DNA from: Sphaerolaimus hirsutus
Lineage: Eukaryota > Nematoda > Chromadorea > Monhysterida > Sphaerolaimidae
DNA: 64,000 nucleotides
Reading direction: 5' to 3'
NCBI GenBank assembly: GCA_964036195.1
Contig: OZ038457.1
Location: 17,635,147-17,699,146 of the forward strand
A model generated the notes under the pieces. It was not told where the DNA came from. It searched no databases and worked only from the letters and a program-made list of their open reading frames with translations. Shown here piece after piece: positions 1 through 64,000 of the stretch. Position 1 is the first letter of the stretch. Each line of letters starts with the position of its first letter. Position numbers and translations under genes: made by a program.

Positions 1-3000
1 GCATCGCAGACGGGCGCGCTGGTGACGGCGGGCGCGGAGCTGGTGAGCACGGGCGAGTTCGTCCTGTCCAAGGCCGTGTGGCAGTCCACGCTCGCCGGCT
101 GGCAGCGCGCCGTGGTCATCCTGCTCGCCGTCGGGCTGGTGGCCGCCATGATCGCGCTGATTGTCGGCGTGGAGCACAAGCGCGGCTCGCTCATCCTGCC
201 CGGGCTGCTCATCCACGTGAGTCACGTCGACGGTGCCGCAGCTTCGAGTTTGGGCGACGCAGTTTGCCGCGATGCAGCGGCTGTGGACATTTGGGCGTAG
301 TCTAGTGGACATTTGCAATGCATGCACTGCCGTTGAATAGCGCCGCCAAGCTGGCGCCATTGTCCGCAACTATTTGCATTTTACCGCCATGGCAGAGTGC
401 TCATCAAACCAACACCTACTGTTTCGCACGTTGCGATTGTTTCTTGTGTTGTCACAAAAATTTGTAGGCAGGATGCGGGAAACAGTGACAGTTGGGTGCA
501 TAATTCAGCAAACAAAGTGCAGACGCCACTACAACGCAACAATAGCGTTGGCGCAAATACAGCGACATGCAGAGGAAATGATTGCTGAGTGCTGAGCATG
601 CGGCGCGGCAGCAGTGCCATTGGCACTGGCTTGACGGCGGCACATGTGCCGCCGATGTCCACTGAGCGCAGATGTCCACTGCGCGCAAATGTCCAGGGGT
701 TATTCGTTGCTTGTAGCTCACTCGCCCGTTTTGTCGCCTGGGTAATAAATATATAAATAAATACGGTGTATGAGTTAAGTCCACATGAATTTTTGACAGT
801 TTGATATTTTTATGATTGAAAATGATGGCTGGTTTACGTTTGGAATGAAACAATGACTATAATTTGCATTTGAGGGAGACATGCGCAATACAAACCGTGT
901 TACGCAGGTATTCTATGTGCTGTGCTTGCTCATCCTCGCCGTGTTCGCTGGCGTCTGTTTAGCAACAACCGATACGCCATTGAGACCGCTCGATATATTC
1001 ACCGTTGGCAACGAGGCGACCATTTCAAGAGCAGGTGCTCAGTTTCCACAGTTTTCTACTAAATGTGGCCCACACATTGTTGACACACGTGTGTCAACTG
1101 GTCTGTGTCAACTCAGAGTGAGGCTCCACGGGTCGCACAGCGATCTCCAAATGCACTTGCGGCACCTTGAAAAATAAATATTACGGCAAGTGCACTGGAA
1201 GATCGCTCTGCGACACGCGAAGCCGAAATCTGAGTTGACGCAGACCAGTTGACACACGTTTGTCAACTAGTGTGTGGGCGGCCAAAGATGCTGTCCGGAA
1301 AAAGTATCCGTTGCCCTTTATAAACACCTAAAGCGGCGTTTACACTGCGAGCTGTGCCAGCAAACTTTTTTCTGTCGGCAATGGACATTTTGTCACGACA
1401 ACGCACAAATTTTTCAAAAATTTCGCGTGTGCCGACAAAAAAGCCTCGTTATCCGTGTTTGTCGGTTGGGTCTCGTTGAATGTTTTACTCCTGACTGTTG
1501 TCGTCACAGAAAAACCGTTCACAGCTTGTGACGGCAACGTGACGACAAACAGTCGCATGATTGATCCGACCAACATGGTTTTTGCTCAGTTTGTCGGTTC
1601 GGGTCTCGTTAACGAGACCCAAACCGACAAATACAAAAAATGAAAAATTGACAAATATGAATTTTTAAAAACATAAAAATGCATAAAAAATGTATTTTTG
1701 CAAATGGAAATTGAGATTTGCATGTTTAAAAATAATTTTTTTTTGCAAATCGAAATTTAGATTTGCAAATGTGGGGAGTTCCATTCTAAAAGTTCACAAG
1801 CGCCAAATCCAGAAAAATCGAGTTAAGCGTGGATTTGACCTCCACATATAGTTTTTCACATTTTAGAGAAAAAAATCAGCGTTATAGTCCATTTCGTTCC
1901 CGAGATACAGTGGTACCGTTTTTCAGAAAAAATCACAATTTTCACATCGAAAGTGCACATATCCATCTCAGATCCCCTATGAAAAACAGGACTTTCATTT
2001 CGTAAGTGCACATATCCATCTCGGACCACCGGAGTTTCATTTCATGAGTGCACATATCCATCTCGGACCACCGGAGTTTCATTTCATAAGTGCACATATC
2101 CAAAAAAATAGTTTCATTTCCAAAAATGCACGCGTGCTTTGGCGCGGCCGCGAAGTGCTGGCCGGAATTCCCATACAAAAACTTTCATTTCCAAAAATGC
2201 ATACGTGAATTTCCAAATATATTTTGTCCTATAAATCAAATATGCGTGCATATATTGATCTGAAAATTTAGGTAGAGGTACTTTTAGACACGGGCTTTGC
2301 CGTGATGTGATTTGTTTTTTCCTACGATGCACCGTTAAGATGTTATTAACCATTTAATTTCAAATGTTCAGATTTGTTCCCAATTTTGGGTGACTTACAA
2401 AATCTCACATAACTCCCTAAATATTTCCCGGCCAACAAAATTTGTGATTACAAAAATTGTAGAGAAATGTCGGATCTATCTGAAAAGTGCGGGGCAAGCG
2501 TCGTCCCCCAAACATAGCGTCGTCGGGCCAGCGTCAAACTTTAAAATGCGATTTTGAAAAATCAAAAAACTTGGATATACCATATTACCTCGAATTATCC
2601 CCTAAAATTGCTTAATATAAGTGAAAAATGACTCAAGAAGGCATTTGTAGAGGTAAGGTGGGTGTCACCTAACCCGCAATTGTTATGTTTCATTAGGGTG
2701 TCAGCAAAAACTTTTTGGCGGAAAACAGAAACAGAAATTTTTTTGCACTTGCCAGAAAAATGGAAATGGAAACCGATAATGGAAACCGGAAACTCGATAT
2801 TCAATATCGATATGATATGGAACCTTGATATCGATATTTGATATTAAAAAATGGTCAATATTCAATATTTCAATATTTTTGATATTGCAATTTGCTTTTG
2901 TTGTAGCATGGCAAATTTAAAGTGGCATATTGTATTTTCATGTGGTTGCACACATGGCTAATCATCCCTTTACTGAAATGTGAATGGTACAAGTGATTTT

Positions 3001-6000
3001 ACATGTATAAAGGTTTACATCAGTCAAATGTAGAAAATGGAAGATAACCCAATGAATCAAAGTGTATCAGGCAAACAACAATTGGTAGGTAGTACAGTTC
3101 ATACTTATAACTGAATTGCTTGATGCATGTTGCAAGCAATTGCATATCAGCATTCTCAGGCTTCAAATTTAGCACTTTAACAAAAATGACTATGAATATT
3201 GTAATTATAGACATCAAATAAAATACTATAAGTAAATCAGATCAACCACAAATAACTCAGAATGAAAATAATAACTTTAATTAGGGACACAATACAGGTT
3301 CAATACAGGGGTGGGCATCTTCAGTTACCGCTGGGAAAATGCGATAGATTGAGCTACGGTTGAGCTATCAGAATGAAATTTTAACACAATGGAGTAGACT
3401 CCATAGGACACCTATTCTGAAGTTTGCAACCCAAACGGCCACATTTTGGGTGAATTGTGGAACACACGGTTTTTAGTGTAATTTTGTGACTTGGCGTCAC
3501 CCATAGGATAAATCGAGGGTGGCATTTGAGGGGGGGGGGGTCATCGGTCGTTGGTGTCGTCCCATTCTGTCGTACATCGGCCGATTTTGATGCCCTTTGA
3601 GTATGTTGTGGTCGCGCCTACTACCAAATTCTTTTTTTACTCGAATAGTCCCCCAGTCCCGAGATAAGGGAGGTGAAGTCACAAAATTACACTAAAAACT
3701 GTGTGTTCCACAACTCCTCCAAACTGTGGCCGTTTGGGTTGCAAACTTCAGCATAGGTGTCCTATGGAGTCTACTCTATTGTGTTAAAATTTCATTGTGA
3801 TAGCTCAACTGTAGCTCAAGCTATCGCGTTTTTCCAGTGGTAACTGAAGATGCCCACCCCTGTATATCAAAAAAAATTGTCAATACCGTATTTCCTCGAA
3901 ATACCCCCCCCCCTTGAAATACCCCCCCCCCTCGTTTGACCCCCCCCCCCTCTCGAGACCACTATGAAACAATCACCCCCCCCTCGAAATACCCCCCCCA
4001 AATTGAGTGTAAAGGGAACGTACATGACAAAAACTGTAGTTTGTGTTCTGTGTACTGCAGAACACACGTTAAAACAATGTCGGTGTCACGTTAGAACAGT
4101 GTACATACCATCTACATACTAATATTAGTCTACAGAACCTTATAAATGGCGGTTTTTGTTGCATTTTTCGACGTCTGCGTACGTTTCAGACGACAATTTC
4201 GTACTTGGTTTTCAAAAATTTTCTTGTGAAATAATAACCCCCCCCCTCGAAATACCCCCCCCCCTCGTTTAACCCCCCCCTCTCGGGACCACTATGAAAC
4301 AATCACCCCCCGGGGGGTATTTCGAGGAAATACGGTATTTGATATCGATATCCGATATTTATTCAAAAATTTTCATATTGATATTCAATAAACTTTCTAA
4401 ATTTTCGGTATTGATATTTGATATAAAAAATGGTCAATATCCAATATTCTAGATTTGATACAATATATTGTTTGAACCCTATCCATTGTCTAGAAAAGTG
4501 CCATGGCACTCTTGGCGCCTGGCGCTATTTTGCTGTGGTGCCATTGGCACTTGGTGCTAAGTAGGGTGTCAAATTTCCGTTTTCCATTTCCGTTTTCCGC
4601 AGGCAATTTTTTTCCGTTTTCCGTTCCGTTTTCCGGCTGCTGAATTTTTTTCCGCTTTCCATTCCGTTTTCCGGTCACCTTTTTTCCGTTTCTGTTTTTC
4701 CGGCTCATTTTCCGTTTTCTGGTTAAATTTTCAGTTTGTCCGCTTTTTTCCGTTTTCTGGCTCAATTTCCAGTTTTTCTACCTTTTTTCCATTCTCCGCC
4801 TCAATTTTCTGCTTTCTGCCACATTTTACTCTTTTCTGGCTCAGCTTTCTGTTTTCTGTTCCAGCCAAACTGGTAAACAGTCATGCAGATTGTCAATTCT
4901 GTAAAAAAATTCTGTTTCCATCAAAATTTAAGCAAATTTTATTGTGTTTTTTTTGGCAAAATTTCAGCAAATTTTTCCATTTCCATGCAAATTCCATTTT
5001 TCCGTTTCCGTTTTTCCAGCCCCTTTTTCCGTTTTCCGGCCACTGAAATTTTTTTTTCCATTTCCGTTTCCGTTTTCCACCAAGTGCAATTTTTTTCCGT
5101 TTTCCGGCGAAATAATAACTAGAAAAAATAATAAAAACTTCTGGCGAAATAATAACTCCCCCATCAAAATTTCCACTATGAAAAAAAAAATCCCCTAGGG
5201 GTATTTCGAGGAAATATGGTATATAAATATAGTATATATACCTCTGCAAAAAATTTTTATTCTATTTAAAATTTACTAATTGTTGTCACAAAAAACACGT
5301 TCGCAGCTCTATGAGGACAAGCAAGAACAAAAATCAAGCTCGCTCGATGACATTGTGTCTTTGTCGCATTGTCGCCAATCAAAAGCTTGTGTCGACAACA
5401 ACATTTTTTCCATCCAAAAAAGCGAACCGACAACGCAAAATTTTTCAAATGCTTATAACTATGAAACGAAAAAACCGATTTATCTGAAATTTGGCGTGTG
5501 AGTGCACCTAACTAGTGAGTATACTTCACTGTTTTTTCTCGCAGATATGGAACTTTATTCTGGATTTATGGAACTTTTTCACTTTTTGATTTGTCGGCAC
5601 ATTTTGCAGTGTAAACGCCGCTTAAATATTTTTTCCCAGCGCCAGTCGTGCTGGTCTCAAGTCTGGCGGCGACGCCGCTCGAACTGTGGCTGTGTTCAGT
5701 GATCCGCGGCGCGTACTTGGAGGCGTGCCGCTCCGAGGCGGCGGCGGGCCCGGCGAACTCGCCGCCCGACAGTCCGAACTGGCCGGCGCCGCCGCGGCCC
5801 CTCAGAAAGGACGACGACGGCAACGAACTGGAAAACGAGCGGATGATCGACGCCGACGCGAAGGCGACCAATCACAACAACAACGGCCACGCGCGCAATC
5901 TGCTGGGGCAGCAGCAGCCGTCCTTCGACATGGGCAATCACAACAACAACGTGGCCGCGCTCGACAGGGCCGACTGCGTGTCGAAGCGGCTCAGCGGGCA

Positions 6001-6380
6001 GAGCGCGGCGGCGGGCACGCCCGGCGGCCGGCCCACCAGGTGCCAGTGCCGGACCCTGGAAAATGTAAAATGTCACGCAAAGTATCAAAAGTCACGCAAA
6101 ATGCCCGGCAAAATGGCAACCGAGTTGCCATTTTGCAGGGCATTTTACGTGACTTTTGACACTTTGCGTGACATTTGACATTTTACAGTGGCTGGGACTG
6201 CCCACCAGGCAGCACGCGACCAGCTACAGCAGTCTGGCCGCGCTGGGCGTGTCCAGACGGGCGGATTACCGTCGCGGCATGTCGGCCAACACGAGCAGCA
6301 TGCGGAGGCCGAACCAGTTGGTCACGTGCCGCCGCAGCGCCACGGTCGCCCGCAGCAGCACTATCGATTCCATTGTTTGA
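1..6380 (+). CDS. Multi-pass membrane protein of unknown function, 3' part
   Basis: Exons 1-216 (open at the window edge), 908-1034, 5640-6039 and 6209-6380 join in phase (0, 1, 2) to 304 codons before TGA at 6378. The first exon encodes a hydrophobic segment (VVILLAVGLVAAMIALIVG), the second another (VFYVLCLLILAVFAGVC), and the third begins with a third (VVLVSSLAATPLELWLC) followed by a long polar tail rich in Asn, Gln, Ser and Arg. The layout of short loops, closely spaced membrane segments and a long cytoplasmic tail suggests a small tetraspan protein; I do not recognise the family. Intron 2 is 4.6 kb and full of repeats. Intron 3 (6040-6208) is one complete copy of the intron-forming element. 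The acceptor at 5638 and donor at 1035 were chosen because only they keep the frame. The 5' end lies outside the window. Confidence 0.7.
1075..1282. repeat. Short foldback transposon, family A copy 1
   Basis: Ends are near-perfect inverted repeats built around GTTGACACACGTGTGTCAAC, and the inner arms (gatcgctctgcgac and its complement) also pair. The same element recurs at 38225-38405 in an intron of the Arg/Ser-rich gene. No coding capacity. It lies just inside intron 2 of the first gene. Confidence 0.75.
1940..2105. repeat. Tandem repeat, about 43-bp unit
   Basis: Three to four units containing 'agtgcacatatccatctc' separated by 'ggaccaccggagtttcattt'. The first unit is more divergent. No gene overlaps. 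Confidence 0.7.
3307..3862. repeat. Foldback element with CAGGGGTGGGCA ends
   Basis: Two arms of about 185 bp (3307-3493 and 3672-3862) are inverted copies of each other, with ends CAGGGGTGGGCATCTTCAG and its complement. The end sequence resembles hAT terminal repeats. I found no clear target duplication. Confidence 0.7.
3884..4337. repeat. TACCGTATTTCCTCGAA foldback element
   Basis: Begins TACCGTATTTCCTCGAAATA, followed by C-runs, and ends with the complement (TATTTCGAGGAAATACGGTA). The inner part repeats cgaaatacccccccc blocks. This is the most frequent repeat family in the window; other copies are annotated separately. Confidence 0.8.
4494..4562. repeat. Short GCGCC/TGGCGC palindromic block
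   Basis: Contains gtgccatggcactcttggcg and related self-complementary words, a diverged relative of the larger GCGCCATGGCGC arrays at 9475-9715, 10640-10810 and 41820-41900. Confidence 0.5.
4564..5112. repeat. TAGGGTGTCAAA element with CCGTTTTCC array, truncated
   Basis: Begins tagggtgtcaaatttccg and continues as an array of CCGTTTTCCGTTTTCCGG words, the same end and repeat as the complete element at 52656-54618. No right end is visible. Related fragments lie at 2694-2790 and 48628-49035. Confidence 0.65.
5145..5222. repeat. Partial TACCGTATTTCCTCGAA element
   Basis: Only the right half is present: aataactcccc followed by ggggtatttcgaggaaatatg. Confidence 0.6.
6040..6208 (+). mobile_element. 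Intron formed by a palindromic introner-like element
   Basis: The intron starts GTGCCAGTGCCGGACC and ends GCTGGGACTGCCCACCAG. The two halves fold into a long hairpin (gtcacgcaaagtgtcaaaag arms). The 8 bases before the donor (CCCACCAG, 6032-6039) are repeated exactly as its last 8 (6201-6208), as expected if a target-site copy supplied the AG acceptor. Splicing gives an uninterrupted Pro-Thr-Arg-Gln-His reading frame. Confidence 0.85.
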
Positions 6381-6754
6381 AGTGTTTAGAGTGGCTGTGG
6401 ACGATTTACTTGTAAAAATGACGTCATCGTAATTTTTTAAGAGAACCGTTTATCGATCTCATTATTTTTAAAACTTCATTATTTGTATGTCCGTTGCCCC
6501 AACAAAAAGGCCATTCGGACAATCCAAAAAACTCTTTCAACTTTCTCTTCAGACGAAAAATATTTGTTCGATCACAGCGTTATTTATCAGTTGTGTTTTT
6601 GTTAGTGATGAAAAAGCACAAGCCCATGACGTGACATTAGCTACATATTTGATGGTCCTGAAAAAAATTAATTGACAATGTAACTCCAAAACGGTAGTAT
6701 TCATCTGTGACATCAGTGGGGTGCGCACTGATTTTTCCTCGCGTTTTTTCAAGG

Positions 6755-7015
6755 TACCGTATTTGCTCGAATAATTCCCCTTGGGGAGTATTTCTTCAGT
6801 AGATTTTTTAATGAGAAACTATTCAAGGGTGGGATTTTTATCCCATAAAATTTTTCAAGCAGGCAAATATTTCAGGATATTAATGCACTCATTTCAGGAA
6901 ATATGCTTTATTATTAGCAAAATAATTTTGCCATTTTGTTCAAATTGAACATAAAACTTTCAAATGCATGAAGGGAACTATTCAAGTGGGAATAATTTAA
7001 TCGGCATTATTCAAC
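6755..7015. repeat. Diverged TACCGTATTT foldback element
   Basis: Begins taccgtatttgctcgaata and carries the cccttggggag and ttattcaagg words typical of the family. The right end is degraded. It lies in the spacer between the first gene and the SLC6 gene. Confidence 0.55.
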
Positions 7016-7315
7016 AGATATACTATTTTGAATGAAACAAACATGTTTCAACCCAAACATGCCAGCAAATGTGCAACAAATGTTGAAATATGCCACATAG
7101 ATCATAGATGTCATTTTAAACTTTGTGACACAGTTTCTCTTCTGAGTGCAAAGTTAAAAATTAAGTTTACCTATTTCAGATTCAACCAGTATAATACACA
7201 CCCCACTGATGGCACTACAAATAAAAGCGGTTAAAATAGTAACCGTCACTAGCCGGCACTTCTTACATCACTACTAGTAAATAGATCGCCCTTTTCACCC
7301 CGAGATCAAACCAAG

Positions 7316-10300
7316 TCAGGTTTTCGACTTTTTCCCAGATTTCCTTGCTGCAACTTTACTGTCATGGCTCGTTTCCCTGCTTCCCGCGTTTGAAGCAGTT
7401 TTACTCTGAACACGGTTGAAATTGCCAAATGACAAAAACATGTGAAAAATGCCAAAATGATGTGAAGATTTTCTCACTTTCCTGTCCTCTGCCTGCGGCG
7501 GGGACATCACCGTTCCGGATTCGCTGGGCTGCGTGCCAGAGTCGCTGGCGCTAGCCTGAAAATTAGAGAAGTTTCTGATCATCACTGGCGGTTCTTCTTA
7601 CAAAGCCAGGGTTTTAGGAAGACAACCGCGTGCAAATTGAGAAGTGTCGTCGGCGGTACGGTTCAAACGATATATCGTATCGAATATGGAATATCGACGA
7701 TTTTTCAACATCGAACAACGAAAATTGAATATCGAAATGTTTGTAAAAATATCGAATATCGATATCGTAAAGTCATCCTTTGAACCCTAGTCAACGGTCG
7801 AAGCGCACATAAAAAAATGGGAACCAAAACGGCGCTGCTATAATTGGACTCTTGTTAGAGGAGCTTACCACCAAGGCGCGGACACCTCGCCGTTGCATTT
7901 CCACCCAGGTGCACTCACCCAATCATATGAATCCCGTTGCGGCGACAGCGACCGTTCCTCCCCTTTCCTTTTCGGTTTGCGACCGAAATGCCGGTTGGGA
8001 CGCCAAATCACGCGCCACGGTTCGCCCTGCGATATTTTGTGACATATACTTTATTTCCTCGAATTACCCCCTTCAATTAGTAATAATAGCACGGGAAATA
8101 ATAAAGCCCCTGGGAGTACCGTATTACCTCGAATTATCCCCCTTGAATAAACCCTTACTCCAAATAAACCCCCCCCCTTCAAAATGGGCTGGGGAAATAA
8201 TAACCCCCCCCCCCCGCCGGAATGATGTTCATCATGTGATGATCAAATATCAAATAGGTTTACTTGACTCAGACCTCAAAAGCCAAATGCAAGTAAAATA
8301 CAAATGATGATGATGATGATGTACATCGGTTGAGGAAATACGGTAAACGGGTCTCAAACTGTCACGGTGCTACCTTTTTGCGCGCAATCACAGCGTATAG
8401 CGCGAATGCGCAGATCAGCAGGGCCGGTAGGAGCGCCATACCCAATCCGCCCGCTTCCCACCAGCCGCTCAGCAAGTGGCCGCTCTCGGACATGGTGCGG
8501 TACTTGACGAAGTTCCACAGCAGGATCACCTGTGTTTTAGAGGGATGACTGCAGTCGAAATGGTGCTATGGGCTGATAAAAGGGGTCAAATTGAGCACAC
8601 AGTCAGGTAAATTGGAGTGGTCACCATCCAAGTGACGCGCCAGTACCACCCAGTCGGGCCCACAGTCACAGCTATCTGTTTGATGAACTTCTTGTGGCCC
8701 AACATGACATTGATGCCGCGCACTAGGCGATTCCACCCTGAAAGAGCGGCGGTAATTGCGTCGTATTTTTTATGGATGTTTTTCAGACACCAACCAAACA
8801 CGTAGGCGACGGCGAATATCTCGACAAACAAGATGATCAGTAGACCCCAGTATGCGGAATAGTTCAACCATATCTGCGAGTGAACAACAGTTTAAAGATG
8901 CACACTGCGGGGGTATTGATGGAAAGGTCGCCAGATTGGCGCAGGTGGTTTCTTGAATAATTTTGGGCCTTGAATAATCCCCCGTTAGATGAGCCAGAAA
9001 AAAATAATAATTCCCCCCCCCCCTAGAATAAGACCCTGCATGTAATTATATCTACCTAGTCGTCTCTTCAGGCTGCTGCACGTAGCCCTCTTATCAAATT
9101 TCTTATCCTCACACGACGAAGTGAACAATCGAAATTGGAACAAGCTTAAACTGTAACGCAGCTCACGCTGAAATGGTACAGTCCTCCCTGGCAGCACTGC
9201 GGTATGGCAGCCAGAAACATTGCAAAACAGGTCGCCCCCACAACAGCCGGCTTGTACGGTCGCAGATGTATGAAATTGTCCAGCACCGCGGTAGTCACGG
9301 TTTCGACCATTGCAAACTGCAAAAAAAATATCTAAATTGGTATTTACGCGTCAAATTTGTGTCATTTGGAAATTTCTCATCCCCTCAAATCGGCTCACGA
9401 CAAATTCTGCCGCACAACAAACTCGTGTCGCGCAGTTTTTTGCGTGACAAAAGTTTGTTGGGCAGGTAGTGATGGAATGGCGCCATGGCGCTGGCTAGTG
9501 ATGGAAAAGCGCCATGGCGCTGGCGCCTGGCGCTAGCGCCAGAGCAAAAAGCGCCATGGCGCTTTTGGCGCTTGGCGCTAAAACGCTCTGGCGCTATTGG
9601 CGCTTGGCGCCGGGATCTGACAAAGCGCCATGGCGCTTTTGGCGCTTGGCACCACTTTCTGGTTGCGCTATTGGCGCCTGGCGCTGGCATTTTTTATGGC
9701 GCCAAAAAAGCGCCAACCATAATTAGAAAAATGGTTAGACGCCGTTTACATGGATTTTTGTGACGACTCGACAACAATAAAACGTTCAATAAGTTTAGAG
9801 TTCAAAGAGTAAAAAGGTTCCATATTCATTAGAAAAAGTGGTCAAGTATACCTTCTACCTAAGCGAATATGCAGGCCAAATTGCAGACTCGTGCTTGTAG
9901 CTCAAGGTTTATAACATTCGAAAAAAGTTTGCTATTGTCGCTGGCTGTCGGAGACAGTCCAACAACTTTCCGACAACTGCAAAAGTTTTCAAACTCATGA
10001 GCTACAAGCACGATTGTGCAATTTGACATGCATATTCGCCTAGGTAAGATGTATAATTGACCACTTTTTCTCATAAATATGGAACATTTTTACTCAACGT
10101 ATTGAACATTTTATTTTTGTTGAGTCGTCACAAAAAATCCGTGTTAACGGGGTCTTATAATATTTACAGTGAAAATTCACAATCCAGTTGATCAATTTTG
10201 AGTACAACTGTATAAATATTGATAAATATAGGTAAGGGTGTCAGGAGCCATAAATATTTATTCAATATTGATTAGGTAATATTTGGGGTCAAATGTATAT

Positions 10301-13300
10301 ACCGTATTTCCTTGACATTTCCCTCCCTTGAATAAACCCCCTCGAAATACCTCCCGTTTTTAATAACATACATCATGTATGCAATGTACATTATGTATTA
10401 TTTGCTGCCAATTTCCATCGCAGATACATATAAAGTAGTTTGTACATGCATATATGCAAATATACCGTATTTCCTCGAAATACCTCACTTTGAATTAATA
10501 AAACATAAACCCCCATGGGGGTAATCCGAGGGGATTTTAACAATGTAAACATTGTAGTGGTTGATTTAACTTCAATGACGAAAGTTAAATTGACTACTAC
10601 GACATCAGCGGTGCCGGTGCGTCAAACGAAGCACAGGAAAATTTTTTGGCGCTGGCGCTATTGGCGCTTGGCGCCATTACCCTCTGGCGCCATCGGCGCT
10701 TGGCGCTGAGGTTCAGAAAAGCGCCATGGCGCTTTTGGCGCTTGGCGCCAAAAGTCTGGCGCTTTTTCCATCACTAGCGCTGGCACTCCTTAAGGGCGCC
10801 AAAGGTTGTTGTGCCATGGAAACACTTGTGCACTACAAACTTTTTTGTCGTTTTTTTTGCGCATCAAAAGTTTCTTGTGTAGCAGACAACGCTGGTTATT
10901 GAATAGCGCAATAGCCTCAAATGGTGCCAGCACTCAGAGTTGTTAAAATACCGGTATTTTTGGAAAGTGTAAGTGTAAGCGTAAATACACTTTCCAAATT
11001 TTGAGTATGGATACAAAAAGTGTAAGGTATTTTAAAAATACCTAGGAAAGTGTAAAAAAAAGTGTAACTGTAAAAAAAATTTTCAGAAAGAGCTCTCACT
11101 GTTGAGCATTAGAAAACACCACTTTTTTACCTTTAGATCAATTTATTTGTCATTTTCATGCATTATTTCACATTTTACTGCCTTTTATGAAACATTTTAG
11201 ACTGTAACAAATACTGTAGTGGTATGAAGTTCCCTAATAATGGCACCTTTTCAGTGTTGATATTTTACTGATTAAGCAATGCGATACACACTGTTTAAAT
11301 GCAAGAATGGACATGCAGCAGATGTCAATGCAAAAGCCAGTTGACTTTGTGTCCAGCTGGTGAATTTCCATTGATCTTGTTCTTTTTACAAAAGTATGAT
11401 GAAACTGTAGAATACCATGAGTACTAATCAAAGGTTGGAGATCAAAGACATTAGTTTGTACATTTGCCATATTTTCTACATTCAATGCATGCACTGTGCA
11501 GTTATTTTTTGTACATGACCCTATTTTATGCTTTCTCAAAAGCATAAAACAGGGCTATCTGAAAGAAAAAAATACACTTTCTGTACCCGGGTATTCTGCT
11601 CAGGAAAGTGTAAAAAAAGTGTATGGGTATTTTATGAAAGTGTAAGTGTAAGTGTAAATATAAATACCCATTTACCCGGGTATTTCGGGTAAGTGTAAAT
11701 ACACTTTCGCAACTCTGCCAGCACTACGGCGTCATTCCATCACTACCTGCACAACAAACTTTTGTTGCGCAAAAAAACTGCGCGACACAAGTTTGTTATG
11801 CAGCAGAACGTGTTCCGCCCGCCTCAAATCACCTGTGAATCCAAGCCGAGTAATAGCAACATCGTAAAGAAGAGAATGGACCACAGGTTTGGTGCCCACA
11901 TGGTGCCGATGGCCTCCGGGTAAGTGATGAAAGTCAGCGTGTGGCCCTGCTTGACCACGTTGTCCATGGCGACGTTGCCGCCCAGCGTGTATTTCAGGTA
12001 GCCGATCACCGTGAACACCGCGAAGCCGCCGATCACCGATGTGCAGCAGTTTCTGCGAAGCATATCGTTGTTGTGCCGCAGCAGAAGTTCACACTCACAC
12101 ATCAATCGCGTGTCGCCGAACTCACATGAGAGCTACCAAGACCGCGTCTCGCCACACGTTGTTGTGCAGGTGGTTGTAACTGGACATTGTGGGCAACGTG
12201 CCAAAACCGGGCCCCAGCGAGTAGCAAATCTGCATGGCCGCTTCTTGCCAAACTTGCGCGTTTGCCAAACTACCCATGTCTGCGAGTTGACAGTTTTACA
12301 TCTCGATATACCACCCTCGAAATACCCCACTCAAAATGGACACTTTGAGTTTAATAACCACACTCGAAATACCCCCCAAATATAGTGTATAGAGAACGTA
12401 AAAGACAAAAGCTATGGTTTGTGTTCCGGCAAATATAGAACACACGTTAAAAACAATGACTGTGTTATGTTAGAACAGGGTTTATACCATCTACGTACAT
12501 ATATTAGTCTATAGAGTCTTATACATGGTCGGGCTGAAAAGTCCCCGGGCAGTGCTCGCCATTCGCGCTAGGGGTAAGCTAAGGTCATAACATTTTAACA
12601 CGTTAACATATCAGGTGTTTTGAGTTTTCACCCAAAATTTCACCCCTCTAGCTCCACCCACTGCGGAACTGTGGGGGTTACAATTTCCGTCATTTTGTAC
12701 TGATGTACAAATGGTGCTCTAGCTGAATGCTGCTTTAAGTTGTGATCATGAAAATTTGGCTAGTGTAAGCCACCAGTGTTGGCAATGTGCCAGCACTAAC
12801 CAACATTAGCTACGATATCATAAGTCTAGTTCATATTGTCATTACTGTCACTACTCTCACTACCAAATTCATCATTCTGTCTCTCCTTCTCAAAAAGTGG
12901 TTAATACAGGATGCATTTTGCATGCACACTGTTGTTGAACACAGGTAATGTGTCCACTACAGAGTAGTAATGAAACATAGGGAAATTTTAAACACATAAC
13001 TCACTTACTGCACATTTCAAAACAACATTCAAATCATTGCATTACAACATGATCTCAGATGATCACCAAAAACATCCATCACACTTCCCACGTTTCTTGC
13101 ACATCACCCTGATCTGCATATTAATTTTACCTTAATAGCAACGATGTTGATGAAAGTGTTGAATACTATCAGCACATTGACAACACTGGTGGCTTACACT
13201 AGCCAAAGTTTCATGATCACAACTTGAAGCAGCATTCAGCTAGAGCACCATTTGTACATCAGTACAAAATGACCGAAATTGTAACCCCCACAGTTCCGCA

Positions 13301-16300
13301 GTGGGTGGAGCTAGAGAGGTGAAATTTTGGGTGAAAACTCAGAACACCTGATATACTACCTGTTATACTACCTACTACCTGATATAGTACTGGCATTTCA
13401 AAAAATTTCTGGCGAAATAATACCCCCCCCCTCGAAATACCCCCCTCATTTAACCCCCCCCTCAAAAATCTCACTCTGACAGAATAAACCCCCTGGGGGT
13501 ATTTCGAGGCAATACGGTATTTAGTACACGAAACACGGCCACATATTCGCAAGAGTAACCGGGCGTGATGTAAAATTTCGCTCCCTCCATCGCGTTGGTC
13601 AAGGTGAAGCCTCTGACCAGCATGATGGCCAGCACGACGAAGGGCATCAGCGACGTAACGTAGACAACCTGTAATGCGGCGCGATAAAAAGTACTAGAAC
13701 ACCATGAAAACAGATGGAATGAGTTCACCTTGCCGAGGCTTTTAACGCCGAACATGAGGCACAGGAAGACGACCAGGGGGCAGTCCCAGACCCTGTAAAA
13801 TGTCAAATGACGTGCAATGTGTCAAAAGTCATGTAAAATGTTCTGTAAAATGGCAACCGATTTGCCATTTTGCAGGACATTTTACATGACTTTGGACACT
13901 TTGCACGACATCCCAGAGTCTGGGACTGGCACCAGCCAGGCGACGGCGAGCGAGAGGACCAGCCTCCACATAGGGTAGCCGGTGCCGGGCGCGTCGCCCA
14001 TCGCGAGCATGTCGTACAGGTAGTTCCTGTATTTATATGCCTAGCTTGCACTACTGCAAACGGCGCCGCAAAATATATACCCTAAATCCTCGAATAAAAC
14101 CCCAGGGGGAGTTATTATTTCCTCAGACGTTTTGGAGGGGGAGTTATTCAAGGGGGGAGTTATTCGAGGAGAGTAGTTATTTTTTCCTTGGAAACCTTCG
14201 ACTTTATTCATTGCATGGATGTAATCTGTAAACTTATGTAATTCATGTATTTATCTGTCAGACAACGACAAAAAGGTGTGTATACCAGAGTTGTACAAAT
14301 ACCGGTATTTTTGGAAAACGTAAACGTAAACGTAAATACCTTTTCTCAATTTTAAGTATTGATACTAAAAGCGTAAAATACTTTGAAAGTACCCGGGTAA
14401 ACGTAAAAAAAACGTAAACGTAAAAATATTTTGAAGCACTCCCATCATCAGAGCGTGTGAAAAAAACCTCACCCATTTTTACAGTTTGATGGACATGATG
14501 AATAATGTGAAGTATTTATTCATTGTCAAGTACACAGTGAGTGGAATCTAATACACCCCGCACATAAGGTTTCCGCACGGGCAACTTTTGTGTGTTTATA
14601 ATTGCGATTTGTGATGACGATGTGCTAGGGGGGGGCTGATTTTTGTATCAAAAATTAGCCAGAACATTTCATTACAAAGTATAAAATTCCAGCCCCCCAA
14701 ACTTTATCGTACCCCCCTAGCGTTATTGTAGAAGTGAACTTCTGTTCCTGGCGCATGAACTTTTGTCTACACCAATTTCATTTTTTTTTATCATGCTCGC
14801 CATTTAAACATTTATATAACCTCATTTATTGTTCACTAGGTCGTCTGTATTATTAGTAATTTAAATTCCAAGGCCTTGGTATCGTTATCGCCTGCTACTA
14901 TTACATTACAATACATGGTGCTCTTGTTATAAACTTTGAAATGTTGCCCATCTATATGTCCGTATATTATAACGTCTCGTGATCTACCTGTCGTATGTTA
15001 AAAGTCTTTGTCTTTTTCGCTTATGTAAAAAGGATATCCATGACTCGCGAAGCCACCCGTGGTATTGTTGGTGAAATGAAATGAATGAAATTTTGGGGAC
15101 TCTGCATGGGATAGGGGTAGGATAAAGCTAGGGTGCATTTTATACGTTGGTAGAGAAATGTTTTGTCTATCTTTTTCCACCAATATCAGCACCCTAGCGC
15201 ATTGTCATAATGAATCGCAATACATAAACACACCAAAAGTCGCCGCGCACGAACTTTATGCATAGGGTTTTGAAAATATTTCAAATAAATAGCAGTTTTT
15301 ATATTTTCCATATGATTTTTACGTTTTCCCTAGTACCCGGGTATTTTGGTCAGGAAAACGTAACAAAACGTAATGGTATTTTTGGAAAACGTAAACGTAA
15401 ACGTAAGTATAAATACCCAAATAACCGGGTATTTCCGGTAAACGTAAATACGTTTTTCCAACTCTGGTGTATACACTGCATACACATCATGTATCTGCTG
15501 CCGCTGCTGTAGACTAATATTCTTTTGTATTTTTGTATTGTATCGTTGTCATCCAACGGGGGAGTTATTCAAGAGGGGGAGTTATTCGAGGGGGGGGGGG
15601 TTATTTCTTATTCGCCTCGCCAACAGGGGGGAGTTATTCAAGGGGGGAGTTATTCGAGGAGAGTAGTTATTTTTTCCTTGGAAACCTTCGACTTTATTCA
15701 TTGCATGGATGTAATCTGTAAACTTATGTAATTTAATGTATTTATCTGTCAGACAACGACAAAAAGGTGTGTATACACTGCATACACATCATGTATCTGC
15801 TACCGCTGCTGTAGACTAATATTCTTTTGTATTTTTGTATTGTATCGTTGTCATCCAACGGGGGAGTTATTCAAGGGGGGAGTTATTCGAGGGGGGAGTT
15901 ATTCGAGGGGGGATCTTATTCGAGGATTTGCGGTAATATAATAAAATGCGTTCAAGGCTGATTTATGAATTTAATAACTTTTGACAATTTCACTACCGTA
16001 TTTCCTTGAAATACCCCCAGGGGGGTTTTTTAGAGTGAGAATTTTGAGGGGGTTAAACGGGGGGGGGGTATTTCGAGGGAGGGGGGGGGGTTATTATTTC
16101 GCCAGACGTATGCAGACGTAGAAAAATTCAACAATAAGCATCATGTATAAGAGCGGTAGTTCGAGGGGTGTATTTCGAGGGGGGATTTCGATGATATACG
16201 GTAGTTAACTACTGTGTGCAGCGACAATAGAATCACACGAAAAACTGCCCTACCCCCCTAAAATGCATCACCCCCGGACAGCCGCATCATTAGCAGTAGC

Positions 16301-18490
16301 ACACCTGAAAAACTCCTCCGCGGGTGGACTGGGCACAGTGATATTGAGGTTCATTCGCTGCTCGTGGTACACCTGCCATTCGTGCACGAAACTATTGAAC
16401 ACGGTGTCGGTCATCCACGACATGACGCTGGTGTTCCTCGTGTCGTAGACCGACTGAAGGGTTGAGTAGTCGAAAATGTTGACACACTCGAATGGGGCTG
16501 GAAAGTATTTTTGGTTGTGTTGCGGCAGTGACAATGAGATTGGTAACCCTCGTAGGTAATTGGTTTCTGTTTCTGATTAATTCCCGCTCGAACAACTTCA
16601 CTTTACAAAATGCTGCACGTAAGTGAGAGTTCAATAAATTACGACCACTCTGGAAAATCTTTTGAAAACTGTTTTCACTGAGTTATTATGAAATCCATTT
16701 TTTTGTCAGATACTTAACTATGCCGATACCTAACTACCTGTGCTGACACTGCCGAGAATACCGATTTCATTCACACAGTATTTTGAAAAATTGCTTACGA
16801 AAAGAAACTCTCCTCGAAAAAAAACCCTTTCAGTTGTCAGATGAAAAATAATTTGGTTTAAGCTCGCCGAACCCAGCCAACTACCGGTAGTTTGGTTGCA
16901 GAATCTCGCACGATGACAGGTCGTGTTGAACCAGTAGGCACCCTTGTGGACAGAGTCGTCGAAAATCCTATGCGAGCACATTTTGTCCTCGTTCACGGAA
17001 ATGCAATCTGCGGTTGGGTCGCGCGAGGCTTTTGCAGTATAAGCTGTAGTTATTTGATGAAGTTTATAAATTTAAATTGCCCGGAGACTGTTTAGGGCAG
17101 CAATGCAAAATGTGTAAAAATCCTGTCAAATGCGGTGTCCAATGAACAACGCCAGACAAATTTCTCATGTGTCGTGTTTTACACGGCATTTGTATTTTTG
17201 CATGACATTTTTGACACAATTCACAGGATTCCGGAAAAGCCCTTGGTGGCCCCAGTTCACGGGCGGTGTAAAATCTCAAACAAATGGGTTCTCGCTGGCG
17301 AACAAAAAGAATAAAAGCCGGGCGATTTAATTTTGCTCCCGTCAACCGACTGTGCGTGTTCCACCAATTGTCGCAATGCTGCCACCAGAGACCGCGGAAG
17401 TCCCACGAAAGGCCCCAGTAGATGATTATCCACGTGATGATCACATTGTAATACACGCTCACGGTGAATGCTATCCAAATCATCGACCAGCCGACACCTG
17501 TACATTTGCGATTTTAAAAATTACCTGGTTGTACACCGTCCACCCAAGCTCAGTACCTACTCAAAGAAGCTCAAAAAGGCAACAAAAAGCGAAACAATTC
17601 ATTTCGCGCAAAATTCTTACGAAAAAAACACATCAATTTGAATGACTCCAGACTCCACAGTCAAAAAACCAAAAAGAAATTTAGGTGGGAGGGAACTCGA
17701 ATACATACCTATATAAGCTAATAAAAATTGAAATTTACATGCAAAAGAAAATGTACGCATTGAGTTAGCGTTTGGCACTTCGCCATTCAAAGAAGTTTAC
17801 CTACCTACATTCGCGTTAGACTTTTTCTAGGTACCTAGTATAACCTGCAAACATGGGCGACATCTTCGTAAATAGCTGGACGGGGCCCTTGCCGGCGTAC
17901 TGGCCCAGCGTCAACTCCAGATAGAATACCTGCGGCGCAAACCTGTTAAACGCGACAATTTACCGACGTCACAAAACTCTGAACTCACTGGCAGTCCGAC
18001 CGCGAACAGCGCGATGCCGTAGGGAATGAGAAATGCACCTCCGCCGAACTTGTAACACAGGTAGGGGAAGCGCCATAGATTGCCCTGGGGGCACTACCAG
18101 ACCATGTAAAATGTCATGTAAAATGTAAAATGTCATGTAAAGTGTCAAAAGTCATGTAAAATTCCCTGTAAAATTGCAAGCGTTCGTCCACCATTCTACA
18201 GGGAATCCTACATGATCTTTGCCACTTTGCGGGACACTTCAAATCTCACAGGGCCTTTTACAGTGTCCGGAAGCGGCACCAGCCCGATGGCGTAGCCCAT
18301 GGTGGCCAGGAAGAACTCGATCTCGCTGTCCCAGTGGCCGCGCGCCTTCTTCACGTCGGTGGACGAGCCGCGGTCGGCTGGCGACTGGGCCGGCTTGTCC
18401 TTGAGCCGGCGCACGGCCAGGATCCGCTGCGTGGCGCTCTCGGACCGAGTCTGCGTGCGCTCCTCGCTGCCCTGCGGCCCGTGCGATGAT
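7316..18490 (-). CDS. Sodium-dependent SLC6-type neurotransmitter/amino-acid symporter, 5' end missing
   Basis: Exons in transcript order: 18490-18280, 18084-17989, 17929-17845, 17497-17351, 17007-16885, 16497-16305, 14026-13933, 13773-13729, 13668-13560, 12279-12126, 12052-11833, 9316-9167, 8873-8601, 8529-8374 and 7555-7316, in phase throughout, about 764 codons. Family signatures are clear: TM1 [18 protein letters not shown], then [18 protein letters not shown], the large outer loop with paired Cys, [16 protein letters not shown] in TM6, NCCTS, and LLGLDSQ in TM8. These place it in the plasma-membrane Na+/Cl- coupled symporter family; the substrate cannot be named. Two introns are palindromic elements (18085-18279 inside the TM1 signature and 13774-13932, which lacks an AG). 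The last exon has a possible internal donor at AAA|GTGAGA, so the C-terminus is uncertain. First exon(s) upstream of 18490 were not found. Confidence 0.88.
7655..7795. repeat. GATATCGA-rich element with GTTCAAAC ends
   Basis: Starts ggttcaaacgatatatcg and ends atcctttgaaccctag, with AT-rich gaatatcgat words between. Similar sequence flanks 2800-2890 and 4340-4475. Confidence 0.5.
8118..8344. repeat. TACCGTATTACCTCGAA foldback element with ATG microsatellite
   Basis: Ends taccgtattacctcgaatta and gaggaaatacggta. It contains C-runs and a short (GAT)n tract near 8304-8322. It sits just downstream of exon 14 of the SLC6 gene. Confidence 0.7.
9475..9715. repeat. Array of GCGCCATGGCGC palindromes
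   Basis: Dense, imperfect repetition of gcgccatggcgcttttggcg and gcgcttggcgc words. Almost every unit is itself palindromic. Open frames across it are compositional artefacts. Related arrays lie at 10640-10810 and 41820-41900. Confidence 0.8.
9736..10157. repeat. Foldback element with long terminal inverted repeats
   Basis: Left end ttagacgccgtttacatgga followed by tttttgtgacgactcgacaa pairs with the right end near 10105-10157. The interior is also palindromic around agcgaatatgcaggccaaat and its complement near 10030. Confidence 0.7.
10303..10545. repeat. TACCGTATTTCC foldback element
   Basis: Begins accgtatttccttgacattt and contains a second left-type end (accgtatttcctcgaaatac) at about 10464, so two partial copies may be joined. 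Confidence 0.55.
10640..10810. repeat. Second GCGCCATGGCGC palindromic array
   Basis: Repeats ggcgcttggcgccattaccc, gcgccatggcgcttttggcg and similar words, as at 9475-9715. It ends before a 'tccatcactagcgctggcac' junction shared with the host element. Confidence 0.75.
10935..11717. mobile_element. hAT-like element, CAGAGTTG ends, 8-bp target duplication
   Basis: Ends CAGAGTTG and CAACTCTG. The flanks 10927-10934 and 11718-11725 are both ccagcact. Sub-terminal arms (ataccggtatttttggaaag, gtgtaagtgtaaatacactt) are inverted. No transposase ORF. Confidence 0.85.
12300..13520. repeat. TACCGTATTTC-family element split by a 755-bp foldback
   Basis: A left part with C-rich cgaaataccccactc words (12300-12500) and a right end (ggggtatttcgaggcaatac, to 13520) flank an unrelated foldback at 12605-13360. 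Open frames are not coding. Confidence 0.55.
12605..13360. repeat. 755-bp foldback element with 180-bp arms
   Basis: The left arm 12605-12790 (catatcaggtgttttgagtt, then gctccacccactgcggaact) is the inverted complement of 13180-13360. The central 390 bp is AT-rich and unique. It lies in the SLC6 intron between exons 9 and 10. Confidence 0.8.
13774..13932 (-). mobile_element. Introner-like element in SLC6, without an AG acceptor
   Basis: On the coding strand exon 7 ends TGGCTG, followed by GTGCCAGTCCCAGAC; the element ends GGTCTGGGACTGCCCCCTG, followed by GTCGTCTTCCTG. The in-frame junction (Ala-Trp-Leu-Val-Val-Phe-Leu) matches SLC6 TM4, so removal must run from GT to TG. The flanks share only CTG. 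No in-frame AG alternative is visible. Confidence 0.75.
14078..15940. repeat. Tandemly duplicated TACCGTATTTC-type sequence
   Basis: The block 14140-14285 plus 15475-15560 is nearly identical to 15630-15865: gagagtagttattttttcc, gaaaccttcgactttattc, catcatgtatctgctgccgc and tgtatcgttgtcatccaacg occur in the same order. The first copy is interrupted by the hAT-like element at 14286-15466. Confidence 0.75.
14286..15466. mobile_element. hAT-like element, CAGAGTTG ends, 8-bp target duplication
   Basis: Ends CAGAGTTG and CAACTCTG. The flanks 14278-14285 and 15467-15474 are both gtgtatac. Sub-terminal arms with ataccggtatttttggaaaa and cgtaaacgtaaatac are inverted, as in the relative at 10935-11717, but the centre is unrelated. 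Confidence 0.87.
15993..16203. repeat. TACCGTATTTCCTTGAA foldback element
   Basis: Begins taccgtatttccttgaaata and ends gatttcgatgatatacggta, with long G-runs between. Confidence 0.75.
17095..17245. mobile_element. Degenerate introner-like element inside an SLC6 intron
   Basis: Retains the arm words caaaatgtgtaaaaatcctgt and gcatgacatttttgacacaa and the hairpin layout, but the ends have decayed. It sits within the intron between exons 4 and 5. Confidence 0.5.
18085..18279 (-). mobile_element. Introner-like element splitting the SLC6 TM1 signature
   Basis: On the coding strand the donor is CTG|GTGCCGCTTCCGGACA and the acceptor is GTCTGGTAGTGCCCCCAG|GGC. It divides the invariant TM1 signature between GYAIGL and GNLWRF. 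GT and AG are both carried by the element. Arms containing catgtaaaatgtaaaatgtc pair. Confidence 0.85.
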
Positions 18491-20320
18491 CTGTGATGGT
18501 GTGGTTGTTGTGCGAGAGAATGTAAATACCGTATAGGTATCCTTGAATAAGACCCCTCCCTTGAATAACGTTACCCCTTGAAAAACTCCCCCCTGCAAAA
18601 CCTCTGACGAAAAAATAACTCCCCTGGGGTCTTATTCGAGGATATACGGTAGTAGTTATTTTACCTGATGGGTACAACTTGAAAAGCTTCTAAGATTATT
18701 TAAATTACGAACGTTGATTGCTGTTTTGAGATTGAAATTGAATTTCAAATTGAAAGTCTCCATCACAACTCCAAGCGCCGGTTCGGCAAGTGGATAAATG
18801 ACAAAAATTTTTTTTCGTTTAGTTGTCATTGTTATTTTAAGTGAAATCACCAGTAAACGCATAAGTAACAAGTAAATCCACCAATTAAAAAACTTGCCAC
18901 TTAGAAATTGACTTGTTCACTTATAGGTTGTCACCTGACTGCCCACTCAAGACCTCACTAATTTCAATGACTTCTCTATTTCCTTGTGCTGGGATTTGAT
19001 CCCACAACAAAACCTGCATTCACTATTCACCTGCTATTTATGCTCAACCCGCGTCGCTTCGCTACACCCCCGTCATCTTCAAAGCTAGCCGCCATCAGAA
19101 CTGCTTGCGAAAAAATACTTCGGGAGAGTACGACTGCAAGTGCCGTTTATCACCACCGAAAGTCGAATTTCAGTCGGTTCGGTATGGATGAAAAATCCGG
19201 CGTGGCGGAACTCTCATCAATTCACGAATTGGTTGAAGTCAACCTCGGATACCGCCGTCAGGTTAGCCACGAGATGTTTACTTCTTGCGAATTTCTTTTT
19301 GATTGCTGCACCTGTTATGTCGGCGGTGCCGCGGCGAACGTTTTTATTCAAGGGTCTTGGATGTGAAATTGTTTGTGCGATTCCGGTCATATCACTGTTC
19401 GACCACGCTGATGTTAAATTTTGTGGCTGGGATGTAAATTAGCTCGATGGGTGGTTTTACTTTTTAGTTAGACAATAATACGCACCCCAAATGCGCATCA
19501 ATGTGGTTCTTGTAACTCACGGCCACTAGAGAAATCTGATGTAAACAACAACTCCTCAGGGGAGTTATTCGAAGGTCTTCACTAATAGATAATTTCCGAC
19601 ACAATAACAGTCGCGCTGTCGGAAAACCTGTCGGCTAATTTAATTACTTCCCAGGAAGAAATAATGCCAGACAGTATTCGATAACGCCGTCTCTGCAACC
19701 CAAATAATTCACTCTCAAATGAGAACCTAAATTAACCGGCTGGCACAAAGCGAGCAGTAGATGGAAACGACAGTTGGGTAGCTGCCATTTTTATTTTACA
19801 ATGCCAAAGAGGGCAGCTGACCGCCGCGTAAATTGGAGCAGAAAAGCACCAGCTGCTATTAGGTTGTGCAGTACAGCGACAAAGAGTGTGCGCTTTCTCA
19901 AGCGTAAATATGTACCTATTCTACTTTCAGTATCTGTTCCGTTTTGTGTTATTTTGTACCATTTTCGAACGTCTTGCACCGGTGATGTCTGATGTCACAC
20001 CTTAAAATGAAATTTACCATATCCCATTTGAATGAACGAACAAACAAACATTCAATTTATTTTACAAACATTCAATTTATTTTACGTCACGTCACTGTCA
20101 CACTTCTCTATTTGATTTTTGTAGGTAATTTTTCACATCATTATTCATCAAAATATGGTATCATTCATTGTAAAGCTTCTGTCCGTTCAGTATATAAGGT
20201 CGAAGTGTTTTTATTTGTATGTATTTATAAGCCGATGTCTCTCGCCTTGCAGTCCCGCCGACTGGCACGATAGAAAACTGTAAACTTGAGGCGTATAGGC
20301 AGCTTACAGAAAAAGTAAAA
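18491..20320. other. Spacer without a recognisable gene
   Basis: Contains one TACCGTAT foldback element (18527-18651, ends taccgtat and atacggta). Otherwise it is AT-rich, without recognisable coding sequence or RNA genes. The missing first exon(s) of the SLC6 gene may lie here. Open frames at 18986-19442 show no family similarity. Confidence 0.5.
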
Positions 20321-20329
20321 TCTAATCCA

Positions 20330-21285
20330 TGCTTAGGTAATGCAGCGCGTGGGAAGCGGACGCATAATGCGCGCACTCATTTCCAACGCTCATCTCCAAA
20401 CAAACACGGCCGGAAAAAACCGACCCATCGCAAGCACATGCACCAAAGTGTCGCTTCTCCTCCGCTGCTCTCGGTGCAGCGCAGCGCGCGCTGGGTAAAA
20501 GCATGCAGCTGGCCCAGGCGCGGCGCTTATAAGCAGCCATACCAGAGTACCGCCCTGACGCATGCATACCCGACGCATTGTAGCCGCAGTGAAGCCGTAG
20601 CCCGACGCCCGTGCAGGACCAAGACACAAAGGAAGCGGCAGCCCTGTTCGCCGTCGAGTGCCGCCGTTCTACGCGGCGCTGCCGCACTGCATTTATCGAT
20701 GCACTGCTAGCGCGGCGCTTTTTCGATCGCGCGCACACACGCCGGCGAGCGGCCACTGCGAATTGCGATGCGAGCACTCGCATTTTGTGCCGCGCGTAAG
20801 CCCTTTGCAAATGGCCTGGCGTGGCCTTTTGGCTGAAAATTAGCGCCGGCGCCGCGGCGCTCACTGATGAAGTGGGTGAAGCTGCACGCGATTGACCCCA
20901 TCCAATCCTGCCCGTTTTGTTGGTGTAATCCAGTTAACTTATGCCCGCGCTTTGCCCCACCACAAGTAACCAACGTTCCCTTCATGTGAACTGGGCTCAT
21001 TCATGTCCCACTGGTCATTTCATCGCGCTGTAGTGCAGCGACACGAACGAGCGGCACGATATGTGACGCGCGGGCGCTGGTTCATTGCCCCCCCCCACTC
21101 ATCGGCGGCAGCACACGCAGTGCCGTGCATGGAACCAGGCCGGCGCGCCGAGAAACAACGATCGACGCAACGCGTTGCACTGCACTGCGTTTAGTCGGCT
21201 ACCCGCTCAATTAGGTCGACTAATGCGACCCGCTTGCGTAAAACTGGTGGAATGATTGTGTTGGTGGAAGAGTATAAATCAATAG
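20330..21285. promoter_or_regulatory. CpG-rich block with a TATA-like site
   Basis: This stretch is GC-rich and dense in CG dinucleotides, in contrast with its AT-rich surroundings. A TATAAAT word at 21273-21279 follows it and faces the EFA6-type gene. Long open frames on both strands (for example 20322-20864) are what such composition produces and have no recognisable domains. It could be a promoter or an unmethylated island for the gene at 23.8 kb or for the divergent SLC6 gene; this is inference from composition only. Confidence 0.4.
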
Positions 21286-21987
21286 TGCATTGCGCAACGG
21301 TGTACTATGCAAGTGCGATTTTTACTCGATTTTATTCCAACATTACTTATGGTATGTACTCGTAGGAAAGACATTATCATGATCATCAGACAATTGAGTT
21401 CCTTATAAATTTTTCTCCGCTTCAAGCACATGGACATATTTAAAGCACTTGGTTTTACAATAAATTGTGCTACTTTATATTTACGTTTTGCTCGTTTTAC
21501 AAACAGTAGTGTAAGCTTTAGTTTGAGGTGCAGACAGGTTGATTCAGCTGTCTGCCGCGTGCCGCCTCATGAAAAAAATGGTTTTCACCGCCCCCCCCCC
21601 CGCAAAATTTCTGCATTCACATGAAAAATATAGGTAGGTATTCAATAATCGTAGTGTAAGAAGAGAAATTATAAATATATTTCGTAGGTTTTCCTTTGCG
21701 GCGCTTCTGATCGTTTTACCTGGCAATTAACAGAATAAATACACGATTCAATATCTTTGTCTAAATTCCAACGTTGCGGTGTCTATAATCTCCGATAAAT
21801 GGACGAAATCTCGCCCACTGTTCCGAATGTTTCCTTCTATCCACAGATGAATACAGAGTAAAAGTGCGAGAGAGTTTGTGCCGGCCGGCAGTGGCACTGT
21901 TTATCACAACTGAATCGGGGCGGCGCGCGGAAACTGCATGCGATTGTTTGCACCGGCCGCCCGCCGCACCGACGGAAGTTGCACAGG

Positions 21988-22380
21988 TGTCAGTCCCAGA
22001 CGCTGTAAAGTGTAAAAGACCCTGTAAAGTGTCATGTGTCACCCTGTAAGATGTCAGATGTCATGTAAAAGACCCTGTAAAGTGTCAACTGTTATTTAAA
22101 AGACCCTGTCAAGTGTCATGTGTAGCCAAATCTTATTGCATCGTATCCTAATCTTATGTATCTATATACAGATCTTACTTATTGACAATAGATTTGGATA
22201 AGATACAATAAGATTTGGATACAAATGACACTTTACAGGGTTTTTTACATGACATTTTACAATTAACAGGGTCTTTACATGACACCTGACATTTTACAGG
22301 GCATTTTACATGACACATGACATTTTACAGGGTCTCTTACACATTACAGGGTCTCTTACTGGGTCTGGGACTGCCCCCAG
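21988..22380 (+). mobile_element. Long introner-like element, possibly in a 5' exon of the EFA6-type gene
   Basis: The left junction CACAG|GTGTCAGTCCCAGACG and right junction GGGTCTGGGACTGCCCCCAG|GTG match the intron-forming family in plus sense. At 393 bp it is the longest copy: it holds several aagaccctgtaaagtgtca repeats around a core with aaatcttattgcatcgtatc, a core type also found at 38760-38870. If transcribed it would be spliced from a 5' exon of the downstream gene. Flanking coding potential is unclear. Confidence 0.65.
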
Positions 22381-23809
22381 GTGTGGCGCGGCTCTGATAA
22401 AGTGATAAGAGAGTGGAAAGGTCGATTTTCCGGCGGCGACCAGAGGTGTCGGTCGCGTCACGCCTCGCGGGGGCCAAGGCCGAGCCGATTTGCTCCGCTT
22501 TGCTGTATTTTGTAGCGTTTCGCGGGATCACATATTCACGGAAACCCTCGAGAATTTTGCGGCCAAAACCAAGGCCGCGAACACTTGGGACGTTCATAAT
22601 GGGAACCATATTTTCATTGGATATTTTTTTGCGGAAATTTTTGCAACCGCGCCAGCGCCGCCCAGAACTTCTACATAAATTGAGATACTTTATTTACATA
22701 TGCGGTACCATACGCAGATAAATATTCAGGTACTCTATGAATGGAAACCTAATTGCTTTATTGACGTTATTGTGCACGCGAACGTCGTGTTCCTTCAATG
22801 ACTGTTGGTATAGAGCGCGACCATAAAAGCATGGTACAAGTATTTATAATATGAAAACATTTTATTGCATTTTCCATGCATTGCTAAGTATTTATATACC
22901 TGCATACATACGCATTTATACGCCGCAATCGCCACACAGGGAGAATTGTAGCATACAAAGTGCGCAGGAGATTTTCCAAAACATTTTTACTAAAAATAAA
23001 GCACCGCCGCGTATCGCCTGTCTTTTTGAGCACGACTAAATTTTATTTTTACAATAATTTTCGAACAGAACATGTGGCGCGAGTATCCAGTCCCGGCGCC
23101 CGGCGCTCACGTTTCAAATAACAGCCACTTGAAATTGCGATTGCCGTTGCTGCTAAAAAATTAGCGCCGCTCTATTTGCACATTGCAACTCAGTGCGGCG
23201 CTTCTAATAGATCATTCTATGCCTGTTTAGAAGTTAAAAAGCAAAGACGTGCGACGGCTAACTGACACATAAGACGTCTAGATCTCGTGAAAGTGGGAGG
23301 CAAAAATGACGGAAATTATGATGCAGCAGAATGGATTGAACGGTTAGCGATATGACATCCTCGGGCGAGGTTTTATTAGCGGCAAAATGTATTATTGTAT
23401 TTCAAATAATTCCCTGTCCGATCCAATGTGGTTCTGATTTGCAGCTTGTAGTAAAAAAAGTACATGGACTTCCAGATACGAAAAACTATTATGTCTGAAA
23501 AATCTGTTGGAAAAGTCCGTTTTCGCACCTGCTCTCTATCATGCCATGCAATGGCCCCACGCATACTAGTGTACACCCGAAATTTCGGAAACTGATTAAT
23601 CAGTTTTTAGCAAATTTGAGTTTACCGAATGGAGTCAGTCAACTGTTGTTCGATAGAGGTCGAAAATGCTGCATTCTGTCACTCAAATATGTTCTAAACA
23701 GATTTATCAATTTCTGAAATTTAGGTCGTAAATGAATATGTAGAGTCAAATTTTGTTCCACGAAAACCAGCAATGTAGTAAAATACACACAAACATCACC
23801 CCGCCGCAG
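22381..23809. other. Spacer upstream of the EFA6-type exons, nothing recognised
   Basis: GC-rich to about 22680, then AT-rich. The open frames at 22337-22721 on either strand have no recognisable motif. Missing 5' exons of the downstream gene are expected between here and 21 kb. Confidence 0.4.
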
Positions 23810-26800
23810 GCGCGCTGGCCGTGGGCAGCCTGCCGATGTCGCCGCGGCGGCACAGCGACACGTCGGACGAGGCGGACGAGCGGCACGACGCGCTCGCCGC
23901 CCTGCCGGACACGCCGCGCACGTGCGGCGGCAACGCGACCGCCGGCGCCGGCCCGGCCGTCAGCCCCAGATACGAGGCGTTCGTCATGACCGGCGACAAG
24001 ATGCTGCGGCTCGACGCCAAGATCAGCCCCAGCTACGCAAAGGTGCGCTCTTCGACCATTACGCCAATTGATGATTAATTTGATCACCAAATGCCGACAC
24101 AGGCGTGCCGAGAGCAACTGCCTAAAACGTCGGTGTCACAGCTGTCTGAAGAACGGCAGCAGGGACCCTTCGACGGGCTGTCGCGGCCGACCAAACAGCG
24201 CAGACGCACCACCAGCGAACACGAGCAGCAGCCGGTGCAGCAGCAGCAGGAGCACAATGAGCAGGGCGGCAAGAGGCAGCACCAACATGGGCACGTGGAT
24301 GGGGAAATGCATGCGTCCGTGGTGCAGTCGGCGCCCACAACACCACTGCATGTGGTGCAGAAAACGACCACTGTGGAGATTGGCACTGAGCCAATACAGG
24401 TCAGAGTGGCAATTTGATGTTGTATTGTCTTTAGCTTACATTTGGACACACACGGCACAGAATTACGAAATCGACGAGCCACAATCCACCAGCCGCATAC
24501 TCAAAAATGAGTCCAGTCAGACGACTTCAGATGACGATCAGTGCCAGCAAGTGGGCGGGAGCACCAGTGCAGTGCATCCGCTAGCGGTTCAGCTATACAA
24601 TTTGGATGGATTCACACCTGTCGAAGTGGCGTCACAGCTTTCAAAAAGGTGTTTTAACGACCAAATTGAATGTCAAAAGACAATGACTGCAAGAAACATC
24701 ACTATTTATAATCAGCAAACCTTCATTTGCACAACACAGCAACACACTGTGCAAGCAGCACGCGGCACTGTTCAACTTCGCTGGCATGCACGTTGTGGAC
24801 GCTCACAGATGTTACACCGAGCGGGCGGCGCTGCATCAATGCGAGAAGGAAGTGCGCGATCCGCTGCTGAGGATCTTTCTCCATCGATTTTGTCAATGCA
24901 ACACACACATGAAGCAGTCATTGGGTGAGCAGTGTGAAAACAACTGATGAAAAAATATCGTATTGTCTCTCAATACTCCCCCTCAAAATGGCCACCGTGG
25001 ATTAATAACCCCCTCCTCTCGAAATACCCCCCCCCCCAAAAAAAAATGGGTGTGAAGAGAACGTGAATGACAAAAGCTGCTGTTTGTGAACCGGGAACAG
25101 TGACTGTGTTACATTAGAACATGGTTTATACCACCTGGATACTTATATAAGTCTATACACTCAGGCGAAATAGTAAACCCCCTCGAAATACTCCCCTCGT
25201 TTAAGGACCCTTTCAAAATTTCCAGTATTAAAAAATAGACCCCGGGGGTATTTCGAGGAAATACGGTATAATCAAATAACCTACAAACTCACAACACTTC
25301 AGACAACCTGTTCACACTTATGTGCCTCGTGATGGACATGGGCTGCGAGCAGCAAGGAACCACCATCGATCAGTGGAACAATCGTTTGGCTCAAGCGGGT
25401 ATCACGCTCCACCATGACGAAATGAGCGCTTTTTACAACGCCATTCAGAGGCTGCCGGCTGGATCCATGCAGTTGATGCACATGGAACCTGGGCCCTGCG
25501 GCGTGCGGCACAAAGGCTGGCTGTATAGGAAGAGTATATTTGAGGATAGTGGTGTGAGAAGTTTGTTTAGGTTCTGGAATTTTCTAAACAATAATACATT
25601 AGGTGGAATGTCAAGTTTTTTTGTACGCGACAATCAACTTGTAGGTCACTTGGTACTTGACTTATCACATAGCTTTTTATAACACCATATAGGAAATTTT
25701 TCGTGTGGCACCTTCCGCCCACACACTCAATCTGCTGGTGACTTGAAAATGTCCAAATAGTGTAGTAAATACACGGCGGACCGTAAAGTATGTGCAGAAT
25801 CTTACCATAAGTTAATGAATAAAACCTTGCGATAAATTTTGTACTTCATTATTCCATAGTAAAAACGAAATATTATGACGAAAAACTGTATAATCTTTGG
25901 TTCATTATTCAGATGGGTTATGGTATGTTTCCATACTAAGTGTGATGCCCGCCGAGTTAAGCTACTCTGCGTCTGCGGTCTACCGCGGAAAGGTGAAGAG
26001 TGGGGGAGGTCACACCCATCACTCACCCCCCCCCCTCCCCAACGCAGCACCCCTAGGCCGTCGCAGCTGGCGGCGCTTCTACGCGGTGCTGCAGGGCTCG
26101 GTGCTGTACCTGCACAAGAGCGACGGTGCGGCGGCGGGCGGCGGGCAGCGCTACGCGACCATGCGCAACGCGGTCACGCTGACGCACGCGATCGCCTCCG
26201 TGCACGGCGCGCACATGCACACCAAGAGGCCGCACGTGCTTAGGTTGAGGACGGCCACATTGGCGGGTAGGTGCGGACAAAGTGCGACAGCCACCAATGG
26301 CACAGTGTTTTATATGTATAATTGAAAATTGTACGACTTCAGGTATAGCACACTGTCTGGCAAACGCCTAAGTCTAAGAAACAGCCCAACAGCCTAAGAA
26401 ACATGTCGGACTAGGGGCCACTCTAAGACACTGTAAAATGGCCATTGTCATGCAAAGTGTAATAGGTCATGTAAATAGCCCTGTTAAATGTCAAATGTCA
26501 TGCAAAGTGTCAAAGATCATAAGAATTGCTCTGTAAAATGTCAAAAAATTCATTTTTATTGTTACTGTACGTCTGAAATTTTTCATAACACTACATTTTA
26601 CACTTTGCATGACGTTTTACAGAGTGTAGAATCTGTCGGGCCAAAATTTCGCATCATAAATATATCGCTAACCCATCCAGAGTACCTACTACGTGTAACA
26701 AGTGGTGCGGAGCAGCACGCCTGGGTGCAAGCGATCAACTTGGCAGCAGCAAACATCTCCGGTCCGGTGCCGGCTACGCTGCAAAGGGCGAAGGCGGACC

Positions 26801-27997
26801 CGATGCTGACAAGAGCGCCATTGAATTTAGACTTGGTTGGTTGGTATGGATCAGTTGGCAGTCCCAGACCCTGTAAAGTGTCAAATGTCATGTAAAATGT
26901 AATGTAAAATGTCAATTGTCATGACAAATGTTCAATAGGTAAAGGTAAAGTTTAATTGTCATGCAACGTTCAGTAACAATTTTTTTTAAATTAACATTTT
27001 ACATGACATTTGACACTATACTTCACACTTTACAGGGCTTGGGACTGCCCCCAGTTTGGAATCTATTCAATGATCAAGTGTGCCAAATAAATCTTTTTAC
27101 AGGATGAAAGGATGTCGTTGTATGAAACAGAGATAGCAACCATTACACAAAAGTTGGAGCAGCTGAAATCGACAGCACCACCCCCAAATGCCAAGGGCAA
27201 AGTAATGCAAGAATACTTTTACAAAGAACGATTCCTGGAAGAAGAGGTTGGAAATTCACAAATTAGAAAACTCCTAACATTGAAAAATGAGGGATTCGAA
27301 GAAAATATTTACAATTAAATATAATCTCAGAAAATCTCTCAAAAAGAAGATACGCAATGAAAAAATTCATAAAAAATACTAGAAAAATTTATGCATTTTC
27401 TTATCACAGATTAAAACATAATAAAACCTCTGGAAAAACCTGGATAAAACGATTTTTCGATAATTTCTGAAAATTTTAAATAATATATAAATCTCCCAAG
27501 ATTTTTCAATGTTAATCACACCCGAGCACACACACCACCAAAAACCACACCACCTCAGCAATCGCGCTACGAAACCTATCTACGGCTATTACGCTCTACC
27601 AACGTTGGCAGCGAGCCAAACTCTGCGCCGCCGCAGCGACTAGCCAAACTACGGTCGTACGCCGAGCCGTCGCAGCACACGACCAGGTGCCAGTCCCAGA
27701 CCCTATAAAATGCCCTGTAAAGTGTCAAATATCATGCAAAGTGTCAAAAGTCATGGAAAATGCCCTGCAAAATGGCAACCGAGTTACCATTTTGCAGGAC
27801 ATTTTCCATGACTTTTGACACTTTGCATGACATTTGACACTTTAAGAGGGTCTGGGACTGCCCCCAGCGCGGAATCGATCAGCGAGCAATGCAAGCGGGA
27901 CAGAGACGATGGCGCGGAGACGGACCAAAGCCCCGACATGGCTGCCCGTTTGAATGGCTTGGGCACGCGGTTCAGTTACAGGGAAGCGGTTGATTGA
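23810..27997 (+). CDS. Efa6: EFA6/PSD-type Arf6 guanine-nucleotide exchange factor, 5' end missing
   Basis: Exons 23810-24042, 24103-24399, 24461-24648, 24740-24924, 25303-25551, 26057-26266, 26681-26835, 27103-27246, 27559-27686 and 27868-27997 join in phase to 638 codons and a TGA. The order is EFA6-like: a Ser/Gln-rich N-terminal region, a diverged Sec7 domain (AVQLYNLDGFTPVEVASQLSK through RIFLHRFCQCN to the NAIQRLP region), a PH domain (GWLYRKS, RRSWRRFYAVLQ, VLYLHK, ending AWVQAINLAAA), a coiled coil (DERMSLYETEIATITQKLEQ) and the C-terminal KERFLEEE-QSRYETYLRLL motif. EFA6 proteins activate Arf6 at the plasma membrane. By eye, the catalytic Glu of the Sec7 loop (GETQ in relatives) aligns with Glu in QCEKE, but the surrounding residues are changed. 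The last intron (27687-27867) is an introner-like element. The 5' exon(s) were not located. Confidence 0.85.
24956..25269. repeat. TACCGTATTTC-family element in an EFA6-type intron
   Basis: A degraded left end (tatcgtattgtctctcaata) and an intact right end (gggtatttcgaggaaatacg), with C-runs between. Lies between exons 24740-24924 and 25303-25551. Confidence 0.65.
26400..26635. mobile_element. Degenerate introner-like element
   Basis: Arms acactgtaaaatggccattg and gcatgacgttttacagagtg, plus several tgtcatgcaaagtgtcaaag words, mark the family. The terminal GTGCC and CCCAG are lost. It lies inside the intron before the exon at 26681, so the intron no longer coincides with the element. Confidence 0.6.
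26855..27056. mobile_element. Introner-like element inside a larger EFA6-type intron
   Basis: Starts ggcagtcccagaccctgtaa and ends ggcttgggactgcccccag. Using its own AG would give an in-frame stop 12 codons on, so the real acceptor is TTTTTACAG at 27102 and the donor probably follows TTG at 26835. Confidence 0.65.
27687..27867 (+). mobile_element. Introner-like element, textbook copy
   Basis: Donor ACCAG|GTGCCAGTCCCAGACC, acceptor GGGTCTGGGACTGCCCCCAG|C. Arms of about 80 bp (caaagtgtcaaaagtcatgg, ccctgcaaaatggcaaccga) pair almost perfectly. Splicing at the element's own GT and AG continues the C-terminal frame (HTT-S-AESISEQC) to the stop. Intron and element coincide to the base. Confidence 0.9.
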
Positions 27998-28708
27998 CTA
28001 GATTCGCAGTGATCGATTGATTGAGATAGGCGCTCCACACACAGCACGGTAGCCGGAATGCAAAGTCGGAAGACATAACAAAAAACGAAATCAGAACTCA
28101 AATCGTTTGAAAATTTCAAAATCTATTTGGTGGGCCTCTTTTTCATAACTAAAACATTTGAACGCACTTCTGGTTGTGACTTTGTAAACGATTTTTTTAA
28201 GTGCCGTGTGGTGCGCCAAAAAGTGTGTATATATCCGGTGCTCGGTCTACATTCATGTTCAAACGACAGTAATGCGGATATGAGGACAGTGTCAAGGTCG
28301 CATTCGGGTGTAATCTTATTTACTCAAAGATGTTCGTTTCGTTGCTTCAACAGAAGTATCTAGTCCTCTGACCATATTTCAGATCATTAGTTAGTGCAGT
28401 CATTCAGCACAATGAAGGTCACTACTAAACATTTATGTAATTTTATCACAGATTCTAAAATCTCACGCTTGTATTTACAAATGGTGATACTCACGTTTGA
28501 CAAGCATACACACACGCATGTTTTACACACCACGCATAACCTTTGCACCATTGTAAGCAGATCAGAGAAAAGTAAGGCAATACATGCAAATCTCACAACA
28601 ATATCGTCGCAACAATCTAGGTAAATATTTTCGGCCACAATGTGTAAAAATGGAATGTGAAAAAGCGTGAAAAAAACTGGTGTAAATATTCTCCATTGGA
28701 ACCGGTCT
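27998..28708. other. Convergent 3' spacer, nothing recognised
   Basis: AT-rich, between the stop of the EFA6-type gene and the stop of the SLC38-type gene on the opposite strand. It should hold both 3' untranslated regions. The open frames have no motif. Confidence 0.5.
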
Positions 28709-31700
28709 CTACTCGCACAGAGGTATGACCTCAGTCTCGCTATACTGGAAGGTCTGCACGAGCGTCATGCCGGCCAGGAAGGCGCCCATCACCAGCAGGA
28801 CTCCGCCCACGACGCAGGCGATCCGTTCGCGACGGGACATGCGCCCGTCGGCCGCCTGCCACTCGCTGGACATCACGATCAGACCCAGGCCTGGGATGGG
28901 GGAATGTACATAGCGTGGCCGTGAATACGCAAGGGAAAAGATGTGTACTGAAGACAAACTAGGTACCTATTTAGGTGACCGTTCCGCACCTTGTAAAATG
29001 ACGAGAAAGATGAAGTAGCAGGGATAACTAAATAAAGTGTGATCAGTAAAGTGGAGTGTCACAGAAATACTCTTAGCTCGATTATCACTGATTACCACTA
29101 GGGTTCAAACGGGACCAGTTTTTCGGACCGGGACCGGGACCAGAAATTTTCTAATGTCGGGACCGGGACCGGGACCGGGACTGGGTGGTCCGGACCGGTA
29201 CCGGGTCCGGGACTGGCTTTTTTCAATTGTCGGGACCGGGACCGGGACCGGGACTGGGGGGTCGGGACCAGGACTGGGATTTGCCGAACCATGTACCAGG
29301 ACCGGGGTTACGTTTGAACCCTATTGGTACGTAATATCCAGCCAATGTTGTTCCACACACCTCCATTGTGTGAAGGAACACTCTCAATGTATTAGCCTTT
29401 TCTTATAACATTATTCAAGCACTATTCCAATCCCATCTTCACTTGAAGTCATGGAAAAACGTTGTATTTATGTAACAAGTTACACAAGATACTTGTAATA
29501 ACACCTAAAATAGATTTTTTTGGCAAAAATCACCACTTATAATTCTACAACATGGCTCCAAAGCCATTGTATTGCCATATAGACATCATAAGATACTGCT
29601 ATTTGTCAGACATATTTACATGTACATGTTGACCACATAGTAACTATATTTGGGAGCCGTTGAGAAAAACATTTTATGAAAAAAACATATTTCTTTAAAC
29701 CCAGGTCATTGAAAAATACGTTTCTTTCCATCCCTTGTCGGGACCGCTATAAAATTCCGGGACCGGGACCGGGACTGGGTGGTCGGGACCGGGACCGGGA
29801 CCGGGACTGGCTTTTTGTAAATGTCGGGACCGGGACCGGGACCGGGACTGGGGTGTCGGGACCGGGACCGGGACCGCCCCAGTCCCGACTTTTTGCCGAA
29901 CCATGTACCGGGACTAGCATTGAAAAAATCTCTGGGAGATTTATATTTAAAAAATCTCAGAAAATCTCAGAAAATATAAGATTTTTAGAGATTTATATTT
30001 TTTCCAGGATTTTCCAGAGAGATTTAATTATATTTTTTCCTGATTGAGAAAATCTCTCGAGAAAATCTCTCTATATTTGTCAATTTTCACCTTCAAATTC
30101 ACTAGTTCATGTGCTTTTCTGCTTAATTTCAGCTATTTTTAACTATATATGTGCTAATGGCACTACACACACTAGTTTTCACCGTGACCGATGTGAAAAC
30201 TGAAATGGCGAAATGGCGACATCCAGCCTACTCTTTTTGTATGCTACATGTGTTTTAGCTTTAAAATTTTCAAATTTTAACTTTCATTAATTTAAATTTT
30301 TAAAAATTTAGATAAAATTTTTCAACCATGTTCATTGATTTGCATTTGAAAAAATTCCAGTTTTCACACAAAGTCACGGTGAAAACTAGTGTGTGTAGGC
30401 ACATTATACCCTTTTTTGGTGATTTTTGCACCTATTTTAAATTTCTTCTCTCTTTTTTTTCTGTTCTATAGCATGAAAGAGCCTATAAAAAGACTACCTG
30501 AAATACAGTTTCTGTACTCGAATACTTTCAAAAAGAATACATAAAAGAGAATACTGGTACTTTTTCAGGGGAAATGTAAATGTATTTACTCAGTACTCTA
30601 TTCATGCATTTTTGAGTAAATATATATATGTTTTAACAACTATTAAGTTGACTGCATGCTTTGCAAATACAGTTACCAAAATTTGGTGAAAAATTCATCT
30701 GATAAATACTGTGTCAATCTTCACACGTGGAAGTAATGTATTCTATTATGAGGAAAAATGTACCTGAATTATTTTTGTTGATTATTTAGATAAAAAGGTG
30801 GTATTTAGTATGTGGTATTTCAAGCTGAAACAACACATACCTATGTAAGTTGCGTAATATCTACTCAAACAGACGCCTCTGGTTCAAACACCTTGAGATA
30901 CCTATCGATTAAATCATAGGTAATTTAAGTTGAGAGATTTAATAAGATTTTTCGAATGGCAAGAGATTTTCTCAGAGATTTTATTATATTTTCGAAAATG
31001 ACCCAAGAGATTTAATTATATTTTTATCTTGAGAGATTTTCTGAGATAATATTTAATTATATTTTCTCAAAATCGGCCATTTTTTTCAATGCTAACCGGG
31101 ACCGCGGTCCCGTTTGAACCCTAATTACCACTGCAACGAAATATCATATTGAATATTGGATAATGACGATCTTTTGCGCCTACACATACTAGTTTGCACC
31201 GTGACTTGGTGAAAGTGAAATGGCGACATGGCGACATCCGGTGTAAATATTTACACTGATTGTGTGCAATATCTGTTTTTTTTTGTTTTCAAATTTTCAA
31301 ATTTAAGTTAAATTAAATCATTCAACCGTGTTGATTAATTTGATGCAAATTTCATGGTCATGGTGCAAACTAGTGTGCGTAGGTACTTTGCTATCGAATA
31401 CCAATATCGGAAAGTTTGAAACATCTTGAAAATTTGCTTGAATATCGAAGTTCGATAACGAAAAGTAAAACCATAGTAACCCAACTTATTGTCTCCTGAC
31501 AAGCAACACGTTTTATTGTCTCGTGACACAATCAGCCCAAAACACGCACCGGGAAAGACGAATATGAAGAAGGTGCACACGAAGCCGAGAAAGCTGACCA
31601 CCGGCCCCATGGTGGGCAGCAGGTGCGCTATGAGCAGCGTGCTGACGAACCAGGCCAGCGGCAGCACCACGTAGCCCGCCGCGTTGTCAGTCCGCACGCC

Positions 31701-34700
31701 CGCCTCCAGCAGCAGCGACTGCACTGCGAGTCTGCACGGATGCGAAGGTAGAAAAGAGTCAACAAGTCAGAATCGGGTTAACCAAAATGCTTGAATGCAC
31801 TAGTTTTAATGCGTAGGTATTTATGTACTTTTATTAAAAAACTACGCATACTCGAGTAAAGAGTAAATACGCATACGCATACTTAAAAAAAGTATCTGCA
31901 CGCTTTTTTTCGAGAGTCTTCGAGTACAGTAGAGTAATTTTTGCGAGTACAGAAATTTTATTTTGAGTATTTTAGAGTATTTTTGCCATTCGAGACCCCT
32001 GATTTTCATAAAAGATTACTTATTAATAAAAGAAAGCATGTTTTTGTTGTCCAGGGTCAACATTCATAATGTTCCCTTCTACATTTTCCAGAAAGAAAAA
32101 GTAATTTTACACGCTTTTACGCTTTCCTGAGAAAAATAGTCGCATCTACTGGAAAAAAGTACTTTACCAGCATTTACTCGCGAGTAAAAGTAAAAAAATA
32201 TATTTTACGCTTTGTGTACTACGGGGGTGAGTAAAAACAAAATACCTTATGCACACGCATACTCTGAAAAAAGTTTGGTACTATTAACAAATGTAGGTAA
32301 ATAGAACGAACCGGCCGCAAAACGCAACAATAGGGTATGTCAGACAAATTTTGATCGCAAACGCGATGTAACCAATCACATAGGCCGCGTTATCGGTCGA
32401 CATGGACGACTGCGTGTGTTAAAAATAATTACAAACACACAAAAAAATCCAATCAAACTATCACCCACCAGCAAGTCCTGCTGCACGTCGACGCCGTAGC
32501 GCAGACAGCCGCACACGCCGATGGCGCTGTAGGCGAGCAGGCAGACAACGAAGGCGCTCGCGACCGCCTTGGAGAAGTTGGCCACGCTCTGCGGCCGGAT
32601 GCACGCGTACACGGGCACAGAGGACACGTGGCACTGGTAGCCGAACGCGAGCGCCGGCACCGCCGCCAGCACGTCCGTCCACACCACTGGGCTGCAAGTG
32701 TAAGGGGAGGATTGAGAGCAAGATTTTGGATATCCAGGGTCTATGTTATTTAAAAAAATTCCATCTACATTTGATTCATCAATTTTTTACACCATCAACA
32801 AATGGTCGATATTTAATCTGTGTCGTGAATAGCATTGAAAAAATCACTTGGAGATTTATATTTAAAAAATCTCAGAAAATCTCAGAAAATATAAGATTTT
32901 CTGAGATTTATATTTTTTCCACGATTTTCCAGAGAGATTTAATTATATTTTTTTCTGATTGAGAAAATCTCCCTAGAAAATCTCTCTAAAAAGTGAGTAT
33001 TTTTGAGAACTTTTGCCACAATTTTTCTCAAAATCACCAATTTCCTAACTTAAACACATTTTCACCTTCAAATACACTACTTCATGTACTTTTTGCCTAT
33101 TATCAGCTATTTTTAACTATTATGTACCTTTATGCCCATTTTGGCTATTTTTGTTTGGCTATTTTAACGGTTTTCTCTCCCCTTTTTCCCTTCTATGGCT
33201 TGAAAAAAAACAATATCAGGTTCTATTTGAAACACATTTTCTGTACTCAAGTACTTTGAAAACGTGTATGTAAACATGAGTACTGGTAGGGTTCAAACAG
33301 GATGAGATTACCAGAAAAGAAGCATAAATTGGACATTAGAGGTTTATGTTCACATCTCATGGTGCAAAAACTACACACATGGAGTACTGGTACTTTTTCA
33401 GAGCAAACATATACATATTTAGTCAGTACTCGAGTATACATATTTTTGGAGTAAAAGTAAAAGTTTTTAACCACTATGTAGGACTGCATGCTTTGCAAAT
33501 AAAATTACCACAATTTGGTGACAAAAGTCATCTGATAAATTCTGTGGGGCACGTGAACATGGTGTATTCTATAATGAGAAAAAATGTACCCAAAGCATAT
33601 TTTTGTTGATTATTCAGAAAGTAAATGGTATTAGCTTGTTGCAAAAGTTGTTACGTTGCAACATCATCTTCAGCATTGTCTCCTATTGGATCACCCTGGA
33701 TTGTTAGGATTCAGTCCGGGTATATAAGCTGGTTTTCAACTCTACCTAGGTTTCCAACTAATGTTCCATTGAAATTTCATTGAAAAATCAAAACACCGGA
33801 AAACGGTGGATGGTGCATGTTGAGTTTTGGACATTATTGAGATAAATATTAGTACTGGATCTACTTTCACATAATCAATTTCACAGTAAAATTTTATGAT
33901 TGAATGAATTCTACTTTGTATAGGTTTCCTGGCTGAAACCCCATTGATTGTCCAGGATGCTCCAATGCAAGATGATCCTGAAATGGAAAAAACTTATGCA
34001 TCAGACCAATAGTAAAAAGTGTGCTGTCATGTCAGTAGAAGTTGTTAGCATTTGAAAATGTGAATGAAAAGCTTCAACAACACATGTTGCTTAATATCTA
34101 CTCTTAATAGTTCAAGCCTTGAAATATGATTATAACTTGATTTAAGTTGAGAGATTTTCAGAGATTTTTTTGAACTGAAAAAGATTTTATCAGAGATTTA
34201 ATTATATTTTCAAAAATCACCCGAGAGATTTAATTATATTTTTTTCTTGAGAGATTTTCTGAGATAATATTTAATTATATTTTCTCAAAATCGGTCATTT
34301 TTTTCAATGCTAGTCGTGAATTGATGTCATTGTGCCTACGCACACTAGTTCGCACTGTGACTTCGGTGAAAACTGAAATGTCGACATAGCGATATCCAGT
34401 GTACATTTATTGTATGCTATATGTGTTTCAGTTTTCAAATTTAAACTTTCATTATTAAAATTCAAATTTAAATTAAACTAAATCATTCAACCGAGTTGAC
34501 TCATTTGAATTTGTGTTAGTTTTCACCAAAGTCACGGTTCAGTGTCTAACTAGTGTGCGCAGCGCCAACATCACAACGATTTTAAATTTTTTCCGGGTTT
34601 ATGGGTTGAAATACCGGAAATTTTCGGGATTCGGGATCGGAACCCCGTTTGAAACCCATTTTTGACTCACCTTGATCGCACAACAACCGGTGGTCCAGTG

Positions 34701-37108
34701 TAGCTCCAATAATCGAATACGGTCAATCCGATCAGATAGACCACGCTGAGCATGGCCCCCGCGCTCGCCTTCTTGAGCGAGTCGATGTTCTTGAAAAAGC
34801 ACAAAGGCAGTACGAGAACACAGGTGAGCACTGTGCCGGTGAACCAGCGCTGCATGTACCAGTGGTGGCAGAACAGCTTGTCCACCTTGTCGTGCAGCAC
34901 TGCGAACCGACATGCAGGAGTTGGAAAGGAGAAGTTGGGGGGGGGGTGCTATCTATCTTGCCCCCCAAATTGCCCAGCTATCTATCTATCCCGGGGCAAA
35001 TTTTTTGGCTACTATACTAACTCAACCCCCCCAAACAAAATAAGCGGCCAGCTATCTATCTGGAGCGATTTTTGAGGAATTTTACCCCAATTTCTGGTCA
35101 AAATTAATAATTTTCATACCTTCTACACCTTGAAAAACCTATATATATATATATCGGCCCCCTAACATTTTTTTTCTTTCAGATATCTATCCCTCCAGGG
35201 GAGCGATGTGCTATATACCCAACCGGAGAGTCAAAATATATCCTGGAGAGTCAAAAACCCCACATTCGCACACAGCAGAATAGAGTAAACCAACGTCTAT
35301 CGCTCTGGTCTCCTACAATGATCATGAAGGTGACACAGGTGGCGTAAGTGTAAAACACGATGCCCACCGAGCAAAAGATACCGACGATGCGACCGCACAA
35401 ACGACGCGTCACAGTCTAGGGGCAGTCCCAGACCCTGTAAAATGTCAAATGTCATGCAAAGTGTCAAAAGCCATGTAAATTGCCCGGTAAAATGGCAAAC
35501 GTAAATAGGTACCTTTGACAAACGGCAAAATGACACTTTGCTTGACACTTTACATTGCATTTTGCAGGGTCTGGGACTGGCACCTGGTAGCTGTCGACCG
35601 GCTGGTTCTCGCCGGCTTTGCCGGTGGTCAATCCCAGCACGATGATACCGAGGAATGCGAGCAGCAGCACCAGCAGCTGCACGACCATGCCGACGAGCGC
35701 GCCGCCTGAGTTGCGAGTAGTTTCGTAGATTTGACGTGTCTTCACGGCAGCGTGCCTCAGTGCATGTAAACTCAGACTGGATTAACGTATTTGCAAATAA
35801 CATTTTTGCTTTGCATGTGTAAATATTTGTGTATTTATTTGCAAATCGATGTCCCGGTTGGCATGTAAATATAGATATTTCCGTATTTATCCGATTCCCC
35901 CCTGTGAGTTAACATGCACTCAGAGTTTACCCCATCTTCACGGGAGCTTCTGACCATATATATTGAAAATCGAGCACCTCTCGCCAGATGGCAGGCAGGC
36001 ATCGTTTCAAGGTTCTTTGGTATGACCCACATTTCGAAAAACATTCAGGACAATCATCAACAAGCCAAAGATCAACAGTCCAGCCCGAAATCCCAACCTC
36101 ACCAACCAGCTCTGTTAAACGCATCGGGCAAATTAAGCAAGCCGGCGCCGAGCGCCGCATTCATTATAATCAAACTAGATGCGAGCCAACCGCTGCCCTG
36201 GGTGGTGACGGGCAGCGGGTCGGGCGACGGCAGCACCACGCTCGTGGCCCGCTGCGACAGGGCGCGCACATCGCGGGCGGTCAGCGACGGGCCGTGACGG
36301 GTCGCTGCACGGGATGAGAATGGATGAAACAGAAAACGACCCGTATACCGTATTTCCTCGAATTATCCACCCTTGAATTGACTTTCAGCGAGCTGAGGAA
36401 AAAATTAAGCCCTCTCGAAATACCCCCCCCCCCTCCTGCAATAATTTACATCATTTATGCAATGTAAATTGTACGAATTGCTACCAATTTGCGTCACAGC
36501 TACGCAAGATTAATAAAAATGTGTTGTAATCCACGCTAAATGTCCAAATATATCCTGTTTGCACACATTTAGTACCAGTTTTGGGCATTTAAAAGCGCTC
36601 CTACACGAAAATTCCTGGCGAAAAACCACCCTCGAATTAACCCCCTCAAAATTTGCTGAGGAGAAATAAACTCCCTGGGGCCATTTCTAAGGAAAACGGT
36701 ATTCAAGCAGTGCCACGCAAGCCGTACCATAAATCTGTACGGAATCGAGCAGGTGCGCGACATCGTCAGTGTCAACGGGAGAAGCGCCGCCGCTGGTGGT
36801 CACAGTGGAGGCCGGGTCGATCTGCGTCACGGGCACGTCGATGCTGGCGGCGGAGTTGACGTACCCGCGCGACTCGGACGCGCTGGCGTCACGTTGGATG
36901 GTGTACACTCCACCGGGGTCCGTCTGATGCCAGTCCCAGACCCTGTAAAATGTTAAATGTCATGCAAAGTGTCAAAAGTCGTGTAAAGTGCCCTGCAAAA
37001 TGGCAACCCGGCTGCCAATTTGCGGGGCATTTTACACGACTTTTGTCACTTTGCATGACATGAACATTTTACAGGGTCTGGTACTGGCACCTGGTCGCCG
37101 TCGGACAT
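28709..37108 (-). CDS. SLC38-type sodium-coupled neutral amino-acid transporter
   Basis: Exons in transcript order: 37108-37091, 36923-36728, 36304-36107, 35705-35584, 35415-35295, 34899-34671, 32691-32469, 32409-32312, 31731-31550 and 28890-28709. They sum to 1569 bases, 522 codons plus TAG, in phase. The start is ATG at 37108, giving a Ser/Thr/Asp-rich N-terminal tail as in the family. TM1 reads IIMNAALGAGLLNLPDAF followed by NRAGGALVGMVVQ; then YTYATCVTFMIIVGDQ, FGYQCHVSSVPVYACI, TGVCG-like AIGVCGCLRYG, ICLTYPIVAFCGR and a final VVGGVLLVMGAFLAGM helix: roughly eleven membrane segments. Family members carry glutamine and other neutral amino acids with Na+ across plasma or lysosomal membranes; the closest subtype seems SLC38A7/8-like, but that is a guess. 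Two introns (36924-37090 and 35416-35583) are introner-like elements. The 2.7-kb last intron is a pile of nested transposons. Confidence 0.9.
29915..31094. mobile_element. hAT-like element with TAGCATTGAAAAAA ends, nested
   Basis: Ends TAGCATTGAAAAAATC and TTTTTTCAATGCTA. The flanks 29907-29914 and 31095-31102 are both accgggac, a word of the surrounding GGGACC element, so this inserted later. AT-rich arms (aaaaaatctcagaaaatctc) pair. It contains a smaller foldback at about 30163-30405. Confidence 0.85.
30163..30405. repeat. CACACTAGTTTTCACCGTGAC foldback element
   Basis: Ends acacactagttttcaccgtg and the complement cacggtgaaaactagtgtgt. Related copies lie at about 31170-31385 and 34328-34565, each near 210-240 bp with tgaaatggcgacatggcgac in the left arm. 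Confidence 0.75.
31170..31385. repeat. Second CACACTAGTT foldback element
   Basis: Left end cacatactagtttgcaccgt, right end catggtgcaaactagtgtgc, AT-rich centre, as at 30163-30405. Lies in the last SLC38 intron. Confidence 0.7.
32830..34312. mobile_element. hAT-like element with TAGCATTGAAAAAA ends
   Basis: Ends TAGCATTGAAAAAATCAC and TTTTTTTCAATGCTA. The flanks 32822-32829 and 34313-34320 are both gtcgtgaa. Same family as 29915-31094. No transposase frame. Confidence 0.87.
34328..34565. repeat. Third CACACTAGTT foldback element
   Basis: Left end cgcacactagttcgcactgt, right end aactagtgtgcgcag, arms inverted. It directly follows the hAT-like element ending at 34312. Confidence 0.65.
34935..35215. 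repeat. CTATCTATC/GGAGCGATTTTT repeat
   Basis: Contains gggggggggtgctatctatc, cccagctatctatc and ggagcgatttttgagg, followed by a (TA)n tract. Diverged copies occur at 39745-40070 (minus sense) and 56215-56345. Confidence 0.6.
35416..35583 (-). mobile_element. Introner-like element in SLC38
   Basis: On the coding strand the donor is TACCAG|GTGCCAGTCCCAGACC and the acceptor is GGTCTGGGACTGCCCCTAG|ACT. Phase 0; joining gives VDSYQ-TVTRRLCGRI, as expected across TM2 and TM3. The element and intron coincide. Confidence 0.87.
36347..36701. repeat. TACCGTATTTCCTCGAA foldback element
   Basis: Begins taccgtatttcctcgaatta, with C-runs; the right end gccatttctaaggaaaacgg is decayed. Lies in an SLC38 intron. 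Confidence 0.65.
36924..37090 (-). mobile_element. Introner-like element after the first SLC38 coding exon
   Basis: Donor GACCAG|GTGCCAGTACCAGACC, acceptor GGGTCTGGGACTGGCATCAG|ACG. It splits the coding sequence six codons after the ATG. Hairpin arms agtgtcaaaagtcgtgtaaa pair. GT and AG come from the element. Confidence 0.87.
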
Positions 37109-37960
37109 CGCACTGCACGCTGCAAAACGCTGCTGGCTGACAGTTTCGAATTTGTTCACCACTCACCACCAAATGTACTAGTACTGCATTTGCAAGGAGG
37201 TAAAGCCGTTACATGGCAGCATTTAGTTTTATGCATATTTATGTTCTCGTAAACACGAACAATTCAGTAATACGATTTATTTATTGCAGATAATAAAATC
37301 AGCCAAGGTAATTTTTTATCAGTTAGTTAGTTTGTTTGTTAAGAAGTGAGCAAAACGCACGCGCACTGGCGCGTAAATTGAAGTATATTTTACCACAATT
37401 CGAAAGAGCATGGCAGCAGTAAATGGCGGGTACTAGATTCTGATCGATGTGAGGAAACGTTTTTGGCTGAGGAAAGCTGTTAAGGCAAAGCGGGAAAAGT
37501 ACTCGGTGTCAGAGTTGTTAAAACTACTGTACTTTTTCAAAGTTAATGTAAACAACGTATTTTATTTTTACTCGCCCTTCGAATTACGTTTCTGTACCCG
37601 CGTACGTTCAAAAACTACGCGTAAAGGTGAATACAGGTATTTTTCCGGTGGAAACGTTAACGTATTTACTCAGTATTCGAGTATACGTATTTTTCGAGTA
37701 AACGTGAATACGTTTTAGCAACTATGCGCTCGAACACCACTTTTATTACCGCTGGCCCACTTGCGTAATTGGCAATTACAGCAAATTCATCGTAACACGG
37801 ACACGTTTTTTTACGCGCGCCCACAATCCCAAAAACGCACACAGAAACAATCAACCAGTGTAATCCCCGGTCGATCGAATAAAAACGGGCACACAGCCAC
37901 AGTGAGACCACCAAGCGGCACACCCAACCCAGCGCGAACACGACAGCCCACTCGGAGGAC
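37109..37960. promoter_or_regulatory. Divergent promoter region, SLC38 and Arg/Ser-rich gene
   Basis: The 850 bp between two start codons on opposite strands must contain both promoters. It also holds a hAT-like fragment (about 37511-37728, ends cagagttgttaaaac and gcaactatg). No clear TATA box or operator is visible. Confidence 0.4.
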
Positions 37961-40900
37961 ATGGCCGTCACCAACGGTGCGCTCCTGCTCTACGCGGCAC
38001 TGGCCGCGGTCACCTACTACCTGTACCGTCGCTGGCGGCAAGGCGGCGCCGACCAGCCGCACGCGCCCGTGCTCACGCAGCGGTCGATATTGACGCGCGG
38101 CCCAGTGCCCATCGTGTACACGCAGGATGGCACCCCCGTGGAGTTGATGCCCCTTGCTGTGGGTTGATAAATAAAATAACATGGCGCGGCAACGCGCGGT
38201 TGTAACGTGAATGGCAGCCAACACACTAGTTGACACATGTGTCAACTGGTCTGTGTCAACTCAGATTTTGGCTTCACGTGTCGCAGAGCGATCTTCCAAC
38301 GCACTTGATGAAATATTATTTTTCGGCATTCCCCATGTGCATTTGGGGATCGCTCTGCGACACATGAAGCCAAAATCTGAGTTGACACACTTGTGTCAAC
38401 TAGCACGCTGGCCGCCAACAGAACAACCACACCCTAACAGGTCACAACGGCGGACAACAAGCAGCGCATCGTGTACATGATCAAGGACTGCCGCACGTTG
38501 GCGGTGGCCACCCCGCAATCCGACGAGATGCAGCAAGTGTCCCAGCGGCAGCAGCAGCCCAGTCAGCGGGCGCAGCAGCAGCCCGACCAGGAACAGCAGC
38601 TGGAGCCGACGACGGCCAGGGAGCAGCCCGCACCGCAGTCCCCAGGGCAGCCGCGGGCGCGCGCCACTCTGTCTAGGTCGGCCCTGTCGAAGCAGCAGAA
38701 GGCGCTCGCCAGGTTGGCCAGGTTCCAATCCCAGATCCTGTAAAGTCCTGTAAAGTAACGTGTATCCAAATCTTACTGTATCATATACGAATGTTATATT
38801 TTTGTGTATGCTTATCATATGTGCAAAAGCGAGATTTGGATACTGTACAAAAAGATCTGGATACACATTACATGGTCTTTTACATAAAACCTGACATTTT
38901 ACAGGGTCCTTTCCATTTTACATTCCGGGGTCTTTCTTTTACAGGGTCTGGGACACATGAATACACAAATCTACGCTGTCACACGAATCTTCGACCGCAG
39001 GTCCAAGCGCGCCGAGAGCCGCCAGCGCAAGCAGCGCAGCTCGCGCCACAAGCACAAGTCGGGCGGGACGAGCTGCTTCGGCCGCAGCAAGGACAAGCCG
39101 GTGCCCAGCAGCCGCCGCTCGCGCTCGCGCACGCCCAGCCGCAACGCCGTGCGCTCGCCCTCCCAGAGCCAGCAGCAGCCGACCCGCGGGTGCGTCCACC
39201 CGCACGGTTGCGGGGTTCGAATGGGATTTTGAATTCTGGTATTTTGTAGTCCGGATCCCGAATTCTGAAAATTACGACACCGAAAAACTTGACCAAGGGA
39301 TAAAAATTGAAAGAAATGACATTTCGCAGTGAAAAATGTGAACCGAAATATCCACTGTGCCTTTCAATGCCACTTCTCTCAAATTTAAGTATTTTAAACA
39401 TTTTGGATAGAAATTAGGTAAAAACCCTCTATAACATAACTTAAGCCAAACCCCGACCAAAACTCCCGTAACCGATCCTCCGATAACTCCGATCCCGAAA
39501 ACTCAAAAACCAATCCCGATCCCCTGACCTCACTACCGAAAATGCCAATTCCGACCCGGAAAAGTCAATCCCATTTGAACCCTACATTTGGTCTAATTTG
39601 AATGTGCATCTGCAAAGCGCAATCTTATTCGCCAGGCGCAGCCAGGGCGGCACGACCACCGCTCGCAGCAGGGCGGCCAGCCGGTCGCGGTCGCGCAACG
39701 CCAGCGTCAGGGCCAAGGACGCCATCCAGGTGAGGCCGTCGCCCCCCCCCCCCCGTTATTGGGTGGGTATAGGCTTTATAGGCTTTTTCAGTGCATAGAA
39801 GGCCGAAAGGGGAAACAATCGCTAATAATCAGTTAAAAGTGATCAAAAGTAGGTTTAAAATGGCAAAAAAACAGGCATATAACCATGCATATAGCCGGAG
39901 AGCACAATTTTGAAGGTGAAAAACTATAAAAAGGTGCGAAAATTGGCGATTTTGAGCGAAAATTGGGGCAAAATTTCTCAATAACCACTCCAGATAGATA
40001 GATGGCTGAGCGATTTGGGGGGGGCCTTTGGGCTTTGGCAGCCCCCCCCCCCTAGGAGACCCCTGGGGAGTAGCACATTCCAGAAAGAAATGGCATTCCG
40101 CTGGTATTTGAGTTTGATAGAAAAAGTGCACCGGGCACAGAAAATTTTGAAATGGTGGCCACCAGACTAGGGTTGGAAAAAAAACGTTTTTTTTAACTCG
40201 ATGTTTTTTTTTAAAAGCTCCCAGATATGACCTAGTGTCAACATATATAGGTATATCAGACACTGGCAATACTCTGTGATGTTAAATATGACCATATAAT
40301 GGCTGTGGAGCCATGGGATAGCATTATAAGTGGTGACTTGTGTCAAAAATATCCATTTTTCCTCGACATATCGTTCGTATATCGCCTTATAGTTGAATGT
40401 TCGTGACTTCAGGTAAAGTTTGGCACGGAATGGTGATCAAACAAGGTTATAAAAGGAGGTTGTTACTTTGGGAGTGAAGTTACACACTGTGGAGGTACAT
40501 TACCTCAATATTATATATTACAGCAACATATGTCGGCTTATTCACCCATGGTAGCACATAGAAATGGATGTTTTGATACTAAAAATGCAACAAAACCAAT
40601 GAAAACAACCACCAATGTCAATTTGTGTGTGAAATTGCGCGCTTGCGCGCAAAAATTTTGCAAAATACCTAGTGCTTAGTACTAAAAATTTCGGCCGATG
40701 TTTTTTAAAAAAAAAAAACATTTCGGACGTCATGTTTAAAAAAAAAAAAAAAACGTTAAAAAAAAAAACGTTTAAAAAAAAACATCGGCCAACCCTACAC
40801 CAGACAATATCCGCCTGAATTAGCAGAATCTTAAAGCATGACACTTAACAAAATTATGTGTCATGATTTAAAATTAACTATGGCAGTTAACGTTGAGTTG

Positions 40901-41220
40901 AGTTAACTAAATTCAGCTGACATCCAGCGTGTGCTATCCAGGCCAACTATCACAAATCGTACTGTCAGGTCGACATAGGGGAACATAGGGGAACGCGCAG
41001 GTTCGGGCCTGAGCCGAGGCAGCAGCGCGACAACCAGCCACTACATTTTTATGAAAAAAGAATGGCGTTCAGTCCACCTACTGATACTTTCCCAAAGCGA
41101 AATCGAAGCCCGACTGTGATTAAGACGGTGAAAAATACGAAAATTACATTTCCCCTCACGAAACGGTGTGACCGTGTGGCACTTGAAATGAAACTGGCCT
41201 TTAGCGACTGCAGTTTATGA
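37961..41220 (+). CDS. Arg/Ser-rich single-pass membrane protein, unknown function
   Basis: Exons 37961-38158, 38441-38721, 39001-39189, 39636-39729 and (less certain) 40969-41220 sum to 1014 bases, 337 codons plus TGA. The protein begins with a signal-anchor-like helix (NGALLLYAALAAVTYYLYRR), then a 90-residue Gln-rich stretch, then dense Arg/Ser repeats (RSRSRTPSR, RAASRSRSRNAS). The last exon adds a basic tail. I recognise no domain family; the RS repeats resemble those of splicing factors, but the N-terminal membrane helix argues against a simple SR protein. Intron 2 (38722-39000) contains an introner-like element whose GT is used while the acceptor lies just beyond it; a second in-phase donor exists nine bases upstream. 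Intron 1 holds a foldback element. Introns 3 and 4 hold hAT-like elements. Confidence 0.6.
38225..38405. repeat. Short foldback transposon, family A copy 2
   Basis: Ends actagttgacacatgtgtca and ttgtgtcaactagc. Inner arms (tctgtgtcaactcagatttt, gatcgctctgcgacacatga) match those at 1075-1282. Lies wholly in intron 1 of the Arg/Ser-rich gene. Confidence 0.8.
38722..39000 (+). mobile_element. Intron built on an introner-like element, extended acceptor
   Basis: The donor GCCAG|GTTCCAATCCCAGATC is the family left end. The right end (acagggtctgggacacatga) lacks CCCAG, and the used AG is CGACCGCAG 45 bases further on. The core holds gtatccaaatcttactgtat and its complement, shared with 21988-22380. 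Confidence 0.75.
39195..39588. repeat. GGGTTCAA/TTGAACCCTA element
   Basis: Left end ggggttcgaatgggattttg, right end tcaatcccatttgaacccta, with TTCCGA/GATCCCGA words inside, as in elements near 46797-47153, 57311-57676 and 58885-58995. No clean target duplication. Confidence 0.55.
40168..40797. mobile_element. hAT-like element with TAGGGTTGG ends
   Basis: Ends TAGGGTTGGAAAAAAAACG and the complement (ccaacccta). The flanks 40160-40167 and 40798-40805 are both caccagac. Ends are followed by A/T runs. A truncated relative lies at 59850-60075. Confidence 0.87.
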
Positions 41221-41481
41221 CACACTTCGACAAGTAAAGTTCTCTAGTATCACAGATGAAAATGCATAATTTTGTCGACCGAACAAAATTTAAAAAACAA
41301 CAATTTTGAAGAGAAAAAAAAGAACACAACGCGCAAAAAGCACCCAGACGGCAGCAAAAAAACTTAAGTGAAATGTCCCAAAAACCAGCAACTCACCGAA
41401 AATGCATCACAAAAATGCACGCCTAGACAACAACAAATCGACAACACAAACTTCGACTTTGGCATTGTCATCGACTCGCAT

Positions 41482-44400
41482 TCACACCGATCCAGCCATG
41501 ACATCGTTCATGGTGTCGTTGAGCGCCGAGCAGCAGGGCAGCGCTCGCAGCGCGCCCATGTAGTAGGAGAACTCCGCGCACACGAGCGCGTAGGTGGGGC
41601 CGTCGCGCGGCGTCACGTCCAGTTCGTACAGGCGCGTCTTTAACGACCGCTTGAAGCCGTCGTGCACGCGGAATAGCAGCGTCTACGACGTGAAAAAAGA
41701 TATGAGAACTGTCAGGGACGTATCCAGGATTTTTGAGCGGGGGGGGCTGCTTGTTTACGGAGGCCGGCGAGGGGGGGGGGGGGCTCAGCCCCCCCCCCTA
41801 AAATTTGAGCTACATAGTGGCGGAATGGCGCCATGGCGCTTGCGCCATTAGTAGGCGCCACGCCATGGCGCCAATGGCGTTGGCGCCAGCGCCATGGAAA
41901 GCTGTATATGTATGTAAAAATATATACAAAACAGCAAAAAGCACAACATTGAGTGCATTTATAACGATTTGCGGCCACATGTAGCAAATCTGATGATAGT
42001 ACCTTATGTGTGGTGAAGAATGCGCGCTTGCGCGCAAAAATTTTTACACTGCCGTTGAAAAAGTCGCAATTTCCGGTCACTTTCTTGTCTCACCCCGGGA
42101 AGGGGGGGGGGCTGCAGCCCCCCCCCGCCCCCCCCCTGGATACGGCCTTGAGAACTGTGTATTTATTCTTAAATAAGTCTTCGAATAACTGTCCACGGAA
42201 ACGAATTTTTCCTGTTTGACATGAGTATGGGTTCAAAATTAATACTACAAAATGTGCTTCAAATGACCCTATTATTATTTTACTCATAAACATTTTAGTT
42301 CAATCGTTTAATCATTCAGTTTAAATCACAAAGGGATCTTGCAAAAACTCTGATGAAAAATAAATCCCTCATTGAACAACTCCCTTCTCAAGAATCAAAG
42401 TGAACTGACAAAAAACAAGCTACCCAGGAACCGTTTAACAACAGGTGATACAGTAATAAAACCCAGAAAAAATCCCACCTGCGTTTGGTCATTGGGCAGT
42501 ATAGTTTCGATGTTCTCATAGAACATCTTTACATTTTTACCAATCTGTTGAAAACTGGAACTGGGCACGGAGCCCTGGAACTGCCACTCTTTCACTGATC
42601 TACGCATTTGGTCGTCCACCACAGATACCAGCGTGTTATGTATTTCCTGCGCACAAACACTGAACACTGCACTGAATACTAAATGCGTCAATGATATCAA
42701 TACACAATGAAATCAGGGTGAATACAAAAAGATCAGATTCCGCAAAAAGTGAAGTGCTATTTTGAAATGAATTTTTTCTTCAACGGGGTAACATTTTCAA
42801 TTCCAAAGTTCCGACGCAAGCAAAATTTCCCACTAAATCATCATTACCGCCATCAGAAACAATGCTTTCTAAGTCAGAATGCAGCCATTACGCTTTTGTT
42901 TTTATTGTTCATTTATTTTTCATGTAGCTTTTCACTTCGCTTTTCACTTCCCTTTCCCCCTACACTTTTTCTCTTCGCTTTTCATCTCACTTTTTGCGGA
43001 ATTGGCCCCAGAATTTGCATAAGTTTCTACAGAACCCCCCCACAATACTAAATAAAGACTACCTGAACGTGATTGTTGTAATCTGATAGCACCTGCGATA
43101 CTCGCTTGGCCACAACGGCGGCGCTATTGTTTTTTGATACACCCGTCGCAGACAGTGATCGGAAATGCCGCTCCACGAAGGGAATAAAGTAAGCGATAAG
43201 CTGTAGACAGCGACTCGCCAACGCTGCAAATGGCAGAGTAAAGTTGTTGAACGCAGAATGTTACATATACTCGGCGGACCGCATGCTATGCATTTTTATG
43301 AAGGAAAAACTCCATCATGACGTCATCGTTAATAAAATAAAAATGGTTCCAAAAATATAAGAAAAACGTTTCAGGAAAAACATTCGTCACTTTTACACTA
43401 CTCCGCCTTTTTCTTTTGAAAATACTTTTTGTTGTGAAACTGCGTACATAAGTTATCGCGTTATCAACTAAGACATAAGTAATTTTGGGCACATACTTTG
43501 CGATCCGCCGAGCACACAAACGCTCAAAACTACTCACCCAAATGCCTAACAGTAATCTTAGTCAATCCAACCAGTTCCTTCGCACCAGCGCCCAAAATTA
43601 GTTGACAAGTCCTCGAGTTGAACGTTTTCAACAGTTCAATCGCCCTAGTTAGCAGATCGTTGGCGGCGGCGGGCAGCAGCGTCACGCAGTCGCAGTACTG
43701 GGCGAGCATGCGCACGAGCAGCAGCGCTGTGCCCACCACCACGTATTTGTCGCCGTTCACGTCCAGGTGGTTGCGAGTGCTCGCCGGGGCGTCGTCTGAG
43801 GGATTTTACGTATTTCTACCGAGTGGGGCGCATTTTTCTGCAGGAAACACCCCATCATGACGTCATTGTTTATGAAAGAAAAAATTATTCAAAAAATGAT
43901 TTCACGCGTGGAACATACGTTGGTTGTACTGGCTCCGCCTTTTCCATTTAAAAAAATATTTTTCTCATTTGGAAAGTATGTACCTACATAAGTATCCTGC
44001 TCGACTTAGACACAAGTAATTTTGGGCGCATACTTTGCGGTTTGTCGAGTATACAATGTGTACGAAATTTATCGCGTGTGTCAATGCGTCACGATCTAGG
44101 GATTTCAGATTTCGAAGTATTCAAGATTTCATGATTGTGCTCCATGCATGCGGGTAGAATTGGGGGGGGGGGGGGAATAATGAAAGTTACGGGCAAGCAA
44201 AATGGCGGGTTGTGGAAGATATATTTAGGTCCATCAAACCAAACTTTTTCTTAAATCTAGGGCGGAGCAATGCGCAACCGCAAGTAGAAACTTGAAGTGT
44301 TGAAAAAGCAACCATCAAAGCAGTTTTTGAAGAAAATAAACATCCAACCAGCAGAGGCGTCCGTCAGTCTGCCAGTGCGCGCGCAAGTGTCCACCATTTT

Positions 44401-47400
44401 CTGGAACACTGAAGGCACATCAGCCGCGCGCCACCTCTCCGTGTCCAATATATTGCACAATTTCGCCTTGCGTTCATCGTGAAAATGAGCCACAAAGGCA
44501 GTAGTCTGACCCTGAACGGCCTGCCGCAACAGCAGGCACTTCTGAGGGCAGTCCCAGACCCTGTAAAGTGTAAAGTAAAGTGTCAAATGTCATGTAAAAT
44601 ATCAATCAAAACAACAAAGAAACGATGTTATTACTGAACTTTGCATGACAATTGATACTTCACATCTGTCATTACAAATGACACTTTACATGACATTCGG
44701 CACTTCACATCACACTTCACAGGGTCTGGGATTGGCACCTGGTCGCGTCTTTGCTCACTTTCACTGTACTGCACATCGCTTTCAAGCTGCCGCCCGTCCA
44801 CGGAAATACTCGGCACGCAGGCGGTCGATGCAGACTTGGACAAGCCGGGGCTAGTTGGGCGTCTGTCGGCGGGCCGCGGCGAGTGGACGCCGGTGAGAGT
44901 GTCGCACCGGTTGCAGAAATCGAACATCACCTGGCACACTCTGGAGTAGTTCTCAGGCGACAGACGTTGGAAGAAACCGTCCTGGAATCAGTGTATTTGG
45001 TGCTATCGTTATGGCACTGGCTGAATCTAAGTACTTAAATTTGTGATTACCGTGTTTACTCGAGTAATTCCCCCGGGGCATTATTTTTTCGTCAAACGGT
45101 TTTAAGGAAGGAATTATTACTTCATCAAAATTTTTAAGCATGTATCTATAACACATGTGTCCTGTCCACAGCTGAAATCGAGGGTAGCATTTTAGGTGGG
45201 GGGTCTAACCTGCCGGCACGTGTTTATATCTCGCTGGGTGAAAATTGTTGATATTTGAATATAATATGGTTTCAGGTCGGGGCTAACATGAAAATCGAGG
45301 GCATCCTCGAATAGCCCCCAGTCCCAAGATAGTCCCGAGAATACATTTAAAACAAAAATGAGTTCAATATCTCTTTCCAATCAAAGGTTATAGCACTTCA
45401 AACTTTTCCCTCCCATACACCTAAATAATTGCATAAAGAACAAGCCATGCAACTTCAAAACTCCATATCTCGACCATTTCTCAGCCGATTTTCACCAATG
45501 AACACTTAAAATGACCAGAATGACATGTAGATTTCATTTTTACTCCCATATTATCTGTATGCATTTTCATTATGATAATTTGATTCAAGAGTTCACATTA
45601 TTTTCTTGTATGGGAAATCTGATAAAATATACAGATAATCTTAGAATAAAAATGAAATCTCCATGTCATTCTGATCATTTTAAGTGTTCATTGGTGAAAA
45701 TCGGCTGAGAAATGGGCGAGATATGGAGTTTTGAATTTGCATGCCTTGTTCTTTATGTGGTTATTTATGTGAATGGGAGGGAAAAGTTTGAAGCGCTGTA
45801 ACTTTTGATTGGAATGAGATATTGAACTCATTTTTGTTTTATTTGAATTCTCGTTGTCTAAAGTATATGATAGCATTTTATTTTTCATGTTAAAAATCCG
45901 GGTCAAATTGGCATACAGAATTTAGACATCACTAATACGACTACAAAAAAGGAATCTGCAGGTGTTCCCGATCATTTTAAGTGTTAAACGATCCAAATCG
46001 GCCCAGAAATGGCCGAGTTATTAACCTTCAAATTCAATATGCCTGATCGGCAATGCAAAATGACCACCTTTTTATAGACCCCCCTTATATCGGGACTGGC
46101 CAACTATTCGAGGATGACCTCGATTTTCATGTTAGCCCCGACCTGAAACCATATTATATTCAAATATCAACTAGTTTCACCCAACAGTTCCCGAGATATA
46201 AACACGTGCCGGCAGGTTAGACCCCCCCCCCCCCTAAAAGGCTACCCTCGATTTCAGCTATGGTCCTGTCTTCGTTGGTATCACACATTCCATTGCATCT
46301 TTGCACACCGCATGTGCTGTATTTGCATACGATAAATCAAACCAGAACGAAGCTCAGCCTAGCCTCATCGATTGTTTTTAAATTTTTTTATTATCATTGA
46401 GGGATTATTCTAGTTGGGAATTCATTTTTTCCTCACTCGTCAACAGGGAAATTATTCAAGTGGGGGAATTATTCTTTCATCACTCGTCAACAGGGGAAAT
46501 TGTTCAAGTGGAGGAATTATTAGAGAGATACACCTTCAATTCGACAGCATAACAAAAAGGCTCGCACCTTGGCTCTGGCGCCCAGCACCTTGGCAATGCG
46601 GTCTTGCGCACTGGAAACCGCATGCGGCACCAACGAGTCAAATTCTCTGGCCAGTTCGCTTTCGGCGCCAACGCCAAGCGCCGGTCGCCCGCCATCGTTC
46701 ACTGCCTCGCTGACAATGTCCTTGAGCGTATCGTGGAGTGTCTGTGGGAAATTGAATAGTCAGAAATTGGTTGATTAGTGGGTATCTGAGTCTATACATA
46801 GGGTTCAATTTCCGGGATTCAACGGTCCCGACCAGATCCAGATATCTGAAAATGCCAATCCCGATCCCGAATATTTTCAAATCCCGATCCCGAAAAACTC
46901 CCCCTATCGTAATTCAGACCCCAACCGACACAAAAGGAAAAAAAGACTTTTTGCGCTGAGAAATGTGAACGGAAATATCCATTATGCGCTTTATACCACT
47001 TCTTTGGCAGTAAAGCGGTTTTTTTTTGTGAAAATTAGAGTAAACCCACCATAAAAGAACTTTGGACAAAATCACGATCCCGATCACGAAAACTAAAAAA
47101 AAAAAACTAAAAAAACAAACAACCCGAAAAGTCAGTCCCGCATGAACCCTACCTAAACAACCATATTGAAGAGGCAAACCTCGATTTTGTGGACGAAAAG
47201 AAGCATGTTGTTGATCAGTTCGCATATAAGCTGCAGAAACTCATCCAGCGCCATTTTTCGTATCTGGTCACCCAGCATGCTGCTATGAGAATGCGCATGG
47301 TCATCAAAGAATGGGATAATAAAGCCATACCACCCCCCCCAACAAGGTAGCTGAGCTCTAGAGAGGTTTGATTGAAAAGGTGAAATTGTGAATTTCGATG

Positions 47401-50400
47401 AAATTTCAATTCGAAAAGACAAAATAACAAAATTTCGAGGAGATTTTCATCGACCAAATACACCCATGCACCTTTAAATAGAAAATTCATATTGTTGAAA
47501 TCTGTTGAAGATTTGATGAGTCTTGTGTAAATAAATAAATAGCAAGGAACGAAAACTTCCGCATACCAAGAAAAATCATCAGACTCAAAACTGACAGAAC
47601 GTTTGGATCGGGGTGGTTGACCTGCTCACACTCGTGCAAATAATTGCGAATGTTCTGCTTCACATAGGCCTTGGCAGCGTTGACGATCTCCACTTTGAAG
47701 ACATCGATGTATCGAAAGTCGTGCAGTCGCGTCAAACCGACCACGACGCTGCCCAGCTGGTCCTGCGTGTTTGATTGCTCATGTGTGAATCGAGTGCATT
47801 CACTGTTATCATCGCTATGATTGTGTCCTGCAAGAAGCTAGTGCTCTATCAGGGGCCAATTCCCCAAGTGGAGAAGTATAAAAAAACTATTTAGAAGTGA
47901 TAGGTAAAACGTTAAAAGAGAATAAAAGTTAGAAGTGAAATGGCAAGTAAAAACTTAAGACATCAAAATTTGATCTTATCATTCCACTCCTACATTTTTA
48001 CTTGTCACTTCTAATTTTTTTACTTATTCACTTGAACAATTGGCACCAGCACATGAAGTAAAAAAACTTAGAAGTGCTTAGAACGCAGGTTTTTGAAGAG
48101 ACATTCAAAGTCAAACGTGCTCTGTGGCCCACGCATGTAAACCCGCCATGCATGGGCAGTTTGGGGTGGGGAAGCCGCTCCCTCTCTTACCCCTGCAGGT
48201 AAAATGTGTCTATTATGGGTCTAGATACGTAATGGGTTTACATGCATAATAGGCCTGACCCAAACTTACCTCAAAAATCACACCTACATTCTGCTCACTC
48301 AGCGGCCGCTGCAATTCAGCAGTGATACACCTAACAACCTCCTGCTCAAGCAAATGAGCGATCACACTCTGCAGCTCGGCCAGCTGCGCCACGGCGTGCC
48401 TGAAGCACACCACGCCGGACAGCCGCTCCGACAGCACGGTGCGCGTGTGCGCGATCACGTCCAGCGCCGACGCGTATTGGAACGTGCCCAGCAACTCCTG
48501 TTGGGGGGGGGGGGGGGAGTTGTTGCTGTGAGTTTGGTTGTGAAGTAAGTAAATAAATGGTTAGTAAGTAGATATGGTTGGTAAGTAAATCCTCTGATGA
48601 TTGCCACTTAAGTACACTCTATTGTGGTGTCAAATTTCAGTTTTCCGTTTCCGCAGGAATGTTTTCCGTTTCCGTTTTCCGGCCAAAATTTTTGTTCCCG
48701 TTTTCGTTTTTCCAGCTAAATTTTCAGTTCTTTTCTATTTAACTTTCTATTTTCTATTCTATTTAGTTTTTAACAAATTTTCTATTTTTCCACCTCATTT
48801 CCCATGCATGCAGGTTTTTCAATTATATGATTTTTCGGCAATTTTCTTTATTTCCAGAAATTTTTTTAGCATTTTTTCTGTTTCCATGTAAATTTCGTTT
48901 GTCTGTTTTCTGACATTTCATTTTTCCATTCTCCGACAAGTGCGCTATTGTTTCCCATTTCAGTTTTCTGGCAACTGCATAAATTTTTTCTCCATTTCCA
49001 TTCCTGTTTCCCATAAAAAATATATCGTTTGACAGCCTATCCTTTGTAGGAAAAGTGAGGGAAAAATACCCTCACCCTGAATAGGTCCCCCAGTGTGATG
49101 GTTGATAAAAATATATCAAGCATTGAAAAACGCAAACCAAGGTACAGACTTGCACGCTGGACTGGGAGTCGCGCACGGTGGCCAGAAGCTCGAGGCGGCG
49201 CATAAAAGTTGCATGGTTACAGCGAGCGCGGTGCAATGAAAGCGCTTTGAATGCCCGCGCGACCACCAATTCGTTTAATTCCGCCATCCGCGACCTGTGG
49301 AACAAGTAGTTGTTGTTGTATAAAACATGTCATTTGGTATATAAAAAACATATGTATAAGTCATATAAAACATGTATAAGTCATTAGATTCAACATGTCA
49401 TTTGGGACACACCTCAATTTTCGCAGCGACACCTGGGTCTCTGCCAATTGTGTTGATAAAGCGTCATATGTAGTGACCGCTTTGAAAAATTGCTTTGATT
49501 TCGTTGCCAATTGAGCATTCAATCTTGTTTCAATAGCATCCTGGTAATGCTCCAGCTGGGAAAAAGGCAAAAACGCATGTGGGACAGCAAATAGTTTCTT
49601 CAAACGGTATAAACCACAACAAACCCTCTGCTGAAGCTCCAAATGGGGAATGAACGCCCCATTGTCATCAACAAAGACCTGTTTAAAGGTGTGGTCATCT
49701 TGGAAACTGAAACTATCGTGAAAGTAGAAAGGCGGCACAGATGATATGTCCACTGCGGATGCTGCAAACAATCACATAAATTACGCGACGGGTACAAAAA
49801 TACCGTATTTCCTCGAAATACCCCCCCCCCCGGGAGATTGTTTCAGAGTGAGAATTTTGAGGGGGGTTAAACGAGGGGGTATTTCGAGGGGGCTTATCAT
49901 TTCGCCAGAATTTTTTTGAACGCCCAGTACTAATTTGTTGTTTGTAACGTACACAGCAGACGTAGAAAATGCAAACGTGCAACAATATTCACTATGTATA
50001 AGAGTAGACTTGTACACATATAGATGGTATAAAACAGGTTCGTTTTTAACGTATGTTGCATTGCCCGGATCACAAACGGTAGCTTTTGTCATTTTGTCAT
50101 TTACGTTCTCTTTACACTCAATAGGGGGGGGGGGTTATTTCTAGGGGGCTAAAAAATTCATAGTGGCCATTTTGAGGAGCGTTTTTCGCGGGGTGGGGGT
50201 ATTTTGAGACGCACTTCCCAAAATATGAAAACGAAAATTTCCACACGCACTGGGGCTGGGGGGTTCAGTAGACGACGTGGGCGAAGACACAGCGCGCAAG
50301 TCGAACGCGGAAACTGCGCGTTTCTCCTCTCCGAGTTGCGCCGCCCGTTTGCACCTTTTGCGGCGTTTCAGCGACTGCGTCACACTTTTTCGATAGAAAA

Positions 50401-51124
50401 ATAAATGTGATCGAGGTGAAAAGGCAGATACAGTAACTCAAAAAAACCTGCGCGAAGCGTTTCCAATACTCGATTATAACGTCGTGATTGGGTTTGTGCA
50501 GTTTAGCGTTGGCTGGCGGCGCGGCTTTTTCCGTGAAATGCTCTCCCCAGTGTCGTTTGAAGAAAAGAGCGATTTCGGTGCGGGACTTCCGCGGGTCCGC
50601 GCAAACTGACGCGATGTTTTGGGTTGGACTGAATACAAAAACGCGATTTACGCGGTCGAACACAACATCATTAACAGATAAAACAAGCCGGGGCAGCATT
50701 AAATGCCGTGCAAAATGTCATGGAGGGTGTCAAACGACATGTAAAATGCTGTATAGAATGGTAAACATGTTTGCATTTTACAGGGCGTCTTACATGACTT
50801 TTAGCACTCACATGACATTTACAGGGTCTGAGAGTTGTACCTGAACAAAGTGTAGGGGCCATCGGCGCGCCAGCTGGCCAAGGAGCTGAGCGAAGCTGCG
50901 CGATCAACACTGCTAGCTTTTCTACTACATGTAGGCGAATCGCCAGAGACCCTGCAACCACAACGAACCAATGACCAAAGCGAAATGTCAATCTGGCAGG
51001 GTGCCAAAACGCACCACGTCGCCGAGGTGGACTCCATGACAATGTCAGGCAGCGCGTACTTGGCTGCGACGGCTGAAGTATATTCAGCCTTCCCCCCATC
51101 GAATCCATGCACCTCATTTGACAT
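41482..51124 (-). CDS. Vps54: Vps54, GARP complex subunit
   Basis: Seventeen exons in transcript order: 51124-51015, 50951-50841, 50628-50448, 50374-50251, 49761-49625, 49555-49413, 49294-49150, 48497-48270, 47762-47596, 47279-47180, 46741-46568, 44981-44739, 44541-44349, 43795-43538, 43223-43063, 42646-42479 and 41682-41482. They sum to 2844 bases, 947 codons plus TGA, close to the usual length of about 970. Family landmarks: FSPTQNIASVCADPRK near the N-terminus, the coiled-coil region SKQFFKAVTTYDALSTQLAE, ELLATVRDSQSSVQ, DQLGSVVVGLTRLHDFRYID, the SRTCQLILGAGAKELVGLT motif, and a C-terminal DGPTYALVCAEFSYYMGALR. Vps54 tethers endosome-derived vesicles at the trans-Golgi with Vps51-53. The start ATG and the first two exons rest on phase and splice signals rather than similarity; the donor at 47596 is inferred from phase. 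Introns 44542-44738 and 50629-50840 contain introner-like elements. Confidence 0.9.
41713..42150. mobile_element. hAT-like element carrying a GCGCCATGGCGC array
   Basis: Ends CAGGGACGTATCCAGG and CCTGGATACGGCCTTG. The flanks 41705-41712 and 42151-42158 are both agaactgt. Long G and C runs lie inside each end, with a GCGCCATGGCGC block at 41820-41900. Lies in the last Vps54 intron. Confidence 0.82.
44542..44738 (-). mobile_element. Introner-like element in Vps54
   Basis: Donor GACCAG|GTGCCAATCCCAGACC, acceptor GGGTCTGGGACTGCCCTCAG|AAG, phase 0. Joining gives EQRRDQ-KCLLLRQAV in frame. Element and intron coincide. Confidence 0.87.
45050..46510. repeat. Nested foldback elements in a Vps54 intron
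   Basis: An outer degraded taccgtgtttactcgagtaa element surrounds inverted arms 45174-45325 and 46105-46261 (gaaatcgagggtagcatttt; aacctgccggcacgtgttta). Inside lies a further pair at 45465-45560 and 45640-45735 (catttctcagccgattttca). Near 46410-46530, gggaattattcaagtggg words repeat in tandem. No coding sequence. Confidence 0.65.
46797..47153. repeat. TAGGGTTCAA/TGAACCCTA element
   Basis: Left end tagggttcaatttccgggat, right end agtcccgcatgaaccctac, with repeated cccgatcccgaa words. The flanks tctataca and cctaaaca match at six of eight bases. Confidence 0.55.
48628..49035. repeat. GGTGTCAAATTTC element with CCGTTTTCC words
   Basis: Left end ggtgtcaaatttcagttttc and right end atcgtttgacagccta resemble the complete element at 52656-54618. 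The interior is T-rich. No target duplication seen. Confidence 0.5.
49800..50210. repeat. TACCGTATTTCCTCGAA-family elements
   Basis: Begins taccgtatttcctcgaaata. Further cccccc and gggggtatttcgaggggg blocks at 49860-49890 and 50120-50200 suggest two overlapping partial copies in the intron between Vps54 exons 4 and 5. Confidence 0.65.
50629..50840 (-). mobile_element. Introner-like element providing only the donor of a Vps54 intron
   Basis: On the coding strand the donor TTCAG|GTACAACTCTCAGACCC is a decayed family left end. The element's right end (near 50690) has no AG, and the acceptor used is TGTATTCAG at 50629. Joining gives TLF-SPTQN in frame. Confidence 0.7.
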
Positions 51125-52056
51125 AATGAACGGAAAAAGCGACCATGAATGGCTGACGCATTCGATGGTCGCAAGGGACAAACCTGCCAGTTGGTCCGGA
51201 TCGTTGAACGTATTTAAACTTGGCCCACGTACAATTTTGTATTGGATACGTTTGGATACAATCGGATATTGTAAGAAGGAGAGTAAAAGACGCACGATTT
51301 CCGTCCGCATCACCGATAATGGCCGCGGAATGTGATTAAGCGACCGGAAATGGTCGCTAATTGCGGCCCACGCACTAGTTGACAGATGTGTGTGATGTAT
51401 GATAAACGGCTGTATCCACACGACTGTTTTGGCCGACTGCCATGTCTAAATACGTTCAATCCCCGGTTGGTCCGCTGAAATTTTGTTGGACGAAAATGAT
51501 ACTTATGTTTACATCCAAAAAATAACCTGCGGTAAGTGGAATAGATCACGTGTTTGCTTCGCATAACTTTAGTACCGTAACTTTTGAGCAGGCTGGTTCA
51601 GATTAGTGGAAGTATTCTAGCTTGTGCGCTATGTTAAATTCATGATGTCACTTAACTTTAACGGTCAATACTGGTAGTGTGGAACGAATGTCACTGCTGG
51701 ATATATTGCGACGTGGGAAAACAGTGGAATAACCCCCTTTTGGTTCAGGGAAAACAGTCCATTGTATCGGCGTTGCTTTTTAGTTCGTTTTATTGAGAAA
51801 TTACGTTTCTAACCAAACAATCGAGGTGTGATGACATTCATCGGTCGATTCCAGACTGAACATTTCCCTTCGACACCAAAAATTATGCACAATAGGCTAA
51901 ATTATTTCTAAGCAGTTCCGGTGTTCGGCTTAAACCAAAACAGACTTTTATAATTGCGTTTTTCGAAAGGGCATGTTTTTGCCACTCACGTCAAAAAGCT
52001 GCTTCAGCGCAAAAGCGAAAACTTAGGTACAAAAGTCAGCATCACAATGGAGAACA

Positions 52057-52545
52057 ACATACGTACAGTGCGCGCAGATATTTTGCTTTGCATGCGGCGG
52101 TTGGCGCAAGCTCCGCCCACTTTCGTGTAAATGCCCACTACAGTGCGCGCAGAAATTCCTGTGTGTATTGGCACCGAGCCATGTGCCACTGTTACTCCGC
52201 GCAGTCGCGCCAGTCGCGTACGCACAGGGTGCTAAAATGATGTGCGTTCTCTGTCAAATGTAAGAAATCGTAGAAATTTAACTGTCGTTATTGAGCTCAC
52301 ACACAAAAAAAGACGAGCCTGACGGAACGTTCGTGATTCTTGGGGTTAGCGCTAGTGGGCATTTACACGAAAGTGGGCGGAGCTTGCGCCGACCGCCGCA
52401 TGCAAAGCATAATATCTGCGCGCACTGTAGCGCTAACCCCAAAAATCACGAACGTTCCGTCAGGCTCGCCTTTTTTTGTGTGTGAGCTCAATAACGACAG
52501 TTAAATTTCTACGATTTCTTACATTCGACAGAGAACGCACATAAT
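52057..52545. repeat. Long inverted repeat upstream of the ADAR-like gene
   Basis: The arm 52250-52345 (gaaatcgtagaaatttaact, gacggaacgttcgtgattct) is the inverted complement of about 52420-52540. Separately, 52060-52140 (gcatgcggcggttggcgcaa, ctccgcccactttcgtgtaa) is inverted at 52355-52432. Identity is high, so the arms are young or kept alike. Confidence 0.75.
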
Positions 52546-52655
52546 TTTAGCCCCCTGTGCGTTCGCTCGACCCACAATTCACATTTTTAACCGCGTGGTG
52601 GGTCGAAAGGTTCGTAAAAATCACAAGTTTGTATAGGGAAAACGACACGCCCGGC

Positions 52656-54618
52656 TAGGGTGTCAAAAAAGTTTTTTTACGGAAAACGGAAAACGGAAAG
52701 GTAAAATTTTTTCACTTTACGGAAAACGGAAAACGGAAAGGTAAAAAAAAAATTTCTGCCGGAAAACGGAAAACGGAAAGGTAAAAAAATTTCACTCAGC
52801 GGAAAACGGAAAACGGAAAGGTAAAAAAAAATTGTCGGCCGGAAAACGGAAAACGGAAAAATGAAATGCCGGAAAACGGAAAACGGAAAGCAAAATTTTC
52901 ACGGAAACGGAAAAAAATAAACTGAAATTAGCACGGTAATAGACAAATTTGCAGAAGGAAAACCTGCATGCAGGTTTGCCTGTTTGGCTTTGATTGTGGT
53001 AGCTGTACATTCTGCAACTATGGATCATGCCTGTAACTTCACTTGTAGTTCAAGCTTAACTGAACCAACAAAAAATCATCAAAAAGTAGCCATAGTGGCC
53101 ATAGGAAAGGAAACACTACAACAATTTCACAGCCTAGAAGCAGTGGGAATCACTGATGACCCCTATGCAATTGATGACGACATTGCAGAGGAGATGATAA
53201 TAAATAGCATAAAATTCAACAACAACAACAAACGATACTATATTGACTGGCTGTACAAAGAGAGTATCAGTGACCTGCCCACGGGAAAAGCAGAAGCCTT
53301 GGCACGGTTTAAATCACTGATAAGAAGATTCAACAAAGATCCAAACTTATTCGAACAATACTGGAAAGTTTTGGACGACCAACTAGAAAAGGGAATAATT
53401 GAGATCTGTGATGACAAAACAGACAACAAGGGGATTCATTACCTGCCACACCAGCCAGTAATCACGCCGGGCAAATCGACATCATGCAGAATTGTGTACG
53501 ACGGGTTGGCAGGTAAGCCCAGTTTCAACAAGTGCCTTTTTAGAGGACCAATTACTACAACACCATTAGCACTGGGCCTGCTCCTGAGGTTCAGGGCAGG
53601 CAATCTATCATTAATTGCTGATATTGAAAAGGCATTTTTGCAAATAGGATTGCATGACCAAGCTAGAGACTACACACAATTTTTCTGGCTGAAAGATGCC
53701 TCAAAACCAGTAACTGAAAATAACTTAATAGTACTTTGTTTTAAACGCGTACTGTTTGGACTTGTCTGCAGCCCAGCAATTTTGGGAGCAGTCATAAAAT
53801 ACCATTTCAATGTGACAATAAACAACATGAATGAATATGAAGAAAATGAAGGGGAATGAAACCAGTTGGCAATGAAAATAAACAACATTTACATCGATAA
53901 CTTCATCATGAGTGTCACAAATGAAGTTGAAGCTTTAGAACTATATTACAAAGTCAAAGCTTTATTTAACCAATGTTCTCTGAACATGAGGGAATGGCTA
54001 TCAAACTCCAGATCAGTCATGAATGAAAAAGCAGAAAACAACAGGAGTCCAAAGGTGAATAAAATTGTCGCAGTAATGGGCATGAAATAAAATAACCGAA
54101 CAGACATGCTGGCAATATCAACACCAAAATTGCAAATTGACAGCATCACAACACCAACCAGACCAAACTTGAATCAATTATTGGCATCAGCATATGACCC
54201 AATTGGGTTCACAGCACCTGTTTCACTGACCCTGAAATCCCAGTTGTCAATGCTGCTCCAAGAGACAAAAACAACACAATGGGATGAGCCAATTAAAGAT
54301 AAATACAGATTGGAAAAACAATGGAAACATGCCAGAAAACTGAAAATGGAAAAATGGCCTGGTAAAACGGAAACGGAAAGGTAAAAAATTTTCAGCCGGA
54401 AAACGGAAAAATGGGCCGGAAAAACGGAAACGGAAAGGTAAAAAATTTTCAGCTGCCGGAAAACGGAAAACGGAAAGGTAAAAATTTTTCGGCTGCCGGA
54501 AAACGGAAAACGGAAAGGTAAAAATTTTTCGGCTGCCGGAAAACGGAAAACGGAAAGGTAAAAAATTTTCCTGCGGAAAGGCGGAAACGGAAAACGGAAA
54601 CGGAAATTTGACACCCTA
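52656..54618. mobile_element. hAT-like element carrying a retrotransposon fragment
   Basis: Ends TAGGGTGTCAAA and TTTGACACCCTA. The flanks 52648-52655 and 54619-54626 are both cgcccggc. Each side has an array of GGAAAACGGAAAACGGAAAGG in the same orientation. Between them lies a piece of BEL/Pao polymerase (52984-54384). No transposase of its own. Confidence 0.87.
52984..54384 (+). pseudogene. BEL/Pao reverse-transcriptase fragment, decayed
   Basis: One continuous frame broken by two in-frame stops, TGA at 53857 and TAA at 54088. It holds the N-terminal half of a BEL/Pao-type reverse transcriptase: the thumb-side start (DDPYAIDDDIAEEM), the SCRIVYDGLA and SLIADIEKAFLQI blocks, a YIDN catalytic box where YVDD is usual, and a ASAYDPIGFTAPV connection motif. 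No gag, protease, integrase or long terminal repeats are present. The stops and the lost catalytic Asp show it is inactive. It is carried inside a hAT-like element. Confidence 0.85.
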
Positions 54619-54654
54619 CGCCCGGCCGAGCAAAATTCACGTGCAGTTTTAAGA

Positions 54655-54730
54655 TGTAGGCTGGCGCGAGTGCGCGGAGTAACAGTGGCACTTGGGTCGG
54701 TGCCAATACGCACAGGAATTTCTGCCCAAG
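54655..54730. repeat. Inverted copy of 52140-52215
   Basis: The segment with gcgcggagtaacagtggcac and tcggtgccaatacgcacagg is the inverted complement of 52140-52215 on the other side of the hAT-like insertion, so the insertion landed between or beside two arms of a larger inverted duplication. Confidence 0.65.
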
Positions 54731-55130
54731 CACAAGGAATACGCACTGTAAAACGGACACCCAAATGCGTAGAATACATTGCATTAGTAAAAAGCTTTAA
54801 CACGATGTAAAATCAATAGTAAAAGCAACATTGGTTCAGTAACACATTCGTACCTCCGGAAAATTTTCCTGCTCAACTGAAAAGCCCACCTGTATGCCGC
54901 TCAAAAGTCTATTGTGTTCAAGCCACTGCGTCCAACCGCCAGAACTTAATTTTTTTTATTTTTCTCGTTCACTCAGACAAACATATCTGACGATTACTTC
55001 CTTTATTGCGAACGGTCATACTCTGTACAATTTTTCAGCAGATTACGGTACAATTTTTCCGGCGGATTTCGTTCATTGAATTCTTACTGTCGGCCTACAA
55101 GAAGTTTGCTCTATTGTAAATCCGGTCACC

Positions 55131-58100
55131 ATGACCCAGTACGGTGCATTCGTGTCGGCGTCGCAGGGCCCCAACACAAACATGATCAGTTTCGGCCCCG
55201 GCGATGCGGCCGGCAACCAGTTTGCGACCGGCAACCAGTTCGCGCCCACTGCGGTTCGTCATTTTTTGGATCAGTGCCAACTTAATCCTAACACATGTAC
55301 AATCCTCTCTCATAAGCCACAATGTTTCGCAGCTAGGACAAGTGAACAAAAGGGGGTTGGGCTTCCCGAAGAAAGGTGCCCGCGGCAGGGGCGGCGGAGT
55401 GGCCACCCCGTCCGCGATGAGCGCCGCCATGCTGCTCCACCAACGCTTCCCCATCGTGGAGAAAATGATCGCGTTTGAGGAGACGCCCGGCGCCAACAAC
55501 ATGCCCTATTACAAGTGCTCGGTTGAGCTGCAGGTGTGTTGTCGGTGTTTTTTCGGTGAGGTGTCAATGCGTGATGGCGGGATATTTTTGTTTTCTTTGC
55601 TTTTATCACAGTAGGTTTTGATGACTGGACATCGGCTTGCTTAGGGTGTAGCCCGTTATCGGTATATATGCTTCATAAATGATTGCCACTTTTAAGTTGA
55701 TAAAATTTGAAAACCCTCACTGCTCAAGTGCAAAACCATAAACATCTAATTAGACGTCACCATATCAAACCATCGTCGGAAACAAAAACGTCAAAAACAA
55801 TGCCATTAGATCTTCTGCAGTTTATCTAACACCACACCGCTAAGCCATCCTAAATACACCAAGGGGCATTCCGAGACCCTGTAAAATTTCAAATGTCATG
55901 CAAAGTGTCAAAAGTCTCTGTAAAATGGCAAACCGCAGACCCTGTAAAGTGCCATGTAAAATGTCTGCAAAGTGTCAAAAGTCATGTAGACTGACCACAT
56001 CTCCACACGTTCCACAACCCCCCCTCTCAGGGCCAACGTTTTCTCGGCGAGGGCGTCAGCAAGAAAGCGGCCAAGCAGCAGATGTCCACTCGCGCGCTGA
56101 CCGCCCTCGCGCCCGCCGACCTGTCCAAAGTGACCGGCGACGGGTCGGCGCCCAGCGAGACGTCCGGCACACCGAAAAAGCCCAAGGAGAAGAAGGAGAA
56201 ACCTCCTGTGGTCGGTTGGGTTTAGTTGGGTGGAACGATAAGTTTTTTGGGTACTGTTTTGTGAGGAAAATTTTTTTGGCTACTATTCCCTGAACCCCCC
56301 TTCCCAAATTGCCCTGCCATCTACCTATCTGGAGCGATTTTTGAGAAAGTATACCCAAATTTTTAAAAATCTCAAAATATAGTCTATCCCTGAAATGCGT
56401 GTTGCTAACACGCATTCAATTCACGTACTGTCTCTAAATGTCCTCTCAGAAATAATCACTTTCTAATTTCAGGATATAAAGGAATTGAAAATGCCCGCAT
56501 TGATGTTGCTGCACGAGGCAGCTAAACTGAAGGGCGTCGATCACGTTCCATCGCACGATTTTGAAGAGCTCCCCGGCGCCGTGGTGGAGAAAGGTTTGCC
56601 CCTCAAGGAATACAAGTGCGTTGGACTTTCTTTAAGCGGCGATTACACGTTTTCGTGTGCCGACAAAAAATAAGTGAAAAAGTTCCATAATTCCGAAATA
56701 AAGTTCCATGTCTGCAAGAAAAAGCAGTTAAGTGTGCTCACTAGTGATGCCGATTTGTATATTATTTGAGCGTGTCGTTCAAGACTTATAGCAATTTGAA
56801 AACGATTTCAGTTGTCGGTTCGGTTTTTGTTTTGAAACCGAACCGACAACTGAAATTCGTTTTCAAACTTGAATGACATGCACGTATTATGTGCTAATTG
56901 GCATATGTGTACACTCAACTAGTGAGTATACACATCACTGCTTTTTGTTGCAGATTCGTGAATTCGTGATTTACTTTATTCGTGAATTATGGAACTTTTT
57001 CACTTTTTTTGTCGGCACAAAATGCAGTGTAAACGTCGCTATAACCCGATTCACAGTCCAGCCTAGTGACCTATTCGCATTGCGACCAAACCAGGTGCCA
57101 GCTCAAGTCTGGTCCGTTTGTGGTGGAGGCGATTGCGCGCACCAAAAAAGAAGCTCGGCGGCGGGCCGCTAAGCAAATGCTGCTGGACCACTACGAGGTA
57201 TATCCGTCGGCGGGTCGGACTGGCGCGACTTTGTGCCGCATGTGCGCCCATCCCGCGCGTGCAGCTAACCGCGCATGTTGAATATCTTGGAACCGCAATT
57301 TACATCGACCTTGATTCGGGTTCAAACGGTATCCCAGTTCTGTATCCCGAGAAGTTTCGGGTTTTTGTGGTCCCGATTCCGAAATCTCATAAAACAAATC
57401 TCGATCTCGAAAATTGTTCCTCAATTCCGATGCCAGAAAAATGTGCACTAGGCAGTGTGAACAATAATCTCCAATATCGTATTCATATTTACCACTTTTC
57501 TCGTATTAGGTGTGTTTTTAGACCATTTTTGCGGCAAATTATAGAAAAAGATTTCAAAATATCAGAAATTTTTCAAAAATCCCGATACCGATTCCGAAAA
57601 ATGCCGATCCCGGTCCCGATATCTCAAAAACCTATTTCGATCCCGATCCCCAAAAGTCGATCCCGTTTCAACCCTAGGCTTGACTTCAAATTTTTAATCT
57701 CAATGGATAATTACCATTTGCGACGGTAGTCTGCAGAGACTCAAGCCGAGCGCTCGCGGGATGTGCGCAAGCGCGTGTCACTCTCGCGCCGTTGCCCAAT
57801 CGACGGGTATAATTCACCGTCTGGTGGTTCTGGCCGGTGGGCGGAGTCGGTTGCAATTTGGCGCCGTGCCAAGTGATCCGCCCAATGCGGCGATCGTGCG
57901 GCCGGCTGTCGGCAACCGCTCCACACCGAGCTTTTTTATTTTATATTAGTGTCGTTCTCTTGTAACTTGTGAGCAGCGAATGGATCTGTAATTTGCCGGC
58001 GAACGATTTTCATTTGCATTATTTGACTCGCAGATCAAGGAGGAACAAATTGTTGAAACCGAGTCGCAGGAGGCGGATAAAAAGAAAAAAGAAATTAACG

Positions 58101-61100
58101 AAGAGCAATGGAATCGGTACTTATGCAAGGCAATCGATAATCCTGTTATGGTGGGTGCATTTGTCCATTTTCATTGTTTTTCGTTGGTGCTGTTAGATAG
58201 GCTGCACTATATTATTGAGATATTTTAACAATTTCCTAGCTTAGTATTAACTTTATTTAGATAAAAAGTTTCATTCAAATTTTGCGCCGTCAATATAAAA
58301 AATATGCTATGCGATACCTATCGTTCTAGCCGTATTCCCATCGGTTTTCCACCTCGCAGGTGTTGATGGAGTTGACGACTCGCAAAGGCATGTTCAAGCC
58401 GATCTTCACCGACGAGGCGGTGGCCGGCACCAAGCACCAGACGATCGACGCCAAGGGCGCTATGGCGCCCGTGTTCAAGTGCACGCTGCAAGTCAGCGAG
58501 AACGCCGAAGGTGCGCAACTTTGCTGTGAAAAAATGTTTTCAGCTAAACATGGGGAGATGGGTTTAATTAGGGTTTTTGAGATTTTAGAGATTTTGGCCA
58601 AAGTTCTGGTATTTATGATGGATTTTTCTTTATTTTTTCACAAAAAGGTCTAAAAATCACTTTAATTCCAGAGAAGTGGCATAAAAAGCACACCGGATAT
58701 TTCGGTTCTCTTTTCTCGGTGAAAAATTGTCGTTTCTTTCACTTTCTATCTCTTGCTCTAATTGTCTAAATGCAAAAGTTGCGTGAATTTTCGGCCTTAT
58801 ACTATATTTTATAAAAATAAACTGTAATGTCAACTACAAAAGCCAACTGAAAAAGAGAGCACAACCCTCCGCCCCCACTCTAAAGTTTCCGTGGTTGGGG
58901 ATTTGAAAATTTTCGGAATCTGGATTGGCGTTTCGGGATCGGGACTGCTGAATCCCGAAAATATTCGGGATAAGGATCCCGTTTGAACCCTATATTAATA
59001 GGACATTTTCAACGCAGAGAACTTCGAAGCGACCGAGGGCTCTAAGAAGTCGGCTCGTCAAAAAGCGGCGGTGCAGGCGCTCAAAGCGCTATTCGACTTG
59101 GACATATCCAAAGCCCAGCTCGAGTTCCAGGGGACCGACGCGCTGCGCGACAAGTACACGAAGAGCAGCTCGGAGACGAAACACCCGTCCATGCTGCTGC
59201 AGGAGCTCGTCATGAAGCACACCAAGGGCATGCTCAGGGTGCACTACGAAGACTTGGGCCAGGTTTGTTTTACTTTTTGAAACATACACACTCTACCTAG
59301 TTGACATCAAAATTCGTGTCAACTAAATTTTTGTTAATTATGTGATTTCAACTGTCATATGGACACAATTAAGTTTATATCGTGTCGTGACACTTGATGT
59401 CAATGTTTCTGTTAAGTGTCATGCTTTAAAATGTTTGTGTTATTTATTTGACATTCAGTTGACATTTATTTGCGATGTCAACTATTGTATGTGGACTCAT
59501 TGGCTAGCATTTACACAGCCCACAGTGTTCTGCCCAGGTGCCCGACGATAGCAGCAAGCGGACACTGTACAAATGCCGCGTCACAGTGGGCGAGAAGTCT
59601 TTTGAGGATGTGGCGCCAGGCAAAAAGCTAGCTAAAACCCAGGTGGCGCGCATCGCTATCAAGGAACTGTTCGGTTTGGACACGCCCGAACCGCCCACGT
59701 TGATGGCTGCGCTCGGCGGCAAACGACGCGCAGATTTGGAGGACTACCCTTCGTATTTTTTGCCGGGCGTTATCAAGCAAATCAAGTTTGTCAATTTTTT
59801 ATTAAATTTTAAAAGTAATTTAAATGGTTTAGAAAAATTGTTGTAGTGATGACAAACGTTTTTTTTTCAACTACCCCGTTTAAAAAAGATTGTTTTTTTA
59901 TAAATATAAACAAAACCGTTTTTTTTCCGAAAGGTCCCAGATATGGTTCAAAAATGACTCAAAACCAAATGAAAACCACCACCAATGTGTATGTCAAATC
60001 GTGCGCTTGTGTGCCAAAAATTGCAACCTAGTGCTTAAGTACTAAAAATTTCGGCTGAGTTTAAAAAAAACGGTTCCTATGCTTGCGGTAAAAAACAACA
60101 AATTTTTTTCTAGTTTTTTCTTCATAAAGACCTTTGAAAAACGCTTGACTATCCCTATTTTCTCCGCTCAGACTGGACGACATGCTGCCGGACCTGATCG
60201 CGAACGCGGTGCGCAACCGCTACCTGCAAGTGTGCACCGAGCACGGCGTGGCCCCGTCGGCGCACCTGGCCGGCTTCGTGCTGACCACGGCCACCGGGGG
60301 CAGCGCCGACTCTCGTCCCGAGCCCACTGTGGTCGCGCTGGGGTCTGGGTGTACTTCGCGAGCGACGCCCGATCCAAATGGGTTCAGTTTGATCGATTCG
60401 CATCCTGAGGCGCTCGCTCGTAGGGGGCTGCTTCTGTTCTTGCAGCAGGTGTGTTGTGGTCACATCCATTCATTATGACGTCATCGTTTATAGACTCAAA
60501 ACTGTCCTAACAAAAAAAATGGAAACGATTAAAAGTATGCATAAGCATAACCAACGTTTCATATTTATAAGGAAAATGCTTTCTATTTTTTAAATTTTTT
60601 TTTGTGTTTTAGTGGGTACAAGGTGTCGTGAATCGTGATTGAGCGTAGCAGAATATACCGCAGAAACGTTTCCGTACCATGTACTCCAAAGCCGGACCGT
60701 TAGCCACCCTACATGTAGAGTGTGCTGTCCGTGAAGCCTATCTGCTTGTCGCTTTCACACCGCTTTACCACAACAGCAACTGGCCATGATGGCGGACAAG
60801 TACATGTCGATGATGTCCGTCTTCGAGCCGGACACTTCAAAGGGCGGCTACCGCTTGAAGAAGGGCATCCGACTGCACCTGTACTCTACGCTGCCGCCCA
60901 TGGGCGACGCGCGCGTCAAGCGCTTCACTGGCACGCCCGCCGACGGGCCCGGTGCTGACCAGCACGCACACGCGCATGCCGGTTGGTTTGTGTTTGGTTG
61001 ATGGCTACTTAGTGTGAGAGTGCTCCCTGGATAAATTGCACTGCGGTCGATTAGGCAAAAGGAGAAGTGAAAAGTGAACTTAAGTGAAAAGTGAAGCGAA

Positions 61101-63928
61101 GTGAAAAGTGGTGTAATGAAAAGTGAAGCGTAATGAGAAATGAAGTGAAATAGGTTAACATTCTCAATTCAGAACTTCTGACACAACCGAAAACCGGTAG
61201 ATTTCCCACTGAATCATCGTATCCGTCAACAGAAACAATGCTTTCTAAGTCAGAATTCATGTTTTACATTTTCTTCAGTTCTCATTTCAGTTAGCTTTTC
61301 ACTTGTCATATCAGTTCACTTTTTAAGTCCACTTTTCACTTCGCTTTTCACTCCACTTTTCACTTCACTTTTCACATCTCCTTTTGCGGAATTGGCACCT
61401 GGTCTTTGGATGACTTGATGTATGTATTGACGCAACACGCAGGCTCGCTTCGCTTCTACAACACTACGACGGGGTCTAGCGTATTGGTTGGTGACCTGCA
61501 GCCGCAATCGTGGGGTGAACTCAATGCTACAAAAGAGCCGATGCGTGTGATGAGCGCGAGCGACAAAATACTCAAGTGGTGCATTTTAGGTATGTCTACT
61601 TTTTAGTGAGATTTTATTTATTTTATAATTTCCTCGGTTTTTAGAGCGATTATACTATATTTTTCGTTTTTACAGATTTTCTGAGATTGTTCTCGATCAT
61701 ATTTTCTCAAAGTCACCCATTTTTACAATGCTAATCCCGTTTCCTTAACCCGAATCACCCTAAAAACCAAGAGCCTAGACCCTCAATCCTACTCTTAGCG
61801 TACTCATCCAACCCAACCCTCCCACAGGCGTGCAGGGCGCCTTGCTGTCGCACTTCGTCCACCCGATCTACCTGGAGCACATTGTCGTCTCGACGGCGTT
61901 CGAGCTGCCGCCCATGGAGCGCGCCGTGTTCGATCGCGTGTCCAATTTTGCCGAGTCTTTGTCGACGGCAGTGGACCCTCCAATTAGGCCTACTGTGGTT
62001 GGAGTCAGTACGCCGGAGGTGCTGCAGGTTGGCTGCTCTAGGGTTTTTGCACTGCGATGAGGCAAAAAAATCGGAGGTGATAATTGGTAAATACTTGCGT
62101 TTACTCTTAAATACGCATAAATTTTTGTGGCTCGTGCCAAGTAAATACTCATGGGTACAATACTTTAATTGTACCGGTACCCATCTGTATGGATACATTT
62201 TCATGAGTACTGGGTACTTCAGAGTATTTCAGAAAATTGAAGGGATGCACACAAAAGCAAAAAAGTGATCGTCTATGGCTGCATTAACATTTTATGCACT
62301 CAAATTGTGATGACTATTTTGTATGGTTTACATCTAGGAAATTAATTATTTGGTTCTACTTTAAAATTTATACCAATTTTCACACTAAGATCTAGGGTTG
62401 GCAAGCGATTTTTTTAAAGCGATTTTTTTAAAAAAAATTCCGATTTTTATTAAAAAAAATCGCAGCACCTGTACCGATTTAAAAAAAAAAAATCGCTGGC
62501 GAAAAATTTTGGTACTCTTGCACTAGGTAAAATGCAAAAAATTTTGCGCGCGAGCGCGCATTTTCATGCAAGCAATCCATCATTTGCTTTTTTCATTACT
62601 TTTTCAACTAATTTGGAGGTGTAGCACCCATTTCTGTGTGCTTTTAAGCATGTAAGGTAGGCCATGAATCATTTCGGAAAGTATTCATTGGGATGCTATG
62701 TGTTTTAACATCAAACATTTATGCAAATGCATCCATGTTCACTCCCAAGATGATTTTTACTTTGTTCTCAGCAAGAACGTGCAATTTCTGCAAATAAAAT
62801 CGCAAATGATTGATGAGGTGTAATTCACGCTGCAAATATAACTAGATAATTACTCTGAAACTTAAAAATAACTGACTTTCAAGCTTTTCTAAAGCTCTAC
62901 AGTACTTGTATTACAACAGAAAGCATAAGTTTGCACTCCCTATCAATTTATATGGCTTTTCTTACCTTTAGAGGCGATTTTAAAGAGAATTGGGGCTAAT
63001 TTCAACCCCAGCGATTTTTATTAAAAAAAATCAATTTTAAAAAAAAGCGATTTTTTAAAAAAAAAATCGGGGTCGTTAAAAAAAATCGATTTTTTTCCAA
63101 CCCTACTAAGATCCCATAAAATACCCTGAAAAATACTCGATTTTACGCTTCCAATAAGAATAAATACTTTTACGCACTTTTATTCAGGTATTTCATGAGC
63201 ATGGGTAAAAATCAAAGTATTTACCCGTACGCTGTACGCGTACTTTTGGAAAATTTCAGTTCTCATAACATCTCTGAAAAAATGCCGTGTCCCTACGCAG
63301 CACCGACCCACCCCGCCGCGCGACGCCATGTGCTGGAACAGCGCCATGCCGCAGGTGGAGATCATCAGCGAGCACAACGGCCGCAACATCAGCGGACGAC
63401 CCTCCCGTCTCTGCAAGGTTGGCTGAATGGATGATGAAACTAAATTTACAAAAATAATTTGGGATCGTCTTTTGAGCTATCGTGTTTCGCGAACGCATGC
63501 GGTTTTTGTAGTGTTTTCCGTAGTGTTCACGCTCACTAGGCGTATTTACTAGTCACCTAGTCGAAGCGACTTTCGAAAAATTGAAATTTAAAAATTATCA
63601 TCAAACGTCACCTATCAAAACTATCAACCATTCGAATTCCCCCACCCAAAAAATTCCCCCCCCCCCCTATTCCCAGAGCGCCATGTTCGAGGAGTTCCAC
63701 AAGTGGTCGCGTCTAATTCAACCTATCCACCAAACGGCCGCCGGGGCGGTGGACGTCAAGCTGCAGCAGCCGCACCTGTACGCCAGCTACGGCGAGGCCA
63801 AGAGGGCCGCCGCCGCCTACAACGAGCGCAAAAGGTGCCTGTTTGAGGAGATGGCGATTTGTGGCTTTGGCGCCTGGCAGGTGAAGCCGGCTGAAATTGA
63901 TGGATTTGGCCTGCCTTGGAATGATTGA
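55131..63928 (+). CDS. ADAR-like protein with four dsRNA-binding domains and an inactive deaminase domain
   Basis: Exons 55131-55253, 55333-55533, 56031-56210, 56473-56615, 57062-57197, 58034-58150, 58360-58510, 59018-59262, 59538-59785, 60172-60448, 60777-60981, 61443-61589, 61828-62027, 63301-63417 and 63677-63928 sum to 2742 bases, 913 codons plus TGA. dsRNA-binding folds lie at about 72-135, 175-261, 300-376 and 402-480, each ending in the basic helix (KKAAKQQ, KKEARRRAAKQM, KKSARQKAA, KKLAKTQVA). Residues 516-913 match the adenosine-deaminase domain: DDMLPDLIANAV, DSHPEALARR, STLPPMGDARV, MSASDKILKW, GVQGALLSHFVHPIYL, SRLCK and a GFGAW C-terminus. In active ADARs zinc is held by His, Glu and two Cys. 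Here His592 and Glu594 remain, but the first Cys (PCGD) is Met649 and the second (SCSD) is Ala714. It therefore resembles the ADAD (Tenr) proteins, likely binding RNA without editing. ADADs usually have one dsRNA-binding domain, so four is unusual. Confidence 0.88.
55875..55995. mobile_element. Degenerate introner-like element in the ADAR-like gene
   Basis: Carries gaccctgtaaaatttcaaat and atgcaaagtgtcaaaagtc words in two partial copies, one arm only. The true acceptor of this intron is CCCTCTCAG at 56030. Confidence 0.6.
56629..57038. repeat. AAGCGGCG/CGTCGCT inverted-repeat element
   Basis: Left end ttaagcggcgattacacg, right end cagtgtaaacgtcgctataa. Inner arms (gtgccgacaaaaaataagtg; cactttttttgtcggcac) pair, as does a central ttgtcggttcggtttttgtt palindrome. 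Same family as the ends at 1331 and 5623. Confidence 0.7.
57311..57676. repeat. GGGTTCAAAC/GTTTCAACCCTA element
   Basis: Left end cgggttcaaacggtatccca, right end tcccgtttcaaccctag, with many cccgattccgaa words. Lies in the intron after the exon at 57062-57197. Confidence 0.6.
59850..60075. repeat. Truncated relative of the TAGGGTTGG element
   Basis: Shares ctagtgcttaagtactaaaa, atttcggc and the T/A-run structure with 40168-40797 but lacks recognisable ends. Lies in the ADAR-like gene's intron before the exon at 60172. Confidence 0.55.
62393..63105. mobile_element. hAT-like element with TAGGGTTGG ends
   Basis: Ends TAGGGTTGGCAAGCGATTTT and TTTTTTTCCAACCCTA. The flanks 62385-62392 and 63106-63113 are both ctaagatc. 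Sub-terminal runs of gatttttttaaa pair. Lies in the intron between exons 13 and 14 of the ADAR-like gene. Confidence 0.88.
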
Positions 63929-64000
63929 GCTGTTTGATTGTATTGTGATTAATTTGTATGATTTAATTATGGTGTAGCGAGGTTTACCGATTGTGGTTAC

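Follow-up and report, generated by a model that had tools for sequence, protein, structure and literature searches.

Introduction

Introners are nonautonomous elements, scattered through a genome, that carry inverted repeats, duplicate their target and give rise to introns, and the parts of a 2022 eukaryote survey considered here place them in only two animal groups (PMC9860276). Among the examples in those parts, the element of Chrysochromulina brings the 5′ splice site, whereas the target duplication supplies the 3′ site. The NuwaI elements of the PHIS (PIF/Harbinger) superfamily, confined to animals in the excerpts compared here, duplicate a CWG target and have inverted repeats that usually start with GGG (PMC4482050). 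Human introns can use TG as a 3′ splice site within 28 bases of an AG, although, in the portion of the report drawn on, TG is never the sole acceptor but always an alternative to AG (PMC2374985). In the available account of the animal Fritillaria, 95% of introns are non-canonical; a triplet, YAY, recurs ahead of the 5′ site and where the intron ends, acceptors other than AG occur, and the commonest non-canonical introns start with AG (PMC13326754). Finally, excerpts on the hairpin introner elements of Amoebophrya (PMC7789003) and on the nonconventional introns of euglenids (PMC11170887) describe inverted repeats that unite the intron ends, together with relaxed splice sites.

The palindromic family described here comes from a 348 Mb genome that is animal by gene content, and it combines features of these systems. 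Its dispersal, inverted repeats, target duplications and association with introns are those of introners, and its apparent division of labor between element and target is that of Chrysochromulina, but its CWG target, near-complete palindrome and many TG 3′ ends set it apart from the introners in the surveyed text. It shares the CWG duplication with NuwaI, yet is present just as a short nonautonomous form with one end starting GTG and no transposase tied to its ends. As at human TG sites, an AG lies within 28 bases; here, in contrast, it is excision at TG that agrees with the protein at seven CTG-ended junctions with homology. The donor is GT, unlike that of the commonest non-canonical Fritillaria introns, and two ordinary introns that we solved in an SLC6 gene are canonical. 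Compared with the more variable borders of the protist introns, the GT end stays the same and variation is mostly confined to the W of a terminal WG. In the open-licence literature, searched by title and abstract opening, neither a CWG introner family nor constitutive GT-TG introners are described.

If true, the presence of GT-TG introns in animal genes would bend the basic AG-acceptor rule of splicing. The family also bears on the open question of how newly inserted DNA can function as an intron immediately, because it would uncouple the components: the element would bring a constant donor, and the target would determine the acceptor base. With these components separable, and with one genome offering matched insertions into CAG and CTG by the hundred, along with an apparently mended TG-to-AG set, it becomes possible to measure directly how far an animal spliceosome tolerates acceptors other than AG and what intron structure contributes to their choice.

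Results and Discussion

A palindromic element with unequal ends

About 14 copies of a single palindromic element, full and decayed together, lie in the window, meaning the whole stretch of 64,000 nucleotides that was analysed:

6040..6208, + strand: full copy in a gene without a name, intron proposed as GTGCC...CCACCAG; the frame is open to either side, and Pfam gave no family match
13774..13932, − strand: full copy in an SLC6 gene, CTG on both sides, proposed intron GTGCC...GCCCCCTG (GT-TG); homology and profile match
17075..17227, − strand: decayed partial copy; weak profile match, E about 1e-7
18085..18279, − strand: full copy, SLC6 intron, upstream exon ending CTG and intron ending CAG; homology across the junction
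21987..22377, + strand: compound or internally expanded copy; profile match
26418..26625, + strand: decayed copy; profile match
26857..27054, + strand: copy whose donor end is altered to TTGGC, with CAG on both sides; profile match over 26857-27051, and frames
27687..27867, + strand: full copy, proposed intron GTGCC...CCCCCAG; open frames, strong hairpin, no family match in Pfam
35416..35583, − strand: full copy, probable intron in an SLC38-like (Aa_trans) gene, ending TAG; weak homology
36924..37090, − strand: full copy, proposed as an intron close to where the SLC38-like gene starts; open frames
38722..39000, + strand: proposed intron, most of it a decayed copy (38724-38954); frame open across the join, no family match
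44542..44738, − strand: full copy, proposed intron; open frames, no match in Pfam or PDB
50699..50837, − strand: decayed copy inside proposed intron 50629-50840; frames open, no family match in three frames tried
55863..55996, + strand: decayed copy in two adjoining pieces; profile match

Six full and two decayed copies had been placed here by the first-pass annotation, and all eight do lie at those coordinates, with the ends it gave once small changes are allowed. A profile built from 70 copies, the same sample that was used for close analysis, found all of them again plus further ones in the window. Copy 13774..13932, the CWG duplication and the proposed TG acceptor arising from CTG insertions had escaped that annotation. 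Its long hairpins are borne out by both copies that were folded computationally: 27687..27867 yields −120.7 kcal/mol with a z score of −20.3, and the second copy a z score of −13.5. Most elements measure 160-190 bp and are palindromic over almost their whole length. For the 16-base end GTGCCAGTCCCAGACC the genome contains 1846 occurrences, compared with 0 for the reversed control; this count and the two hairpin scores place the window copies far beyond chance. An Rfam search of the window gave no match. A viral carrier for the element was considered and rejected, as the 22-base end pattern has no exact match in viral contigs.

The termini, GGGGCAGTCCC and GTGCCAGTCCC, are not equivalent. One side begins GTGCC and the other GGGGC, and GTGCCA is paired with GGGGCA in 84 of 110 elements. 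Near-perfect full copies with these asymmetric ends number 138 genome-wide, versus 2 loci with GGGG at both ends. Thus, the GGG start typical of PHIS/NuwaI inverted repeats is found at one end (GGGG), the other reading GTGC.

Insertion into CWG

Specifically, 44 of the 70 sampled copies are flanked by an exact 3-bp target duplication, and the 5′ flank is CAG or CTG in 60. The target is therefore CWG (CAG or CTG), the duplication expected of a PHIS/NuwaI transposon. Genome-wide, the 430 copies with exact ends fall into the flank classes CAG/CAG (232), CTG/CTG (116), CTG..CAG (60) and CAG..CTG (22), such that the W bases of the two flanks are strongly linked. It is very improbable that pre-existing old introns were later filled by repeats: the proposed introns at 38722-39000 and 50629-50840, each only partly element-derived, would suit such a history, but the boundaries of full copies equal the element plus its CWG duplication to the base, and the linkage of the flanking W bases also argues against it.

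The CTG/CTG class is half as frequent as CAG/CAG, which may indicate that TG ends are poorly tolerated. Moreover, because CTG..CAG outnumbers CAG..CTG 60 to 22 (p 3e-5), the flanks suggest that favored T-to-A changes may be turning TG acceptors into AG ones.

Homology across excised copies

The first-pass annotation had taken its copies for exact introns in six genes. For 18085..18279 this is upheld by homology across the junction (PDB match, E 2.5e-19; Pfam SNF, 2.1e-22), and for 35416..35583 more weakly, by an Aa_trans match of 6.1e-5 across the join that lies under the curated cut-off, with no match in PDB. For the copies or proposed introns starting at 6040, 27687, 36924, 38722, 44542 and 50629, open frames are consistent with the claim and Pfam gave no convincing match; the gene around 44542..44738 is one that we take to resemble VPS54. 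Six genes is too many. A further Aa_trans exon (1.6e-3, under the curated cut-off) lies between 35416..35583 and 36924..37090, which assigns both to one SLC38-like gene, and the six copies thus occupy at most five genes.

The copy at 13774..13932 lies in the same SLC6 transporter gene as 18085..18279. When it is excised at GT..TG, the protein aligns without gaps at 56% identity (E 3e-23), whereas excision at the internal ACAG instead gave no match in the homology search. The relatives of the SLC6 protein are mostly from distant animals, among the matches listed.

Searching the genome with the two ends, as had been proposed, recovers hundreds of copies. With the copy removed, conserved families match across the join at 10 of 24 sampled junctions and also at window copies 18085 and 13774, for a total of eleven families in which the copies would be introns at the RNA level. 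Seven junctions are CTG-ended, namely CNOT9 (1.5e-72), DNPEP (9.5e-25), PPP2R1A (3.7e-38), SLC23, OSCP1 and THOC3 from the sample and SLC6 from the window; those ending in AG are SLC6 (window), urocanase, SIR2, AMP-binding and MON2. At the remaining 14 of 24 sampled junctions homology is absent, weak or on one side only. Eleven of these have no family match across the join (L015, L017, L034, L037, L041, L050, L051, L066, L067, L068 and L073), with one-sided matches to a leucine-rich repeat at L037 and to collagen at L066. L043, presumably an SLC25A3-like gene, matches Pfam Mito_carr at 2.8e-4 and nothing in PDB, L053 has a weak Ig match, and the family search with L025 gave no convincing match.

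The 3′ terminal AG of U2 GT-AG introns is absent from the CTG/CTG class, comprising 116 near-perfect copies genome-wide with coding and other contexts pooled, and it is likewise absent at the seven CTG-ended coding junctions with homology.

Orientation in coding sequence

With a 10-bit margin defining a clear coding case, 4 of 27 sampled coding-scoring copies fall short. In all 23 clear cases the GT end is upstream on the sense strand, and 7 of these are CTG/CTG; among the 4 below the margin, 2 (L019 and L020) favor the opposite strand. This bias, the target duplications, inverted repeats, genome-wide dispersal and junction homology together support the introner interpretation that the first-pass annotation had offered.

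The orientation data also bear on how CTG copies are accommodated. One alternative is that they are spliced at ordinary GT-AG sites inside the element, which would leave both of its ends in the mRNA and, in many of the possible pairings, add about 14-25 residues. Indeed, frame-keeping inner GT-AG pairs exist in 8 of 8 CTG-ended cases examined, each including at least one pair that ends at the ACAG located 19 bases before the 3′ end, and codon-adding introners are described for Aureococcus in the surveyed text (PMC9860276). We nevertheless regard inner splicing as unlikely. When the element is flipped in place, frame-keeping pairs persist in 8 of 8 cases (2-15 each, versus 3-32 as found), so inner sites would be usable either way round and should produce little orientation bias, in conflict with the 23 of 23 observed. 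Inner splicing would also place insertions in highly conserved proteins such as CNOT9.

A second alternative, that exonic CTG copies are unspliced and represent ordinary gene-breaking insertions, either new or heterozygous, agrees with the lower frequency of CTG/CTG relative to CAG/CAG and with the in-frame stop or frameshift that retention would cause in 8 of 8 cases. This appears improbable, however, because all seven clear CTG/CTG coding copies share one orientation and diverge from the consensus by a mean of 8.0%, the same as 8 copies without coding signal, and because the interrupted genes are conserved, with frames otherwise open around the junction. Precise removal at the DNA level in somatic or expressed genomes, as with the eliminated sequences of ciliates, would also restore the protein at junctions with homology if excision were exact and left one CWG. 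A palindrome cut in DNA should ignore orientation, yet the 23 clearly coding copies all point the same way, and we give this idea almost no weight.

A proposed route to GT-TG introns

Our preferred reading, which we consider probable, is that the family comprises introners and is itself a PHIS/NuwaI-type DNA transposon, nonautonomous and mobilized by cut and paste, with the donor coming from the element and the acceptor from the duplicated CWG, so that CTG insertions give GT-TG introns. A transposase supplied in trans would insert the element into CWG and duplicate these three bases. The GTGCC end would then provide the 5′ splice site, and the 3′ splice site would come from the duplicated CWG. 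Insertion into CAG would create a normal GT-AG intron, and insertion into CTG one that, judging from the protein alignments, would be spliced at its TG end.

In the computed fold, the intron RNA forms a single long hairpin that would hold the donor next to the terminal WG. The sequence ACAG is conserved 19 bases upstream of the 3′ end, and it may, along with UUGAC motifs resembling the branch-site consensus, let the spliceosome start. We hypothesize that the hairpin hides the AG of ACAG, causing the second step to use the terminal WG, and that TG acceptors work imperfectly, which would favor T-to-A changes to AG. More tentatively, and with somewhat more doubt than confidence, we suggest that the hairpin rather than AG selects the 3′ splice site across the family, that many genes use TG constitutively as their only acceptor at these introns, and that the transposon need bring just half of the splicing signals.

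Transposase candidates and host

An autonomous PHIS/NuwaI partner would be expected to encode a DDE transposase and a Myb-like protein. The genome has 163 DDE_Tnp_4 matches, and no autonomous partner with introner ends was found among the matches listed. A large Harbinger-like transposase family was considered for this role and is unsupported, in that none of the three copies among the matches listed, all on the first 10.46 Mb of contig 1, lies within 5 kb of an exact 16-base introner end. Separately, COX1 contains 14 in-frame TGA codons, which indicates that the mitochondrial code of this animal reads TGA as an amino acid, which in mitochondrial codes of this type is Trp.

The probable introner family and its target site

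The eight stretches that the first-pass annotation named as full or decayed copies of a palindromic, intron-making transposon are all present as described, and all belong to one family. In the window, a profile of 70 genome copies of the element matches about 14 copies, including one at 13774-13932 that was absent from the earlier list. Full copies match this profile nearly equally on both strands (183.6 versus 175.4 bits for the copy at 27687), which reveals that the element is an almost perfect palindrome. The two copies folded as RNA yield computed hairpins of -120.7 kcal/mol (27684-27867; z -20.3) and -92.7 (13774-13935, minus strand; z -13.5), and the splice sites end up side by side in both folds.

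The 348 Mb genome contains 1846 occurrences of the 16-base end GTGCCAGTCCCAGACC, versus 0 for its reversed control, and 138 copies of the element carry both exact 16-base ends. Our sample comprises 70 of these 138 near-perfect copies (30 returned with the search and 40 fetched in list order), excluding two that resemble segmental duplicates, and has a median pairwise identity of 0.876. The 5′ flanking triplet is CAG in 32 and CTG in 28 of the 70 copies, and an exact 3-bp duplication is observed in 44. When flanks are counted genome-wide with 14-base ends, we find 232 CAG/CAG, 116 CTG/CTG, 60 CTG..CAG and 22 CAG..CTG copies (5′ flank first). The W of the 5′ flank is strongly linked to the W of the 3′ flank (p 5e-37), which is what duplication of a CWG target predicts. 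The NuwaI group, part of the PHIS superfamily, is likewise described as duplicating CWG, and its repeats usually start with GGG (PMC4482050).

The two ends of the element differ. Inner repeats identify 110 elements across the window and all loci. GTGCCA and GGGGCA ends are paired in 84 of them, and GGGGCA is present at both ends in one, the loci having been chosen mostly by their GTGCC end. Because of this choice, near-perfect copies with GGGG at both ends were also counted across the genome, where they occupy two loci. The GGGG end fits NuwaI, and we infer that the GTGC end is a derived donor site.

Clearly coding insertions face one way

The joined flanks of the 70 sampled copies were scored with a codon model whose training set was 551 codons from hand-chosen pieces of the window's recognised exons. 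Scores of at least 25 were obtained for 27 copies, and 23 of these beat the opposite strand by at least 10 bits. In every one of the 23, the GT end is the upstream end when the sense strand is read (p 2e-7). The four copies under the 10-bit margin are divided, with two favouring the sense strand and two (L019 and L020) the opposite strand.

Homology to PDB or Pfam entries across the junction was evaluated for 24 of the 27 copies (L019, L020 and L074 were left out). Clear matches cross the junction in ten, specifically in CNOT9, DNPEP, PPP2R1A, SLC23, OSCP1, THOC3, urocanase, SIR2, AMP-binding and MON2. Weak matches are observed for L043 (Mito_carr, 2.8e-4, beginning three residues before the junction) and L053 (Ig, 3.7e-4), L037 and L066 match on a single side, and these databases return nothing convincing for ten. 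In the window, the SLC6 gene, whose protein has mostly animal relatives, reads without gaps across both 18085-18279 and 13774-13932. Two of its ordinary introns were solved, and both are canonical.

At CTG targets, the excision that fits the protein ends in TG

At a CAG target, exact excision of the element corresponds to a GT-AG intron. At a CTG target, the excision that matches the protein exactly is GT...CCCCCTG, and this fit is observed in CNOT9 (127 aligned residues, no gap at the junction), DNPEP, PPP2R1A, SLC23, OSCP1, THOC3 and the window SLC6 gene. GT..TG excision of the SLC6 copy gives a 70-residue alignment without gaps (E 3e-23), and splicing this copy instead at an ACAG 19 bases earlier gives no match. 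The THOC3 copy (L063) is preceded by TTG and followed by CTG. This difference, in the exon's copy of the duplicated triplet, is synonymous and suggests that the insertion is old and has kept its TG end.

The seven coding CTG/CTG copies differ from the consensus by 8.0%, as do those without coding signal (8.0%, n=8; 6.9% for three with weak signal), and thus the coding copies are not recent gene-breaking insertions. L066, which is among these seven, is a doubtful case because a stop follows three codons past the junction. The coding share of CAG/CAG copies (11/25) does not differ from that of CTG/CTG copies (7/18) in this small sample (p 0.76).

Alternatively, CTG-ended copies might be spliced by GT-AG sites inside the element. 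We listed frame-keeping GT-AG pairs for eight such copies (the seven with exact protein fit and L043), considering AGs within the element and the following 60 bases. With the donor at the element start, five copies have some frame-keeping AG and three have none; use of these AGs mostly deletes at least four codons and once adds 15 residues, and no acceptor is common to all eight. Pairs with inner donors that would add residues are present in all eight copies. With the element reversed in place, each of the eight still has such pairs (65 in total versus 109 as found), so inner splicing alone would permit either orientation, yet 23 of 23 clear coding copies face one way. This bias points to use of the outer GT.

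Possible mending of TG to AG

Neutral change of the flanks should produce CTG..CAG and CAG..CTG equally, yet the former exceeds the latter genome-wide (60 versus 22, p 3e-5). This asymmetry fits selection converting TG to AG. The SLC6 copy at 18085 is an example of the commoner arrangement: the CTG leucine codon is kept in the exon and the intron end is CAG. Such selection would mean that TG acceptors are inferior, and the 2:1 excess of CAG/CAG likewise points in this direction. A transposase preference for one orientation could produce the 2:1 ratio, but not 60:22. CTG..CAG is not enriched among coding copies in our small sample (two coding, four without coding signal), and therefore the mending proposal draws on the genome-wide asymmetry.

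Proposed mechanism

The element would be transposed in trans by a PHIS transposase, and the resulting intron would be removed by the U2 spliceosome, with TG probably used as the acceptor at CTG targets. In human introns, TG acceptors are reported solely where an AG lies no more than 28 bases away, and that AG is proposed to act in the first step (PMC2374985). The element carries a conserved ACAG 19 bases before its terminal WG, within or adjoining the paired stem. This ACAG would serve intron definition, and the hairpin would present the terminal WG for joining.

Introners are already known that supply their own 5′ site and rely on the target duplication for the 3′ site, and a 2022 survey reports introners in two animal groups (PMC9860276). 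Non-AG acceptors with a repeated triplet are described in Fritillaria (PMC13326754), and Amoebophrya has hairpin introners whose splice sites are unusual (PMC7789003). Among open-licence papers searched by title and abstract start, we found no description of an introner family that targets CWG and has TG as its only acceptor.

Other features of the window and genome

3303-3865, 12608-13354, 45336-45853 and 52216-52566: other long inverted repeats, arms 89-96% matching
9483-10782: short palindromic repeats (TGGCGC/GCGCCA) in clusters
52921-53856, plus strand: reverse-transcriptase-like open frame (RVT_1 1.2e-3, under cut-off)
58900-62100, plus strand: ADAR-type gene with two exons matching A_deamin

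The long inverted repeats are perhaps further hairpin transposon families, and the open frame is presumably BEL/Pao-like. The deaminase domain scores 5.1e-12 in one exon; its match in the other, at 6.5e-5, falls below the cut-off. This gene and the mostly animal relatives of SLC6 are the basis for assigning the genome to an animal. ADAR-type enzymes act on double-stranded RNA, and the host genes here hold many hairpin elements.

The genome also carries a Harbinger-like transposase family with many nearly equal-scoring copies spread over many contigs. Among the matches listed, most have four in-frame TGA codons, and in most the match exceeds the profile length by about 190 bases, which would suit an intron lying within the catalytic domain.
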